Assembly (NCBI GenBank): GCA_021811085.1
Contig: JAJZPQ010000019.1
Location: 1-59,117 of the forward strand
Direction of reading: 5' to 3'
Length of the DNA: 59,117 nt
Source: Pseudomonadota bacterium
Lineage (GTDB): Bacteria; Pseudomonadota; Gammaproteobacteria; Burkholderiales; SG8-39
This document shows, one piece after another, positions 1 through 59,117 of the stretch; position 1 is the first letter of the stretch; every line of letters begins with the position of its first letter. The notes below the pieces were generated by a model that was not told the origin of the DNA, did no database searches, and saw nothing but the letters and a program-made list of their open reading frames with translations. The position numbers and the translations under genes were made by a program.

Positions 1-215
1 GCATTGCCCGCGTTTTGTTCATGGCGGAAGCTGATGAAGCGCATGCCTTCGGCCTGGGCCAGGCGCGCCAGGTCGGTGATGGGAATGCCGACCAGGCCGA
101 AGATCGTGTCGATATCGTTGGCCTTCAGAGCGTCGATTACAAGATGAAACCCGTCGGTCATTTCCACGGCATCACCTGCTGTGGCCGTTGCGGTTTGTTC
201 TGGTCTTGCGGACAT
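1..215 (-). CDS. oxc: Oxalyl-CoA decarboxylase, N-terminal part (cut by window edge)
   Basis: Only the first 71 codons are inside the window. The start is the ATG at 215-213, preceded by a GGAGAGA ribosome site. The translation has a short Thr/Ala-rich leader, then the pyrimidine-binding domain of thiamine-diphosphate enzymes: [35 protein letters not shown] and [12 protein letters not shown]. The spacing and wording match oxalyl-CoA decarboxylase, where the Glu of RHEQ activates the cofactor. The enzyme converts oxalyl-CoA to formyl-CoA and CO2 in the cytoplasm. Its partner Frc, two OxlT-like transporters and formate-handling genes lie 15-31 kb away in this window, and an FNR-like palindrome sits upstream. 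Other TPP enzymes (acetolactate synthase, glyoxylate carboligase) are less likely because of the GIPITDLA segment. The gene continues off the left edge. Confidence 0.88.
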
Positions 216-318
216 GGTCTCTCCTATGTGTTCGGTTATCAAGGGTTTCATGGGCGAAGCCCCTGCATTTCCCGCGCTGGCAGCGCGATTGGCGCGCAGG
301 CGGTCGGTTCAGTGCGTC

Positions 319-361
319 ATCGTAGCGAGGCGGACCGGCATGCATCATTGACCACGGTCAA
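319..361 (-). promoter_or_regulatory. FNR-like palindrome and -10 box of oxc
   Basis: TTGACCACGGTCAA at 348-361 is a perfect TTGAC-N4-GTCAA palindrome. Reading toward oxc, 23 bp separate it from TACGAT (324-319), a fair -10 box. This places the palindrome about 42 bp before the expected start of transcription, the class II position of FNR/CRP activators. Five further copies of the site lie before other oxalate and one-carbon genes. The function is inferred. Confidence 0.7.
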
Positions 362-383
362 TTTTCACCGCATCGCTAAGACT

Positions 384-3140
384 TCAAGCGAACACGGTTT
401 TCCACAGCCCCAGCGTGGCGTCGATGTACCGGGCGAGCGGCGCGTGCGCGACGCGCGCGTATTGCGCGCCGTTCAGCCTCTCTGCATGCTGCAGCCTGCG
501 GTATTCGCGGTAGCCGTCGCGCACCGTCATCGCCAGGGCCAGCGGAATCAGGCCGAGTTCCGCCGCCATTTTCAGTAACGCGATATTGCCCAGATTGGCG
601 GTCAGCTGCGGGTATTGCCGCGCATGCGCGAGCACCAGATATTGCACGATGAACTCGATGTCTATCATGCCGCCGCGGTCGTGCTTGAGGTCGAACAGTT
701 CGCTCTTGTTCGGGTGGGCATCGGCCATCTTCGCCCGCATCGCGACGATTTCGCGTTTGAGCGCCTCGGGGTCGCGGCTGCGGCGCAAGATGGCGCTGCG
801 TTCGGTCTCGAATGCGGCGCCCACCGCGGCGTCGCCGGCGCAGTAGCGCGCGCGTGTGAGCGCCTGGTGCTCCCACACCCAGGCATCCTGCTCCTGGTAC
901 AGGCGAAATGCCTCCACCGAGCTCACCAACAGGCCGCCGGCGCCGTTGGGCCGCAGGCGCAGGTCGGTCTCGAACAGCACCCCCGACGCGGTGGCGCTGG
1001 TGAGCCAGCTGTTGATGCGCTGCGCCAGGCGCGAATACAGCTCGGGCGCGCGCGCATCGTCGTCGTCGTACAGGAAAATGATGTCGAGGTCCGAGGCGTA
1101 GCCCAGTTCCTTGCCGCCGAGCTTGCCGTAGCCGACGACGGCGAAGCGCGGCGCCTCGCGATGGCGATTGCGCAGCTGCGACCAGCACTGCTCCAGCGTA
1201 ATCGCGAGCATCAGGTCGGCGAGCGCCGACAGATGGTCGGCCAGCACTTCGACCGTGAGCTGCCCGGCCAGATCCTGCGCCAGCAGGCGGAAAACCTGGG
1301 CGTGGTGCGCTTCGCGCAGCACGCCCATCTGGCGCTCGGTGTCGCCCTCATGGCGTGCCAGCTGCAGGCGCAGGCCGGCGGCGAATTCCTTCCAGTCCGG
1401 TGCCGCATACAGCGTGCGCACGTCGAGCAGCTCGTCGAGCAGCAGCGGATGGCGCGTGACATAGGCGGCGGCCCAGCCCGATGCGGCCAATAGCTGCACC
1501 ACGCGTTCCAGGGCCTGCGGGTATTCGTGCAGCAGCGCCAGATAGGAACTGCGCCGGCTAATGGCTTCGAGCAGGTCGAGCGTGCGCGCGAGCGCGGTCT
1601 CGGGTGCGCCCGCCTTGGCCGCCAGTTCGATCACGCGCGGCAACAGCGCGTCGTAGCGTTCGCGGCTTGCCTGTGGCAGTTGCGCATAGCGCTGCGAGGC
1701 GCGCGCGGCGGCGAGGCGCGCGTGTGCGGCGCGCGCGTCGGCGAAACCCAGCGTATACAGGCGCTCCTCGGCTGCCTGCTCATCGAGCTCGCCCCGCCAC
1801 AGCGGCGCGCAGGCATGTTCGTTCTGCGCCGGAGCGGCGAACACGCCGTCGAAATGGCGCGACACCTGCTCGCGATGCGCGTCGAGCGCGCGCAGGAATC
1901 CGCCGTAGTCGTCAAAACCCATGGCGCGCGCAACCAGCGCCTGGTCTTCGCTTCCCTCGGGCAGTTCGTGCGTCTGTGCGTCGTCCAGGTATTGCAGGCG
2001 ATGCTCGAGGCGGCGCAGGAAGTCGTAGGCCGCGGCGAGTTCGGCTACCGCCGGTGCGGGCAACAGGCCCTTTTTCTGCAGCAGCGCCAGCACCTGCAGC
2101 GTCGGGCGGATCTGCAGCTCCGCGTCGCGTCCGCCGCGCATCAGCTGGAATGCCTGGGCGATGAATTCGATTTCGCGTATGCCGCCCGGGCCGAGCTTGA
2201 CGTGCCCGGCGAGATCGCGCCGCGCGACCTCGGCGCGGATTTGCGCGTGCAGCGAGCGCATCGCGGCGAAGGCGCCGAAATCGAGATACTTGCGGAATAC
2301 GAACGGCCGCGCGACCGTGCCCAGTTGCTGCGCCAACGCGCCCGCGTCGGCTGTGTCCTTGCTGCTCGTTGCAAGTACGCTGGTGTCGCCACTTGTGGCA
2401 ACGACGCGCGCCTTGATCCAGGCGTAACGCTCCCATTCGCGCCCTTCGGCGATGAAGTAGTTTTCCAGCGCGTCCAGGCTGCAGGCGAGCGGTCCGGAAT
2501 CGCCGTTGGGGCGCAGGCGCATGTCGACGCGGAATACCTGGCCGTCCTCGGTGATATCGGCGAGTACATTGATGAGTCTGCGTCCGAGACGGGTGAAGTA
2601 TTCGTGATTGGACAGCAGCCGCTGCCCAGCGCCGGCAGCGGATGCGGGCGCGCTGGACACGGTCTCGCCTTCTTCCGGATAAACGAAAATCAGGTCGATG
2701 TCGGAGGAGACGTTGAGTTCGCGTCCGCCGAGCTTGCCCATGCCCACCACGATCAGTTCCTGTCTTTTGCCATTTGCGCTCGGTGTGCCGTACTGCGCTT
2801 CCAGCCAGGGGACTAGATGCTCCAGCGCATAGTCCAGGCTGAGCTCGGCCAGGTCGCTCATGCTGGCGACCACTTCGGCCAACGGCGCGCGGCCGCCCAA
2901 GTCGCGCAGCATCACGCGCAGCATGACTTGCCGGCGCAATTGGCGCAGCGCGCGCTTGAGTTCGTCCTCGTCTGCGGGCGCCTCGCGCGCGAGGCAGGCG
3001 CGCATGGCAGCGGTATCGAAAGGCTGTTCGATCGCATCCAGGGCGGCCTGGACCAGTTCCGGTTGGGCTTGCGCCAGGCGCCGGGCGTAGCGCGAATAGC
3101 TTAGCGCGTGGTCTAACGGAATACCCTGATCTGGAGGCAT
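384..3140 (-). CDS. glnE: Bifunctional glutamine synthetase adenylyltransferase/adenylyl-removing enzyme
   Basis: 918 codons, close to the usual length of GlnE (about 946 in E. coli). The protein has the two nucleotidyltransferase halves of the family: GMGKLGGRELNVSSDIDLIF near residues 132-151 (adenylyl-removing half) and GYGKLGGKELGYASDLDIIF near 672-691 (adenylyl-transferring half), each with the paired Asp residues that bind metal. It adds AMP to, or removes it from, glutamine synthetase in response to PII and glutamine. It is transcribed divergently from yhdP across a 117-bp gap, a common betaproteobacterial arrangement. The ATG at 3140 has no strong ribosome site, so the exact start is the least certain part. 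Confidence 0.96.
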   Translation of the reverse strand: MPPDQGIPLDHALSYSRYARRLAQAQPELVQAALDAIEQPFDTAAMRACLAREAPADEDELKRALRQLRRQVMLRVMLRDLGGRAPLAEVVASMSDLAELSLDYALEHLVPWLEAQYGTPSANGKRQELIVVGMGKLGGRELNVSSDIDLIFVYPEEGETVSSAPASAAGAGQRLLSNHEYFTRLGRRLINVLADITEDGQVFRVDMRLRPNGDSGPLACSLDALENYFIAEGREWERYAWIKARVVATSGDTSVLATSSKDTADAGALAQQLGTVARPFVFRKYLDFGAFAAMRSLHAQIRAEVARRDLAGHVKLGPGGIREIEFIAQAFQLMRGGRDAELQIRPTLQVLALLQKKGLLPAPAVAELAAAYDFLRRLEHRLQYLDDAQTHELPEGSEDQALVARAMGFDDYGGFLRALDAHREQVSRHFDGVFAAPAQNEHACAPLWRGELDEQAAEERLYTLGFADARAAHARLAAARASQRYAQLPQASRERYDALLPRVIELAAKAGAPETALARTLDLLEAISRRSSYLALLHEYPQALERVVQLLAASGWAAAYVTRHPLLLDELLDVRTLYAAPDWKEFAAGLRLQLARHEGDTERQMGVLREAHHAQVFRLLAQDLAGQLTVEVLADHLSALADLMLAITLEQCWSQLRNRHREAPRFAVVGYGKLGGKELGYASDLDIIFLYDDDDARAPELYSRLAQRINSWLTSATASGVLFETDLRLRPNGAGGLLVSSVEAFRLYQEQDAWVWEHQALTRARYCAGDAAVGAAFETERSAILRRSRDPEALKREIVAMRAKMADAHPNKSELFDLKHDRGGMIDIEFIVQYLVLAHARQYPQLTANLGNIALLKMAAELGLIPLALAMTVRDGYREYRRLQHAERLNGAQYARVAHAPLARYIDATLGLWKTVFA

Positions 3141-3257
3141 TGGGAGATGTTTTGCAGGTAAAATGATACGTTACGTTATCTGTTTTTTTCAGCGCGCGCG
3201 TTCATTGTAGGGCTTTCGCCGAAACGCGCCCAATCAGCATGGGAAACCCGTCTCCGG

Positions 3258-6200
3258 ATGGTTCGATCCGACCAAACCGAAACTAGCTCCACGCCGCCTG
3301 CCGCAGAGGAATTTTCGCCGCTGGCGGAACTCGGCGTCGCACCGGAGCGGCGCAGCCTGGTGCGCCGGCTGCTGCGCTTCGCCGGCATCGCCGCGCTTAG
3401 CGCCTATTTCGGCTTTGCTGCCGTGGTGCTGGTGCTGCGCTTTTGGGCTCTGCCGTGGATCGAAGCGCATCCGGAACTCGTCGCGCAGGCGATTTCGCGC
3501 AATATCGGCCAGCGCGTCAGCATCGGCAGCGTCGATTCCGGCTGGCAGGGACTGCGCCCCTTTCTTGCGCTGACCGAATTGCGGCTGTACGACGGCGACG
3601 AGCACGTCGCCTTGTCGCTGCCCGCGGTGTCCTGCACCCTGGCGTGGGATTCGCTCGTGTTCGGCACCCTGCGTTTCCATTCCCTTACCCTGGACAAACC
3701 GCACCTGAATGTCCGCCGCGATCAGGACGGGTTGCTCTATGTCGCCGGCGTCAAGCTCAAAACCGAGGACGCCGGCGCGGGTTTCGCCGACTGGCTGTTG
3801 GCGCAGCGCGAAGTCATCGTCCGCGATGCGCAGCTGGGCTGGGACGATCAGCTGCGCCGGGCGCCGCTGCTGTCTCTGGCCGATCTGAATTTCGTCATGC
3901 GCAACCGCGGCAGCCACCACCGTTTCGCGCTGCACGCGCAACCGGCGCGCGAGCTCGCTTCCGCGTTCGACCTGCGCGGCGACCTGGAAGGCGCAACGCT
4001 GGAGCAGCTGCAGGCCTGGACCGGCAAGCTCTATGCCGAATTCGCCTACACCGATCTCGCCGCTTGGCACCCCTGGATCGATTATCCGCTGGAGATACAG
4101 CATGGGCAGGGCGGCCTGAGGCTATGGCTGGACTTTGCCAACAAGCGCTTGGAGCAGGTGACGGCGGACGTGGCGCTGGGCGGCATCAGTGCGCGCCTCG
4201 CGCCCGATCTGCCGCTGCTGGAAATGCGTTCGCTGCAGGGGCGGCTGTCGGCGCGGCGCGCCCGCGGCGGCTACGAAGTGAGCGGCAAGCAGGTGGCGCT
4301 CGAACTGCAATCCGGCGTCACGCTGCCGCCGGCGCAGTTCGCGCTGCAGTGGCAGCCCGCGGACGGCGAGCGCGCAGAGCAGGGCGAGGCGCGCATCGAC
4401 GCGCTGGAATTGCAGCCGCTGGCCCTGCTGGGCGAGTACCTGCCGCTGCCGCAACCGCTGCGCAAATTCCTCGCCGATGCCGCGCCTCAGGGCAGCGTTT
4501 CCGATATGCACTTCGATTGGCAGGGCCCGCTGCAGAGCCCGCAGCGCTATAACGCGCGCGGGCATTTCGAGCGGCTGGGCATGCGTGCCTACGCCAATGT
4601 TCCCGGGTTCTCCGGTATCAGCGGCAACATCGACGGCAACGAAAAGGGCGGCAGCGCACTGCTCAATTCGGGCAAGGTGCGAGTGGATCTGCCGGGCGCA
4701 TTTGCCGAAGCGGCGCACGATCTGGACACGCTCACCGCGCAGCTCGCGTGGAGCGAGGCCGGCGGGCAGCTGCAGTTGAAGCTGTCCAACATTGCGTTTG
4801 CCAACGCCGACCTCGCGGGCACCGCTTTCGGCACCTATACCACCGCGGCGGCCGGACCCGGCGTGATCGATCTCACCGCGCGGCTGAGCCGCGCCGATGC
4901 GCGCCATGTAACGCGCTACGTTCCATTCCTGGACAAGGAGCCGCTCGATTGGCTGAACCAGGCTCTGCTTGCCGGACATGCGAACGACGTCAGCCTGCGC
5001 CTCAAGGGCAACCTCAAGGACTTCCCGTTTCAGAGCAAACAAGACGGACTGTTCCAGATTGCGGCCAGGGTGCTGGATGGGCGCCTAAGCTACGCGCCGG
5101 GCTGGCCGAGCATAGACGGCATCGATGCAGATCTGCATTTCGACGGCAAGCGCATGGAGATCGTCAGCCGCAAAGCGAACGTGCTCGGCACCAAAGTGAT
5201 CAATGCGCATGTCGTCCTGGCAGACCTGTTCGCGCAGGACCGCAGGCTCGAGGTGCGCGGCCAGGCCGAAGGACCGACCGCCGAGTTCCTCAAATTCGTC
5301 GCGCAAAGCCCGGTGAACGATCTGATCGGCGGTGTCACCGCAGACATGAGTGCCGTGGGCAACGGCAAGCTGCAGCTCAAGCTCGAGCTGCCGCTCGCGC
5401 ATCCGCAAGAGGTCAAAGTGGCGGGCAGCTATCAGCTGATCGGAAATCAGGTGCGCATCGATCCCGAATGGCCGCCGGTGACCCAAGTGAGCGGGCGTCT
5501 CGAATTCACCGACAGCAGCGTAAACATGCGCGCGGTCAACGCGCAGTTCCTCGGCGGCCCGGTCGTGGTCGGCATCGCCAGCCAACGCGACGGCAGTATC
5601 GCCGTCAATGCGCGCGGCACGCTCAACGCCGCAGCGCTGCAAGCGGCGCTGGGGCAGCCGCTGCTGCGCCAGTTGAGCGGCAGCACCGCCTGGAGTTCGG
5701 TCATGAGTTTTCGCCGGCGCGGCGTGAGCATCGTGGTGGAATCCGGACTGCAAGGCCTGGTGTCGACGCTGCCGGCGCCGCTGGCCAAGGCGAGCGCCGA
5801 CGTGCTGCCGCTGCGTTTCGAGCACACGGTCAGCACCGAGGCACGCAAGGACGGCTGGAGCGGGCCGCCGTCGACCGATCGCAGCACGCTCGAGTTGGGC
5901 AAGGTCCTGCGCATGGAGGTGCAGCGCCGCCGCGACAACGGAAAAATGGTGATCCAGCGCGGAGCGATCGGCCTCAACGAGTCGCCCCGGCTGCCCGAAA
6001 CGGGCGTTGTGCTCAACGGCAACGCGTCCGAACTGGACCTCGATCAATGGCTGCATGCGCTCGGCGGCTCCGACGGAGCGCCGTTGCCGCTGACTTCGCT
6101 CAGTCTCAAGGTGGGCGCCCTGGATGTGTACGGCAAGCGGATTAACAATGTCACGTTGCGCGCCGGCTTCCACGGCAACGACTGGCTCGCCAATATCGAT

Positions 6201-7187
6201 GCGCGCGAACTCTCGGGCGACGTGCACTGGCGCTCCCAGGGCAAGGGCCGGGTGAGCGCGCAGCTTTCGCATTTCACGTTTCCCGAGCCTACGCCGGGCA
6301 AGGCTGCAGATGACGTGCCGCCGAAGGAGCTGCCCGGGCTCGACATCGTTGCCGACAATCTGGTCGTGCACGACAAGAAGCTCGGGCGGCTGGAGCTCAC
6401 GGCGGCGAATGCGGGGCTGGACTGGCGCATAGAAAAGCTGACCCTGACGACGCCGGAATCCCGCTTGAGCGCCGACGGCCTGTGGCAGGGCGTCGCGGCA
6501 CAGCAGCGCACCAGCGTCAATCTCAAGCTCGAAGTCAGCGACGTGGGGAAATACCTGGAGCGTATCGGCTATCCGGGCAGCATGCAGCGCGGCAGGGCGA
6601 CGCTGACGGGCACGCTCAACTGGGCCGGAGGCCCGCAAAGCATCGATTACCCCAGCCTGTCCGGGAACCTGTCGCTGATTGCGGAAAAAGGTCAGTTCCT
6701 CAAGATCGAGCCGGGCATAGGCAAGCTGCTGGGCATCCTCAGCCTGCAGGCGCTGCCGCGGCGCATCACCCTGGACTTTCGCGATATTTTCAGCGAAGGC
6801 TTCGCCTTCGATAACATCACCTGTACCGCAGCGGTGACCAAGGGCGTGCTGCGCACCAAAGACTTCGTCATGCGTGGACCTTCGGCGCAGGTGGCGATGT
6901 CCGGCGACATCGATGTCGCGCAGGAAACGCAGGCGCTGCACGTGCGCGTGGTGCCCAGCGTGGGCGACAGCCTGTCGGTTGCGGGCATCATGCTTGCCCA
7001 CCCGATTGCGGGGGTCGCGACGTTTCTGGCGCAGCGCCTGCTCAAGGACCCGCTGGGCCAAGCCTTCGCCTACGAGTATGCGGTGAGCGGCACCTGGGCC
7101 GACCCCAAAGTGGAGAAGCTCGCGCGCGAAACGCCGGCGGGAACCTCGCGCGACCAGCCCGTCGACGGCCTCGGCGATCTGAAGTGA
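3258..7187 (+). CDS. yhdP: YhdP-family (AsmA-like) envelope lipid-transport protein
   Basis: 1309 residues, similar in length to E. coli YhdP (1266). A cytoplasmic N-terminus of about 35 residues is followed by one membrane helix (roughly 38-62, ending in VVLVLRFWALPWI). Next comes the family's conserved start IGQRVSIGSVDSGWQGLRP, then a very long periplasmic region of beta-rich repeats, and a C-terminal AsmA-like section containing GNLSLIAEKGQFLKIEPGIG. Proteins of this family bridge the inner and outer membranes and take part in phospholipid movement to the outer membrane. Directly upstream and divergent is glnE; downstream are the nitrilase gene and, after an insertion, tldD. The family assignment is firm; the role is inferred from E. 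coli work. Confidence 0.93.
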   Translation: MVRSDQTETSSTPPAAEEFSPLAELGVAPERRSLVRRLLRFAGIAALSAYFGFAAVVLVLRFWALPWIEAHPELVAQAISRNIGQRVSIGSVDSGWQGLRPFLALTELRLYDGDEHVALSLPAVSCTLAWDSLVFGTLRFHSLTLDKPHLNVRRDQDGLLYVAGVKLKTEDAGAGFADWLLAQREVIVRDAQLGWDDQLRRAPLLSLADLNFVMRNRGSHHRFALHAQPARELASAFDLRGDLEGATLEQLQAWTGKLYAEFAYTDLAAWHPWIDYPLEIQHGQGGLRLWLDFANKRLEQVTADVALGGISARLAPDLPLLEMRSLQGRLSARRARGGYEVSGKQVALELQSGVTLPPAQFALQWQPADGERAEQGEARIDALELQPLALLGEYLPLPQPLRKFLADAAPQGSVSDMHFDWQGPLQSPQRYNARGHFERLGMRAYANVPGFSGISGNIDGNEKGGSALLNSGKVRVDLPGAFAEAAHDLDTLTAQLAWSEAGGQLQLKLSNIAFANADLAGTAFGTYTTAAAGPGVIDLTARLSRADARHVTRYVPFLDKEPLDWLNQALLAGHANDVSLRLKGNLKDFPFQSKQDGLFQIAARVLDGRLSYAPGWPSIDGIDADLHFDGKRMEIVSRKANVLGTKVINAHVVLADLFAQDRRLEVRGQAEGPTAEFLKFVAQSPVNDLIGGVTADMSAVGNGKLQLKLELPLAHPQEVKVAGSYQLIGNQVRIDPEWPPVTQVSGRLEFTDSSVNMRAVNAQFLGGPVVVGIASQRDGSIAVNARGTLNAAALQAALGQPLLRQLSGSTAWSSVMSFRRRGVSIVVESGLQGLVSTLPAPLAKASADVLPLRFEHTVSTEARKDGWSGPPSTDRSTLELGKVLRMEVQRRRDNGKMVIQRGAIGLNESPRLPETGVVLNGNASELDLDQWLHALGGSDGAPLPLTSLSLKVGALDVYGKRINNVTLRAGFHGNDWLANIDARELSGDVHWRSQGKGRVSAQLSHFTFPEPTPGKAADDVPPKELPGLDIVADNLVVHDKKLGRLELTAANAGLDWRIEKLTLTTPESRLSADGLWQGVAAQQRTSVNLKLEVSDVGKYLERIGYPGSMQRGRATLTGTLNWAGGPQSIDYPSLSGNLSLIAEKGQFLKIEPGIGKLLGILSLQALPRRITLDFRDIFSEGFAFDNITCTAAVTKGVLRTKDFVMRGPSAQVAMSGDIDVAQETQALHVRVVPSVGDSLSVAGIMLAHPIAGVATFLAQRLLKDPLGQAFAYEYAVSGTWADPKVEKLARETPAGTSRDQPVDGLGDLK

Positions 7188-7192
7188 GCTTC

Positions 7193-7326
7193 GATTCTGT
7201 TGCAATATGAGGGGATATCCCCCGAGGGGACTTTCCCCTCAAGGGGGATCAACACCTTCGGGGCGCCTCCCCTCATACTCCCCTATATTTGGCCGTTGCA
7301 AAATTCATTTTGCAAGGGGTTCTTAG
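7193..7326. repeat. Structured intergenic repeat, family 2, copy 1
   Basis: The gap between yhdP and the amidase gene is filled by a palindrome-rich element also found at 24403-24511. Shared parts are GAGGGGA-(t/a)-ATCCCC, GGGACTT, TTCGGG-x-CGCCTCCCCTC, CTCCCCTA and a final A/T-rich hairpin. In this copy that hairpin is GCAAAAT-tc-ATTTTGC, and the same TTGCAA variant starts the element. In the other copy the stem is GTAACAAAA-tgac-TTTTGTTAC and its start carries the matching TAACAAAA. The stem is kept while its sequence changes. Confidence 0.7.
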
Positions 7327-7365
7327 GTATCATTCATCCCGGAGCCGACGAGAGGATCACGATCC

Positions 7366-8175
7366 ATGGCTGAAGGCAGGTTCAAGATTGCAGCGGTGCA
7401 AATGGTATCCGAGCCCGAAGTGCAGGCGAATCTGGCGGCTGCAGGCGAATTGATCGCGCAAGCCGCGGGCGAGGGCGCGCGCCTGGTGGCGCTGCCGGAG
7501 TACTTCTGCCTCCTCGGCCGGCGCGACCGCGACAAGGTGGAGGTGCGCGAAGAGTACGGACACGGACCGATACAGGATTTCCTCGCCGCGGCGGCGGCGA
7601 ACAACAAGGTATGGCTGGTCGGCGGCTCGGCGCCGCTCGCCTGCGCCGACCCGGATAAGGTGAGGAACACTTGTCTCGTGTTCGACGATAGCGGCCGGCG
7701 TGTCGCGCGCTACGACAAGATCCATCTGTTCGGCTTCGATCTCGGAACGGAGCGCTTCCAGGAGTCGCGCAGCATCGAGCCGGGCAGCGAGGTGGTCACG
7801 CTCGCTACGCCTTTCGGCAGGCTGGGTCTGTCGATCTGCTACGACCTGCGCTTTCCGGAGATGTATCGCAAGATGGGGACGGTGGACCTTATTCTCGTGC
7901 CCTCGTCCTTTACCGCCACCACGGGCAAGGCGCACTGGGAAATCCTGCTGCGTGCGCGCGCGGTCGAGAACCAGGCTTACGTGCTCGCCCCGGCGCAGGG
8001 CGGGCATCACCAGAACGGCCGCGACACCTGGGGCCACAGCATGATCATCGATCCCTGGGGCAAGGTGCTCGCCGATTTGCCGAGCGGACCCGGCGTGGTC
8101 ACGGCCGAGATCGATCATGCCGAGATCGAGCGCGTGCGCCGCAGCCTGCCGGCGCTCACGCACAGGGTGATGTAA
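7366..8175 (+). CDS. Carbon-nitrogen hydrolase (Nit1/omega-amidase-like, deaminated-glutathione amidase family)
   Basis: 269 residues with the nitrilase catalytic triad in place: Glu45 in VALPEYFCLLG, Lys117 in ARYDKIHLFGFD and Cys158 in LSICYDLRFPEMY. These contexts fit the Nit/NitFhit branch, which hydrolyses deaminated glutathione or short omega-amides in the cytoplasm, better than plant-type nitrilases or biotinidases. The gene follows yhdP in the same direction and in relatives usually sits just before tldD, which here is displaced by about 3.8 kb. The ATG at 7366 follows GAGAGGATCACGATCC. The exact substrate cannot be read from sequence. Confidence 0.9.
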   Translation: MAEGRFKIAAVQMVSEPEVQANLAAAGELIAQAAGEGARLVALPEYFCLLGRRDRDKVEVREEYGHGPIQDFLAAAAANNKVWLVGGSAPLACADPDKVRNTCLVFDDSGRRVARYDKIHLFGFDLGTERFQESRSIEPGSEVVTLATPFGRLGLSICYDLRFPEMYRKMGTVDLILVPSSFTATTGKAHWEILLRARAVENQAYVLAPAQGGHHQNGRDTWGHSMIIDPWGKVLADLPSGPGVVTAEIDHAEIERVRRSLPALTHRVM

Positions 8176-8204
8176 GGGGCGGCCTGCGCGCCGCCCGGCT
8201 CAGC

Positions 8205-9260
8205 TCAGCGGTAGGCCTCGGCACACTTGGCGATACCGGCGTTGGTGGCGAACTTGAGGCAAGAGCGCGCATCCGCGCGCGACTTCGATCTGCCGGCCTT
8301 CGCTGCCGTCGCCGCAGGCCTGCTCGTCAGCGCGGCGATGCGCTCGCCGGCCTGGGTCGAAGCGTTCTTCACCTCTGCCACCAGCGCGGCGTAGACGAGG
8401 CCGTAGAACCATTTGGCGTCCTCGGTTTCGTACAGGGCGGCGTACTTCGCGAGGTCGGCGTCGCTCGCATCCTTGTAGCTGTAGGCGAGCCCGAGCAGCG
8501 TTGCATCGCGGATCTTTTGCGTCTGCGCGTCGCGCTGTTTCTCTATCGACTTGTCCATCGCGGCGGCCTTGGGCGTGCCCGCGCCGGCAATGCCCGAGGA
8601 CAGCGCTTTCATCGAAACAAAGGCCGTTTCGACCGCCAGGTCGCTGGCCCTGCTCGCGGCATCAATACGCTTCACCAGGGCTTCACGCTCGGGCTTGGTC
8701 GCTGCCGCGCTGTGGGCGAACTTGGCGAGTTCCTGCGGCGACTGCGCCGCGCGCTCCATCTCGACCATGCTCTTAGCCGTCGGCGTGGAATACGCCTTGA
8801 GCAGCGCCTGCATGCGCTTCTGGTCGAAATTCTGCTTCAGGTCGGTGCTGACCCGGGTTTGAAATCCCTCCGCGGTAAAAGACTGGGCCATCGCGTTTTC
8901 GACTGCCTGTACCGTTGCGGCGGGCGCCTTCTTCTGCTGCGTCGCAGCCTGGCTCACGCCGGCCATCAGGTGCTGCGGCAGCTGCGCCAGCTGCTGCTTC
9001 AATCCCGTAGCAGCCAGCACGTCCTCGATCAGTTTGTCCTGCGCCTTGGCGATGTCGGCCGGCGACTGCGGTTTCGGCGCCACGGGCTTAGTCGCCGCCG
9101 GTCTGACCGGTGCCGGCGGCGGTGCCGGCTGTTCCATGAAATACTGCCAGCCGAACCAGCCGGCCGCGGCGAGCACGATCACTCCGCCGGCGATGAGCGG
9201 AAGCTGTTTCTTGTCGAGCGTGAGCTTGGGGACGCTGAGCTTGGGAAGATTGAGCGCCAT
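8205..9260 (-). CDS. Membrane-anchored protein of unknown function
   Basis: 351 residues. A short cytoplasmic stretch repeats the pattern L-x-V-P-K-L and is followed by one membrane helix (about residues 25-43, IAGGVIVLAAAGWFGWQYF). Then comes a Pro/Ala/Lys linker (46-72) and an Ala-rich helical domain of about 280 residues with no motif I recognise. The topology suggests a single-pass inner-membrane protein with a periplasmic domain. The ATG at 9260 is preceded by AGGGAG. The gene is convergent with the amidase gene, 29 bp apart. There are few Cys residues and no catalytic signature. I do not assign a function. Confidence 0.75.
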   Translation of the reverse strand: MALNLPKLSVPKLTLDKKQLPLIAGGVIVLAAAGWFGWQYFMEQPAPPPAPVRPAATKPVAPKPQSPADIAKAQDKLIEDVLAATGLKQQLAQLPQHLMAGVSQAATQQKKAPAATVQAVENAMAQSFTAEGFQTRVSTDLKQNFDQKRMQALLKAYSTPTAKSMVEMERAAQSPQELAKFAHSAAATKPEREALVKRIDAASRASDLAVETAFVSMKALSSGIAGAGTPKAAAMDKSIEKQRDAQTQKIRDATLLGLAYSYKDASDADLAKYAALYETEDAKWFYGLVYAALVAEVKNASTQAGERIAALTSRPAATAAKAGRSKSRADARSCLKFATNAGIAKCAEAYR

Positions 9261-9400
9261 TTCGGACTCCCTTAGTCGCGGTTATTGCCCTTGGCCGACA
9301 GCCGTTATCGGGCCCCGAGTAGATTGTTAAGCCTATTGTAAGGCAAAAGAACGCGTTTCAGCACTTCGCGCCGCGCGCTGGCGCGTGCATGGCTGCGTGC

Positions 9401-10231
9401 TCACTGTTTCACGAATTTGAGCGTGAAGCGATCGGACTCGCCGATCGCGGCGTATTTTGCGCGATCCTGGTCCTTCAGCCGGTAAGTCGGCGGCAGCGTC
9501 CACACGCCCTCGGGGTAGTCCTTCGTGTCCTTCGGGTTCGCGTTGATTTCCGATTTACCGACCAGCTTGAATCCGGCCTGTTCGATCAGCGCGATGGCGA
9601 CGTCCTCGCGCACATAGCCGTTCTTCGTCTGCGCCTCCTGCGGCAGATCGCTGCGGCCGCGATGATCGACGACGCCGAGCACGCCGCCCGGCTTGAGCGC
9701 CTTGCGGAAGGCGCGCAGCGCGCCCTCGGCTTCGTTGCGCTGCATCCAGTTGTGCAAGTTACGGAACGTCAGCACGAAATCGGCGCTGCCCGGCGGCGCG
9801 ATCGCGTGCAGGTCGGCGTTGAACTCGGTCACCACGACCTTGCGGTAAAGCCCGGGTTCGGTCGCAAGCCGCGCCAGCAGCTTTTGCTGATCGGCGAGAT
9901 AGGGCGGCGGCGCGAGCGCGTCACGGTTCGCGGCGATGTAGCGGCCGTGGTCCTTCAGGTAGGGCGCGAGGATTTCCAGGTAATAGCCGCTGCTGCCGGG
10001 CAGGATTTCGACCACGGCGCTGTCGGGCCGGATGCCGAAGAATTCGAGCGTCTCGAGCGGATGGCGGAAGCGGTCGCGCGCGACGTTGGCCGGCGTGCGC
10101 TGCGGCGATGCGAGCAGACGCGCGAGCGCGCCCGGGTCCTGCGCCTGCGCCAGCGTGCAGGCGCAGGCGGCGACGGACACCACGGTCGCGGCGAATGCCT
10201 TGATCAGATTGCGTCCGCGCTTCATGTCCAT
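9401..10231 (-). CDS. Exported SAM-methyltransferase-like protein
   Basis: 276 residues from the ATG at 10231; another ATG two codons later is equally possible. The N-terminus looks like a signal peptide: basic MKRGRNLIK, a hydrophobic stretch ending in ACACTLAQAQ and a likely cleavage near AQA. The mature part resembles the predicted methyltransferase group COG4798, with an AdoMet-fold core VVEILPGSSGYYLEILAPYL, then FVLTFRNLHNWMQ and a glycine-rich PGGVLGVVDHRG. An export signal on a methyltransferase fold is odd, since AdoMet is cytoplasmic, and the substrate is unknown. The start overlaps the stop of the upstream SRPBCC gene by one base (TGATG), so the two are probably translated together. 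Confidence 0.8.
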   Translation of the reverse strand: MDMKRGRNLIKAFAATVVSVAACACTLAQAQDPGALARLLASPQRTPANVARDRFRHPLETLEFFGIRPDSAVVEILPGSSGYYLEILAPYLKDHGRYIAANRDALAPPPYLADQQKLLARLATEPGLYRKVVVTEFNADLHAIAPPGSADFVLTFRNLHNWMQRNEAEGALRAFRKALKPGGVLGVVDHRGRSDLPQEAQTKNGYVREDVAIALIEQAGFKLVGKSEINANPKDTKDYPEGVWTLPPTYRLKDQDRAKYAAIGESDRFTLKFVKQ

Positions 10232-10677
10232 CAGCCCGGGATCTCGGGTTCGACCAGTGTTGCAAGCTGTGCCAGGGACTCCTGCCACCCGAGGTAGCAC
10301 ATCTCAAGCGGAATGACCTCCGGCAGCCCTTCCTGCACGATGTTGATTTCAGTGCCGCAGGACACCTTTGTCAGGCTTACCGTCACCTGTATTTCTCCAG
10401 GTAAGTTCGGGTCATCGAACTTGTCCGTGTAGCGAATCCGCTCGTGAGGGACAAGCTCGAGGTACTCGCCGCCGAAGGAGTGACCGTTTCCCGTAGTGAA
10501 ATTCGTGAACGACATCCGAAAGCTGCCGCCGACCTTGGCATCCATGTGGTGAACTTTGCAGGTGAAACCGTATGGCGGTATCCACTTTGCCATCGCGTCG
10601 GCGTCGAGGAACGCCCGATACACCCGCTCCGGAGGCGCACGCAGCACACGATGCAGTCGCACTGTACCTGTAGGCAT
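10231..10677 (-). CDS. SRPBCC/AHSA1-family (START-like) protein
   Basis: 148 residues from the ATG at 10677, chosen because AAAGGAG lies nine bases upstream; a TTG six codons earlier is unlikely. The fold signature is clear: RVLRAPPERVYRAFLDADAM at the start, AKWIPPYGFTCKV, a GGSFRMSF strand, GGEYLELVPHERIRYTDKF and a C-terminal GWQESLAQLATLVEP helix. Such proteins form a hydrophobic cavity for small ligands and are usually uncharacterised. From memory, close relatives are common in integron gene cassettes and plasmids, which fits the accessory look of this patch. Coupled to the methyltransferase-like gene downstream. Confidence 0.87.
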   Translation of the reverse strand: MPTGTVRLHRVLRAPPERVYRAFLDADAMAKWIPPYGFTCKVHHMDAKVGGSFRMSFTNFTTGNGHSFGGEYLELVPHERIRYTDKFDDPNLPGEIQVTVSLTKVSCGTEINIVQEGLPEVIPLEMCYLGWQESLAQLATLVEPEIPG

Positions 10678-10814
10678 AGACGGTTCTCCTTTCAAAGCAT
10701 CGCTCGGCGGAATTGTTGGGCGTCAGACGTTTATGTGCGTTGAACAGCATACGTCCATTCTTGAACGCGGGATTGGGCGCCGGCACTGTCGCACTGGACA
10801 AGCTGTCGTCAAGG

Positions 10815-10834
10815 ATGTACAGTAACACGTACAT
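10815..10834 (+). promoter_or_regulatory. Predicted YefM-YoeB operator
   Basis: ATGTAC-agtaacac-GTACAT is an inverted repeat 15 bp before the yefM ATG. It contains the TGTACA/GTACA core known from the E. coli yefM-yoeB operator, to which YefM and the YefM-YoeB complex bind for autorepression. The ribosome site GGAGG (10839-10843) lies directly downstream. Confidence 0.7.
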
Positions 10835-10849
10835 ATTTGGAGGCTGATT

Positions 10850-11101
10850 ATGGATGCAATTACCTATACCACCGTACGCGCGAACCTCGCCAGCGCCATG
10901 GACCGTGTTTGCGACGACCACGAACCCTTGATCATTACGCGCAACGGAGAACAGTCCGTCGTGATGCTCTCGCTCGAAGACTACAAGGCGCTGGAGGAAA
11001 CCGCCTACCTCTTGCGTACCCCCGCCAACGCCAAGCGCCTTCTGGCTGCCGTCGCACAACTGAACGCCGGTAAAGGTGTAGAGCGTAAGCTGGCGAAATG
11101 A
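10850..11101 (+). CDS. yefM: Type II antitoxin, Phd/YefM family
   Basis: 83 residues: the N-terminal DNA-binding domain (MDAITYTTVRANLASAMDRV, then EPLIITRNGEQSVVMLSLEDY) and a C-terminal helix/tail that would wrap and neutralise the toxin. The DNA-binding half matches YefM closely. The ATG has a strong GGAGG seven bases upstream. Its stop overlaps the toxin start by four bases (ATGA), the usual coupling of these operons. Regulation is expected to be by autorepression at the palindrome 15 bp upstream. Base use is less GC-rich than in flanking core genes, suggesting acquisition. Confidence 0.93.
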   Translation: MDAITYTTVRANLASAMDRVCDDHEPLIITRNGEQSVVMLSLEDYKALEETAYLLRTPANAKRLLAAVAQLNAGKGVERKLAK

Positions 11102-11352
11102 AGCTGATCTTCGCTGACCATGCATGGGAAGACTACCTGTATTGGCAGAAGCAAGACAAGCACATGGTCGAGCGAATCAACAAGCTGATACGTGAGACAC
11201 AACGCGAGCCATTCGCTGGGGTAGGAAAACCCGAACCATTGAAGCATGCTCTTTCGGGGTTTTGGTCACGCCGTATCACAGATGAGCATCGCATGGTGTA
11301 TCGCGTCGAGAGCGGTGCATTGATGATCGCGCAGTTGCGCTTCCACTACTAA
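11098..11352 (+). CDS. yoeB: YoeB-type mRNA interferase toxin
   Basis: 84 residues, the same length as E. coli YoeB, and the catalytic residues fall at identical numbers: Glu46, Arg65, His83 and the C-terminal Tyr84 (ending RFHY). YoeB cleaves mRNA in the ribosomal A site when YefM is degraded. The intact catalytic set and the intact antitoxin suggest an active module. It is the last gene before an attC-like palindrome, the position expected in an integron cassette. Confidence 0.95.
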   Translation: MKLIFADHAWEDYLYWQKQDKHMVERINKLIRETQREPFAGVGKPEPLKHALSGFWSRRITDEHRMVYRVESGALMIAQLRFHY

Positions 11353-11942
11353 CGACGCCCAGCGTAGAGCTAACCGGCGCTACGAGACCTTATCGCGCAG
11401 CGTCCAGCGACCGAAAGGAGCGAGGTTGGGCGCCGGGTTGGGCTTCACAGCGGCGATACAAAAGGTGTATTTAGTGTCCGTTTCCCGGCACGGTGTTCCG
11501 GCGTTTCATGGTGATGGCTACCGTTAATTAGTTGACATTTTTAGTTGACGATTTGTCATCTATCTCGGCTCTACAATTACCAGTCGTTCCCCGGAAACGC
11601 CCGCCAACAAACGATCTTGGGCCATTTAGCCTGTCCGGCTGATGTGCCGGTCTGCCCTTTTCTGTCGCGTCCGGGGCGCGGCGCGATGGCTCGCGCCTGC
11701 GGCTAATCCGGTTGAGGCGGCCGCATCCGAATTGCTTGTTACTTTATCGGATCGCAAGGCACGCGCATAGCTGTATTGGCCCGGCTGAACGGTTTAGGCC
11801 ATTCGTACCAGCACGGCGTCGGTGCGCGCGGGCCTGCGGTTTCCAGCGCGGAGCGCTGGCCGCGCCCGCGCCAGAACTCGCCCACGGCTCAGTGGTCGAA
11901 CAGCGTAGAATGCGCACTCTTGCCCAGGACCCGATCCCTTCT
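11353..11942. other. Gap between yoeB and tldD
   Basis: 590 bp. It holds the attC-like palindrome, an A/T-richer stretch with two TTGAC copies (11531-11560) that may carry the tldD promoter, and a GC-rich part reading open in the tldD frame. I do not extend tldD into that part because homologues start near 11943 and the upstream codons look noncoding. Nothing else was recognised. Confidence 0.5.
11367..11443 (+). other. Possible integron attC-like site
   Basis: Fifteen bases after the yoeB stop, GAGCTAACCGGCGC and GCGCCGGGTTGGGC form imperfect inverted arms 77 bp apart end to end. The right arm ends in GTTGGGC (11437-11443), a match to the R' core GTTRRRY. A second GTTGGGC lies at 10715-10721, left of the toxin-antitoxin pair, so the interval 10716-11437 has the shape of a gene cassette. 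The left-arm core (AGCTAAC) fits RYYYAAC imperfectly and no integrase is in the window, so this is tentative. Confidence 0.35.
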
Positions 11943-13424
11943 ATGCAGACTACGACCGCCAGCCCCGCCCAGACGCAGCTTTTCTCCACTGCCGAATCCT
12001 GCCTGCTCGCCCCTTACGACCTCGGCGCGGGCAAGCTCGATCAGGTGTTCGGCTCGATCATGGCGCACCGCATCGACTATGCGGATCTGTACTTCCAGTA
12101 TGTGCGCTCCGAAGGCTGGAGCCTGGAGGAGGGCATCGTCAAGGCAGGCAGCTTCAACATCGAGCAGGGCGTGGGCGTGCGCGCGATTTCGGGCGAGAAG
12201 ACCGCGTTTGCGTTTTCGGACGACATCAGCCTCGTCGCGCTGGAAGACGCGGCGAATGCGACGCGCGCGATCGCGCAACGCGGCCAGTCGGGGCGCGTGC
12301 GCGCGCATGGCCGCAACGCCGCCGCGCTGCGCGGCACCGGGCGCGATCTGTATCGCCCGGCCGATCCGCTGGCGTCGCTGCCCGACGCGGACAAGGTGCG
12401 CCTGCTCGAGCGGCTCGAAGCCGAGGCGCGCGCGCTCGATCCGCGCGTGGTGCAGGTGATGGCGGGGCTCGCGGGCGAATACGAGGTGGTGCTGGTGGCG
12501 CGCTCCGACGGCATGATGGCCGCGGACGTGCGCCCGCTGGTGCGCCTGTCGCTCACTGTGATCGCGGAGGAAAACGGCAGGCGCGAGCAGGGCCACGCCG
12601 GCGGCGGCGGGCGCTTCGATTACGCCTATTTCGACGACGCGCGCTTGCATGAATACGCCAAGCTCGCGGTGGACCAGGCGCTGGTGAATCTGGGCGCGCG
12701 GCCGGCGCCGGCGGGCAAGATGACGGTGGTGCTCGGACCCGGCTGGCCCGGGATACTCCTGCACGAGGCGATCGGCCACGGCCTCGAAGGCGATTTCAAC
12801 CGCAAGGGCAGCTCCGCCTTCGCCGGCCGCATCGGCGAGCGCGTCGCGGCCAAAGGCGTCACCGTGGTCGACGACGGCACGATTCCCGACCGGCGCGGCT
12901 CGCTCAACATCGACGACGAGGGCAATGCGAGCCAGCGCACGGTGCTGATCGAAGACGGCATCCTGCGCGGCTATATGCAGGACAGCCTCAATGCGCGCCT
13001 GATGGGCGCGGCGGCCACGGGCAACGGCAGGCGCGAGTCCTATGCGCACACGGTGCTGCCGCGCATGACCAACACGTATATGTTGAACGGCCAGCGCGAC
13101 CCGCAGGAGATCCTCGCCTCGGTCAAGCGCGGCCTGTACGCGGTGAATTTCGGCGGCGGGCAGGTCGACATCACCAGCGGCAAGTTCGTGTTCTCCGCGT
13201 CGGAAGCCTACATGATCGAGAACGGCAAGGTCGGCTATCCGGTGAAAGGCGCGACGCTGATCGGCAACGGCCCCGACGTGCTCACGCGGGTGAAGATGAT
13301 AGGCAACGATATGCGCCTGGATACCGGCGTCGGCACCTGCGGCAAGGATGGGCAGAGCGTGCCGGTGGGCGTGGGCCAGCCTACGCTGAGGATAGACGGA
13401 ATCACCGTGGGTGGCACGGCCTAG
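11943..13424 (+). CDS. tldD: Metalloprotease TldD
   Basis: 493 residues from the ATG at 11943 (E. coli TldD has 481); an open frame reaches back to 11712 but adds 77 residues unlike the family. The zinc-binding HExxxH motif is [12 protein letters not shown] with His274, Glu275 and His279. The family's [12 protein letters not shown] and [12 protein letters not shown] are at the C-terminus. With TldE/PmbA it forms a peptide-degrading protease used in microcin maturation and CcdA antitoxin breakdown; pmbA is not in the window. In relatives it follows the nitrilase gene directly; here an accessory patch separates them. Confidence 0.95.
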
Positions 13425-13425
13425 A

Positions 13426-13653
13426 GTTTTATCCAAGATCGCCGATTGCGTGCGGACGTGGTTTTCGTCCGTGCGCAATCGGTGATCCGCGCGGACGGGA
13501 CGCCGTCCGCGCAAGCGCGGGCGCTGCTGCTCGAGGCATCCCCCGACGTCGACCGAAGTGGACGATCGACCATTGCGCGCTGCGCGCGCCAACCGTTTTT
13601 TCCGTACGGATGAAAAACGCATCCGTACGGAAAATACGGTTATTGATAAAAGC
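13426..13653. repeat. Structured dispersed repeat, family 1, copy 1 (module order B-A)
   Basis: Fills the gap between the convergent tldD and glpK genes. Module B is a long hairpin (13437-13487, arms CCGATTGCGTGCGGACG and CGTCCGTGCGCAATCGG) followed by the palindrome GCGGACGGGACGCCGTCCGC. Module A is a second hairpin (13591-13641) with outer arms AACCGT/ACGGTT and inner arms TTCCGTACGGATG/CATCCGTACGGAA. The element begins GTTTTATCC and ends GATAAAAGC, short imperfect terminal inverted repeats. Both modules recur at 22382-22566 in the opposite order with changed but still pairing stems. Confidence 0.75.
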
Positions 13654-13676
13654 AAATGTCGATCCGCATCGGTCTG

Positions 13677-15167
13677 TCAGCGCCCGGCCCAATTCTTCGA
13701 TCGATGCAGCGCGCGCGTCCAGCCTGCGAGGCGCGCCTGGGCTTCGGCACGGCTCATGTTCGGCTCGAAGCGCCGCCCCACCGCCCACTGGCGTCCGATC
13801 GCGGTGCTGTCCTTCCACACGCCCGTGGCGAGCCCGGCGAGATAGGCCGCCCCTAGCGCGGTCGTCTCCAGCACCTTCGGCCGCAGCACTGGTACGCCGA
13901 GGATGTCGGCCTGGAACTGCATCAGCGTGTCGTTGGCCGCGGCACCCCCGTCCACGCGCAGCTCTTTCAGGCGGATGCCCGCGTCCTTTTGCATCGAATG
14001 CAGCACTTCGGCCGACTGGTAGGCGATCGCCTCGAGCGCCGCGCGCGCGATATGCGCGCGCGTGGTCCCGCGCGTAAGGCCGAGCATGGTGCCGCGCGCG
14101 TAGGCGTCCCAGTGCGGTGCGCCCAGGCCGGCGAAGGCCGGCACCAGGTAGACGCCGCCCGAGTCTTCGACGCTCACGGCGAGCGCTTCGACTTCGTGCG
14201 ACGCGCGGATGAAGCCCAGGCCATCGCGCAGCCACTGCACCACGGCGCCGCCGATGAACACGCCGCCCTCGAGTGCGTACTGCGCGTTGGCGCCGTGCTG
14301 GGCGCAGCGCGTGGTGAGCAGGCCGTGTTTGGACGGCATCGCCTTGGCGCCGGTGTGTAGCAGCATGAAACAGCCGGTGCCGTAGGTATTCTTGGCCATG
14401 CCGGCCGAGTGGCAGGCCTGGCCGAACAGCGCAGCCTGCTGGTCGCCGCCGATGCCGGCAATCGGGATAGGCGCGCCGAAAAGTTTCTTCGCGCTTTCGC
14501 CGTAGACCCGCGAAGACGGCACCACCCGCGGCAGCAATTTCCGCGGAATGCGAAACAGCGAGAGCAGCGCTTCGTCCCAGTCGCCCGCGTGTATGTCGTA
14601 GAGCATGGTGCGCGAGGCGTTGGAGACGTCGGTGATATGCAGTGCGCCGCCGGAGAGCTTCCAGGCGAGCCAGCTGTCGACCGTGCCGAACGCAAGCTCG
14701 CCGCGTTCGGCATGCAGGCGGAGCCCCGGAATGCTGTCGAGCAGCCAGGCGAGCTTGGTCGCGGAGAAATACGGGTCCAGCACCAGGCCGGTAGTGTCGC
14801 GCACGGTCTGGGTCTTGCCGCGCCGCTTCAGGCTGGCGCAGGCGTCGGCGGTGCGCCGGTCCTGCCACACGATGGCGTTATGCACCGGCTGGCCGGATTT
14901 GCGCTCCCACAGCAGCGTGGTCTCGCGCTGATTGGCGATGCCGATGGCGGAGATGTCCGCCGCCTTGAGCCCGGCCTTCGCCAGTGCGCGCCGGGCGACG
15001 CCGAGCTGTGTAGCCCAGATCTCCTCGGGGTCGTGCTCGACCCATCCGGGGTGGGGGAAGATCTGGCGGAATTCCTGCTGCGCCTGCGCGCGCACGCTGC
15101 CGTCTTCGGCGAACACGATGGCGCGGGAGCTGGTGGTGCCCTGGTCGAGTGCGAGGATGTGTTTCAT
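13677..15167 (-). CDS. glpK: Glycerol kinase
   Basis: 496 residues, full length (E. coli 502). The FGGY-kinase start [18 protein letters not shown] binds phosphate, and [42 protein letters not shown] and [19 protein letters not shown] are all in place. It phosphorylates glycerol to sn-glycerol-3-phosphate in the cytoplasm. No glpF or glpD lies beside it, so it stands alone here. It is convergent with tldD. The ATG at 15167 lacks a strong ribosome site in its immediate upstream sequence. Confidence 0.96.
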
Positions 15168-15554
15168 GTTCTTGTGCTTCCCCGATTTCCGAATACCGGC
15201 GATTTTAATTGACTAAGCCGGCAGGCGTGCGCCGGCGGATCGTCCGCGAGCGCCGGCCACGGTTCGCCACACGCGATTGTGTTACCATTTGCGGCCTGTT
15301 TTGATGAATCCTTCCGCACCAGCAATGCCGCTGTCCGCAGATCCCGTCCCTCGCATCCTCAAGCTGGCAGGAAGCGGTTCCAGCTCGACCGCTGCCATGC
15401 GCTCGAAACCGGCGGCGAGGCGGTGCGCCTGTACTATCCGCGCTGGCAGCGCGAGGCCAAGACCGGCACCGATTGACGGCGATTGACTTGGGTCAATGCG
15501 CTTGCCCGTCCGTCTGCCTGATCATCCGATTGCGATTCAACCAGGAAGCCAGAC
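15168..15554. other. Gap between glpK and sucC
   Basis: 387 bp between divergent genes. A short open stretch ending at 15476 (C-terminal residues GGEAVRLYYPRWQREAKTG) has gene-like codon use and could be the tail of a decayed gene, but it matches nothing I know. The FNR-like palindrome at 15483-15496 is the clearest signal. Confidence 0.4.
15483..15496 (+). promoter_or_regulatory. FNR-like palindrome upstream of sucC
   Basis: TTGACTTGGGTCAA, a perfect TTGAC-N4-GTCAA palindrome ending 58 bp before the sucC ATG. The -10 region expected 22 bp downstream reads TGATCA, a weak box, so promoter geometry is less convincing than at the sister sites. Confidence 0.55.
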
Positions 15555-16721
15555 ATGAAAATCCACGAATACCAGGCCAAGGAAGTGCTGCGCAAGTACG
15601 GCGTGCCCACACCCAAGGGGGTACCCTGTTTCTCGGTCGATGAGGCGCTCAAGGCGGCGCAAACCATACCGGGCAAGGTATGGGTGGTGAAGGCGCAAAT
15701 CCACGCCGGCGGCCGCGGCAAGGGCGGCGGCGTGAAGCTGGCGAAGTCGCTGGACGAGGTCAAGGCCTACGCCGGCCAGATCCTCGGCATGCAGCTGAAG
15801 ACGCACCAGACCGGCCCCGAGGGGCAGAAGGTGCGGCGCCTGCTGATCGAGGAGGGCGCCGACATCAAAAAAGAACTTTATGTCGGCATGGTGGTCGACC
15901 GCGTGACGCAGAAGGTGTGCCTGATGGCGTCGAGCGAAGGCGGGATGGACATCGAGGAAGTCGCCGCGCACACGCCGGAGAAAATCCACAAGGTGTTCGT
16001 CGATCCCGAAACCGGGTTGAAGGACGCCGAGGCCGACGCAGTCGCTGCGAAAATCGGCATTCCCGCGGCATCGGTGCCGCAGGCGCGCGTGGTACTGCAG
16101 GCGCTGTACAAGGCGTTCTGGGACACCGACGCAAGCCTGGCGGAAATCAACCCGCTGGTGCTCACCGGGGACGGCCGCGTGGTGGCGCTGGACGCGAAGA
16201 TCAACTTCGACTCGAACGCGCTGTTCCGCCACCCGGATCTGGTCGCGCTGCGCGACTTGGACGAGGAGGATGCGGCCGAGATCGAAGCGTCGAAATTCGA
16301 CCTGTCGTACATCTCGCTCGACGGCAACATCGGCTGCCTCGTGAACGGCGCCGGCCTCGCGATGGCGACCATGGATACGATCAAACTGTACGGTGCGGAG
16401 CCGGCCAACTTCCTCGACGTCGGCGGCGGCGCCACCGCGGAAAAAGTGACCGAGGCGTTCAAGATCATGCTGAAGAACCCGAAGGTCAAGGGGATCCTGG
16501 TCAATATCTTCGGCGGCATCATGCAATGTGACACCATCGCCCGCGGCGTGGTGGCCGCGGCGCGCGAAGTCAATCTGTCCGTGCCCCTGGTGGTGCGCAT
16601 GAAGGGCACCAACGACGAGATGGGCAAGCAGATCCTGAAGGATTCCGGCCTACCGATCATTTCAGCCGACAACATGGCCGACGCGGCGCAGAAAATCGTC
16701 GCCGCCGTCGCGGGCAAGTAA
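15555..16721 (+). CDS. sucC: Succinyl-CoA synthetase beta subunit (ADP-forming)
   Basis: 388 residues, the standard SucC length. It begins with the ATP-grasp domain ([40 protein letters not shown]) and ends with the CoA-ligase half ([49 protein letters not shown]). With SucD it interconverts succinyl-CoA, ADP and phosphate with succinate, CoA and ATP in the TCA cycle. Malate-CoA ligase MtkA of serine-cycle methylotrophs is a close relative; the KYGVPTPKG start and GGIMQCD segment read as SucC. An FNR-like site lies upstream, shared with the oxalate genes. Confidence 0.93.
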
Positions 16722-16791
16722 AGGGAAATCCGCAACAAGAAGGGGGCACGCCCCCTTTGGATCCCCCACACTGGATTTAAAAGGAAACGAA

Positions 16792-17676
16792 ATGTCCATC
16801 CTGATCAACAAGAACACCCGCGTCGTCACCCAGGGCATCACCGGCAAGACCGGCCAATTTCACACGCGCATGTCGCGCGATTACGCCAACGGGAAGAATT
16901 GCTTCGTCGCCGGCGTGAACCCGAAAAAGGCGGGCGAGGATTTCGAAGGCATACCGATTTACGCCAGCGTCAAGGAAGCGAAGCAGAAAGCCGGGGTCAA
17001 TACCTCGGTGATCTACGTGCCGCCGCCTTTCGCCGCTGCGGCGATCTGGGAAGCGGTCGATGCCGACCTGGATCTCGTGATCTGCATCACCGAAGGCATA
17101 CCGGTGCGCGACATGATCGAGATCAAGGACCGCATGCGCAAGCAGGGGAAGAAAGCCATCCTGGTCGGGCCGAATTGCCCCGGCGTGATCACGCCGGACG
17201 AAATCAAGATCGGCATAATGCCCGGCCACATCCACAAGAAGGGCCGCGTCGGCGTGGTGTCGCGTTCCGGTACCCTGACCTATGAGGCGGTCGGTCAGCT
17301 GATGGAACTCGGCATCGGGCAATCGTCGTGCGTCGGCATCGGCGGCGATCCGGTCAACGGCATGAAGCACATCGACGTGATGAAAATGTTCAACGACGAT
17401 CCCGAGACCGATGCCGTGATCATGGTGGGCGAGATCGGCGGCTCGGACGAAGAGACCGCGGCGCTGTGGGTGAAGGACAACATGAAGAAGCCGGTGGTCG
17501 GATTCATCGCCGGCATTACCGCCCCCGCGGGCAAGCGCATGGGTCACGCCGGCGCCATCATTTCCGGCGGCAAGGGCACCGCGCAGGAGAAGCTGGAAGT
17601 GATGCAGGCTTGCGGCATCAAGATCACGCGCAATCCGGCCGAGATGGGCAAGACACTGAAGTCGATTCTGAAGTAG
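16792..17676 (+). CDS. sucD: Succinyl-CoA synthetase alpha subunit
   Basis: 294 residues. The CoA-binding Rossmann part ([18 protein letters not shown]) is followed by the ligase domain with the phosphohistidine His252 in [15 protein letters not shown] and the [14 protein letters not shown] loop. It is the catalytic partner of SucC, 70 bp downstream in the same direction. The gap contains a small GC-rich hairpin (GGGGGCACGCCCCC) that could tune the ratio of the two subunits. RBS AAAGGAAACG precedes the ATG. Confidence 0.95.
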
Positions 17677-17845
17677 GCCCGTAGCAGAAAGCGGGCGCCG
17701 ATGAGAATGTAAGCTGTAGCAAGAACGGGAGCAGGAGAGCCTGTGTCATCCAGGAGCCCGCGCCCGATGTGATTTGCAGCCAGGCAGATCGCAAGTGTCT
17801 TGAACGCACGCTTGAACGCAAGCGCGTTTTGTATAGAGGACATTT

Positions 17846-19528
17846 GTGAATCAAGTCATCATCCCGATCAAATCCGAGCGCAAGCCGCGCGGAACAATCA
17901 AGGGCCGCACGCCCGATCCCAAGGCGCTTGCCGAAGTGCGCGCGTTGCTGGGCGATGCGCCGCGACGGCGCGATCTCTTAATCGAGCACCTGCACAAGAT
18001 ACAGGATCGCTATCGCATGCTGTCCGCGGCGCACCTTACTGCGCTGGCCGCGGAAATGAAAATGGCGCTGGCGGAAGTTTACGAAGTCGCGACCTTCTAT
18101 CACCATTTCGACGTGGTGAAAGAGGGCGATGCGGCGCCCGCGGCGATCACCGTGCGCGTGTGCGAGTCGCTGTCCTGCGAAATGGCCGGCGCGAAGGCGC
18201 TGCTGGCAAAGCTGCCGGCCATACTCGGCAGCGACGTGCGTGTGCTCGCCGTGCCTTGCGTGGGCCGCTGCGAATCGGCGCCCGTGGCCGTGGTCGGGCA
18301 GAATCCGCTGCCGCACGCGACTACGGGCGGGGTGATGAAACTGGTCGCAGCGAAGGCGGTCAAGCATAAGCCGGGCAGGTACGTCACCTACGCCGAATAC
18401 CGCAAGCCGGGCGGCTACGCCATCCTGCAGCAATGCCTCGCGGGCAAGCGCGACTATCAGCAACTCACGAAAGTGATGGAGGATTCCGGACTGCGCGGCC
18501 TGGGCGGCGCGGGATTTCCGGCCGGGCGCAAATGGAAAATCGTGCGCGCCGAGCCCGAGCCGCGCCTGATGGCGGTGAATATCGACGAAGGCGAGCCCGG
18601 CACGTTCAAGGACCGCTACTACCTCGAGCGCGATCCGCATCGCTTCCTCGAAGGCATGCTGATCGCCGCCTGGACCGCGGGCATCGCCGAGGTCTATGTC
18701 TATCTGCGCGACGAGTACGCCGGCTGCCGTGCAATCCTGGAAAAGGAAATTGCGGCGCTCAAGGCCGACCCACCTTGCGCGCTGCCGCCGATCCATCTGC
18801 GCCGCGGCGCGGGCGCATATATCTGCGGCGAGGAATCGGCGATGATCGAATCGATCGAGGGCAAGCGCGGCATGCCGCGCCTGCGCCCGCCCTACGTGGC
18901 CCAGGTCGGCCTGTTCGGACGGCCGACGCTGGAGCACAACATGGAGACGCTGTACTGGGTGCGCGAAATCCTGGAGCAGGGTGCGGCCTGGTTCGCCGGA
19001 CACGGACGCCATGAAAGAAAGGGCCTGCGCTCGTTCTCGGTCTCTGGACGTGTGAACAAACCCGGCGTGCATCTGGCCCCGGCGGGCATTACGGTGAACG
19101 AGCTGATCGCGGAATATTGCGGCGGCATGCTCGATGGGCATGCGTTCTACGCCTACCTCCCCGGCGGTGCTTCGGGCGGCATCCTGCCCGCTTCCATGGG
19201 CGACATCCCGCTCGATTTCGACACGCTGCAGCCCTACGGTTGTTTCATCGGCTCGGCCGCGGTGATGATCCTGTCGGATCAGGATCGCGCCACCGACGCG
19301 GCACGCAACCTGGTGCATTTCTTTTCCGAGGAATCCTGCGGCCAGTGCACGCCCTGCCGCGTGGGCACGGCCAAGGCGCTGGCGCTGCTCGATCAGCCAA
19401 AATGGAACCAAGCGCTGCTCGCCGAACTCTCACAGGTAATGATGGACGCCTCGATCTGCGGCCTGGGGCAGGCCGCGCCCAATCCGCTGCTCAGCGTAAT
19501 GAAATATTTTGCGCACGAGCTCGCGTGA
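17846..19528 (+). CDS. NAD-dependent formate dehydrogenase beta subunit (NuoE-NuoF fusion)
   Basis: 560 residues from a GTG start with AGAGGA upstream. The N-terminal thioredoxin-like NuoE domain binds a [2Fe-2S] cluster with Cys106-x4-Cys111 and Cys138-x3-Cys142. The NuoF domain follows (GLRGLGGAGFPAGRKW near 215-230 for FMN/NAD, NIDEGEPGTFKDRYYLE). A [4Fe-4S] site is formed by Cys498, Cys501, Cys504 and Cys538. This architecture is that of the Fdh1-type beta subunit (fdh1B of Methylobacterium), which passes electrons from the alpha subunit to NAD+. It is co-transcribed with the catalytic subunit 21 bp downstream. A stand-alone hydrogenase or Nuo diaphorase is less likely given the partner. 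Confidence 0.92.
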   Translation: MNQVIIPIKSERKPRGTIKGRTPDPKALAEVRALLGDAPRRRDLLIEHLHKIQDRYRMLSAAHLTALAAEMKMALAEVYEVATFYHHFDVVKEGDAAPAAITVRVCESLSCEMAGAKALLAKLPAILGSDVRVLAVPCVGRCESAPVAVVGQNPLPHATTGGVMKLVAAKAVKHKPGRYVTYAEYRKPGGYAILQQCLAGKRDYQQLTKVMEDSGLRGLGGAGFPAGRKWKIVRAEPEPRLMAVNIDEGEPGTFKDRYYLERDPHRFLEGMLIAAWTAGIAEVYVYLRDEYAGCRAILEKEIAALKADPPCALPPIHLRRGAGAYICGEESAMIESIEGKRGMPRLRPPYVAQVGLFGRPTLEHNMETLYWVREILEQGAAWFAGHGRHERKGLRSFSVSGRVNKPGVHLAPAGITVNELIAEYCGGMLDGHAFYAYLPGGASGGILPASMGDIPLDFDTLQPYGCFIGSAAVMILSDQDRATDAARNLVHFFSEESCGQCTPCRVGTAKALALLDQPKWNQALLAELSQVMMDASICGLGQAAPNPLLSVMKYFAHELA

Positions 19529-19549
19529 GCTAAGGCAGGAGCGAACACT

Positions 19550-22357
19550 ATGACCGCAATCAGCAAACAAGAGATCGCCGCGCTGCCGGTGGAGTTCAAG
19601 CTCAACGGCAAGACGGTGGTCGGACGCGCCGACGAAACCATCATCCAGACGGCGAAGCACTACGGCATCGACATTCCGCACCTGTGCTACAAGGAAGGAC
19701 TGCGCGCGGACGGCAACTGCCGCGCCTGCGTGGTCGAGATCAAGGGTGAGCGCGCGCTCGCGCCCTCCTGCTGCCGCACGCCCAGGACCGGCATGGAAGT
19801 GAGCACGGACAGCGCGCGCGCCGTCGCCAGCCAGAAAATGGTGCTGGAGTTGCTGTTGTCGGACATGTCCGAGCAGTCCTACACGCCCAATTCGGAACTC
19901 GATCTATGGGCCAAGAAGCTCGAGGTGGGCAAGCCGCGCTTTGCGCCGCGCGCGCAGCCCAAGTCCGACGTTTCGCACCCGGCTATGGCAGTGAATCTGG
20001 ACGCCTGCATCCAATGCACGAGGTGCCTCAGGGCCTGCCGCGAGGCGCAGGTGAACGACGTCATCGGCTACGCCTTCCGCGGCGACCAGGCCAAGATCGT
20101 GTTCGATTTCGACGATCCCATGGGGGCGAGCAGCTGCGTCGCCTGCGGCGAATGCGTGCAGGCCTGCCCGACCGGCGCGCTGATGCCTGCGCGCAACGCC
20201 GGGCTCACGCTGGCGCAAAAGACGGTGGACTCGGTCTGCCCCTACTGCGGCGTCGGCTGCCAGCTGACCTACCACGTCAGCAACAACAAGATCGTGCAGG
20301 TGCAGGGCCGCGATGGTCCGGCCAACCACGGCCGCCTGTGCGTGAAAGGACGCTACGGCTTCGACTACGCGCACCATCGCCAGCGCCTGACCATGCCGCT
20401 GATACGCAAACCCGGCGTGCCCAAGAGCGCGGACTACACGGTCGATCCGGACAACTGGCGCGACGCGTTTCGCGAAGCGAGCTGGGAAGAGGCGCTGGCA
20501 TTTGCGGCCGGCGGCCTGCGCGACATTCGCGATACCTACGGCAAGCATGCGCTGGCGGGCTTCGGTTCGGCCAAGGGTTCGAACGAGGAGGCCTACCTGT
20601 TCCAGAAGCTGGTGCGCACCGGCTTCGGCTCCAATAACGTCGACCATTGCACGCGCCTGTGCCACGCGTCCTCGGTGGCGGCCTTGCTCGAGGGCGTGGG
20701 TTCGGGCGCCGTGTCCAACCAGGTAAGCGACGTGCAGCTGGCCGAGGTGGTGATCGTGATCGGCTCCAACCCGACGGTGAATCACCCCGTGGCGGCGACC
20801 TGGATCAAGAATGCGGTCAAGAACGGCACCAAGCTCATCCTCGCCGATCCGCGCCGCACCGAGCTCGCGCGCCATGCGACCCACGTGCTGCAGTTCAAGC
20901 CCGATACCGACGTGGCCATGCTCAACGCGCTGATGCATGTCATCGTCACCGAAGGCCTGGTGAACCAGGACTTCATTCGCGACCGCACCTCGGGTTATGC
21001 AGCGCTGGCCGAGAACGTGAAGAAGTTCAGCCCCGAATTGATGGCGCCGATCTGCGGCATCCCGGCCGAAACGCTGCGCCAGGTCGCGCGCCTTTACGCG
21101 ACCTCGAAAGGTTCGATGATTCTGTGGGGCATGGGCGTATCGCAGCACGTGCACGGCACCGACAACGCGCGCTGCCTGATCGCGCTCGCGCTCATGACCG
21201 GGCAGATCGGCCGCCCCGGCACCGGTCTGCACCCCTTGCGCGGACAGAACAACGTGCAGGGCGCCTCGGACTCGGGCCTGATTCCGATGATGTACCCGAA
21301 TTACCAGCGCGTCGACAACCCCGAGGCCAAGGCGCGCTTCGCCAAGCTTTGGGGTGCACCCGAGCTCGACAGCAAACCCGGGCTGACCGTGGTCGAAATC
21401 ATGCATGCGGCGAAGAAAAAGGAAATCCGCGGCATGTACGTCATGGGCGAGAATCCGGCGATGTCGGATCCGGACCTGGAACATGCGCGCGCGGCCATGG
21501 CCGCGCTCGACCACCTCGTGGTGCAGGACATTTTCCTTACCGAGACCGCCTATCTGGCCGACGTGGTGCTGCCTGCGACTGCGTGGCCGGAGAAGAACGG
21601 CACGGTCACCAACACCGACCGCATGGTGCAGCTCGGGCGCAAGGCGATCGAGCCGCCGGGTGCGGCGAAAGAAGATCTGTGGATCATCCAGGAAATCGCC
21701 AAGCGCATGGGCCTGCCCTGGAACTACGGCCACGTATCCGAGGTGTTCGCCGAAATGCGCGCCGGCATGGACACCATAGGCGGCATTACCTGGGAGCGGC
21801 TCGAACGCGACTCGGCGGTCACCTATCCGTGCGAGGAAGAGGGCGATCCGGGCCAGCCGGTGGTGTTTACCGAGCATTTCCCCACCGCTACCGGGCGCGC
21901 CAAATTCGTTCCCGCCGACCTGATTTCCGCCGACGAACAGCCGGATGCGAACTACCCCATGGTGCTGATCACCGGGCGCCAGCTCGAGCACTGGCACACC
22001 GGCTCGATGACGCGCCGCGCCGGCGTGCTCGACGCGATCGAGCCCGAGCCGATGGCCTCGTTCCACCCCCTCGACCTCGACGGCTTCGACGTGAAGTCGG
22101 GCGAGGTGGTGACCGTGGTTTCGCGTCGCGGCAGCATCTCGCTGTATGCGCGCGCCGACGCCGGCACCCCGAGAGGGGCGGTGTTCATCCCGTTTTGCTA
22201 TTACGAGGCGGCGGCGAACAAGCTCACCAACCCGGTGCTCGACCCGTTCGGCAAGATCCCCGAGTTCAAGTACTGCGCGGTGAAAGTGAAGAAAGGCGGC
22301 GCCAAGCCGGTGCATTCGAGCTTCGGCGGCGGACAGTCGTTGCATGCGACGACTTGA
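19550..22357 (+). CDS. Formate dehydrogenase alpha (catalytic, molybdo- or tungsto-pterin) subunit
   Basis: 935 residues. It carries a [2Fe-2S] ferredoxin domain (Cys46, Cys57, Cys60 and Cys74 or 75), then two [4Fe-4S] sets (Cys153/156/159/163 and Cys196/199/202/206), and the cluster of the pterin domain (Cys230, Cys233, Cys237, Cys264). The active-site metal ligand is Cys371 followed by His372 in HCTRLCHASSV, replacing selenocysteine. There is no twin-arginine signal, so the enzyme is cytoplasmic. It oxidises formate to CO2 with reduction of NAD+ through the beta subunit. Mo versus W cannot be told from the sequence. No gamma subunit or fdhD is nearby. No FNR-like palindrome was found upstream of this operon. 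Confidence 0.94.
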   Translation: MTAISKQEIAALPVEFKLNGKTVVGRADETIIQTAKHYGIDIPHLCYKEGLRADGNCRACVVEIKGERALAPSCCRTPRTGMEVSTDSARAVASQKMVLELLLSDMSEQSYTPNSELDLWAKKLEVGKPRFAPRAQPKSDVSHPAMAVNLDACIQCTRCLRACREAQVNDVIGYAFRGDQAKIVFDFDDPMGASSCVACGECVQACPTGALMPARNAGLTLAQKTVDSVCPYCGVGCQLTYHVSNNKIVQVQGRDGPANHGRLCVKGRYGFDYAHHRQRLTMPLIRKPGVPKSADYTVDPDNWRDAFREASWEEALAFAAGGLRDIRDTYGKHALAGFGSAKGSNEEAYLFQKLVRTGFGSNNVDHCTRLCHASSVAALLEGVGSGAVSNQVSDVQLAEVVIVIGSNPTVNHPVAATWIKNAVKNGTKLILADPRRTELARHATHVLQFKPDTDVAMLNALMHVIVTEGLVNQDFIRDRTSGYAALAENVKKFSPELMAPICGIPAETLRQVARLYATSKGSMILWGMGVSQHVHGTDNARCLIALALMTGQIGRPGTGLHPLRGQNNVQGASDSGLIPMMYPNYQRVDNPEAKARFAKLWGAPELDSKPGLTVVEIMHAAKKKEIRGMYVMGENPAMSDPDLEHARAAMAALDHLVVQDIFLTETAYLADVVLPATAWPEKNGTVTNTDRMVQLGRKAIEPPGAAKEDLWIIQEIAKRMGLPWNYGHVSEVFAEMRAGMDTIGGITWERLERDSAVTYPCEEEGDPGQPVVFTEHFPTATGRAKFVPADLISADEQPDANYPMVLITGRQLEHWHTGSMTRRAGVLDAIEPEPMASFHPLDLDGFDVKSGEVVTVVSRRGSISLYARADAGTPRGAVFIPFCYYEAAANKLTNPVLDPFGKIPEFKYCAVKVKKGGAKPVHSSFGGGQSLHATT

Positions 22358-22381
22358 GTAAAAGCGCGTGCCAAGAGCCAG

Positions 22382-22566
22382 CATTGCGCGCTCCGCGCGC
22401 CAACCTTGTTTTCCGCGCGGATGAAAAGCGCATCCGCACAGAAAGCAAGGTTATGGATAAAAACAAGGACAGTGCGAGGGTTTTATGCGAGATCGCCGAT
22501 TGGGCGCGGATGTGTTTTTTATCCGTGCCCAATCGGTGATCCGCGCGGACGGGGCGCCGTCCGCGC
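22382..22566. repeat. Structured dispersed repeat, family 1, copy 2 (module order A-B)
   Basis: Module A (hairpin 22402-22452) has outer arms AACCTTG/CAAGGTT and inner arms TTTCCGCGCGGATG/CATCCGCACAGAAA. Module B (hairpin 22491-22541) has arms CCGATTGGGCGCGGAT and ATCCGTGCCCAATCGG, then the palindrome GCGGACGGGGCGCCGTCCGC (22544-22563). The same parts occur at 13426-13653 in order B-A. Stem bases differ between copies in a paired way. The rest of the 22358-22730 gap holds only the fhs promoter region. Confidence 0.75.
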
Positions 22567-22651
22567 AAGTTCGATCGCTACAGCTCGAGGTATCCACCTA
22601 CATCGGCCGAAGGTTGGCGTGCGGCCATTGTGCGCACCGCTTCGGCAATTC

Positions 22652-22693
22652 TTGACCGCCATCAAGGCCGCGCCTTGTGCGTGTGCCTATATT
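22652..22693 (+). promoter_or_regulatory. FNR-like palindrome and -10 box of fhs
   Basis: TTGACCGCCATCAA (22652-22665) differs from the perfect palindrome by one base and is followed after 22 bp by TATATT (22688-22693), a strong -10 box. The fhs ATG is 37 bp further on. This is the cleanest class II geometry of the six sites. Confidence 0.7.
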
Positions 22694-22730
22694 TCGCCCC
22701 ATTAGTCCAAACACCATTACGGAGATCATC

Positions 22731-24401
22731 ATGCCAACGGACATCGATATCGCGCAGAAGGCGAAAATGCAGCGCATACCCAAGCTCGCCGCGGAAAAGC
22801 TCGGCATCGGCGAAGACCACCTCGTGCCCTATGGCCATTACAAGGCCAAGGTGTCGCTCGACTACGTCGACAGCCTGAAGGGCAAACCCGACGGCAAACT
22901 GATCCTGGTGACTGCGATCAGCCCCACGCCCGCGGGCGAGGGCAAGACCACCACCACGGTCGGCCTGGGCGACGCGCTCAATTACATCGGCAAGAAGGCG
23001 ATGATCTGCCTGCGCGAGCCCTCGCTCGGACCGGTGTTCGGCATGAAGGGCGGCGCCGCGGGCGGCGGCTACGCCCAAGTGGTGCCGATGGAAGACATCA
23101 ACCTGCATTTCACCGGCGACTTCAATGCCATCGCGCTCGCGAACAATCTGCTCGCGGCGCTGCTGGATAACCACATTCATCACGGCAACGAGCTCGGCAT
23201 CGACGTACGCCGCATCGCATGGAAGCGCGTGGTGGACATGAACGACCGCGCGCTGCGCGACATCGTGGTGTCGCTCGGCGGCCCGGGCAACGGCTATCCG
23301 CGCCAGGACGGTTTCGACATCGTCGTGGCCTCGGAGGTGATGGCGATTTTCTGCCTGTCGACTTCGCTCGAGGATCTGAAGAACCGCCTGGGCAATATCG
23401 TGGTCGCGTACAACCGCGACCAGAAGCCGATCTACGCGCGCGACCTGAACGCGCACGGGGCGATGACGGTGCTGTTGCGCGATGCGCTCGCGCCGAATCT
23501 GGTGCAGACGCTTGAGAACAGCCCGGCTTTCATTCACGGCGGTCCGTTCGCGAACATCGCCCACGGCTGCAACTCGGTGATCGCTACCCAGACTGCGTTG
23601 AAGCTCGCCGATTACGTCGTGACCGAAGCCGGTTTCGGCGCCGATCTGGGCGCGGAAAAGTTCATCGACATCAAATGCCGCAAGAGCGGCCTGCGCCCCT
23701 CCGCCACGGTAATCGTGGCCACGGTGCGTGCGATGAAATACCACGGCGGCGCCGACCTGAAGACGATCACGCAGGAGAATCTCGCCGCGCTGGACAAGGG
23801 CCTGGTGAACCTGGAGCGCCATGTCGACAACGTGCAGAGGGTGTACGGCATTCCCTGCGTGGTGTCGATCAATCACTTCACCAGCGATACCGCGGCTGAG
23901 GTGGACATGCTCAAGGCGCGCATGGCCAAGCTCGGCGTCAAAGTCGTGCTGGCCACCCACTGGGCCGACGGCGGCAAGGGCGCCGCCGAGCTGGCGAAGA
24001 TGGTGGTCGAGATGTGCGAGAAGAAATCCAGCCTAAACTTCGTCTACGAAGAGTCCGACAGCCTGTGGGATAAGGTCAACAAGATCGCGAAGAAGATCTA
24101 TCGCGCGAGCGAGGTCACCGCCGACGCCAAGGTGCGCAACCAGATCAAGAAACTGCAGGACGACGGCTACGGCCACTATCCGGTGTGCGTGGCGAAGACG
24201 CAGTATTCGTTTTCGACCGACGCGCAGCTGCGCGGCGCGCCGGAGAACCACGTCATCAACATACGCGAGGTGCGTCTCGCGGCCGGCGCTGAATTCATCG
24301 TGATGGTCTGCGGTGACATCATGACCATGCCGGGCCTGCCCAAGGTTCCCTCGGCCAACAAGATCGATCTGGTCGACGGCAAGGTAGTAGGACTGTTCTA
24401 A
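22731..24401 (+). CDS. fhs: Formate-tetrahydrofolate ligase
   Basis: 556 residues, the normal length. The nucleotide loop is [20 protein letters not shown] with Lys72; [51 protein letters not shown] and [11 protein letters not shown] follow. The enzyme makes 10-formyl-THF from formate, THF and ATP in the cytoplasm. I chose the ATG at 22731 (after ACGGAGATC) over an upstream GTG-type start. It is the link from oxalate-derived formate to one-carbon biosynthesis, and its promoter shares the FNR-like site of the oxalate genes. Confidence 0.96.
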
Positions 24402-24402
24402 G

Positions 24403-24511
24403 GGTCCGTAACAAAACGAGGGGAAATCCCCTCCGGGGACTTCGTTCGGGTCGCCTCCCCTCGTGCTCCCCTAAATCAGACCGTAACAAAATGACTTTTG
24501 TTACTGGTTCC
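24403..24511. repeat. Structured intergenic repeat, family 2, copy 2
   Basis: Directly after fhs. It matches the element at 7193-7326 in its GAGGGGA-a-ATCCCC, GGGGACTT, TTCGGGtCGCCTCCCCTC and CTCCCCTA blocks, lacks an internal 20-25 bp segment, and ends in the hairpin GTAACAAAA-tgac-TTTTGTTAC. Its start, CCGTAACAAAAC, repeats the same stem variant. Confidence 0.7.
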
Positions 24512-24647
24512 AAGCCACTGGCGCCGCGCGCGGGGATGCGCCGCTCGTGCGGCGCATTTGCCTTGCGCCTGTGCCTGCGCGCCGCACTAACCATCGCTCC
24601 CGCCGTGGAGTAAAATCGAAGCCTGCTGACGTAAACGTGGGCGCATC

Positions 24648-25382
24648 ATGGATTTTTCTCTGCAGGCATTCTGGATTCCGCTGTTCAAGATCATCTGGAT
24701 CAATATCGTCTTGTCTGGTGACAATGCGGTGGTGATTGCCCTGGCGGCACGTTCGCTCCCGCCGCGGCAGCAGACACTCGCCGTCGCCTGGGGCAGCGGC
24801 GCGGCGGTGGCGATGCGTATTGTTCTTACCTTGTTTGCCGTGGCGCTGCTGCAGCTGCCCTACCTGAAGCTGCTCGGCGCCGTACTGCTGTTGTGGATCG
24901 GCGTGCAGCTGCTGCTGCCCGAGGAGGGCGAGGCGGACATCGACGGCCACGAGAACATGCTGGCGGCGATCAAGACCATTCTGATCGCCGACCTGGTGAT
25001 GAGTCTGGACAATGTGATTGCAGTGGCCGCGGCCGCAGGCGACAGTGTCACGCTGCTGATTCTCGGCCTGGGCGTGAGCATTCCGCTGGTGATTTTCGGC
25101 AGCACGCTGTTGATGAAGGTGATGGAACGCTTCCCGATCATCATCACCGCGGGCGGGGCCCTGCTCGGCTTTGTCGCCGGCGAAATGGCGGTGAGCGATC
25201 CCGCTCTGGGCGATTGGATGAGTGCCAATTTCCAGATGCTGGAGAAAAGACCCATGCTCGCGGGCTTCGGTCTAGACCTGATCGTAGGCCTGGTCGGCGC
25301 GGCGCTGGTGGTGGCGGTAGGAAAGCTGCTGGCGCGCAAGCAGACGGTCGCCGTTGGCGAATCGCAGGAAATTCCTAGATAA
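24648..25382 (+). CDS. TerC/YjbE-family integral membrane protein
   Basis: 244 residues with about seven membrane helices. It has the family's acidic metal-site motifs WINIVLSGDNAVVIALAAR at the start and ADLVMSLDNVIAVAAAAG near residues 118-135. Members are proposed Mn2+ or other metal exporters, or partners of metalation of secreted proteins. The ATG at 24648 lacks a textbook ribosome site. I looked for the manganese (yybP-ykoY) riboswitch often found before such genes and did not see it. It lies between fhs and oxlT-1 but has no evident metabolic link with them. Confidence 0.9.
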   Translation: MDFSLQAFWIPLFKIIWINIVLSGDNAVVIALAARSLPPRQQTLAVAWGSGAAVAMRIVLTLFAVALLQLPYLKLLGAVLLLWIGVQLLLPEEGEADIDGHENMLAAIKTILIADLVMSLDNVIAVAAAAGDSVTLLILGLGVSIPLVIFGSTLLMKVMERFPIIITAGGALLGFVAGEMAVSDPALGDWMSANFQMLEKRPMLAGFGLDLIVGLVGAALVVAVGKLLARKQTVAVGESQEIPR

Positions 25383-25406
25383 TTCGTTTGCAGGCATTTT
25401 GCGAAA

Positions 25407-25450
25407 TTGACCCAGATCAATGCAGCTAGACGCACGAACAGCGGTATGCT
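25407..25450 (+). promoter_or_regulatory. FNR-like palindrome and -10 box of oxlT-1
   Basis: TTGACCCAGATCAA (25407-25420, one mismatch to the symmetric site) precedes TATGCT (25445-25450) by 24 bp. The leader to the ATG at 25631 is about 175 bases. Confidence 0.65.
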
Positions 25451-25630
25451 GTAAGGACAACGTGTTCAGGCATAGAAGATACCGGCCCGGCCAGGACCGC
25501 GCGCAGGCGCGTGATTGACGGACGCTGGTACGGCAAAAGCTAATAATTGCAGCTGCCCGACACGAATAAATAAATTCCGCAACCAGCGGGATTCCAATTG
25601 AGCGATGTACTTTTTGAGGGGGACACTATC

Positions 25631-26974
25631 ATGTCAAACGGTAGCAGTTCGCATACCGATCTCGCAAAGCAAACCTTGGGCCCGATCGCCGGAAATCGCT
25701 GGATACAACTGGCGGCCGGTGTGATTGCGATGGTCGTCATATCAAACTTCCAGTACGCCTTTACTCTGTTTACACCGGGGTTGAAGCAGCAGTTTGCGAC
25801 CGAGCCTTACGCCAAGATCGCGCTGATCTACACCCTGTTTATTCTGTTCGAGACCTGGCCGGTGCCGCTGGCGGGATACTTGATCGATAAATTCGGCATC
25901 CGCAATCTCATGCTCGTCGGCTCGGTGCTCATTTTTCTGGGATGGGTGCTCGGCGGAACGGTCGCGACTTCCGTTTTTCACTTGTACATCTGCTACGGCG
26001 TCTTCGCCGGTACCGGCGCGGGCATCATCTACATCGCGACCGTCGCCAATGCGGTCAAATGGTTTCCCGATAAAAGGGGCCTGGCAGCCGGCCTGACGGC
26101 TGCAGGATTCGGTGGCGGCTCGGCGCTTACGCTCATCCCCATCAGCGCTTCGATCAGCTCCATGGGCTGGGCCGGCGCGATGGCGGCGTGGGGTGTTGGT
26201 CAAGGCGTCGTGGCCATTGCCATGGCGCTGATCCTGCACCATCCGCCCAAAGGCTGGTTGCCTAAAGACTGGGTGCAACCCAAAGCGGTGGCGCAAACGC
26301 GGCGGGATTTTTCCGCGATGCAGATGCTGTCGCAGAAAGAGTTTTATGTCATGTATTTCATGTTCCTCATGGTCTGTACCGGCGGCCTGATGACCACGGG
26401 CAACATGTCGCAGATCGCGAAATCCCTCAACGTGTTCGACGCGAAGGTAATGGGTATCGCGATTGTTCCGTTCGTGGCAACCGTAGCGGGAGTCACCAAT
26501 GCGTTCGCGCGCATCATGTGGGGTGCGGTTTCGGACAGGTTCGGCCGGGAATACACGATGGCCTTCGCGTTTGCGCTTGAAGGCGCGCTCATCTATTTGA
26601 TGACGCAAATCTCGGGCAACCCGATCGCGTTCATGATCCTGATGCCCTTCGTGTTCCTTGCCTGGGGCGAGATATACGCTTTGTTCTCGGCGATAACGGG
26701 CGATGTGTTCGGCCCGAAGAACGCCTCGGGCAACTACGGCATTCTGTATACGGCCAAGGGCCTGGCGTCGATCATGGCGGGCTGGGGTGCCGCTGCGGTG
26801 GCAGCGCTCTATGCCGGCTCTTTCTCGGTGCCTTACTACATCTCGGCCATATTCGACATCACGGCCGCGATCATGGCCCTTTACATTTTGCGGCCCATCA
26901 TTCGCAAGAGGATCGCCGGCGAAGCGGCTGGTGCAGAAGGCAGTCCGGCCATCCCTGCAGCAGCGAAGGCCTGA
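25631..26974 (+). CDS. oxlT: Oxalate:formate antiporter-like MFS transporter (copy 1)
   Basis: 447 residues from the ATG at 25631 (GAGGGGG upstream; an in-frame TTG at 25598 is less likely). Twelve hydrophobic segments and the MFS loop AVSDRFGRE after helix 8 are present. The two residues that in Oxalobacter OxlT bind the dicarboxylate (Arg272, Lys355) are kept as Arg294 in NAFARIMWGAVSD and Lys376 in LYTAKGLAS. Exchange of oxalate for formate would also generate proton-motive force, because cytoplasmic decarboxylation consumes a proton. It is the first of two paralogues separated by 578 bp. Other OFA-family members carry other monocarboxylates; the frc/oxc context favours oxalate. Confidence 0.85.
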   Translation: MSNGSSSHTDLAKQTLGPIAGNRWIQLAAGVIAMVVISNFQYAFTLFTPGLKQQFATEPYAKIALIYTLFILFETWPVPLAGYLIDKFGIRNLMLVGSVLIFLGWVLGGTVATSVFHLYICYGVFAGTGAGIIYIATVANAVKWFPDKRGLAAGLTAAGFGGGSALTLIPISASISSMGWAGAMAAWGVGQGVVAIAMALILHHPPKGWLPKDWVQPKAVAQTRRDFSAMQMLSQKEFYVMYFMFLMVCTGGLMTTGNMSQIAKSLNVFDAKVMGIAIVPFVATVAGVTNAFARIMWGAVSDRFGREYTMAFAFALEGALIYLMTQISGNPIAFMILMPFVFLAWGEIYALFSAITGDVFGPKNASGNYGILYTAKGLASIMAGWGAAAVAALYAGSFSVPYYISAIFDITAAIMALYILRPIIRKRIAGEAAGAEGSPAIPAAAKA

Positions 26975-27552
26975 GCCGCGCCGATTGGTTTGCATGCCGC
27001 GACGTCTGCTCTGGAGTACCGGGCAGCCGTCGCGGCCGTTGCGGCAAACGGCGCATGCGCGCGTGCCGAAGCACTCCCAGATTTCGCCACGTTAAGCCGC
27101 TGCGCGGCGCACAGATACGCGCCGTTGCGCGTTGCGGATTAGGTATCTGCCGTTATCTCCATTGTCAGTGCAGCAATTGCGCTGATCCGTACACTCTGCG
27201 CCACTCCCGAGCGCGCTTCTGAATGCGAAGCCGGCGCGAAAGCACGATGCTGGTTTTCGCTGACTGCCGGCGCCTGTTGTTCACCTAGTTCGAACGCGCG
27301 CACCGGCCCGATGCTGTGCGTCTAGCGCGAAAAATCAGTCGAATCAAGTGCGGGTATACCCCAGCCCATTTGATCCGAAATATTTGACTCAAGTCAATGT
27401 TAAAAAATCACAGGCAAACGATAACCGTTGCTGCAAGCGAATCGAGCAAGTACGCGGTTTTGATCCGGATTTTTCAATGCTGTTCCAGGCGCAAGCGCAG
27501 CGCGATCCGGAGCTGAGCCTTACAAAAATTTGCACGCGAGGAGAACGTAACC
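26975..27552. other. Gap between the two oxlT-like genes
   Basis: 578 bp. No credible small gene was found. The last 170 bp contain the FNR-like palindrome (27384-27397), a -10 box, and the leader of oxlT-2 with GAGGAG ahead of its ATG. A TTTGATCC half-site-like word lies at about 27369. Confidence 0.5.
27384..27425 (+). promoter_or_regulatory. FNR-like palindrome and -10 box of oxlT-2
   Basis: TTGACTCAAGTCAA (27384-27397) is a perfect palindrome including the spacer. GATAAC (27420-27425) follows after 22 bp as a -10 box. The leader to the ATG is about 120 bases. Confidence 0.7.
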
Positions 27553-28851
27553 ATGCAAGACAATCAGCAGAGTTCCAAGTGGTATCACAACAGGTGGTCG
27601 CAGCTTGTTTTTGGCATCATCTGCATGGCGTTGATTGCCAACCTGCAATATTCCTGGACGTTGTTCGTCAATCCGATGGATACCAAGTACCATTGGGGCC
27701 GCTCGGCGATTCAGCTGTCGTTTTCGATCTTCGTTCTGGTTGAAACCTGGCTGGTCCCGGTCGAGGGCTGGTTGGTGGACAAGTACGGGCCGCGCCCGGT
27801 TATCGCGGTCGGCGGCGTGTTGGCTGCGGTCGGCTGGGTGCTCAATTCCTTCGCTAGCGCGCTGCCGGAGCTTTACGCGGGCGCGGTGATTTCAGGGATC
27901 GGCGCCGGTTGTGTATACGGCACTTCCGTGGGCAATGCGCTCAAATGGTTTCCGGACAAGCGCGGCCTCGCTGCCGGGCTGACGGCGGCCGGGTTCGGCG
28001 CCGGCGCGGCGCTCACGGTCATACCGATTGCCAACATGATCCACAATTCGGGCTATGAGGCGGCCTTCTTCGATTTCGGCATCTTCCAGGGCGCCTGTAT
28101 TTTTGTGCTCGCCATGCTGATGGTACGGCCGGTTCCGCCCAAAGGCGTCGTTGCTGCGCCGCGCATGGTGACGGTCAAGCATGACTACACGCCGGCGCAA
28201 ATGGTGAAGACGCCTGTATTCTGGCTCACCTATGTGTTGTTTGTGGCCGTGGCGGCCGGAGGCTTGATGGCGACGGCGCAGCTCGGCCCCATCGCAAAGG
28301 ACTACGGCTTGGCGAAAATGCCGATATCCCTATTGGGCTTCACCCTGCCGCTGCTGACCATGACCCTGTCGATCGACAATCTGTGCAACGGCTTCACCCG
28401 GCCCCTGTGCGGTTTCATCTCCGACCGGATAGGCCGTGAGAACACCATGTTCCTCGTGTTCGTCGGCGAAGGGCTGGCGCTGCTCGGGCTCAAGACCTTC
28501 GGCCATGACCCGTACGCGTTCATGCTGTTTGCCGCGCTGATATTCCTGTTCTGGGGCGAGATATTCTCGATCTTCCCGGCGATTTGCGCCGACACCTTCG
28601 GCGCCAAGAATGCGGCGGCAAATGCGGGTACGCTGTACACGGCGAAAGGTACCGCTTCCTTGCTGGTGCCTCTGGCATCGGTATTGTCGGCGGGCGGAAA
28701 CTGGGATCGGGTGTTCATCGCTGCGGCGATCATTACCATCGCCGCCGGCATTCTGGCTAAGTTCGCTTTGGCGCCTATGCGTGCGCGCTGGGTGAGCGCA
28801 TCCAACCAGAACGCATCTCTGGGCAAGACTGCAGCGCAAGCAGCAGCGTAG
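27553..28851 (+). CDS. oxlT: Oxalate:formate antiporter-like MFS transporter (copy 2)
   Basis: 432 residues, twelve hydrophobic segments, ATG preceded by GAGGAGAACGTAACC. It shares with copy 1 the QYSWTLF-like helix 1, KWFPDKRGLAAGLTAAGFG loop and SDRIGRENTM after helix 8. The OxlT substrate residues are Arg283 (NGFTRPLCGFISD) and Lys365 (LYTAKGTAS). Outside these motifs the two copies differ clearly, so they may differ in substrate (oxalate versus formate or another small acid) or affinity. It is convergent with the Crp/Fnr gene across a hairpin, and carries its own FNR-like promoter site. Confidence 0.86.
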   Translation: MQDNQQSSKWYHNRWSQLVFGIICMALIANLQYSWTLFVNPMDTKYHWGRSAIQLSFSIFVLVETWLVPVEGWLVDKYGPRPVIAVGGVLAAVGWVLNSFASALPELYAGAVISGIGAGCVYGTSVGNALKWFPDKRGLAAGLTAAGFGAGAALTVIPIANMIHNSGYEAAFFDFGIFQGACIFVLAMLMVRPVPPKGVVAAPRMVTVKHDYTPAQMVKTPVFWLTYVLFVAVAAGGLMATAQLGPIAKDYGLAKMPISLLGFTLPLLTMTLSIDNLCNGFTRPLCGFISDRIGRENTMFLVFVGEGLALLGLKTFGHDPYAFMLFAALIFLFWGEIFSIFPAICADTFGAKNAAANAGTLYTAKGTASLLVPLASVLSAGGNWDRVFIAAAIITIAAGILAKFALAPMRARWVSASNQNASLGKTAAQAAA

Positions 28852-28860
28852 CGGTGCAAT

Positions 28861-28890
28861 CTGACTCCGCCCGGTCACGGGCGGAGTCAG
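28861..28890. terminator. Hairpin between convergent oxlT-2 and Crp/Fnr genes
   Basis: CTGACTCCGCCC-ggtcac-GGGCGGAGTCAG is a perfect 12-bp stem between two convergent stops. There is no T-run on either side, so it is either a weak or factor-assisted bidirectional terminator or an RNA 3'-end stabiliser. Confidence 0.55.
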
Positions 28891-28902
28891 CGCCGGCCGG
28901 CC

Positions 28903-29514
28903 TCAGCCGGCCAGCTTGCGCTTCTTCAGCCGCGACAGGGTTTCCGGGGTCAGGTTGAGATAGGAGGCAAGTTCCTTCTTCGGAATCCGTTCGAGCAGTT
29001 CCGGATGCTTGCGCTTGAAGCGCAACAGCCGCCCCGGCGCATCGAGCAGATGCAGCGTGATGGTGTGCGCCATGACTTCGGACATCAGGCTCATGACTTC
29101 GTATTCGAAGCGCGCCTTGACGTCTGTATGCCGATCGAGAAAGCCGACCCATTGCTGCATCGACAGTTTGGCCACGCGCACCTTGGTCACGGCGACAATG
29201 CTGTAGGGCATCGGCGTGTGCAGGCGCCAGGCTGCGTAGGACGTGTCCATGTCGGTCTCGGCGGCAAAGCGCAGGATCATTTCCTTGCCTTTGGGGTCGC
29301 TCACCACGCGCTTGAGGATGCCGTCGAGGATGAAGAATTGCTCCATCGCGCTGTGGCCCTGGTGCACCAGCAGGTCGCCCTTGCCGAAGTCGGCAATCTC
29401 CAGCAGCGGCTCAAGATCGTTCCACGCCCGCGACGGCATGTCCTTGAGGACTAGGCCCTGCCTGAGTTGCAGGCGGACGGTGTTGCGTTGCGGATGCGTT
29501 TCGATGGAGGGCAT
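28903..29514 (-). CDS. Crp/Fnr-family transcriptional regulator without cysteines
   Basis: 203 residues. The N-terminal half is a cyclic-nucleotide-like beta-roll (residues about 22-115, GDLLVHQGHSAMEQFFILDG). A long dimerisation helix follows (about 120-155), then a helix-turn-helix IPKKELASYLNLTPETLSRL near the very C-terminus. The recognition helix holds Glu191, Ser194 and Arg195, the E-x-x-S-R pattern by which FNR reads TTGA half-sites. There is no Cys anywhere, so no FNR-type iron-sulphur sensing, and the roll lacks the cAMP phosphate-binding Arg-x-A set of CRP. The effector is unknown. It is divergent from frc with the TTGAC-N4-GTCAA site between them, so it probably controls that gene and perhaps itself. 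Confidence 0.88.
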   Translation of the reverse strand: MPSIETHPQRNTVRLQLRQGLVLKDMPSRAWNDLEPLLEIADFGKGDLLVHQGHSAMEQFFILDGILKRVVSDPKGKEMILRFAAETDMDTSYAAWRLHTPMPYSIVAVTKVRVAKLSMQQWVGFLDRHTDVKARFEYEVMSLMSEVMAHTITLHLLDAPGRLLRFKRKHPELLERIPKKELASYLNLTPETLSRLKKRKLAG

Positions 29515-29558
29515 ACGGGGATCAGGGGCGTTTCGAGTTCAAATTAAAAGCTAAATCA

Positions 29559-29601
29559 TTGACCTCAGTCAAGGTGCGCTTGCGCGCGAACTTCTTAGTA
29601 T
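29559..29601 (+). promoter_or_regulatory. FNR-like palindrome and -10 box of frc
   Basis: TTGACCTCAGTCAA (29559-29572) is a perfect TTGAC/GTCAA palindrome in the gap between the divergent regulator gene and frc. Toward frc, TAGTAT (29596-29601) follows after 23 bp. Toward the regulator the site is only 44 bp from the ATG, where binding could repress or activate a short-leader transcript. Confidence 0.7.
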
Positions 29602-29731
29602 AGGCGCCTTAATGCACCGGCCGCAGTCGGCGGCACGAACATAGCACAACCGGTGTGGCGGCAGATTGTTTTTTTGATACAGCGGCATTCGCGCTTGCGC
29701 CGAAATGCCGACGACGGAGGAGATATCTAGC

Positions 29732-31003
29732 ATGGAAGCACTCAAAGGGGTCCGCATACTGGACATGACGCACGTGCAGGCGGGGCCGACTTGCTCGCAG
29801 CTGCTCGCATGGATGGGCGCCGACGTGATCAAATTCGAAAATCCGCAGGGCGATGCCACGCGCGGCCAGCTGCGCGATGTCCCCGGCGCCGATAGCCTGT
29901 ATTTCACCATGCTCAACTGCAATAAGCGCTCGATTACGGTGAACATGAAATCGGCGGAAGGCAAGTCGGTATTCGTCGACCTGCTGAAGAAGTGCGACAT
30001 CATCATGGAAAACTTCGGCCCGGGCGTGCTCGACCGCTTCGGTTTTACCTGGGAGAAGATCCACGAAATCAACCCGCGTATCGTCATGGGCTCGATCAAG
30101 GGCTTCGGCTCCACCGGACCCTACGCCGAGTTCAAGGCCTACGAGAACGTGGCACAGGCGATGGGCGGGGCGATGAGCACCACCGGCGTACCGGATGGCC
30201 CGCCGTTCGTCACCGGCGCGCAGATCGGCGACTCGGGCACCGGACTGCACCTCGCGATCGGTTTGCTCGCGGCGCTGCACCAAGCGCAGCGCACCGGCCA
30301 GGGGCAGTACGTCGAAGTGGCGATGATGGACGGCGTGATGAACCTGTGCCGGGTCAAGTTCCGCGATCACCAGCGCCTGACCCGCGGCGATATGCCGGAA
30401 TATTCGGTGCCGACCTACCAGGGCATGGGGGATGTGCCGCGCGCCGGCAACGATTCCGGCGGCGGCCAGCTCGGCAACGCGATTCACTGCAAACCGCACG
30501 GCGCGAACGACTGGCTCTACGTAGTGGTGCAGGAAGCGGTGTGGAGCGCACTGGCCAAGCGTATCGGGCCGGAGATCGGCAAGCCCGATCTTGCGACCGA
30601 CCCGCACTTCGCCACCATCGGCGAGCGGCGCAAGAACCAGCAGCTCATGTGGACGCTGATCAACAAGTTCGCCGAGAAATATACCAAGCGCGAATTCATG
30701 GCGATCCTGAATCCGCTCGATGTTCCCTGCGGCCCGATCATGTCGACCGAGGACCTCGCCCACGACGAGCATGTGCGCGGCCGCGAGATGTGGGTCGAAC
30801 TCGACCATCCGCAGCGCGGCAAGTGGTGGAACGTGGGCATGCCGATCAAGCTCTCGGCTTCGCCGGCGAAGATCGAACGCTCGCCGCTGCTGGGCGAACA
30901 CACCGAAGAAGTGCTCAAGCAGGTGCTGGGCTACGACGAGGCGAAGGTCGCGACACTCAAGACCGCCGGCGCATTCAGCGCACCGCCGAAGAAGTCGGCC
31001 TAG
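29732..31003 (+). CDS. frc: Formyl-CoA:oxalate CoA-transferase
   Basis: 423 residues from the ATG at 29732 (GGAGGAG upstream). It is a class III CoA-transferase close to Oxalobacter FRC: DMTHVQAGPTCSQLL, DSLYFTMLNCNKRSI, ENFGPGVLDRFGFTWE, KAYENVAQAMGG and the glycine-rich loop DSGGGQLG. The catalytic Asp that forms the acyl anhydride is Asp167 in QIGDSGTGLHL, equal to Asp169 of FRC. It moves CoA from formyl-CoA to oxalate, releasing formate and supplying oxalyl-CoA to Oxc. It is followed after 36 bp by a formyl-THF hydrolase-like gene and ends before a strong terminator, so the two form an operon. Confidence 0.95.
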   Translation: MEALKGVRILDMTHVQAGPTCSQLLAWMGADVIKFENPQGDATRGQLRDVPGADSLYFTMLNCNKRSITVNMKSAEGKSVFVDLLKKCDIIMENFGPGVLDRFGFTWEKIHEINPRIVMGSIKGFGSTGPYAEFKAYENVAQAMGGAMSTTGVPDGPPFVTGAQIGDSGTGLHLAIGLLAALHQAQRTGQGQYVEVAMMDGVMNLCRVKFRDHQRLTRGDMPEYSVPTYQGMGDVPRAGNDSGGGQLGNAIHCKPHGANDWLYVVVQEAVWSALAKRIGPEIGKPDLATDPHFATIGERRKNQQLMWTLINKFAEKYTKREFMAILNPLDVPCGPIMSTEDLAHDEHVRGREMWVELDHPQRGKWWNVGMPIKLSASPAKIERSPLLGEHTEEVLKQVLGYDEAKVATLKTAGAFSAPPKKSA

Positions 31004-31039
31004 CCGCGGAACAACGGACTTATCGCAGAGGAACACATT

Positions 31040-31960
31040 ATGCGTATTGCAATCATCGGTCAGCAGGACTTCGGCAAGGCAGTCATGGAGGCGTTTCTCG
31101 CGCGCGGCGACGAAGTTGCCGCCGTGTTCTGCGCGCCGGAGAAGGAAGGGGCGCGGCCCGATGCGCTGCGTGCCGCAGCCGAGGAGAGGAAGCTCAAGGT
31201 GCACCAGTTCAAATCCTTGCGCGCACCCGAGGCGGCGCAGGCGCTGGCGGCAGCCAAGGCCGACATCGGTATCATGGCGTTCGTGCTGCAATTCGCGCCG
31301 CAGGAATTCGTCGGCATTCCGCGGCACGGCACCATTCAGTACCACCCGTCGCTGCTGCCGAAGTATCGCGGCCCGTCCTCGATCAACTGGCCCATCATCA
31401 AAGGCGAAACGGAAACCGGGCTCACCATCTTCCGGCCCTCCGACGGTTTGGACGAAGGCGCGGTGATCCTGCAGAAGAAGACGCCGGTGAGCGACGACGA
31501 CACGCTGGGCACGGTCTATTTCGACCGCCTGTTCCCGATGGGCGTGGCGGCGATGCTCGAGGCCGCGGACCTGGTGGTGGCGGGCAGGCATAAGGAACTG
31601 GTCCAGGAGGAGGCCCACGCGAGCTACGAAGGCTGGTGCCGCGAGGGCGAGGCCAGAATCAACTGGGCCAGCCACGTCGATTTCATCCACAACCTGATCC
31701 GCGGCTGCGATCCCGCGCCCGGCGCCTGGACCACGCACCGGGGGGAGAAGCTGCAGCTGTTCGGCTCGAAAAAACATCTGGTGCGCACTTTCGGCGCAGT
31801 CAAAGGCAAGATCGGTGAGGTCACCGCAGTCGGCCCCGGCAGCATGTTCATCACCGCCCAAGGCGGGCAAATCGAGGTGAGCAAAGGCAAATTGGGTAGC
31901 GGCAAGAAGCTCGCACCGGCCGAGCTCGGCATCGCCGTCGGAACGATCCTCGGCAGCTGA
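31040..31960 (+). CDS. Stand-alone formyltransferase/10-formyl-THF hydrolase-like protein
   Basis: 306 residues. It resembles the N-terminal hydrolase domain of 10-formyl-THF dehydrogenase (ALDH1L): MRIAIIGQQDFGKAVMEAFL, IQYHPSLLPKYRGPSSINW, FRPSDGLDEGAVILQKK and a C-terminal Fmt-like domain with INWASHVDFIHNLIRGCDP. The catalytic His102 and Asp138 are present at the family spacing. The aldehyde dehydrogenase half of ALDH1L is absent. It could release formate from 10-formyl-THF, or transfer formyl to another acceptor. Methionyl-tRNA formyltransferase is less likely because of the YRGPSSINW wording. As second gene of the frc operon it probably balances formate, formyl-CoA and formyl-THF. Confidence 0.82.
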   Translation: MRIAIIGQQDFGKAVMEAFLARGDEVAAVFCAPEKEGARPDALRAAAEERKLKVHQFKSLRAPEAAQALAAAKADIGIMAFVLQFAPQEFVGIPRHGTIQYHPSLLPKYRGPSSINWPIIKGETETGLTIFRPSDGLDEGAVILQKKTPVSDDDTLGTVYFDRLFPMGVAAMLEAADLVVAGRHKELVQEEAHASYEGWCREGEARINWASHVDFIHNLIRGCDPAPGAWTTHRGEKLQLFGSKKHLVRTFGAVKGKIGEVTAVGPGSMFITAQGGQIEVSKGKLGSGKKLAPAELGIAVGTILGS

Positions 31961-32510
31961 AGCGCGCAGCCCCGTTTGCAGGTGCCGCTGTGGCGCCGCG
32001 CAAGCGGCGCATGGCGCGCAGATCCAAAAAAGCCCTTGCCCTATGGCAGGGGCTTTTTTGTAGGTGGGTACCGTGCGCTCTATTTCCCGCGCTCTATCCG
32101 CTGCGCGCGTCGTCGGCGCGCGCCCGCGTTCGGCAAAACGGCAGAAAAATTTGACTAATCTGATATTTAACTGCAAGAATGGGCATTATCGCCCTGTTTA
32201 TAAATAAGACTTGCCTGTACTGTCCAGGTAAGCGGTGCAACTGGCGGCAAGCAGGGCTGGTGGCAGCTGGCATCGCGGCGATACGGCGACGCGTTCCTCG
32301 AGTCGAGGCGCGCTGTGTTGGCTGGGTGGAATTAGCACAAGCGCTGGGGCTAATGTCGTAAAATGCCTTCGCTATCGGGCAGATAGCCGGGCGTTAGCAG
32401 AATAAGATCAGGAGCGCAGGGGGCCGGGCATGACGAAAGCGGGATTTTGCAAGGGCGTAGCGGTGCGCGGCGCCGCCGACATGGAATGCGGTGCATAGGA
32501 AGCGCGCCGC
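31961..32510. other. Gap between the frc operon and the signalling cluster
   Basis: 550 bp. It has a strong terminator at 32026-32059, then an A/T-richer segment around 32145-32215, and a TAAAAT box at 32358-32363 that may serve the phosphatase gene. No convincing coding sequence was found. Confidence 0.5.
32026..32059 (+). terminator. Rho-independent terminator of the frc operon
   Basis: AAAAAAGCCCTTGCC-ctat-GGCAGGGGCTTTTTT: a GC-rich stem flanked by A6 and T6, so it can act in both directions. Confidence 0.9.
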
Positions 32511-33335
32511 ATGGATCTGAGCCAAGCCCTGGAAATCGCGAGCCATACCGACCCCGGCATGGTGCGCTCGAACAACGAGGATTCCATTGCCTCGGTTCCG
32601 GACCAGGGGCTGGTGGTGCTCGCCGACGGCATGGGCGGGTACAACGCCGGCGAAGTGGCGAGCGGCATGGCGACCACGATGCTCACCACGGAATTGCGGC
32701 AACTGCTGGAGAAGCACGCGCCCTTCGAAGTAGACCCGCAAAGCGGGCAGAAGGCCGCGCCGAAGATGCTGCAACAGCAGATCGCGAAAGCCAACACCGC
32801 GATCTACCAGGCGTCGCAGAGCCAGCCGCAGTATGCGGGCATGGGTACGACGTTGGTGGTGGCGCTGTTTTACGATAACAAGGTGATGGTCGCGCACATC
32901 GGCGATTCGCGCCTGTACCGGATGCGCGGCGATGAGTTCAGCCAGGTCAGCAAGGACCATTCGCTGCTGCAGGAGCAGATCGACGCCGGCATGCTGACCA
33001 AGGAGCAGGCGAAGCATTCGTCTAATAAGAACCTGGTGACGAAAGCGCTCGGCATCGATCCCGTGGTAGAGCCGGAGATTCACGAATATGACACCCTGCC
33101 CGGCGATATTTATTTGCTCTGCTCCGACGGGCTCTCGGATATGGTGAGCGACGACGATATCGGTATGACCTTGCAGGCGCTGGGCGCCAATCTGAATCTG
33201 GCGGCGCAACAACTGGTGCAGATGGCGAATGACAATGGTGGACGCGACAACGTGTCGGTTATCCTGATCAAGATATTGCGTGAGTACCCGGCCGGGCAGG
33301 GCTTGGCATCGAAAATTTTCGGATGGTTTAGATAG
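32511..33335 (+). CDS. PP2C-family Ser/Thr protein phosphatase
   Basis: 274 residues with the PP2C metal-site motifs in order: MVRSNNEDS, VVLADGMGGYNAGEVASG, MGTTLVVAL, VAHIGDSRLYR, LLCSDGLSDMVSDDDI and GGRDNVSVIL. It removes phosphate from Ser/Thr residues of cytoplasmic proteins, typically opposing a Hanks-type kinase. No such kinase gene is in the window. It is followed after 15 bp by an FHA-domain gene, a common pairing with phospho-signalling and secretion systems. I chose the ATG at 32511 because homology begins there. Confidence 0.93.
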   Translation: MDLSQALEIASHTDPGMVRSNNEDSIASVPDQGLVVLADGMGGYNAGEVASGMATTMLTTELRQLLEKHAPFEVDPQSGQKAAPKMLQQQIAKANTAIYQASQSQPQYAGMGTTLVVALFYDNKVMVAHIGDSRLYRMRGDEFSQVSKDHSLLQEQIDAGMLTKEQAKHSSNKNLVTKALGIDPVVEPEIHEYDTLPGDIYLLCSDGLSDMVSDDDIGMTLQALGANLNLAAQQLVQMANDNGGRDNVSVILIKILREYPAGQGLASKIFGWFR

Positions 33336-33350
33336 CACGAGGATAACGCT

Positions 33351-34157
33351 ATGGCGAAGCTGATACTCAGTATGGACGGTCTGGTGCTCAAGGAGATTCC
33401 GCTCTCCAAGGAGCGCACCACCATCGGCCGCAAACCGCACAATGACATCCAGATCGACAACCTGGCGGTCAGCGGCGAGCACGCCGTTATCGTGACCATA
33501 CTCGCAGATTCGTTCCTGGAGGATCTGGGCAGCACCAACGGCACTTTCGTCAACGGCAAGACGGTGAAGAAGCATTTTCTGCAGAACAACGACGTGATCG
33601 AACTCGGCAAGTACAAACTCAAGTACATGGCTGAAGCCGTGCCGGGCGCCTCCAAAGCCGCCGATTTCGAGAAAACCATGGTGCTGCGCCCGGGCGCGGC
33701 GAGAAAGCCGCCCGAAGCGCCTGCTGCAGCGCCAGCCGCCGCGGCCCCGGCGCACGTCGCCACCATGCCTGCGGCTGCGCCCGCGCCTGTGTCGGCCGCT
33801 GCGCCTGCGGCGCCAGCCGCCGCTGCCAAGTCGCATGGCGACACCCAGGTCGGCGTTACCGCCGCGTCAGTGGCCGCGGCCGCCGCGCCAGTGCGGCACG
33901 CGATGCTCAAACTCATGTCCGGCGCCGGCGCCGGCAAGGAACTCGAATTGGTCAAACCGCTCACGACGCTGGGCAAGCCTGGGGTGCAGGTCGCGGTGAT
34001 CACGCGCCGGCCGCAGGGCTTTTTCATTACCCACGTCGAAGGCGCAAATAAACCGAGCGTGAACGGCAAACCGATCGAGGTGCAGGCGCATGCGCTCAAC
34101 GATCATGATGTCATCGAGCTTGCCGGAGTGAAGGTGGAATTTTTCTTCAAGACCTGA
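33351..34157 (+). CDS. FHA-domain protein with two FHA-like modules
   Basis: 268 residues. The first FHA domain (about 1-95) has the phosphothreonine-binding loop residues in TTIGRKPHNDIQID, VSGEHAVI and GSTNGTFVNGK. A low-complexity Ala/Pro linker spans about 115-170. A second, less canonical FHA module (about 180-268) ends with PSVNGKPIEVQAHALNDHDV. It should bind phosphorylated partners. It sits between the PP2C phosphatase and the adenylate cyclase, as part of one operon with gaps of 15 and 31 bp. Confidence 0.9.
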   Translation: MAKLILSMDGLVLKEIPLSKERTTIGRKPHNDIQIDNLAVSGEHAVIVTILADSFLEDLGSTNGTFVNGKTVKKHFLQNNDVIELGKYKLKYMAEAVPGASKAADFEKTMVLRPGAARKPPEAPAAAPAAAAPAHVATMPAAAPAPVSAAAPAAPAAAAKSHGDTQVGVTAASVAAAAAPVRHAMLKLMSGAGAGKELELVKPLTTLGKPGVQVAVITRRPQGFFITHVEGANKPSVNGKPIEVQAHALNDHDVIELAGVKVEFFFKT

Positions 34158-34188
34158 TCTGCCGCTCCCGGAATAGGAAGGGGAAGGC

Positions 34189-36411
34189 TTGAAACGGCAT
34201 ATCGTCCGGATCGCGCTTGGCCTCGCGCTGATGCTGGTGTTCGTCGGCCATGTCGCCGAGTTCTACAACATCGGCCTGATTACCCGGCTCGACAACATCA
34301 TTTATGACACCCGGCTCGCGCTCACCATGCCCGGCGGCGTGGACCCGCGCATCGTCATACTCGACATCGACGAGCGCAGCCTGGACAAGAATGCGCTCGG
34401 GCGCTGGCCCTGGCGCCGCGACAAGCTCGCCGCGCTGTTGAAGAAGCTGTTCGACGAATACGGCATCGTCATCGCCGGCTTCGACGTGGTGTTCGCCGAA
34501 CCCGACGAGAGCTCCGGACTGCCGGTGCTGGAAAAACTCGCCCAAGGCAGGCTCAAGGGTGTGGGCCCGTTTCAGTCGGCGCTGAAGGAACTCACGCCGC
34601 AACTCGATTACGACGCCATTTTTGCGAACACGCTCAAAGGGCGGCCGGTCGTGCTCGGCTATTATTTCAACAGCGAGGAGAGCGCGGTGCAGTCCGGTGC
34701 CATTCCCAAGCCGGTGCTGGCCGAGGGCGCGTTCAAGGGCCGCAATATCCGTTTCACCACCTGGCGCGGCTACGGCGGTAATCTGCCCGAATTCCAGGCC
34801 AATGCCGCCGGCGGCGGCCACTTCAATCCGCTGGTCGATGCCGACGGCGTGTCGCGGCGCGTGCCGATGCTGGCGGAGTACCACGGCGCTTATTACGAGG
34901 CGCTGTCGCTGGCGGTCATCCGCGTGCTGGCAGGCTACCCGCCGGTCGAGCCCGGCTTCGCGGAGGAGCAGTATTCCAGCAAGAGCTATTCCGGGCTGGA
35001 ATATCTGAAGGCCGGGCCGGTGACGATACCCGTGGATGACACTGTGAGCGCGTTCATTCCCTATCGCGGCAAGCGCGGCAGCTTCAAATATATTTCTCTA
35101 GCCGACGTTTATTTCGACAAGGTGCCGAAGGACGAACTCAGGGGCAAGATCGCGCTCATCGGCACTTCCGCGCCGGGTCTGCTGGATCTGCGCTCCACGC
35201 CGGTGGGCAGCGTGTACCCGGGGGTGGAAATCCACGCCAACATGATTGCGGCGATGCTCGATAACGACTTCAAGCAGAAGCCGGCCTATATGCTCGGGAC
35301 CGAGGTGGTCCTGCTGCTGATCGGCGGCATCACGTTGTCGCTGTTGGTTCCTTTGCTGAGCCCGCTCAAGGCGACGCTGGTGTCGCTGCTGGCGACCGTG
35401 CTCATTACCGGACTCGACGTTGCGGTGTGGAGCAAGGGCGGCCTGATTCTGCCGCTCGCCTCGAGTCTGCTGATGATCGCCGCGCTGTTCGCGTTCAACA
35501 TGTCCTGGGGCTACTTCGTCGAGTCGCGCAGCAAGCGCCAGTTCACCGAATTGTTCGGCCAGTACGTGCCGCCGGAACTCGTCGACAAGATGGCGGAGGA
35601 CCCGGAAAAGTACAGCATGGAAGGCAAGAGCGAGGAGCTGACCGTGCTGTTCTCCGACATCGTCGGTTTCACTTCGATTTCCGAGAGCCTGACGCCAAAG
35701 GAATTGTCGCAGTTCATCAACGACTACCTCACCGCGATGAGTCTGGTCATCCGCAGCAATCGGGGTACGCTGGACAAGTACATCGGCGATGCGATCATGG
35801 CCTTCTGGGGCGCCCCGGTGGCCGATCCCGAGCACGCGCGCCAGGCGGTGATCAGCGCAATGGCGATGCAGGCCGAGCTCGACAAGCTGCGCGTGCAGAT
35901 GATCGAGCGCGGCTGGCCCGCAATCCGCATCGGCGTCGGCGTCAACACCGGCAGCATGAGCGTCGGCGACATGGGCTCCAAGCTGCGCAAGGCGTATACG
36001 GTAATGGGCGATGCGGTCAACCTTTCTTCGCGCCTGGAGGGTTTGACGCGCGTCTATGGGGTTGGAATCCTCATCGGCCCCAATACGCGGCAGGCGGTAA
36101 AAGACGTTGTGTTCCGCGAAATCGACCGGGTCAAGGTCAAGGGCAAGGACGAACCGGTGGACATTTTCGAGCCGATGGGCATCGAGGGTCAGGTCGAGCA
36201 GAACGTCCTGGACGAGATCGATCTGTGGCACAAGGCGCTCAAGGCCTATCGTGCACAGAACTGGGACGAGGCGGAAATGGAGTTGTCCAAGGCGCAACGC
36301 ATGTCGCCGGAATGCAAGCTCTACCAGCTGTATGCGGAGCGCATCCGGCAGTGTCGCATCGAACCGCCCGGCGCCGACTGGGACGGTGTAACGGCATTCA
36401 AGACCAAATAG
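34189..36411 (+). CDS. CHASE2-domain class III adenylate cyclase
   Basis: 740 residues from a TTG start with GGAAGGGGAAGG upstream. An N-terminal membrane helix and an extracytoplasmic CHASE2 sensor (about 30-365, PRIVILDIDERSLDKNALGR, RGKIALIGTSAPGLLDLRST) come first. Three further membrane helices (about 365-440) precede a cytoplasmic cyclase domain (about 475-650). Metal residues Asp490 and Asp534, substrate-selecting Lys530 and Asp608, and transition-state Asn611 and Arg615 are all present, which argues for ATP rather than GTP. It makes cAMP in response to an unknown outside signal. The next gene encodes a cyclic nucleotide phosphodiesterase and the one after it a cyclic-nucleotide-binding protein. 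Confidence 0.93.
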   Translation: MKRHIVRIALGLALMLVFVGHVAEFYNIGLITRLDNIIYDTRLALTMPGGVDPRIVILDIDERSLDKNALGRWPWRRDKLAALLKKLFDEYGIVIAGFDVVFAEPDESSGLPVLEKLAQGRLKGVGPFQSALKELTPQLDYDAIFANTLKGRPVVLGYYFNSEESAVQSGAIPKPVLAEGAFKGRNIRFTTWRGYGGNLPEFQANAAGGGHFNPLVDADGVSRRVPMLAEYHGAYYEALSLAVIRVLAGYPPVEPGFAEEQYSSKSYSGLEYLKAGPVTIPVDDTVSAFIPYRGKRGSFKYISLADVYFDKVPKDELRGKIALIGTSAPGLLDLRSTPVGSVYPGVEIHANMIAAMLDNDFKQKPAYMLGTEVVLLLIGGITLSLLVPLLSPLKATLVSLLATVLITGLDVAVWSKGGLILPLASSLLMIAALFAFNMSWGYFVESRSKRQFTELFGQYVPPELVDKMAEDPEKYSMEGKSEELTVLFSDIVGFTSISESLTPKELSQFINDYLTAMSLVIRSNRGTLDKYIGDAIMAFWGAPVADPEHARQAVISAMAMQAELDKLRVQMIERGWPAIRIGVGVNTGSMSVGDMGSKLRKAYTVMGDAVNLSSRLEGLTRVYGVGILIGPNTRQAVKDVVFREIDRVKVKGKDEPVDIFEPMGIEGQVEQNVLDEIDLWHKALKAYRAQNWDEAEMELSKAQRMSPECKLYQLYAERIRQCRIEPPGADWDGVTAFKTK

Positions 36412-36423
36412 CGGGCACGGGCG

Positions 36424-37191
36424 ATGAAACTGAAGGTACTCGGGTGCAGCGGCGGTATCGGCGGGCGGCATCTGCGCACTACCACGCTGCTCGTTGACAA
36501 CGATATCCTGATCGATGCCGGGACCGGTGTCGGCGACGTGTCGCTGGCGGAGCTGATGCTGATCGACCATATTTTCATCACGCATTCCCACCTGGATCAC
36601 GTCTGCTCCATCCCGTTCCTGGTCGATACCGTCGGCGGCATGCGCAACAAGCCGCTGACCGTGCATGCGACCGAGCCGACGCTGGAGATCATCCGCAATC
36701 ACATCTTCAACTGGAGCATCTGGCCCGATTTCTCGCAGATTCCCACGCCGAGCAAGCCGTTCATGAAATACGAGGTTCTGCAACTCGGCGAAACGGTGGA
36801 ACTGAAAGGGCGCAAGATCACCCCGCTTCCGGCCGATCACACTGTCCCGGCCGTCGGTTTCCATGTCGATTCGGGTCAGGCGAGCCTGGTGTTTACCGGC
36901 GACACCACCACGCACGATCCGTTGTGGAAGGTTGTGAACAAAATTGGCAACCTGCGCTACCTCATAATCGAGACCGCCTTCTGCAACCGCGAGCGCGACC
37001 TGGCCATAGCCGCCAAGCACTTTTGCCCAAGCCTTTTGGCGGAGGAGCTGACCAAACTCGAGCGCAGTGCGGAGATATTCATCACCCACCTGAAGCCGGG
37101 CGAGATCGAGCTGACGATGCAGGAAATCGAGGAGTGCGCCGGACAGTACAAGCCGCGCATGCTGCAGAACAACCAGGTATTCGAATTCTAG
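36424..37191 (+). CDS. Cyclic nucleotide phosphodiesterase, metallo-beta-lactamase fold (class II type)
   Basis: 255 residues. The metal motif HSHLDH lies in IFITHSHLDHVCSIP, followed by DHTVPAVGFHV, FTGDTTTHDPLW and ITHLKPGE, the set seen in class II 3',5'-cyclic-nucleotide phosphodiesterases and related hydrolases. It starts 12 bp after the cyclase gene. Degradation of the cAMP made by its neighbour is the natural role. The fold alone does not exclude another phosphoester substrate. Confidence 0.85.
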   Translation: MKLKVLGCSGGIGGRHLRTTTLLVDNDILIDAGTGVGDVSLAELMLIDHIFITHSHLDHVCSIPFLVDTVGGMRNKPLTVHATEPTLEIIRNHIFNWSIWPDFSQIPTPSKPFMKYEVLQLGETVELKGRKITPLPADHTVPAVGFHVDSGQASLVFTGDTTTHDPLWKVVNKIGNLRYLIIETAFCNRERDLAIAAKHFCPSLLAEELTKLERSAEIFITHLKPGEIELTMQEIEECAGQYKPRMLQNNQVFEF

Positions 37192-37225
37192 CGGCAGCGG
37201 GATAGCCGGTTTCGGGGATACGCGC

Positions 37226-38296
37226 ATGCCAATTACCAAAGTCAGCGTAGCAGCGTTAAAGAGCCTGGATCCGCTGTCGTCGCTTTCGGACGCGCGGCTG
37301 ACGGAGCTGGCCGACCTTTGCCGCGTCGAATCGGTACGTCGCGGCAGCGACCCGTTCCGCCTGCGTTCGACCGCAGGGCAAGCGGTTTATGTGGTGCGCG
37401 GCGAACTGGCGCTCGCCTATGAGCAAGGCCGCTCCGAGGTGATCGTGGGCGGTTCCCCCGCGGCGCGCCGCTCGCTGGGGAAACACCGGACGTTCGCTTC
37501 GGCCAGGGCGGTGACTGACGTGGAGTTGATCCGCATCGACGACGACCTGCTCGATATCATGCTCACCTGGGACCAGGTGGCGCTACAGGAGCAAGCCGCG
37601 GCGAAGCAGCCCGCCGAGCGGCCCGCGAGCGGCGCCGATTGGGGCGCAATGTCGGGCATGTTCGGCATCAACAATCTGCGCTTCGGCGCGTTTTCCCAGC
37701 TGCCGCCGGCGCACATCGACGAGCTGCTGCGGCGCTTCGAGCGGGTCGAGGCAAAGGCAGGCGAGGTGATCATCCGCGAAGGCGCGGAAGGCGATTATTA
37801 TTACCTGGTCGAGTCCGGCCGCTGCCAGGTCGAACGCCTAGTCGGCGGAGTAAGCATGCTGCTGGCCGAACTCAGGAGCGGCGACACCTTCGGCGAAGAG
37901 GCGCTGGTCGCCGAGGCCAAGCGCAACGCTACCGTGACCATGACGACCGACGGCAGCCTGTTGCGTCTGGCCAAGCAGGATTTCAACGCGCTGCTGCGCG
38001 AGCCGCTGCTGCACTGCATCAACATGGAGCAGGCCCAGCAGAAGGTGCTCGACGGCGCCCAGTGGATAGACGTGCGCTACCCGTCCGAATACCAGTACGA
38101 CCGCCTGCCCGGCGCGCGCAATATTCCGCTGTCTGAAATCCGCAACGCGTTCGGCGCTTTGGCCATGGATGAGGAATATATCGTCTATTGCCAAAGCGGC
38201 AGGCGCAGTTCGGCGGCCGCGTTCCTGCTGGCGCAACGCGGCTACCGCGTGTTCGTGCTCGAAGGCGGGCTGTGGGGCGGGGACCAAGCGAGGTAA
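37226..38296 (+). CDS. Cyclic-nucleotide-binding domain protein fused to rhodanese domain
   Basis: 356 residues. A degenerate cNMP-like roll (about 15-125) is followed by a well-formed cNMP-binding domain (about 155-265) with the phosphate-binding cassette FGEEALVAEAKRNATVT. A C-terminal rhodanese domain (about 268-355) holds Cys322 in YIVYCQSGRRSS, with WIDVRYPSEYQYDRLPGARN upstream. There is no DNA-binding domain, so it is an effector or scaffold rather than a CRP. It lies 34 bp after the phosphodiesterase gene and ends the first transcription unit of the cluster. Confidence 0.9.
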   Translation: MPITKVSVAALKSLDPLSSLSDARLTELADLCRVESVRRGSDPFRLRSTAGQAVYVVRGELALAYEQGRSEVIVGGSPAARRSLGKHRTFASARAVTDVELIRIDDDLLDIMLTWDQVALQEQAAAKQPAERPASGADWGAMSGMFGINNLRFGAFSQLPPAHIDELLRRFERVEAKAGEVIIREGAEGDYYYLVESGRCQVERLVGGVSMLLAELRSGDTFGEEALVAEAKRNATVTMTTDGSLLRLAKQDFNALLREPLLHCINMEQAQQKVLDGAQWIDVRYPSEYQYDRLPGARNIPLSEIRNAFGALAMDEEYIVYCQSGRRSSAAAFLLAQRGYRVFVLEGGLWGGDQAR

Positions 38297-38301
38297 GCGC
38301 G

Positions 38302-38330
38302 GCCGGCTTTTTTTGTCGCCGGCTTTTTTT
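38302..38330 (+). terminator. Probable terminator after the cNMP-binding/rhodanese gene
   Basis: GCCGGC-TTTTTTTGTC-GCCGGC-TTTTTTT: a short GC stem made from a direct repeat of the palindrome GCCGGC followed by T7. TATAGT at 38335-38340 directly after it may be the -10 box of the next gene. Confidence 0.65.
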
Positions 38331-38402
38331 GTCGTATAGTGTGAAATATGTCGTTGCAGCAGCAGCCGCCACCGGCTGCGCGGATCTAATGGCGAGGTCA
38401 CT

Positions 38403-40775
38403 ATGAGTGCTGTTCTGAATACACCACAGGCCGCGGCCACCGGGTCGGCCGACGTCAACGCCAGGCTGATGTTCCAGAAGAACCTGCAGAACGTCACCAA
38501 CAAAATCCACGCCACCTCCAATATCGACGAGATCATGCTTGAGGTTTCGTCCGACATCTGCAGCCTGTTCAACGCGGACCGGCTCACCATTTACGTCGTC
38601 GGCGAGGACAAGCAATCGATCGTGTCCAAGGTCAAGACCGGGCTGAACTCGTTCAAGGACCTGAAGCTGCCGATCGCCGAGCATTCCATGGGCGGCTATG
38701 TCGCCTATTCCAAGAAGATGATCAACATCAAGGATTGCTACGACGAAGCCGAGCTCAAGGCGATCAATCCGAACCTGCGCTTTCTCCAGGAAGTGGACAA
38801 GCGCACCGGCTACCGCACCAAGCAGGTGCTGGCCGCGCCGGTCCTGGACGGCGAGGAACTGATCGGCGTCATCCAGATCATCAACAACAAGGCCGGCGTG
38901 CCGTTCACGGCGCTGATGGAAGAAGGCGTGAGCGCGCTGGCGCAGACGCTGGCCATCGCCTTCAGGCAGCGGCAGAAGCCGCAGATCATCAAGACCAAGT
39001 ACGACTTCCTCGTAAGCGATGCGGTGATCTCGCCGGCCGAGTTCGATCTCGCCGCGCGCTCCGCGCGCAAGAAGGCAGTCGATGTGGAGCAGGTGCTGGT
39101 GGAGGAATTCCAGGTCAAGCTGCCGGCGATCGGCCAGGCGCTGTCGAAATTCTTCGGCGTGCCCTACGAACCGCACAAACCCGACCGCATCAAGCCGCCG
39201 GAGCTGCTGAAGAACCTCAAGCGCGAATACGTCGAGCAAAATCAGTGGGTGCCGATCGACGACACCAAGGACGGCGTGGTGGTGTTGTGCCTCGACCCGG
39301 AACGCGTGCGCAGTTCGCGCATCGTGCAGAACGTGTTTCCGAAGAGCAAGCTGATCTACAAGGTAACGACGCAGCGCGAGTTCAAGGAGACGCTGAACCT
39401 GTTCTACGGCGCCGAGGTGGTCGATACCGGCGATATCGGCGATCTGCTCTCGGGGCTGGAAGACGACGAGGAAGGCGGCGGCGAGGGCGTCGCGGACGAC
39501 CTGTCGCAGGCGGCCGACAACGAGCTGGTGAAGCTGGTCAACAAGATCATCATCGACGCCTACAACCAGAACGCCTCGGACATCCACATCGAGTCGTACC
39601 CGGGCAAGGGCAAGACCGAAATCCGCTTCAGGAAGGACGGCTCGCTCGCGCCTTACATCGAGGTGCCGGCCTCCTACCGCAATGCCATCGTCGCGCGCGT
39701 CAAGATCATGTGCGACCTCGACATCTCGGAGAAACGCCGGCCGCAGGACGGCAAGATCAAATTCAAGAAGTTCGGGCCGCTCGACATCGAGCTGCGCGTG
39801 GCGACCATTCCGACCCAGGGCGGGGTCGAGGACATCGTCATGCGTATCCTCGCCGCGGGCGAACCGATTCCGCTCGACAAGCTCGGCCTCACGCCGCACA
39901 ACCTGGAAACGCTGAAAGAGGTGGTGGCCAAGCCCTACGGCCTGTTCTTCGTCTGCGGGCCGACCGGCTCGGGCAAGACCACCACGCTGCACTCGGTGCT
40001 GAAGCACCTGAACACCCCGGACACCAAGATCTGGACCGCCGAGGATCCGGTCGAAATCACGCAGAAGGGCTTGCGCCAGGTGCAGGTGAACAAGAAGGCG
40101 GGGCTGGATTTCGCCATGGTGATGAAGGCATTCCTGCGCGCCGATCCGGACATCATCATGGTGGGTGAGATGCGCGACAAGGAAACGGTGTCGACCGGCA
40201 TCGAGGCCTCGCTCACCGGCCACCTGGTGTTCGCCACGCTGCACACCAACAGCGCGCCCGAATCGATCATCCGCCTGCTCGACATGGGCATGGATCCGTT
40301 CAACTTCTCCGACGCGCTGCTCGGCATCCTGGCGCAGCGTCTGGCGAAGCGTCTGTGCGCCAAGTGCAAGCAATCCTACAATCCGGCACCCGAGGAAATG
40401 AAGGCGTTCCTGACCGAATACTGCAGCGAACTGGTCAATACCTCGACGTTCAAGAAGGATCCCAAGGCGGGATACGAGAACGTGTACAAGGAATGGGTCA
40501 AGAACTACGCCAACGACAAGGGCCAGTTCACCATGTACAAGAAAATCGGCTGCGATGCCTGCGGCGGCAGCGGCTACAAGGGCCGGGTGGGTTTGCACGA
40601 ACTGCTGGTCGGCACCGACCCGCTGAAAAAACTGATTCAGGAGCATGCGCGCGTGGCCGAAATGCTCGCCTGCTGCCTGGACGAGGGCATGCGTACCCTG
40701 AAAATGGACGGCATGGAGAAAGTGCTGATGGGCCTCACCGATATGCCCACGGTGCGCGCGGTCTGCATCAAGTAG
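38403..40775 (+). CDS. GAF-domain PilB/GspE-like secretion or pilus-assembly ATPase
   Basis: 790 residues. An N-terminal GAF domain (about 22-190, SDICSLFNADRLTIYVV, APVLDGEELIGVIQIINN) is fused to a GspE N-terminal-like domain (about 200-350) and a type II/IV secretion ATPase (about 385-790). The Walker A is GPTGSGKTTT with Lys525, and LRADPDIIMVGEMRD and LVFATLHTNSAPE follow. The zinc site is Cys652/655/717/720. The ATPase would power polymerisation of type IV pili or a type II-like pseudopilus. PilC/PilD or gsp partners are not beside it. It is instead next to cAMP and HD-GYP genes, suggesting a signal-controlled motor. Confidence 0.92.
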   Translation: MSAVLNTPQAAATGSADVNARLMFQKNLQNVTNKIHATSNIDEIMLEVSSDICSLFNADRLTIYVVGEDKQSIVSKVKTGLNSFKDLKLPIAEHSMGGYVAYSKKMINIKDCYDEAELKAINPNLRFLQEVDKRTGYRTKQVLAAPVLDGEELIGVIQIINNKAGVPFTALMEEGVSALAQTLAIAFRQRQKPQIIKTKYDFLVSDAVISPAEFDLAARSARKKAVDVEQVLVEEFQVKLPAIGQALSKFFGVPYEPHKPDRIKPPELLKNLKREYVEQNQWVPIDDTKDGVVVLCLDPERVRSSRIVQNVFPKSKLIYKVTTQREFKETLNLFYGAEVVDTGDIGDLLSGLEDDEEGGGEGVADDLSQAADNELVKLVNKIIIDAYNQNASDIHIESYPGKGKTEIRFRKDGSLAPYIEVPASYRNAIVARVKIMCDLDISEKRRPQDGKIKFKKFGPLDIELRVATIPTQGGVEDIVMRILAAGEPIPLDKLGLTPHNLETLKEVVAKPYGLFFVCGPTGSGKTTTLHSVLKHLNTPDTKIWTAEDPVEITQKGLRQVQVNKKAGLDFAMVMKAFLRADPDIIMVGEMRDKETVSTGIEASLTGHLVFATLHTNSAPESIIRLLDMGMDPFNFSDALLGILAQRLAKRLCAKCKQSYNPAPEEMKAFLTEYCSELVNTSTFKKDPKAGYENVYKEWVKNYANDKGQFTMYKKIGCDACGGSGYKGRVGLHELLVGTDPLKKLIQEHARVAEMLACCLDEGMRTLKMDGMEKVLMGLTDMPTVRAVCIK

Positions 40776-40808
40776 GCGTGGCGCAGGCGGCGATGGGGAA
40801 AACCTGAG

Positions 40809-42491
40809 GTGACAGCGGCGCGCAAAGGCGAGGGAGCCGCAGTCCAGACCGTGGACGACCTGTTCCGGCGCCTGGAACAGCTCAACGAAATCGGCGCCTT
40901 GCTCTCGGCCGAACGCGACATCAACCGGCTGCTGGAGAGCATCCTGCTCGCGGCCAAGACGATCACGCGCGCCGACGGCGGCACGCTCTATCTGCTGACC
41001 GAGGAGGACGGCACCAAGCGCCTCAAATTCGAGATCATGCGCACCGAGTCGCTCAAGATTGCGATGGGCGGCACCACCGGCAACGCGATTCCGTTCTATC
41101 CGATCCATCTGTACACCAAGGAGGGCAAACCCAACAACCAGATGGTGGCCGCGTTTGCGGCGCTGACCGGCCAGACCGTCAACATCGCCGACGCCTACAC
41201 CGCGGAAGGCTTCGACTTCAACGGCACGCGCAATTTCGACAAGAAAACCGGCTACCGCTCGAAGTCCTTCCTCACGGTGCCGATGAAGAATCACGAAAAC
41301 GAGATCATCGGCGTGCTGCAGCTGATCAACTCGCAGGATCCGGCGAGCGGCGAGGTCGTGCCGTTTTCGGACGCGGACCAGCGCCTGGCGGAGTCCCTCG
41401 CCTCGCAGGCGGCCATCGCGCTCACCAATCGTCAGCTGATCAACCAGCTGGAGGCCCTGTTCGAGTCGTTCATCGCGATGATCAACACCGCGATCGACGA
41501 GAAATCCCCCTATACCGGCGGCCATTGCCAGCGCGTGCCCGAGCTCACGATGATGCTCGCCGAAGCGGTGAATGAAACCAAGGCGGGACCGCTGCGGGAT
41601 TTCGACATGACCGACAGGGACCGCTACGAGCTCAAGATCGCGGGCCTGCTGCACGATTGCGGCAAGGTGACGACGCCGGTGCACGTGGTAGACAAAGCGA
41701 CCAAGCTCGAGTCGATCTTCGATCGCATCCACCTGATCGACACGCGCTTCGAGGTGCTCAAGCGCGACGCCGAGATCGAACTGCTCAAGAGCAGTGCCGC
41801 GCTGCAGCAGCAGGGGCTGGACGAATTATCGCTGCGCGAGCGCAGCAACCAGCTGCAGCAGGCATATCGGACACGCTTGCGCCAGCTCGACCAGGACCGC
41901 GAGTTCCTGCGCAAGTCCAATATCGGCGGCGAATTCATGCCGCCGGAGGCGCAGGAGCACGTCAAGAGAATCGCCGAGTACAAGTGGCTGGACCAGTCCG
42001 GCAATACCGCCCATTTCCTCACCGACGACGAGATCGAGAATCTCAGCATCCCGCGCGGCACGCTCACTGCCAAGGAGCGCGAGATCATCAACTACCACAT
42101 CGTCGCCACGATCAAGATGCTGGAGGCGCTGCCCTGGCCCAAGCATTTGCGCCATGTGCCGGAGTATGCCGGCGGACACCACGAGCGCATGGACGGCAAG
42201 GGCTATCCGCGCGGCCTCACGCGCGAGCAAATGTCGGTGCAGGCGCGCGTCATGGGCATTGCCGACATTTTTGAGGCGCTCACCGCCAGGGACCGGCCGT
42301 ACAAGAAGGGCAAGACCCTGACCGAGTCGCTGCAAATCCTGGGGAAATTCAAGGAAGGCGGCCACATCGATCCCGACCTGTTCGACGTGTTCATCCGGCA
42401 AAAGGTCTACCAGCGCTACGCCGAGCAGTTTCTCGACGCGAATCAGATCGACCGCGTCGACGAGAGCAAGATCCCGGGATATACGCCCTGA
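40809..42491 (+). CDS. GAF plus HD-GYP domain protein (putative c-di-GMP phosphodiesterase)
   Basis: 560 residues from a GTG start, 33 bp after the ATPase gene. A GAF domain (about 18-215) resembles that of the neighbouring ATPase. The HD-GYP domain has His282-Asp283 in GLLHDCGKVTTP and Gly465-Tyr466-Pro467 in HHERMDGKGYPRGLT. About 180 residues separate the two motifs, far more than the roughly 65-70 of typical HD-GYP proteins. The insert (about 305-400) is charged and helical, likely a coiled coil. Degradation of c-di-GMP is inferred; the GYP motif is intact. Confidence 0.9.
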   Translation: MTAARKGEGAAVQTVDDLFRRLEQLNEIGALLSAERDINRLLESILLAAKTITRADGGTLYLLTEEDGTKRLKFEIMRTESLKIAMGGTTGNAIPFYPIHLYTKEGKPNNQMVAAFAALTGQTVNIADAYTAEGFDFNGTRNFDKKTGYRSKSFLTVPMKNHENEIIGVLQLINSQDPASGEVVPFSDADQRLAESLASQAAIALTNRQLINQLEALFESFIAMINTAIDEKSPYTGGHCQRVPELTMMLAEAVNETKAGPLRDFDMTDRDRYELKIAGLLHDCGKVTTPVHVVDKATKLESIFDRIHLIDTRFEVLKRDAEIELLKSSAALQQQGLDELSLRERSNQLQQAYRTRLRQLDQDREFLRKSNIGGEFMPPEAQEHVKRIAEYKWLDQSGNTAHFLTDDEIENLSIPRGTLTAKEREIINYHIVATIKMLEALPWPKHLRHVPEYAGGHHERMDGKGYPRGLTREQMSVQARVMGIADIFEALTARDRPYKKGKTLTESLQILGKFKEGGHIDPDLFDVFIRQKVYQRYAEQFLDANQIDRVDESKIPGYTP

Positions 42492-42515
42492 ACCCGGCGC
42501 GCCGGGGCGGCGGGT

Positions 42516-42842
42516 TCAGGCCTTGGGCGGCGCGCGCCGGGTGACGTAGACGATCAGCCCTTCGGTGGCTACGTCGACGAATTTTTCGTCGTAGCCCATT
42601 TCCTTGAGTTCCCACTTGAACTCGTTGCCGAGCTTGGCCTTCTTGTACCAGCCCAGCTGGTTCTCGCGGTTGAACTCGGCAGCGCGCGTGAAGGCCTCCT
42701 CGAGTATGCCGGACAGGCGCTTGTGCGACACCATCTGGGCCGGATTGTTGGCGATCGCGGGCGGATAGCGCTTGGCGACGTCTTGCGCCAGGCTCTTCGC
42801 GAATTCTGTAACCTTGCGCGTGGAAAAAAACTCTAGAATCAT
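42516..42842 (-). CDS. Small conserved-looking protein of unknown function
   Basis: 108 residues starting at ATG 42842, with GGGAGAATT ahead of it. The frame stays open further upstream, but that part overlaps the next gene's leader and has no homology-like content. The protein is mixed alpha/beta and rich in Lys/Glu: VTEFAKSLAQDVAKRYPPAI, then a helix EEAFTRAAEF and the C-terminal strand EGLIVYVTRR. No membrane segment or Cys is present. It is convergent with the HD-GYP gene, 24 bp apart. I do not recognise the family. Confidence 0.7.
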   Translation of the reverse strand: MILEFFSTRKVTEFAKSLAQDVAKRYPPAIANNPAQMVSHKRLSGILEEAFTRAAEFNRENQLGWYKKAKLGNEFKWELKEMGYDEKFVDVATEGLIVYVTRRAPPKA

Positions 42843-43055
42843 AATTCTCCCGCCGGGATGGTCAAGTAAACGCCCGCGGCGGATTATATCAGCCTGACCG
42901 AAGCGCATGAAGCGCAAATTGCGCGCGGACTGTGACTTATGCCCAGGCCGCGGCCGTGGCGCAAGCCGCATGATCCCGGCTTGAACATTGGCGCCCGGCA
43001 GGCGCGAGCGCGTACCGGCCGGCGCGGAAGAATCGGCGCTGCCGAAGGAGACAGC

Positions 43056-43733
43056 TTGATCAGGATTTTCATCGGATTCGACCCGCGCGAAACGGTCGCC
43101 TACAACGTGCTCGCGCACAGCATACAGGCGCGCGCCAGCGCGCCGGTTGCGATCGCGCCGCTGGCGCTTGCGCAACTGAGGCAGGTGCTCACGCGCGAAC
43201 GCCACGCACTGCAGTCCACCGATTTCTCGTTTTCGCGCTTCCTTACGCCTTATCTGTCCGGGTACGAGGGTTGGAGCCTGTTCATGGACTGCGACATGCT
43301 GATGCGCGACGACGTCGCCAAGCTGTGGGAACTGCGCGACGAGCGCTATGCGGTGCAAGTGGTCAAGCACAACCACAAGCCGAGAGAGACCGTCAAGTTC
43401 CTGGGGGCGGCGCAGACCGCGTATGCGAAGAAGAACTGGTCCAGCGTGATGCTGTTCAATAACGCGCGCTGCACCGCGCTGACCCCGGAGTACGTGAACC
43501 GCGCGAGCGGCCTGGAATTGCATCAGTTCAAGTGGCTAGCGAGCGACGCCCTGATCGGCGCGCTGCCGCATCGCTGGAATCATCTGGTCGGCTATGACGC
43601 TCCGACCGAGGACATCGCGCTCGCGCACTACACCATAGGTGGTCCCTACTTCGCCGAATATGCGGACTGCCCGCTGGCGGACGAGTGGCACGCCGAACGC
43701 GACGCCATGCTCTACGTCGCCGCGCAGCGCTAA
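43056..43733 (+). CDS. Putative glycosyltransferase (GT-A fold)
   Basis: 225 residues from a TTG start chosen for GAAGGAGACAGC directly upstream and because homology-like sequence begins IRIFIGFDPRETVAYNVLAH. A DxD-type metal/nucleotide-sugar motif is seen in LFMDCDMLMRDDVAKLW, and RWNHLVGYDAPTEDIALAHY supports a GT8-like transferase. The donor and acceptor are unknown. It begins a run of glycosyltransferase genes and is followed by a TPR glycosyltransferase 22 bp downstream. Confidence 0.8.
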   Translation: MIRIFIGFDPRETVAYNVLAHSIQARASAPVAIAPLALAQLRQVLTRERHALQSTDFSFSRFLTPYLSGYEGWSLFMDCDMLMRDDVAKLWELRDERYAVQVVKHNHKPRETVKFLGAAQTAYAKKNWSSVMLFNNARCTALTPEYVNRASGLELHQFKWLASDALIGALPHRWNHLVGYDAPTEDIALAHYTIGGPYFAEYADCPLADEWHAERDAMLYVAAQR

Positions 43734-43755
43734 AGCGGTTCGCGGAATATCCTCG

Positions 43756-45387
43756 GTGCTGAACAGGCTCAAACGCTGGCTCGCCGGAGACGCAAGACCG
43801 GCGCCCGCCGCACCGCGCGCGGCAATGCCAGCGGCGCAACCCGGCGCGCACGCCGCGCTCGAAGCGGCGCTGTCCGCGTCTCCCGCCGACGCGGACCTGA
43901 ACTACCGCATGGGTATAGCCCATCTCGCCCAGGACGATGCGGCGGCGGCCCTGGACTACTTTCACCTTGCCTTGCACTACGCGCCGCAACTGTTTCCCGC
44001 CTGCGTTGCCCGGGCGAAGGCGCTGGCCGCGCTGCACCGGCCGGCGGAGGAGGCCGAAGCCTATCGCGAGTTCCTGCGCGCGAACCCGGGACATCCGGGT
44101 GCCGCCTACGCGCTTGCCGCCTGGCACCACGCCAGGGCAGAGCACGAGCCGGCGCTGGCGCTGTTGCGGCCGCTGGTGCAGCGGCGCCCGATCGAGCGCG
44201 AGGCCTGCAATCTGCTCGGGCTGATCCTCGCGCGCGAATTGGGCCGATTCGACGAAGGCGAGCGCTTGCTGCGGCTCGCGCTGGAGCCGGATCCGCAATG
44301 GCCGGTCGCGCTCAGCAACCTGGGTTGGATCCTGCTGGAAAAAGGCGACTATGCGCAGGGATTGCCGCTAGTCGATGCGGTGCTGGAGCGCGACCCCGGC
44401 GATCACGAGACGCGCCTGGTGCGCAGTTACATGAATCTCAAGCACGGAAATTTCGAGCAAGGCTGGCGCGACTTTGAAGCGCGACATCATAGCCGCTACG
44501 CCGCCGATCGTTCGTACGGGCTCGAGCGCTGGGACGGTCTGCCGCTGCCGGGCGGGACGTTGCTCATCGGCAGCGAACAGGGGCTCGGCGACCAGATCAT
44601 GTTCGCGTCCTGCTTCAACGAGGCGATTGCGCGCGTTGGGCGCTGCGCTATCGAATGCAACCCGAAACTGCTGCGGTTGTTCGGGCGTTCCTTTCCCGGC
44701 GCCAGCGTCTATGCCGAGGTGTCTGCGGGCGAATCGCCCGGCTGGCGCGAACAGGCGCCGGCGATCCAGCGACAGATTCCAATGGGCAGCCTGCCGGGAT
44801 TCTTTCGCAACCGCCTCGAGGAATTTCCGCGCCACGCGGGCTATCTGCGCGCTGACCCGGAGCGCGTTGCCTATTGGCGATCCAGGCTGGACGAACTCGG
44901 CCCGGGGCCGAAAATCGGCCTGTCCTGGCGCGGCGGCATTGCCGGCACGCGACGGCATTTGCGTTCATTCGCGCTGGCTGAATTCCTGCCGCTGTTGCAG
45001 CAGCCCGCCCGGTTCGTCAGTTTGCAGTACGGCGATTGCGCCGCGGAACTTGATGTGCTCAGCCGCGAGCAGGGCGTGGTCCTGCCGCATTGGCAAGATG
45101 CATTGGAAGACTACGACGAAACGGCCGCCCTGGTCTGCGCGCTCGATCTCGTGATCAGCGTATGCACCGCGGTCATTCATCTGGCTGGCGCGCTGGGACG
45201 GCCGGTATGGGTCATGGTGCCGGCGATTGCGGAATGGCGTTATCTGCACAGTGGCGCCGCCCTGCCCTGGTATCCGGCTGCGCGCCTGTTTCGCCAAACC
45301 GAACTAGGACGATGGGATGATGTAACCAGTTCGGTCATCACCGAATTCAGGCGCCTGCCACAGACTGGGAATGCGAGGCCTGGGTAA
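43756..45387 (+). CDS. TPR-repeat glycosyltransferase (GT9-like C-terminal domain)
   Basis: 543 residues from a GTG; the N-terminus VLNRLKRWLAG matches the MLK-x-L-x-x-LL-x-R opening of the OGT-like genes downstream, supporting this start. Residues about 35-260 are tetratricopeptide-like helices. The C-terminal half has GTLLIGSEQGLGDQIMFASC and LVISVCTAVIHLAGALGRPV, as in heptosyltransferase-like (GT9) domains of TPR proteins. It probably glycosylates a protein or surface glycan. It lies upstream of the pilins in the same direction. Confidence 0.82.
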   Translation: MLNRLKRWLAGDARPAPAAPRAAMPAAQPGAHAALEAALSASPADADLNYRMGIAHLAQDDAAAALDYFHLALHYAPQLFPACVARAKALAALHRPAEEAEAYREFLRANPGHPGAAYALAAWHHARAEHEPALALLRPLVQRRPIEREACNLLGLILARELGRFDEGERLLRLALEPDPQWPVALSNLGWILLEKGDYAQGLPLVDAVLERDPGDHETRLVRSYMNLKHGNFEQGWRDFEARHHSRYAADRSYGLERWDGLPLPGGTLLIGSEQGLGDQIMFASCFNEAIARVGRCAIECNPKLLRLFGRSFPGASVYAEVSAGESPGWREQAPAIQRQIPMGSLPGFFRNRLEEFPRHAGYLRADPERVAYWRSRLDELGPGPKIGLSWRGGIAGTRRHLRSFALAEFLPLLQQPARFVSLQYGDCAAELDVLSREQGVVLPHWQDALEDYDETAALVCALDLVISVCTAVIHLAGALGRPVWVMVPAIAEWRYLHSGAALPWYPAARLFRQTELGRWDDVTSSVITEFRRLPQTGNARPG

Positions 45388-45479
45388 ACCCAAAGTAACG
45401 GGCTCGTGCATCTTGGGACCGGTGAAGATTCGCGACGGAATGCGCTAATGGGAGCGTAAAACTACGCTTGGCCGGAATT

Positions 45480-45495
45480 TGGCACATAGTTTGCT
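45480..45495 (+). promoter_or_regulatory. Sigma-54 promoter of pilin gene 1
   Basis: TGGCAC-ATAGT-TTGCT, an exact match to the -24/-12 consensus (TGGCAC-N5-TTGCW), 55 bp before the pilin ATG. PilA genes of many proteobacteria use RpoN with PilR. Confidence 0.9.
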
Positions 45496-45549
45496 TAGCA
45501 TAGACACACAGCGATCGTTATTCGCTGCAATTTTTCAGGAGCCTTCCAT

Positions 45550-45969
45550 ATGAAGAAATCAGTCCAAAAGGGCTTTACCCTAATAGAGTTGATGATCGTG
45601 GTTGCGATTATCGGCATTCTGGCCGCAGTGGCCTTGCCGGCTTATCAGGATTACACCGTACGCGCCAAGGTGTCGGAGTTGATGTTGGCGGCCAGTGGTG
45701 TGCGCACTGCGATTTCGGAGAAGTTCCAAACCGATCCGAGCAACACGATCAGTGCCGGTGCTGGGGCGACCATTCCTGTCGTTGGCAAGGTGTCGGCAGC
45801 TTCGGTCACCGACGACGGCACGGTGACGGTGTATGGCAGTACGGCTTCGAGCAGCGTCGGTCAGTCGATAACCATCACCATGACTCCGACTTACAGCACG
45901 GCGACCGGTACCATCACCTGGTCCTGCCAGGGCACGCCGTCGAAGTACCTGCCCGCGACCTGCCGTTAA
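45550..45969 (+). CDS. pilA: Type IV major pilin, copy 1
   Basis: 139-residue prepilin. The leader MKKSVQKG is cut before Phe by prepilin peptidase, and the mature N-terminus [20 protein letters not shown] carries the conserved Glu5. The mature C-terminal part is very rich in Ser and Thr and low in charge, ending with a Cys pair ([15 protein letters not shown]) that would close the D-loop. The gene has its own sigma-54 promoter and terminator. Mature copies 1 and 2 differ at one residue (Asp in TDDGTV versus Ala in TDAGTV). Product: subunit of the type IV pilus, exported to the surface. Confidence 0.95.
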
Positions 45970-45987
45970 GCAAGTTCTCTGTTCGGC

Positions 45988-46016
45988 AAAGCCCCTCGCG
46001 CGAGGGGCTTTTTTTT
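45988..46016 (+). terminator. Terminator of pilin gene 1
   Basis: AAAGCCCCTCGCGCGAGGGGC followed by T8; duplicated nearly exactly after pilin gene 2. Confidence 0.9.
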
Positions 46017-46161
46017 GCCTGAAGGGGGGATGCATCGATTGAGGATCGGCACCATGTGACGTTTTTCGTCACATGGTGCCCTTCTTTGGTCAAGGCCCAG
46101 CGTAAATGGCTCGGCTGGAGCTTAGCTAGTTGAATGTAATGGGTTTCCTGTACCTAGATTC

Positions 46162-46177
46162 TGGCACGCTGTTTGCT
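46162..46177 (+). promoter_or_regulatory. Sigma-54 promoter of pilin gene 2
   Basis: TGGCAC-GCTGT-TTGCT, an exact -24/-12 match, 55 bp before the ATG. Confidence 0.9.
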
Positions 46178-46231
46178 TCGTCCACAGGGCAGCGGTGCCT
46201 TGCCGTTGTAACTTTAAAGGGGGCATTGGAT

Positions 46232-46648
46232 ATGAAAACAATTCAGAAGGGTTTCACCCTGATCGAATTGATGATCGTGGTTGCGATTATCGGCATTCTG
46301 GCCGCAGTGGCTTTGCCGGCCTATCAGGATTACACCGTACGCGCCAAGGTGTCGGAGTTGATGTTGGCGGCGAGCGGTGTGCGCACCGCGATTTCGGAGA
46401 AGTTCCAAACCGATCCGAGCAACACGATCAGTGCCGGTGCTGGGGCGACCATTCCTGTCGTTGGCAAGGTGTCGGCAGCTTCGGTCACCGATGCCGGCAC
46501 GGTGACGGTGTATGGCAGTACGGCTTCGAGCAGCGTCGGTCAGTCGATAACCATCACCATGACTCCGACTTACAGCACGGCGACCGGTACCATCACCTGG
46601 TCCTGCCAGGGCACGCCGTCGAAGTACCTGCCCGCGACCTGCCGTTAA
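46232..46648 (+). CDS. pilA: Type IV major pilin, copy 2
   Basis: 138-residue prepilin with leader MKTIQKG and the same mature N-terminus and Ser/Thr-rich body as copy 1. The DNA is almost identical to copy 1 from the mature N-terminus through the terminator, while the upstream sequences differ except for the promoter boxes. This points to a tandem duplication followed by gene conversion. The ATG at 46232 was chosen because the pilin leader starts there; the open frame extends upstream to 46130 across the promoter. Confidence 0.95.
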
Positions 46649-46666
46649 GCAAGTTCTCTGTTCGGC

Positions 46667-46693
46667 AAAGCCCCTCGCGCGAGGGGCTTTTTT
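46667..46693 (+). terminator. Terminator of pilin gene 2
   Basis: AAAGCCCCTCGCGCGAGGGGC followed by T6, the same hairpin as after copy 1. Confidence 0.9.
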
Positions 46694-46738
46694 CGTTTTA
46701 GGCGCCCGCAAGCAAGACGCTTCAGGTAGATGCCCATC

Positions 46739-46754
46739 TGGCATGCTGTTTGCT
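46739..46754 (+). promoter_or_regulatory. Sigma-54 promoter of pilin gene 3
   Basis: TGGCAT-GCTGT-TTGCT: the -24/-12 elements with one change (C to T at the end of the -24 box), again 55 bp before the ATG. It may be a weaker promoter than the other two. Confidence 0.8.
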
Positions 46755-46808
46755 TTTTCAAAGACACAGCGGTCAGCCGTCGCTGCAAAATTTCTGGGAG
46801 ACTTGGGT

Positions 46809-47225
46809 ATGAAAACAATTCAGAAGGGTTTCACCCTGATCGAATTGATGATCGTGGTCGCGATCATCGGCATTTTGGCCGCAGTGGCCTTGCCGGCCTA
46901 TCAGGACTACACCGTACGCGCCAAGGTGTCGGAATTGATGTTGGCGGCGAGCGGTGTGCGCACCGCGATTTCGGAGAAATTCCAAACCGATCCGAGCAAC
47001 ACGATCAGTGCGGGTGCCGGGGTGACCATTCCTGTCGTTGGCAAGGTATCGACGGCTTCGGTTACCGATGCTGGCACAATAACGGTGTATGGCAGCACGG
47101 CTTCGAGCAGCGTCGGTCAGTCGGTGACCATCACTGTCACGCCGACTTACAGCACCCTGACCGGCACGATCACTTGGTCTTGCATAGGCTCGCCGTCGAA
47201 ATACATGCCGGCCACCTGCCGTTAA
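46809..47225 (+). CDS. pilA: Type IV pilin, copy 3
   Basis: 138-residue prepilin with leader MKTIQKG identical to copy 2. It has about nine changes in the mature part (for example [56 protein letters not shown]). All Ser/Thr-rich character, Glu5 and both C-terminal Cys remain. Separate promoter and a related terminator suggest it can be expressed independently. Confidence 0.94.
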
Positions 47226-47311
47226 GGATTGCCGCAATACGAGGACCAACGCTTGTGCAAGCCGGACGCTGTTTGAGTCAGTCTGAAGCAGCGTGCCGGA
47301 CGCGGTCACGG

Positions 47312-47337
47312 AAAGCCCCTCTGGCGAGGGGCTTTCC
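47312..47337 (+). terminator. Terminator of pilin gene 3
   Basis: GAAAGCCCCTCTGGCGAGGGGCTTTC: same arms as the other two pilin terminators but with a short T-run, so probably leakier. Confidence 0.7.
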
Positions 47338-47402
47338 ATTTCGGGACAGGAACAGCAAGGCTCGAAATCCTTTTCCTGCATCAATCACGGATACTGTCGG
47401 AC

Positions 47403-48411
47403 GTGCCGTCCAAATTCCCATCCTGCTACATTCCCCAGCTCGACGGACTGCGCGGCTTGGCCATCCTCGGGGTGCTGCTGTTCCATACGGAGCGATTCAG
47501 CCTGGGCTGGACCGGGGGCGTGCTGTTTTTCGTACCGTCCGGTTATTTGATCACCGGCATCCTGCTCGGCGGCAAGCGGCGCCCTTCCTATTTCGGGAAT
47601 TCTTATGCGCGCCGGGCGTTGCGCATTTTTCCCGCCTATTACCTCATGCTGGGCTAGACCTGGTTGATCAAGCGCGACTTTACCCTGAGCCCGATGGAAG
47701 CCGAAATGCCGTCCGCGCTGCCCGAATGGACCCACTTCGCTTTCTACGTGCCGAATTGCTGGATGGGCCTGCACGGGTTCGGCATGCCGCTGTTGCGGAC
47801 ATGGATACTTTTGGCATCGGACAATCCGATGCTGACGCTGGCTGCGCTGCTTTTGCATCTGGACAGCCTGGCCATGGGTGCTGCGATTTGCCTGATGTCG
47901 CGCGACGCGCGCCTGCGCACCTGGCTCAACCGGCGTACTGGCGCCGCGCTGCTGGTCGCCGCCGGCATCCCGCTTGCGCGCCTGGTATGGCTAACCGGAC
48001 TTGCGCCCTATGCGCTGACTAGCCGCCTGCAACGGATGCGCCTGCCAGGCAATGCGTGGTTCCTGACCTTGTTTTTACTGGTGTGCGGCGCGGTGCTCAT
48101 ACTTGCGTTGCGCCGGGTTTCGCGTCGGTCTTCGGCCTTGACCTGGAGGCCGCTGCGCGCGCTGGGAAAAATCAGCTACGGCGTCTACCTCTACTACACA
48201 CTGGGGTATTTCCTCGTCTCCACCATGTACCAGGTATTCGTATTCCTGCCCCTTCCCGGCATCTACCCCGGGGAATGGGACCTGCCCGCTATCAATGCCG
48301 CGCAGATGGCCCTGACAGTGGCGATGGCGGCGGGTCTCCTGCCGTTATCTGGAACGTCCGCTGCTCGCCCGGATAGATCGCTTTCGTTGGACTATGACCG
48401 TTTCCCGGTAG
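47403..48411 (+). pseudogene. Degenerate acyltransferase-3 (OafA/YrhL-like) gene
   Basis: The first 84 codons encode the family start (YIPQLDGLRGLAILGVLLFH, then ARRALRIFPAYYLML) and end in an in-frame TAG at 47655. The same frame continues after the stop with more membrane segments. Between MGLHGFGMPLLRTW and MLTLAALLLHLDSLAMGAAI the usual WSLAVEEQFY block is missing, an internal deletion. The family's C-terminal YLERPLLARIDRF is found only in the +1 frame (ending TAG at 48409-48411), so there is also a frameshift near 48335-48350. Intact members acylate surface sugars. Located between the pilins and the OGT-like array. Confidence 0.85.
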
Positions 48412-48577
48412 AGCGAGTGGCAGCAATATGTCGAAGCAGTGAATTCAAACTGCAGCAGCCGGACGGCAGCACCCGGCGAACATCGCCAGCGCCTTACGCG
48501 CTTCGGGCGTTTCCGCTATCCTTGAATGCCCAGAATCGTGTCGGCACCGGAGCCCGCCTGCCGGGCCCGGGTTAACC

Positions 48578-50203
48578 ATGAAAATGCTGTTCAAGTCGCT
48601 GTTGCGCAATATAGGGCGCGGCTCGCCGAAGCCGCCGCCAACGGCGCTCACGCCGCAGGAGCTGTTGGTCGAGGCGCGTGCCCGCTTTGATGCCAACGAT
48701 CTGGTGCGGGCACAATTGCTGTTCGAAGACGTGCTGGAACTCGATCCGGAGAATGCGGATGCGCTCCATTTTCTCGGGCTGACCGGGCACCGCATCCGCG
48801 ATCTGGGCTTTGCCATGGAGTATTTCGAGCGCTCGATCAAGGCGCGTCCGAACGACGCCGTGTTCCACAACAACCTTGGCAGCGTGCTGGTTCAGGCCGG
48901 GCGCACCGAAGAAGCGACCGCCTGTTTTCGCAAGGCGCTGGAGATCGACCCGGGTCTCAACATCGCGCATGGCAATCTCATCTGCATCATGATCCTGCTC
49001 GAAAGCATGCGGCCGGAGGAAGTGTATGCGGAGCATGTCGCCTGGGCAAAAATCCATGCCGATCCGCTGCTGGCGCAGGCCGCACCCCATAACAACTCGC
49101 GCGAGCCGGAGCGGCGCCTGCGCCTCGGTTACCTCTCGGCCGATTTCCGCCAGCACGCGTTGAGCTATTTCATCGAGCCGGCGCTGGCGCAGCACGACGG
49201 CACGGCGTTCGAAGTGTTCTGCTATCACAGCGGCCGCATCGCCGACGATGTGACCCGGCGCCTGGCGCAGCATGTCGAGCATTGGCGCGAGGTGCTCGAT
49301 CTGGACGATGCGACGCTCGCTGCACAGATTCGCGACGACGGCATCGACATCCTGGTCGACTTGTCCGGCCACTTGCGCGACAACCGTCTGATGGTATTTG
49401 CACGCAAGCCCGCTCCGATTCAGATGACCTATCTCGCCTATCCGAACACGACCGGCATGCGCGCCATGGATTACCGCCTCACCGACGCGGTGTGCGATCC
49501 TCCGGGCGTGACCGAGCGCTATTACCGCGAAACGCTGGTACGCCTGCCGCGCTGCATGTGGTGCTACCGCCCGAGCCCGGATATGCCCGAGGTGGCGCCG
49601 CCGCCGGCCCAGGCGAGCGGCGCGGTGACGTTCGCCTCGATGAACGGAGCGAGCAAAATCACGCCGCGCATGCTGGCGTTGTGGGCGCGCATACTCGCGC
49701 AGACTCCCGGCTCGCGCATGGTGTTCAGTACGGTGCCGGAGCAGGGGCGGGCGCGCATACGCGATGCCCTGACCCAGGCCGGTATTGCCGAGTCGCGCAT
49801 CAGCATGCACGACCGGCTGCCGACCGAGGATTTCTGGGCGCTGTATGCGGGCATAGACATCCTGCTCGACACCTTTCCTATGAACGGCGGCACCACGACC
49901 TGCGAAGCGCTGTGGCTGGGCGTGCCGGTGGTCAGCCGCAGCGGCGATATCTTCCAGTCGCGCGCTGGACTCAGCATCCTCGGCAGCCTGGGGCTGAACG
50001 AGCTGGTTGCGGGCAGCGACGAAGACTACGTGCACATCGCGGTCGAACTGGCACGCGACAGCGCGCGTCTGGCTGCATTGCGCGCCGGTCAGCGCGAGCG
50101 CATGCGCGCCTCGCCGCTCACCGATGCGCGCGGCTACGCGCGCGACCTGGAGGCGGCCTACCGCGGCATATGGCGCGCGTGGTGCGGCCGATCGCCGCAG
50201 TGA
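48578..50203 (+). CDS. TPR/O-GlcNAc-transferase-like (SPINDLY-type) glycosyltransferase 1
   Basis: 541 residues: N-terminus MKMLFKSLLRN, about three to four TPR units (30-150), then the GT41-like catalytic region from RLGYLSADFRQHALSYF. The family His in SADFRQH and the Lys of FASMNGASKITPRMLALW correspond to His498 and Lys842 of human OGT, and MNGGTTTCEALWLGVPVV is the UDP-sugar phosphate-binding loop. It would transfer a sugar from a UDP (or, for SPY-like enzymes, GDP) donor to Ser/Thr of a protein in the cytoplasm. First of six tandem paralogues, all on the plus strand downstream of the pilins. Confidence 0.88.
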   Translation: MKMLFKSLLRNIGRGSPKPPPTALTPQELLVEARARFDANDLVRAQLLFEDVLELDPENADALHFLGLTGHRIRDLGFAMEYFERSIKARPNDAVFHNNLGSVLVQAGRTEEATACFRKALEIDPGLNIAHGNLICIMILLESMRPEEVYAEHVAWAKIHADPLLAQAAPHNNSREPERRLRLGYLSADFRQHALSYFIEPALAQHDGTAFEVFCYHSGRIADDVTRRLAQHVEHWREVLDLDDATLAAQIRDDGIDILVDLSGHLRDNRLMVFARKPAPIQMTYLAYPNTTGMRAMDYRLTDAVCDPPGVTERYYRETLVRLPRCMWCYRPSPDMPEVAPPPAQASGAVTFASMNGASKITPRMLALWARILAQTPGSRMVFSTVPEQGRARIRDALTQAGIAESRISMHDRLPTEDFWALYAGIDILLDTFPMNGGTTTCEALWLGVPVVSRSGDIFQSRAGLSILGSLGLNELVAGSDEDYVHIAVELARDSARLAALRAGQRERMRASPLTDARGYARDLEAAYRGIWRAWCGRSPQ

Positions 50204-50244
50204 GCGCGTGCCGGCGCGGCGCCGACGGCGCCGCGGCCTAGCCC

Positions 50245-51948
50245 ATGCTGGCGCGCATGCTCGCGGGCTTGCTGCCGCCGCGCGGAAATTCCGCGGCGGA
50301 CCTGTATCGCCGCGCCACTGCGGCGCGCGAGCGCGGAGCTTGGGCCGAGGCCATAGGCTGCTACCGGCTTGCGCTGGCGCTCGAGCCCGATCATGCCGAT
50401 GCCCACAACGATCTCGGCGTCGCCTTGTGCGCGCAAAGGGATTTCGCCGGCGCGCGCGCCGCATTCATCCGGGCGCTGGATCTGCGCAGCGAATTCGTGG
50501 CGGCGCAGGTCAATCTCGGCCAGCTGCTGCAAGCGGAGTTTCGCGACTACCACGCGGCCGCGGCGCATTACCGCTCGGCGCTCGCGTTCGATCCCGCGCA
50601 GGCGCAGGCGCGCAACAACCTCGCGCTGGCACTGTACGAGCGCGGACTGGTAGCCGAAGCGATCGCCTGCCTGCGCGAAGCGCTGCAGCGCGCGCCCGGC
50701 GATGCGCTCGCGCGACAATTCATGCTGTTCATGTCCAATGCGCTGGCGCAGCGCGACCTGGACGCGTGGTATCGCGAACACCGCCTGTGGGGACAGATGC
50801 ACGCGGACCCGCTGCCGCGCTATGCGCATGCGCCGGTGCGCGGCGCGCGGCGCCTGCGCATCGGCTACGTCTCGGCGGACCTGCGCGAGCATGCGACGGC
50901 GGCTTTCGTCCATCCGATTCTTGCGCGCCACGACTGCGACAACTTCGATGTCGTCTGTTACAGCAACTCGGACGAGAGCGATGCGCAGACGCAGGCAATG
51001 CGGCGCCTGGGGCATCGCTGGCGCGGCATCGCCGGCATGGACGACGCACAGGCGGCACAGCTAGTCCACGCCGATGCCATAGACATTCTGGTCGATTTGT
51101 CGGGACACACCCGCGGCGGCCGTCCGGGCGTGTTCGCGCGCAAGCCTGCGCCCGTGCAAATAAGCTATCTCGGCTACCTCAATACCACAGGCATGGTGGC
51201 GATGGATTACCGCATCAGCGATGCGATCGCCGATCCGCCGGGCGCGAGCGAGCGCCTGCATAGCGAGCGCTTGCTGCGCCTGCCGCAGACGCTGTGGTGC
51301 TATGAGCCGCCCGAGGATGCACCGGAAATCTGCGCGCCGCCGGCGCAGCGCAACGGCCACATCACTTTCGGCTCGTTCAATCACGTGGCCAAGCTCAACG
51401 ACGGCGTGCTCGAGCTGTGGGGCGAATTGCTGCGCCGCCTGCCGCATGCGCACCTGCAGCTCATGGCCCTGCCCGACGAGGAGACTGCGCAGCGCATCCG
51501 CGCCGCCCTGGAAAAACAGGGCATCGCCGCGGAACGCATGCGCACGCTGCCGCGCCTGGCGCGCGCGCAATATTGGCAGACGCTCGGCGAGATCGACATC
51601 GCGCTCGATCCTTTTCCCTATACCGGCGGGGCGACGAGCTGCGATGCGTTGTGGATGGGCCTGCCCGTGGTGACGCTGGCCGGCAGCTTCGGCTTTGCGC
51701 GCACGGCGGCGACGGTGCTGGTGAACGCGGGCCTGGCCGAACTGGTGGCGCAGGACGCGGAGCAATATCTGGCTATCGCACAGCGGCTCGCACTCGACCT
51801 GCCGGCGCTCGCGCACCTGCGCTCCGGCATGCGCGCCAGGCTTGCGCGCTCGCCGCTGCTCGATGGCACAGGCTTCGTAGCTGCGCTGGAAGGCGCATAC
51901 CGCGAAGCCTGGCGCGCTGCCCCAGGCGACGGAGCGCCAGCGTGCTAA
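50245..51948 (+). CDS. TPR/OGT-like glycosyltransferase 2
   Basis: 567 residues with MLARMLAGLLPP at the start, about four TPR units (20-160) and a GT41-like region from IGYVSADLREHATAAF. His (LREH) and Lys (GSFNHVAKLNDGVLELW) are present; the phosphate loop reads YTGGATSCDALWMGLPVV, with Ser for Thr. It begins 41 bp after paralogue 1 and overlaps paralogue 3 by seven bases, so translation is coupled. The acceptor is unknown. Confidence 0.87.
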   Translation: MLARMLAGLLPPRGNSAADLYRRATAARERGAWAEAIGCYRLALALEPDHADAHNDLGVALCAQRDFAGARAAFIRALDLRSEFVAAQVNLGQLLQAEFRDYHAAAAHYRSALAFDPAQAQARNNLALALYERGLVAEAIACLREALQRAPGDALARQFMLFMSNALAQRDLDAWYREHRLWGQMHADPLPRYAHAPVRGARRLRIGYVSADLREHATAAFVHPILARHDCDNFDVVCYSNSDESDAQTQAMRRLGHRWRGIAGMDDAQAAQLVHADAIDILVDLSGHTRGGRPGVFARKPAPVQISYLGYLNTTGMVAMDYRISDAIADPPGASERLHSERLLRLPQTLWCYEPPEDAPEICAPPAQRNGHITFGSFNHVAKLNDGVLELWGELLRRLPHAHLQLMALPDEETAQRIRAALEKQGIAAERMRTLPRLARAQYWQTLGEIDIALDPFPYTGGATSCDALWMGLPVVTLAGSFGFARTAATVLVNAGLAELVAQDAEQYLAIAQRLALDLPALAHLRSGMRARLARSPLLDGTGFVAALEGAYREAWRAAPGDGAPAC

Positions 51949-53681
51949 AGGGCCTGCTGCGTACGCTCAAGCGCCGGTCCGCGTCCAGAACCGACGCGCA
52001 CGGCGCCGGCGCCGCCGCGCAGCTGGAACAGGCGCAGGAATGCTATGCGCGCGGCGACAAGAGCGCGGCCGCCGCCCTGTGCCGCGCCGCGCTGGCGCTC
52101 GATTCGCGTGAGGTGCAGGCCTGGTCGCTGCTTGCGCGCATGGCGCTGGACGATAAACAACTGCAACAGGCGCTGGACTGCTATGCGCACATTCTCGCCT
52201 TGCAGCCGGACGAGCCCGACTACCTGGTCGACGCGGGCGAAATCAACCGCCGCGCCGGACATATGGCGCGCGCGCTGGAATTGAGCGAACGCGCACTGCA
52301 GCTGCGGCCGCGCGACGCGCGCGCGTGGCAGGTGCGGGGCAGCGCCCTGGAGGAATTGGACCGGCTGGACGAGGCCTTGGATTGCCTGCGCCACGAGCTC
52401 GAACTCAAGCCGGGCAATATCGACGCCCATTCCAATCTGTTGTTTCTATTGAGCCGCGCCGACCTGCTGCCGCCGCAGGAGGTCGCCGCCGAATGTCGCC
52501 GTTGGGGCGAGCTGTATGCGGATCCCCTGACCGCCGCGGCGCCGCCGCATGCGAATTCGCCCGAGCCGGAGCGGCCGCTGCGCATCGGTTATGTGTCGGC
52601 CGATTTCCGCCGCCATGCGCTGGCCTATTTCGTCGAGCCGTTTCTCGCGCATCACGACCGCCGCGCCGTGCGCAGCTACTGCTACTCCAATTGCAAGCGG
52701 CCGGACGAGGTCACGGCGCAGCTGCGCGGCCTCGCCGATGAGTGGTGCGACATCGCCGCGCGCTCCGACGCCGAAGCGGCGCAGCGCATCCGCGCCGACG
52801 GCATCGACATACTCGTCGATCTCGCCGGGCATACCGCGGGGAACCGGCTGCTGCTGTTCGCGCGCAAACCGGCCCCGGTGCAAATCACTTGGCTCGGGTA
52901 TTGGGGCAGCACCGGCATGGCCGGGATGGACTACAGGATCAGCGACAGCTACGCCGATCCGGAGCGCGAATCCGGCCAGGGCTACCGGGAATCGCTGTTG
53001 CGTTTGCCGCACAGCAAGTGGTGCTATCTGCCGCCGACTGCGATGCCCGCCTGCAACGAATTGCCCGCGCAAAGCCGGGGCTATGTCACGTTCGGCTCGT
53101 TTTCCAGCTATCCGCGCGTGAGCAACCAGAGCATGAGAGCCTGGGCGCTTCTGCTGCGTCGATTGCCTGATGCCCGTTTGCGCATCGTCGGCGCCCCCAG
53201 CGGCGAGAGCCTGGACCGGATGCTTGAAATTTTCGATGCGGCCGGCGTGTACGCCGATCGCCTCGATCTGGTCGCGCGCCTGCCTTGGGACGCGTACCTG
53301 CGGCAATACCTCGAGGTCGATATCGCGCTGGATCCGTTCCCGATGAACGGCGGCACCACCACTTGCGAGGCGCTGTGGATGGGCGTGCCCGTGCTCAGCC
53401 GCTGCGGCGCAGGCGGCGTCTCGCGTTCCGGCCTGAGTCTGCTCGCCAATGCCGGGCTGGCACAGTTGGTCGCGGACTCCTGGGAGGCCTATGTCGATAT
53501 CGGCGCGCAGTTGGCGGCAGATCTGCCCGCGCTCGCGCGCTTGCGCGCGACCCTGCGCGAACGCCTGCGTGCTTCGCCGCTGTTGGACGCGGCAGGCTTC
53601 ACGCGCGACCTGGAAGCCTTGTATCGCGCGGCCTGGCGCAAGTGGTGCGCCGGCTCCGTGGCACGCAGCGGATTATGCTGA
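51942..53681 (+). CDS. TPR/OGT-like glycosyltransferase 3 (active-site Lys replaced by Arg)
   Basis: 579 residues from a GTG (VLKGLLRTLKRR) that overlaps the previous stop by seven bases; the open frame upstream of it is noncoding. TPR units span about 25-165 and the GT41-like region begins IGYVSADFRRHALAYF. The His is present, but the segment equivalent to FNxxxK is GSFSSYPRVSNQSMRAW, so the conserved Lys is Arg392. The phosphate loop MNGGTTTCEALWMGVPVL is intact. The change may alter donor use or lower activity. Overlaps paralogue 4 by seven bases. Confidence 0.86.
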   Translation: MLKGLLRTLKRRSASRTDAHGAGAAAQLEQAQECYARGDKSAAAALCRAALALDSREVQAWSLLARMALDDKQLQQALDCYAHILALQPDEPDYLVDAGEINRRAGHMARALELSERALQLRPRDARAWQVRGSALEELDRLDEALDCLRHELELKPGNIDAHSNLLFLLSRADLLPPQEVAAECRRWGELYADPLTAAAPPHANSPEPERPLRIGYVSADFRRHALAYFVEPFLAHHDRRAVRSYCYSNCKRPDEVTAQLRGLADEWCDIAARSDAEAAQRIRADGIDILVDLAGHTAGNRLLLFARKPAPVQITWLGYWGSTGMAGMDYRISDSYADPERESGQGYRESLLRLPHSKWCYLPPTAMPACNELPAQSRGYVTFGSFSSYPRVSNQSMRAWALLLRRLPDARLRIVGAPSGESLDRMLEIFDAAGVYADRLDLVARLPWDAYLRQYLEVDIALDPFPMNGGTTTCEALWMGVPVLSRCGAGGVSRSGLSLLANAGLAQLVADSWEAYVDIGAQLAADLPALARLRATLRERLRASPLLDAAGFTRDLEALYRAAWRKWCAGSVARSGLC

Positions 53682-55405
53682 AAGGCCTGTTCGCAGGCTT
53701 GCTGCGCCGGAATCCGGCGCGCGCAGGCGGCGACGAGCCGGCGGCCGAGCTCGAGCAGGCAGTCAGGCTGTTGCAGCTGCACGACGATGCGGGTGCGGCG
53801 CGCGTGTGCGAGCAGTTGCTGCAGCGCGATCCGCGCCTGGTCAAGGCGTGGGAGCTGGCGGGCGTCGCCGCGCTCAACCTCGGCGTGTACCCGCTCGCCT
53901 GCGAACGCTTCGAGCGCGTGCTCGCGCTCGCGGGCGAAGACGCGCAGGCACTGGCCAACGCGGCCGAGGCGAATCGCCGCGCCGACCGTTGCGAGCGCGC
54001 GCTCGAGCTCATAGCGCGCGCGCTCGCGCTGAAGCCGGATTTCGCGCCTTTCCTGCATATTCGCGTGCTCGCGCTGGAAGATTGCTGGCGCGCCGAGGAG
54101 GCGCTCGCCGCCTGCCGCGAAGCGCTTGCGCTGCATCCGGATTTCGCCCGGTTGCACACTAGCTATTTCACTCTGCTCAATCGGGCTGGCGCCGATCCCC
54201 GTGTGATTTTCGAGGCGCATTGCCGCTGGGCGGAGCGTTTCGCCGCGCCCAGCGGCGGCGTGCCGGCGCACGGTAACGCGCCGCAGCCTGAGCGTCGCTT
54301 GCGCGTCGGCTATGTCTCGGCCGATTTCCGCCGTCACGCGATGAGCGATTTTTTCCTGACCCTGCTCGAGCATCACGATCCGGCGCGTGTCGAGGCGTAT
54401 TGCTATACGAATACATCGGTAATCGATCAATTTACGCGGCGCTGCGAAGAACTCGCGCCGCATTGGCGCGATATCGTTTCCTTGTCCGATGCGGCTGCTG
54501 CGGCGGCGATTCGCCGCGACGACATCGACATTCTGATCGATCTCTCCGGGCACACGTCCGGCAACCGCTTGGGCCTGTTTGCGCTTAAGCCGGCGCCGGT
54601 GCAGGTGACCTATCTTGGCTATCCAGGCACAACCGGTCTTGCGCAGATGGACTACCGGATCACCGATGCGCTCGCCGATCCGCCTGGCCGGAGCGACGCA
54701 TATTACCGTGAGCGGTTGTTGCGCCTCCCACACAGTCTTTGGTGTTTCGCGCCGCCGCTAAGGATGCCTGAAATCGGGCCCCTACCGGCGCTCGCGGCGG
54801 GGCATATCACCTTCGGCTCGCTCAACTCGGCGTTCAAGCTCACGCCGCGGCAGGTCGCCCTGTGGTCGCGGCTGCTGCTCGCGCAGCCAGAATCGAAATT
54901 GGTGCTTGCCGGCGTTCCGGTGGGGGCCGCGCGCGCGGGGATCTCGCGCGAGTTTGAATTGAATGGCGTAGCTCCGACCAGACTGGAATTCCTCGGCTTC
55001 CTGCCCTGGGATGAATTCTGGGCCCTGCACCATCGCATCGATATCGCCCTCGATTCATTTCCTTCAAACGGGGGCGCCACTACTTGCGAGACGCTGTGGA
55101 TGGGCGTTCCCGTGGTCAACCTCGCAGGTGAGACATTCCTGTCGCGTGCCGGCCTGAGCATATTGACCACTGCGGGGTTGGCGGGGCTGGTTGCGCACAG
55201 CGAGGAGGAGTACATGCGCATTGCACTAGATCTGGCGCATGATCTTGCGCAATTGGCGCAACTGCGCTCGAGCATGCGTGAGCGCATGCTCGGCTCGCCG
55301 CTGTGCGCTGCGGCTGCGTTCACGCGCGGTCTCGAGGACTGCTACCGCAAGGCGTGGTCCGAGTGGTGCGCGCGTCAAGCTGTGGCGCAGGGCGGCGCAT
55401 GTTGA
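53675..55405 (+). CDS. TPR/OGT-like glycosyltransferase 4
   Basis: 576 residues: MLKGLFAGLLRR start, TPR-like helices (about 25-170), GT41-like region from VGYVSADFRRHAMSDF, His and Lys (GSLNSAFKLTPRQVALW) present, loop SNGGATTCETLWMGVPVV intact. The ATG overlaps the previous stop (ATGCTGA). Its stop in turn overlaps, by seven bases, the ATG of a remnant paralogue at 55399. Confidence 0.87.
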   Translation: MLKGLFAGLLRRNPARAGGDEPAAELEQAVRLLQLHDDAGAARVCEQLLQRDPRLVKAWELAGVAALNLGVYPLACERFERVLALAGEDAQALANAAEANRRADRCERALELIARALALKPDFAPFLHIRVLALEDCWRAEEALAACREALALHPDFARLHTSYFTLLNRAGADPRVIFEAHCRWAERFAAPSGGVPAHGNAPQPERRLRVGYVSADFRRHAMSDFFLTLLEHHDPARVEAYCYTNTSVIDQFTRRCEELAPHWRDIVSLSDAAAAAAIRRDDIDILIDLSGHTSGNRLGLFALKPAPVQVTYLGYPGTTGLAQMDYRITDALADPPGRSDAYYRERLLRLPHSLWCFAPPLRMPEIGPLPALAAGHITFGSLNSAFKLTPRQVALWSRLLLAQPESKLVLAGVPVGAARAGISREFELNGVAPTRLEFLGFLPWDEFWALHHRIDIALDSFPSNGGATTCETLWMGVPVVNLAGETFLSRAGLSILTTAGLAGLVAHSEEEYMRIALDLAHDLAQLAQLRSSMRERMLGSPLCAAAAFTRGLEDCYRKAWSEWCARQAVAQGGAC

Positions 55406-55506
55406 AGAACTCGGTGCCGGCGCTGCTGCGCAGCGCCCGAGGCGCATTAGCATCAGATCTGGCGCCAGTGGTGCAGCGAGCGGGGCCATGCTTAAGCGCT
55501 TGCTAA
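55399..55506 (+). pseudogene. Remnant N-terminus of a lost OGT-like paralogue
   Basis: An ATG overlapping the preceding stop by seven bases (ATGTTGA, the same arrangement as at the other junctions) opens a 35-codon frame beginning MLKNSVPALLRSARG. This copies the MLK-x-L-x-x-LL-R opening of the array genes. It ends within the start of paralogue 5 and has no TPR or catalytic part. Best read as a stub left after deletion of one array member; a short functional leader peptide is possible but less likely. Confidence 0.5.
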
Positions 55507-57200
55507 GCCAGCTGCTGCGCCGGCCGCGCGCACCACAGGCCGAACTCGTCGCACGCGCGCAAGCCGAACGCGCGCGCGGCGATGCCGCGGCTGCGCTCGC
55601 CACGCTGCAGGCCGTGCTCGAACACGATCGTGGGGACGCCGCTGCGCTGGCCGAGCTTGGGCTCGCCTATCGCGCGCTGGGCCGCAGCGCCGCAGCGCGC
55701 GCGGCGTTCGAGCGCGCCGCGGCCGAAGACCCGGCGGCGCCGCTGCCGCTGCTCTACCTCGGCAATCTCGCGCACGAGGCGGGGCGGCTGGATGATGCGC
55801 TCGCCGCCTACCGCGCGGGGCTCGCACTCGATGCGCGCAATGCCGCGCTGCATTACAACCTCGCGCTGACGCTGTTGGCCTGCGGCGAGGCGGCTGCGGC
55901 GGTGGAAGCGTTCCGTGCCTGCCTCGCCGCGGCGCCCGATTACGCCGATGCGCGCGAGAGCCTGCTGTTCGCGCTCACCCTGTCCGAGCGCGCCGGCGCC
56001 GACGAGACGAGCGCGGCGCATTTCGAATGGGGCCGGCGTGTCGCCGATCCGTTGTGGCGCGAGCGCGCCTACGCCCATGCGCCCGAGCCGGAGCGTCCCT
56101 TGCGCATAGGCTACGTGTCGGCCGATTTCTTCGGCCACGCGGCATCGGATTTCATCCATTCTTTCCTGCCGCAGCACGAGCGCGGGCGCTATGAGATCAC
56201 CTGCTATGCCAATGCGGCCATACCCGAGGCGAGCCGAGGGCTGTACGGCCATGCCTGGCGCGACATCAGTGCGCTCGACGACGCGCAGGCGGCCAACCTG
56301 ATCGAACGCAATGCGATCGACATCCTGGTGGATCTGTCCGGCCACACGCGCGGCAACCGCTTGCTCGTATTCGCGCGCAAGCCGGCGCCGCTGCAGCTGA
56401 CTTTCCTCGGCTATCCGAATACCACCGGCATGCGCGCCATGGATTACCGCCTGAGCGACGCCTATGGCGATCCGCCCGGCGCGAGCGAGGGGCATTATTG
56501 CGAGCGCCTGCTGCACATGCCGCACGGCCTCTGGTGCTATCGCCCGCCCGCGGATGCGCCGGCCGCAGCGCTCGAGTTGCCTGCCTTGCGCAAGGGTTAT
56601 GTGACTTTCGCTTCGATGAACAATGTCGCCAAACTCAATGCGGACCTGATCGAACTCTGGGCCGAGTTGCTGCGGCGCGTGCCGGGCGCGCATCTGCTGC
56701 TTGCGACCATTCCCGCGGGGCGCACGCGCGAACAGCTGTCGCGCCGGTTTGCCGCGCAAGGCATAGCCGCCGGGCGCATCGAATTCTGCGAGCGCCTGCC
56801 CAAGAGCGAATTCCGCGCCTTGCACAGCGAAATCGACATCGCGCTGGATGCCTATCCCTGCAACGGCGGCGCGACCACTTGCGAAACGCTGTGGCTGGGC
56901 GTGCCGGTGGTGAGCCTCGCCGGCGCGGACTTTCGCGCGCGCGCGGGCCTGTCCCTGCTCAGTGCAGTCGGCCTGCCGCATCTGGTCGCGCGCGACGCCG
57001 CCAGGTATGTTGCGATCGCCGCCGATCTCGCGGGCGATGCGCCGCGGCTGCAGCGCCTGCGCTCCGGCTTGCGCGATACGCTGCGCCGTTCCTCCCTGTG
57101 CGATGCGGCGGCCTATACGCAGGCGCTCGAACAGAACTACCGCGACATCTGGCGTGAATGGTGTGCCCAGGCGGCGCAGCGTGCGCTCACCCGCCCATGA
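55488..57200 (+). CDS. TPR/OGT-like glycosyltransferase 5
   Basis: 570 residues from the ATG at 55488 (MLKRLLSQLLRRP). TPR units about 20-160; GT41-like region from IGYVSADFFGHAASDF. His and Lys (ASMNNVAKLNADLIELW) present, loop CNGGATTCETLWLGVPVV intact. An open frame reaches back to 55239 inside paralogue 4 but only the part from 55488 is family-like. Its stop overlaps the next ATG by three bases (ATGA). Confidence 0.87.
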   Translation: MLKRLLSQLLRRPRAPQAELVARAQAERARGDAAAALATLQAVLEHDRGDAAALAELGLAYRALGRSAAARAAFERAAAEDPAAPLPLLYLGNLAHEAGRLDDALAAYRAGLALDARNAALHYNLALTLLACGEAAAAVEAFRACLAAAPDYADARESLLFALTLSERAGADETSAAHFEWGRRVADPLWRERAYAHAPEPERPLRIGYVSADFFGHAASDFIHSFLPQHERGRYEITCYANAAIPEASRGLYGHAWRDISALDDAQAANLIERNAIDILVDLSGHTRGNRLLVFARKPAPLQLTFLGYPNTTGMRAMDYRLSDAYGDPPGASEGHYCERLLHMPHGLWCYRPPADAPAAALELPALRKGYVTFASMNNVAKLNADLIELWAELLRRVPGAHLLLATIPAGRTREQLSRRFAAQGIAAGRIEFCERLPKSEFRALHSEIDIALDAYPCNGGATTCETLWLGVPVVSLAGADFRARAGLSLLSAVGLPHLVARDAARYVAIAADLAGDAPRLQRLRSGLRDTLRRSSLCDAAAYTQALEQNYRDIWREWCAQAAQRALTRP

Positions 57201-59080
57201 TCGAACAGGCTCTGGCGCTGATCCAATCCGGACAGACGGCTGAAGCCGAGCAATTGCTGCGCCGCCAGTTGCACAGTTCGCCCGAGGACGTCGATGCTCT
57301 GCATTACCTCGGCCTGCTGTGCCATCAGAGCGGCCGCGGCCAGGAGGCGCGCGCGCTGCTGGCGCAGGCGGTGGAGCGCGCGCCGGATAGCGCATTTCTG
57401 CGTTCCAATTACGCCGAAGTGCTGCGCGCGCAGGGCGAACTCGACGCGGCCGAGCTGCACGCGCGCGCGGCAGTGCGCCTCGATCCGGCGCAGCCGAATT
57501 TCCTATTCAATCTGGCCACAGTGCTGCAGGCGCGCGGCCTTCTGGCCGAAGCGCTGACCGCCGGCGAGCAGGCGCTGGCCCTCAATCCGGACTGGGTGGA
57601 GGCGCTCGCGCTCAATGCGGGTCTTTGCTTCGCGCTCGAACGCCTGGATCAGGCGGTCGAATTCAGCCGGCGCGCCTGCGCGCTGCGCCCCGACGATCCG
57701 GCGCTGCTGATCGCGCTGATGCGCCAGCGCGCCTGGGCCTGCGATTGGCGCGGGCGCGCAGCCGATGTGGCTAAACTGCGGACCGCGCTCGAGCGCTGGG
57801 CGGCTGCGCCGCAGGACCCGGCATTCGCCGCGGTGAATCCCTTTGTCGCTTTCGAATACCCGCTGCCGGCGGAACTGCGCCGGGCGGTCACGCAAGCCTA
57901 TTGCACGCGCGTGCTGCGCGCGGCGGGCCCGGCGCTTGCGCCGCGGCGCGCGCAGCCGCGCGCACGCCTGCGCCTGGGCTATGTGTCGGCGGATTTCCAC
58001 GGCCACCCGACCATGCACCTGATGCGCAGTTTCTTCCGCCTGCACGATCGCAGCCGCTTCGAGGTGTATGCATATTCGATCGGCGCGGACGACGCGAGCG
58101 CGTATCGCAAGGCGGCTGCCGCGTCGGTCGATCGCTTCATCGATATCCGCACCGAGGGCGCGCGCGCGAGCGCGGAGCGCATACGCGGCGACGGTATCGA
58201 CATCCTGATCGACCTCAAAGGCTTTACGCATGAGGCCCGCCCCGAAATCTTCGCGCTGCGGCCGGCGCCGCTGCAGGTTGCCTGGCTGGGCTATCCGGCT
58301 TCGACCGGGCGCGGCCTTAGCGACTACGCCATCGTCGACGCCATCGTCGCCCCGCCCGAGCGCGCCGCCGACTACGGCGAGCAGCTGGTGTGGATGCCGC
58401 ACAGCTACCAGGTGAACGACTACCTGCAGCCGATCGCGAGTGAGCTTCCTGCGCGCGCGGCCTTGGGCCTGCCCGAACGCGGCTTCGTCTACGCCTGCTT
58501 CAACCAGGTGTACAAGATCGAGCCCGAGGTATTCGAGGCATGGATGCGCATTCTCGCGCGCGTGCCCGGCAGCGTGCTGTGGCTGTATGCCAGCCGGTCG
58601 GTGGCGCGCGAGCATCTCGCGCGCGCAGCCGTTGAGCTCGGCGTGGATCCGGCGCGGCTGGTGTTCGGCGAGACCCTGGCGAAGCCGCAGCATCTCGCGC
58701 GCCTCACCCAGGCGGACCTGTTCCTCGATACCTTCAGCATCAACGCCCACACCAGCGCGTCCGACGCGCTATGGGCGGGGCTGCCGGTGCTCACCCGTGC
58801 GGGCGAGGCGTTCGCGGCGCGCGTGGGCGCGAGCCTGGTCGCGGCAGCGGGTCTGCCGCAGCTCGCTTGCCGCAGCCTGGCCGATTACGAGCATACCGCG
58901 GTGCGGCTGGCGCAAGAGCCGCAGGAGCTGCGCCACCTGCGCCAAACGCTCGCCGCGCGCGAACGTCTGCCGCTGTTCGATACGCCGCGCTTCGTGCGCG
59001 AGCTCGAGAGTGCGTTCGACGCGATGTGGCGGCGCTGGCTTGCCGGTCAGCCGCCGGAGTCTTTTGCGGTCGGCGAGTAG
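57197..59080 (+). CDS. TPR/OGT-like glycosyltransferase 6 (closest to canonical O-GlcNAc transferase)
   Basis: 627 residues. It lacks the amphipathic MLK opening of its neighbours and starts directly with TPR helices (MIEQALALIQSGQTAEAEQL), about five units to residue 190. The catalytic region reads LGYVSADFHGHPTMHLMRSF, CFNQVYKIEPEVFEAWMRIL and INAHTSASDALWAGLPVLT. This is nearer to classical bacterial/animal OGT (HPT after the catalytic His, YKI at the Lys) than the other five. It may use a different donor or acceptor. Last complete gene of the window; a run of ten G follows the stop at 59081. Confidence 0.89.
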   Translation: MIEQALALIQSGQTAEAEQLLRRQLHSSPEDVDALHYLGLLCHQSGRGQEARALLAQAVERAPDSAFLRSNYAEVLRAQGELDAAELHARAAVRLDPAQPNFLFNLATVLQARGLLAEALTAGEQALALNPDWVEALALNAGLCFALERLDQAVEFSRRACALRPDDPALLIALMRQRAWACDWRGRAADVAKLRTALERWAAAPQDPAFAAVNPFVAFEYPLPAELRRAVTQAYCTRVLRAAGPALAPRRAQPRARLRLGYVSADFHGHPTMHLMRSFFRLHDRSRFEVYAYSIGADDASAYRKAAAASVDRFIDIRTEGARASAERIRGDGIDILIDLKGFTHEARPEIFALRPAPLQVAWLGYPASTGRGLSDYAIVDAIVAPPERAADYGEQLVWMPHSYQVNDYLQPIASELPARAALGLPERGFVYACFNQVYKIEPEVFEAWMRILARVPGSVLWLYASRSVAREHLARAAVELGVDPARLVFGETLAKPQHLARLTQADLFLDTFSINAHTSASDALWAGLPVLTRAGEAFAARVGASLVAAAGLPQLACRSLADYEHTAVRLAQEPQELRHLRQTLAARERLPLFDTPRFVRELESAFDAMWRRWLAGQPPESFAVGE

Positions 59081-59117
59081 CGGGGGGGGGGCGGCCTGGC
59101 CCAGCGCCGCCGTGTGC

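Follow-up and report, generated by a model that had tools for sequence, protein, structure and literature searches.

A CRP/FNR-type protein as predicted regulator of oxalate genes preceded by TTGAC-N4-(G/A)TCAA palindromes

Background

Which protein reads the palindromes TTGAC-N4-(G/A)TCAA that precede a set of oxalate and one-carbon genes, and do these sites make up a regulon? The question is raised by a window (the whole stretch of DNA analysed, 59,117 nt) from a member of a Burkholderia-related group of bacteria, most of which have not been cultured. The degradation of oxalate has a bearing on carbon in soils, on exchange between plants and microbes and on kidney stones. A literature search gave no CRP/FNR-type regulator of the oxc/frc pathway among the matches listed. 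In the available portions of the main texts of PMC12927642, PMC9476978, PMC3886118 and PMC10192776, no word beginning 'regulator' occurred; the available portion of an Oxalobacter proteome study (PMC4764995) mentions regulators of the TetR and LysR types as well as Lrp and IHF, and not Crp or Fnr.

Oxalate locus and its palindromes

The window opens within oxc (oxalyl-CoA decarboxylase), the N-terminal part of which occupies positions 1–215 of the minus strand with the start at 215; the gene is cut by the contig end, and its remainder is on contig C52. The plus strand carries sucC (15555–16721), sucD (16792–17676), a gene for a diaphorase subunit of the NuoE/NuoF type, judged from its context to belong to formate dehydrogenase (17846–19528), the formate dehydrogenase alpha subunit gene (19550–22357), fhs for formate-tetrahydrofolate ligase (22731–24401), oxlT1 of the oxalate/formate antiporter family (25631–26974) and oxlT2 for an oxalate/formate antiporter (27553–28851). 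A CRP/FNR-family regulator of 203 aa, designated P0001 and proposed as the reader of the sites, is encoded on the minus strand (28903–29514) between oxlT2 and frc. The latter, for formyl-CoA:oxalate CoA-transferase (29732–31003, plus strand), is followed by a gene for an Fmt-like formyltransferase (31040–31960, plus strand) that is conserved downstream of frc.

The six palindromes reported in the initial annotation were all found exactly where it had placed them, each in the promoter gap of a named gene (6/6). TTGACCGTGGTCAA (348–361, minus strand), which is conserved in relatives, lies before oxc and is followed by the -10 box TACGAT 23 bp on. The other five are on the plus strand. TTGACTTGGGTCAA (15483–15496) precedes the sucC-sucD-formate dehydrogenase genes, with GATCAT, a poor -10 that does not fit TANNNT, 23 bp on; TTGACCGCCATCAA (22652–22665) precedes fhs, with TATATT 22 bp on; TTGACCCAGATCAA (25407–25420) precedes oxlT1, with TATGCT 24 bp on; and TTGACTCAAGTCAA (27384–27397) precedes oxlT2, with GATAAC 22 bp on. 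TTGACCTCAGTCAA (29559–29572) is common to frc on the plus strand and the regulator gene on the minus strand, with TAGTAT 23 bp on towards frc. A -10 box at 22–24 bp had been claimed for five of the six sites; TANNNT sequences bear this out at oxc, fhs, oxlT1 and frc, but GATAAC of oxlT2 is not of this form. An origin of the sites from copied DNA was rejected, as the initial annotation had also argued, since both the N4 cores and the flanks differ between sites.

Searching the window with the pattern TTGACNNNNRTCAA returned these 6 distinct sites as 10 strand matches; 0.11 matches were expected, and none of 100 shuffles reached 10.

Distribution of the motif in the host genome

Genome-wide, TTGACNNNNRTCAA occurred at 47 distinct sites (from 62 strand rows) and the wider pattern TTGAYNNNNRTCAA at 68, of which 62 were outside the window. 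Six of the 47 TTGACNNNNRTCAA sites fall in the window, which makes up 1.3% of the genome (binomial p 3.6e-5), as do 4 of the 15 perfect TTGAC-N4-GTCAA palindromes genome-wide (p 3.7e-5). The motif is a general FNR-type box, not private to oxalate genes. With 68 such boxes in the genome, the six sites alone are therefore no proof of an oxalate regulon; the regulon as originally proposed finds its support in the comparison with relatives described below, whereas exclusivity of the motif does not hold. Genes beside the other sites were called by script and read by eye for 42 of the 62; among their neighbours were what we take, by eye, to be hemerythrin-, universal stress- and NuoA-like sequences.

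This distribution suits an alternative in which the sites belong to FNR/Anr or to a DNR-like NO regulator, the oxalate genes form part of the response to low oxygen and the regulator next to them has its targets elsewhere. FNR/Anr proteins recognise a TTGAY-N4-RTCAA palindrome of the same type at a class II position near -41.5, and the host encodes a cysteine-bearing FNR (L026) together with two further proteins that have FNR-type helices (L028 and L029).

The regulator protein

P0001 matched PF00027 with 39.7 bits (cut-off 27.5), indicating an N-terminal cNMP-type beta-roll domain. Its match to HTH_Crp_2 of Pfam (19.4) fell under the cut-off of 27, and the chain ends soon after the second helix; the AlphaFold2 model (pLDDT 91.5) ends in helices at residues 179–185 and 190–202, as in a C-terminal helix-turn-helix, and has the CRP fold, with a Foldseek match to GlxR (E 1.9e-13). 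With a beta-roll and a modelled helix-turn-helix, P0001 is placed in the CRP/FNR superfamily. The fold resembles those of E. coli CRP and GlxR, but the DNA site is different from theirs. The best sequence match among solved structures was distant (3dn7, cyclic nucleotide binding regulatory protein, E 7e-12), with a C-terminal helix resembling that of P0001.

The recognition residues ETLSR were present in 39/39 distinct orthologues and invariant across 42 aligned rows. ETLSR is the FNR pattern for recognition of TTGA half-sites. P0001 thus shares the E..SR helix with FNR/Anr of E. coli and Pseudomonas, and combines it with TTGA-type half-sites, a pairing of helix and site that is predicted from comparison. 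It differs from FNR/Anr in its set of oxalate genes and in lacking cysteines, so that the [4Fe-4S]-ligating residues of the FNR oxygen sensor are missing. Cysteines were also absent from 29 of the 39 orthologues, and none of those in the other 10 is conserved in the family. In a weak alignment, residues T91, S92, M102 and P103 replace the cAMP contacts of CRP, which we take to be G71, E72, R82 and S83; the phosphate-binding cassette residues of CRP were accordingly not found in this alignment. DNR (3dkw) was a weak sequence match (E 0.0014). DNR/NnrR-type haem/NO regulators have the CRP fold and a similar site, but P0001 is linked to oxalate genes.

NCBIfam curated models assigned P0001 to no family at E 1e-10. 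At E up to 1e-3, species genomes contained relatives in at least 495 stretches, and some of these relatives may be other CRP/FNR proteins; a plasmid search gave distant relatives only, in five records, all below 60% identity. The family of P0001 is best read as a putative new subfamily of a known kind of regulator.

Sites and promoters in relatives carrying the regulator

Oxc-like or frc genes were nearby in 79 of 80 named loci with a regulator orthologue. A site was present upstream of the regulator in 30/30 loci and in 78 of the 80 named ones (the exceptions being L334 and L370), and upstream of oxc in 30/30 loci and of oxc-like starts in 65/65, although up to five of these 65 genes are only 26–28% identical to Oxc. 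Among 165 sites in the 80 loci, 161 stood at most 350 bp ahead of an oxc, frc, fhs, oxlT, regulator, tctC or usp gene. All these counts come from related genomes and are not independent. Sites were missing before oxc in G019, from the regulator-frc gap in G061, upstream of the regulator in G067, and throughout the 8 kb stretch of G448.

For fhs, 40 of the 47 regulator-bearing genomes had a site and 7 lacked it, versus a site in 1 of 16 genomes without the regulator (p 2e-8; truncated G003 dropped, fragments in G054 and G038 left out). The sucC site occurred in 14/30 loci, comprising all of the genus's own and a few others, and was missing in 5/18 regulator-bearing genomes. A gene for a tripartite tricarboxylate-type transporter, tctC, often carried a site in relatives (37/51; families confirmed for two loci), and the predicted regulon is in this respect wider than six genes. 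Conservation upstream of orthologues, proposed beforehand as a test, was hence observed for oxc, regulator, frc, fhs and transporter genes.

A motif of 10 defined or half-defined bases is short enough to suggest chance palindromes or a general intergenic feature, and an equal density in random intergenic regions had been named as the observation that would speak against the regulon. However, a reversed control pattern gave 0 sites against the 165 in the 80 loci, control genes carried none (fmtL 0/62 and terC 0/29 starts), and the expectation for the window was far below one match; chance is extremely improbable.

As known from CRP/FNR work, a class II activator stands next to the -10, on its upstream side, and is centred about 41.5 bp from the start. 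TANNNT followed the site at 22–23 bp in 92/94 oxc, 31/31 frc and 32/38 fhs promoters, which agrees with this position for the start predicted from the -10 boxes, and this rule failed in sucC (1/14) and oxlT (0/10) promoters. The class II spacing of the initial annotation is therefore conserved at oxc, frc and fhs and not at sucC and oxlT. It is also shifted relative to other FNR-type promoters of the host genome: the spacing was 23 bp in 65/94 oxc promoters versus 0/84 orientations at 42 other boxes. In 23 of these 84 orientations TANNNT stood at 21 or 22 bp, likewise a class II-like place and a point in favour of FNR/Anr, but the -10 spacing of the P0001 system is 1–2 bp longer, and its half-sites are mostly C-type (76 of 94 oxc sites are TTGAC..GTCAA).

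Towards the regulator gene itself, TANNNT at 22–23 bp was rare (3/96), and control of its own gene is therefore probably not by class II activation and may be by repression. The same observation would fit a protein that is a repressor throughout, or mainly autoregulates, with the site blocking polymerase. At oxc, frc and fhs, however, the site stands some 42 bp ahead of the predicted start and does not overlap the -10, which lies downstream of it, and repression as the general mode is unlikely. An overlap with the -35, looked for as proof of autorepression, was not clearly seen.

Genomes lacking the regulator

Ten genomes with oxc and without the regulator were compared, G025 and G048 and then eight more, nine of them as stretches of 10–19.5 kb and G025 only as an 801-base stretch at oxc and an fhs locus. 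A site at oxc was found in 0/10. G048 is the clearest control, with an intact cluster, no site in 19.5 kb and 105 boxes in the genome. TTGAY-N4-RTCAA exceeded its reversed control in all ten genomes, 6.7- to 29-fold in six; the excess was weak (1.9- to 3-fold) in G366, G300, G308 and G175, and because of this these four say less as controls. G012 retained a site before sucC, as might be expected if FNR/Anr were the reader, and had no oxc or frc match. G014, 87% complete and with contig ends nearby, had sites before fhs and a tctC gene.

In a sample of the order, 67 genomes had both regulator and oxc, 9 had only the regulator, 8 had only oxc and 315 had neither (p 1e-56), with up to three oxc candidates scored per genome, so that divergent ones may be missed. 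The sites thus track the regulator and not the FNR-type boxes, and FNR as sole regulator was set aside as the main reading. Given the absence of the oxc site without the regulator, its presence beside the regulator gene and the shifted -10 spacing, an FNR/Anr or DNR-like reader is very unlikely. The comparison ties the predicted regulon to P0001 orthologues rather than to FNR.

Proposed mechanism

Judged from sequence comparison, which establishes both the predicted promoter geometry and the regulon, P0001 is likely the reader of the sites and, with a probability of about 0.8, a dedicated class II activator of the oxalate genes. It would bind TTGAC-N4-(G/A)TCAA as a dimer through the FNR-type recognition helix and, centred near -41.5/-42.5, would switch on uptake (oxlT1, oxlT2), transfer of CoA (frc, for which sucCD may supply acyl-CoA), decarboxylation (oxc), oxidation of formate (the dehydrogenase genes that follow sucCD) and entry of formate into one-carbon metabolism (fhs); a site also precedes the P0001 gene itself. 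The trigger may be oxalate or an acyl-CoA of the pathway in the changed beta-roll pocket.

More tentatively, and with somewhat less than even confidence, P0001 could be the founder of a CRP/FNR subfamily in many Betaproteobacteria that senses oxalate, oxalyl-CoA or formyl-CoA in a pocket devoid of cAMP contacts and coordinates the entire route that leads from the uptake of oxalate to formate oxidation and one-carbon assimilation. The matched regulator and operator are a predicted candidate for an oxalate-responsive switch, and a function can be proposed for the protein family of P0001 relatives.

The FNR-type proteins of the host genome have recognition residues similar to those of P0001, and overlap in binding is possible.

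FNR-type palindromes in the window and source genome

The initial annotation described six palindromes, TTGAC-N4-(G/A)TCAA, in the window. All were found as written, and the gene content downstream of each confirmed that they precede oxc (truncated by the contig end), sucC-sucD-formate dehydrogenase, fhs, oxlT1, oxlT2 and frc. For TTGACNNNNRTCAA, 0.11 matches were expected in the window. The source genome (4.48 Mb in 148 contigs) had 47 distinct sites of this pattern, 6 of them in the window (p = 3.6e-5), as were 4 of the 15 genomic copies of the perfect TTGAC-N4-GTCAA (p = 3.7e-5). Genome-wide, TTGAYNNNNRTCAA had 68 sites vs 1 for the reversed pattern; the box is therefore a general FNR-type box, widely used in this genome. 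On the evidence of the window alone, FNR is thus a full rival to P0001, the CRP/FNR-family protein encoded among these genes, as reader of the sites. The FNR gene of the source genome has, at the 5′ edge of its longest reading frame, a TTGATCCACATCAA box (G000:C38:22555-22568), which perhaps indicates FNR autoregulation.

Properties of the regulator

P0001 (203 residues; 28903-29514, minus strand) is encoded between oxlT2 and frc. Its N-terminal part is a cNMP-type domain (PF00027 matched), followed by a weak match to a Crp-type helix-turn-helix, and no NCBIfam model for it was found. The AlphaFold2 model displayed a CRP fold (pLDDT 91.5), with GlxR and CRP the closest by Foldseek. At the four positions that align with cAMP contacts of CRP, P0001 has different residues. 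Unlike FNR, the protein has no cysteines and thus no FNR cluster, but its recognition helix, PETLSRL, keeps the FNR pattern E..SR. All 39 distinct orthologues contained ETLSR and 38 of them PETLSRL; ETLSR was also invariant across 42 aligned rows. P0001 is a new subfamily within the known CRP/FNR kind of regulator; no description of a CRP/FNR-type oxalate regulator was found among the literature matches listed, from a coverage that mostly leaves out subscription journals.

Conservation of sites in relatives

Orthologues of the regulator were found in 55 of 100 relatives. TTGAY-N4-RTCAA lay just upstream of the regulator in 30/30 fetched loci, and a site was present at oxc in 30/30 fetched oxc loci. 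Exceptions elsewhere were G019, with no site at oxc, G061, with none in the regulator-frc gap, and G067, with none in the region upstream of the regulator.

Scanning of species genomes gave at least 495 stretches with a relative of the regulator, of which the best 80 (0.82 Mb) were kept for locus analysis. In these, oxc-like or frc genes flanked the regulator in 79, and a site lay within 400 bp upstream of it in 78 (exceptions, L334 and L370). They held 165 sites vs 0 reversed controls, and 161 of the 165 were within 350 bp upstream of a tested gene, arguing against an equal density of such palindromes elsewhere. Sites preceded 65/65 starts of oxc-like genes (up to five only 26–28% identical to Oxc), 76/78 of the regulator (within 350 bp), 37/51 of tctC, 12/15 of fhs, 25/69 of frc, which mostly lies behind oxc, 5/14 of oxlT and 1/9 of usp, and none of the control genes fmtL (0/62) and terC (0/29). 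The proposed enrichment before orthologues of oxc, frc, oxlT and fhs was thus observed. Six loci (L324, L349, L355, L356, L360 and L365) come from metagenome bins with record titles of Bordetella parapertussis; their oxalate clusters are like those of other uncultured Betaproteobacteria, and the titles look doubtful.

Co-occurrence of regulator and sites

Presence or absence of the regulator is, among the sequence comparisons, the strongest test of whether it, rather than FNR, would read these sites. A sample of 399 genomes from the order had 67 with both regulator and oxc, 9 with only the regulator, 8 with only oxc and 315 with neither; the figures for the 100 relatives were 51, 4, 2 and 43. 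The ten genomes with oxc and no regulator (G025, G048 and eight more) had no site before oxc (0/10). A single 19.5-kb stretch of G048 retains sucCD, formate dehydrogenase, fhs, oxc, frc and fmtL and has no site, whereas the whole G048 genome has 105 sites vs 4 reversed. Six of these ten genomes showed a 6.7- to 29-fold genome-wide excess over reversed; G366, G300, G308 and G175 are weaker controls because theirs was only 1.9- to 3-fold. Neither a regulator match genome-wide nor a site within the fetched stretch was found in the large genomes G213, G366, G175 and G308 (L379-L382), which have oxc and frc-like genes and must control their oxalate genes by other means.

A site preceded fhs in 40/47 genomes with the regulator vs 1/16 without (p = 2e-8, such p-values being overstated because the genomes are related), and sucC in 13/18 vs 1/12 (30 loci covered; 91 genomes had a match). 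Sites are retained without the regulator before sucC in G012, and before fhs and a tctC gene in G014 (87% complete; no regulator found). The regulator-only genomes were covered by long stretches in eight cases and by 0.9 kb in the ninth, G094, where a site and the start of an oxc-like gene were present. Six of the eight long stretches have a site and, instead of oxc, a thiamine-type enzyme 26–27% identical to Oxc; the G342 stretch lacks oxc and has a site before frc, and the 8-kb contig of G448 has neither site nor oxc. The co-occurrence of regulator and sites repeats over many families.

Promoter geometry and proposed control

The class II spacing suggested initially held for three genes: TANNNT followed the site by 22 or 23 bp in 92/94 distinct promoters of oxc, 31/31 of frc and 32/38 of fhs, placing the site centre near -41.5/-42.5. 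It did not extend to sucC (1/14) or oxlT (0/10, with 5/10 at 24 bp), and in the regulator's own direction was seen in only 3/96. At other sites of the source genome (42 of 62 fetched, 84 orientations), TANNNT stood at 21 bp in 15, 22 bp in 8 and 23 bp in 0, whereas 65/94 oxc promoters had it at 23 bp. Two promoter sets thus use the same box at different spacing, the other sites coming from one genome and the oxc promoters from many.

Sequence comparison shows the regulon, its link to P0001 and the promoter geometry. The best reading is that P0001 is a dedicated class II activator of oxalate genes, which would turn on oxalate uptake, activation and decarboxylation, together with formate oxidation and one-carbon entry. 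Activation is the probable direction of control, the protein presumably binds its sites as a dimer, and oxalate, oxalyl-CoA or formyl-CoA would be natural candidates for the effector.

Accompanying genes

Behind frc, the window encodes an Fmt-like formyltransferase (31040-31960; 132 bits, under the methionyl-tRNA formyltransferase cut-off of 201), whose gene starts numbered 62 in the best 80 loci. This putative enzyme may transfer formyl groups between formyl-CoA and folate.

The thiamine-type enzyme beside regulator and site in L387, L388, L391, L393, L394 and L395 may represent a second type of oxalyl-CoA decarboxylase. Three of the six were scanned with NCBIfam; the best models were acetolactate synthase and 2-hydroxyacyl-CoA lyase, all under cut-off, and Oxc models were far under cut-off. 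The tctC gene heads TctC-TctB-TctA type transporter genes in L397 (6106-8860) and L387 (7272-10784), and also in L388 and L395, with a site in or near the preceding gap; Pfam matched all three proteins in L397 and TctC and TctA in L387. No OxlT was seen in these four stretches, and the transporter is a candidate oxalate uptake system.
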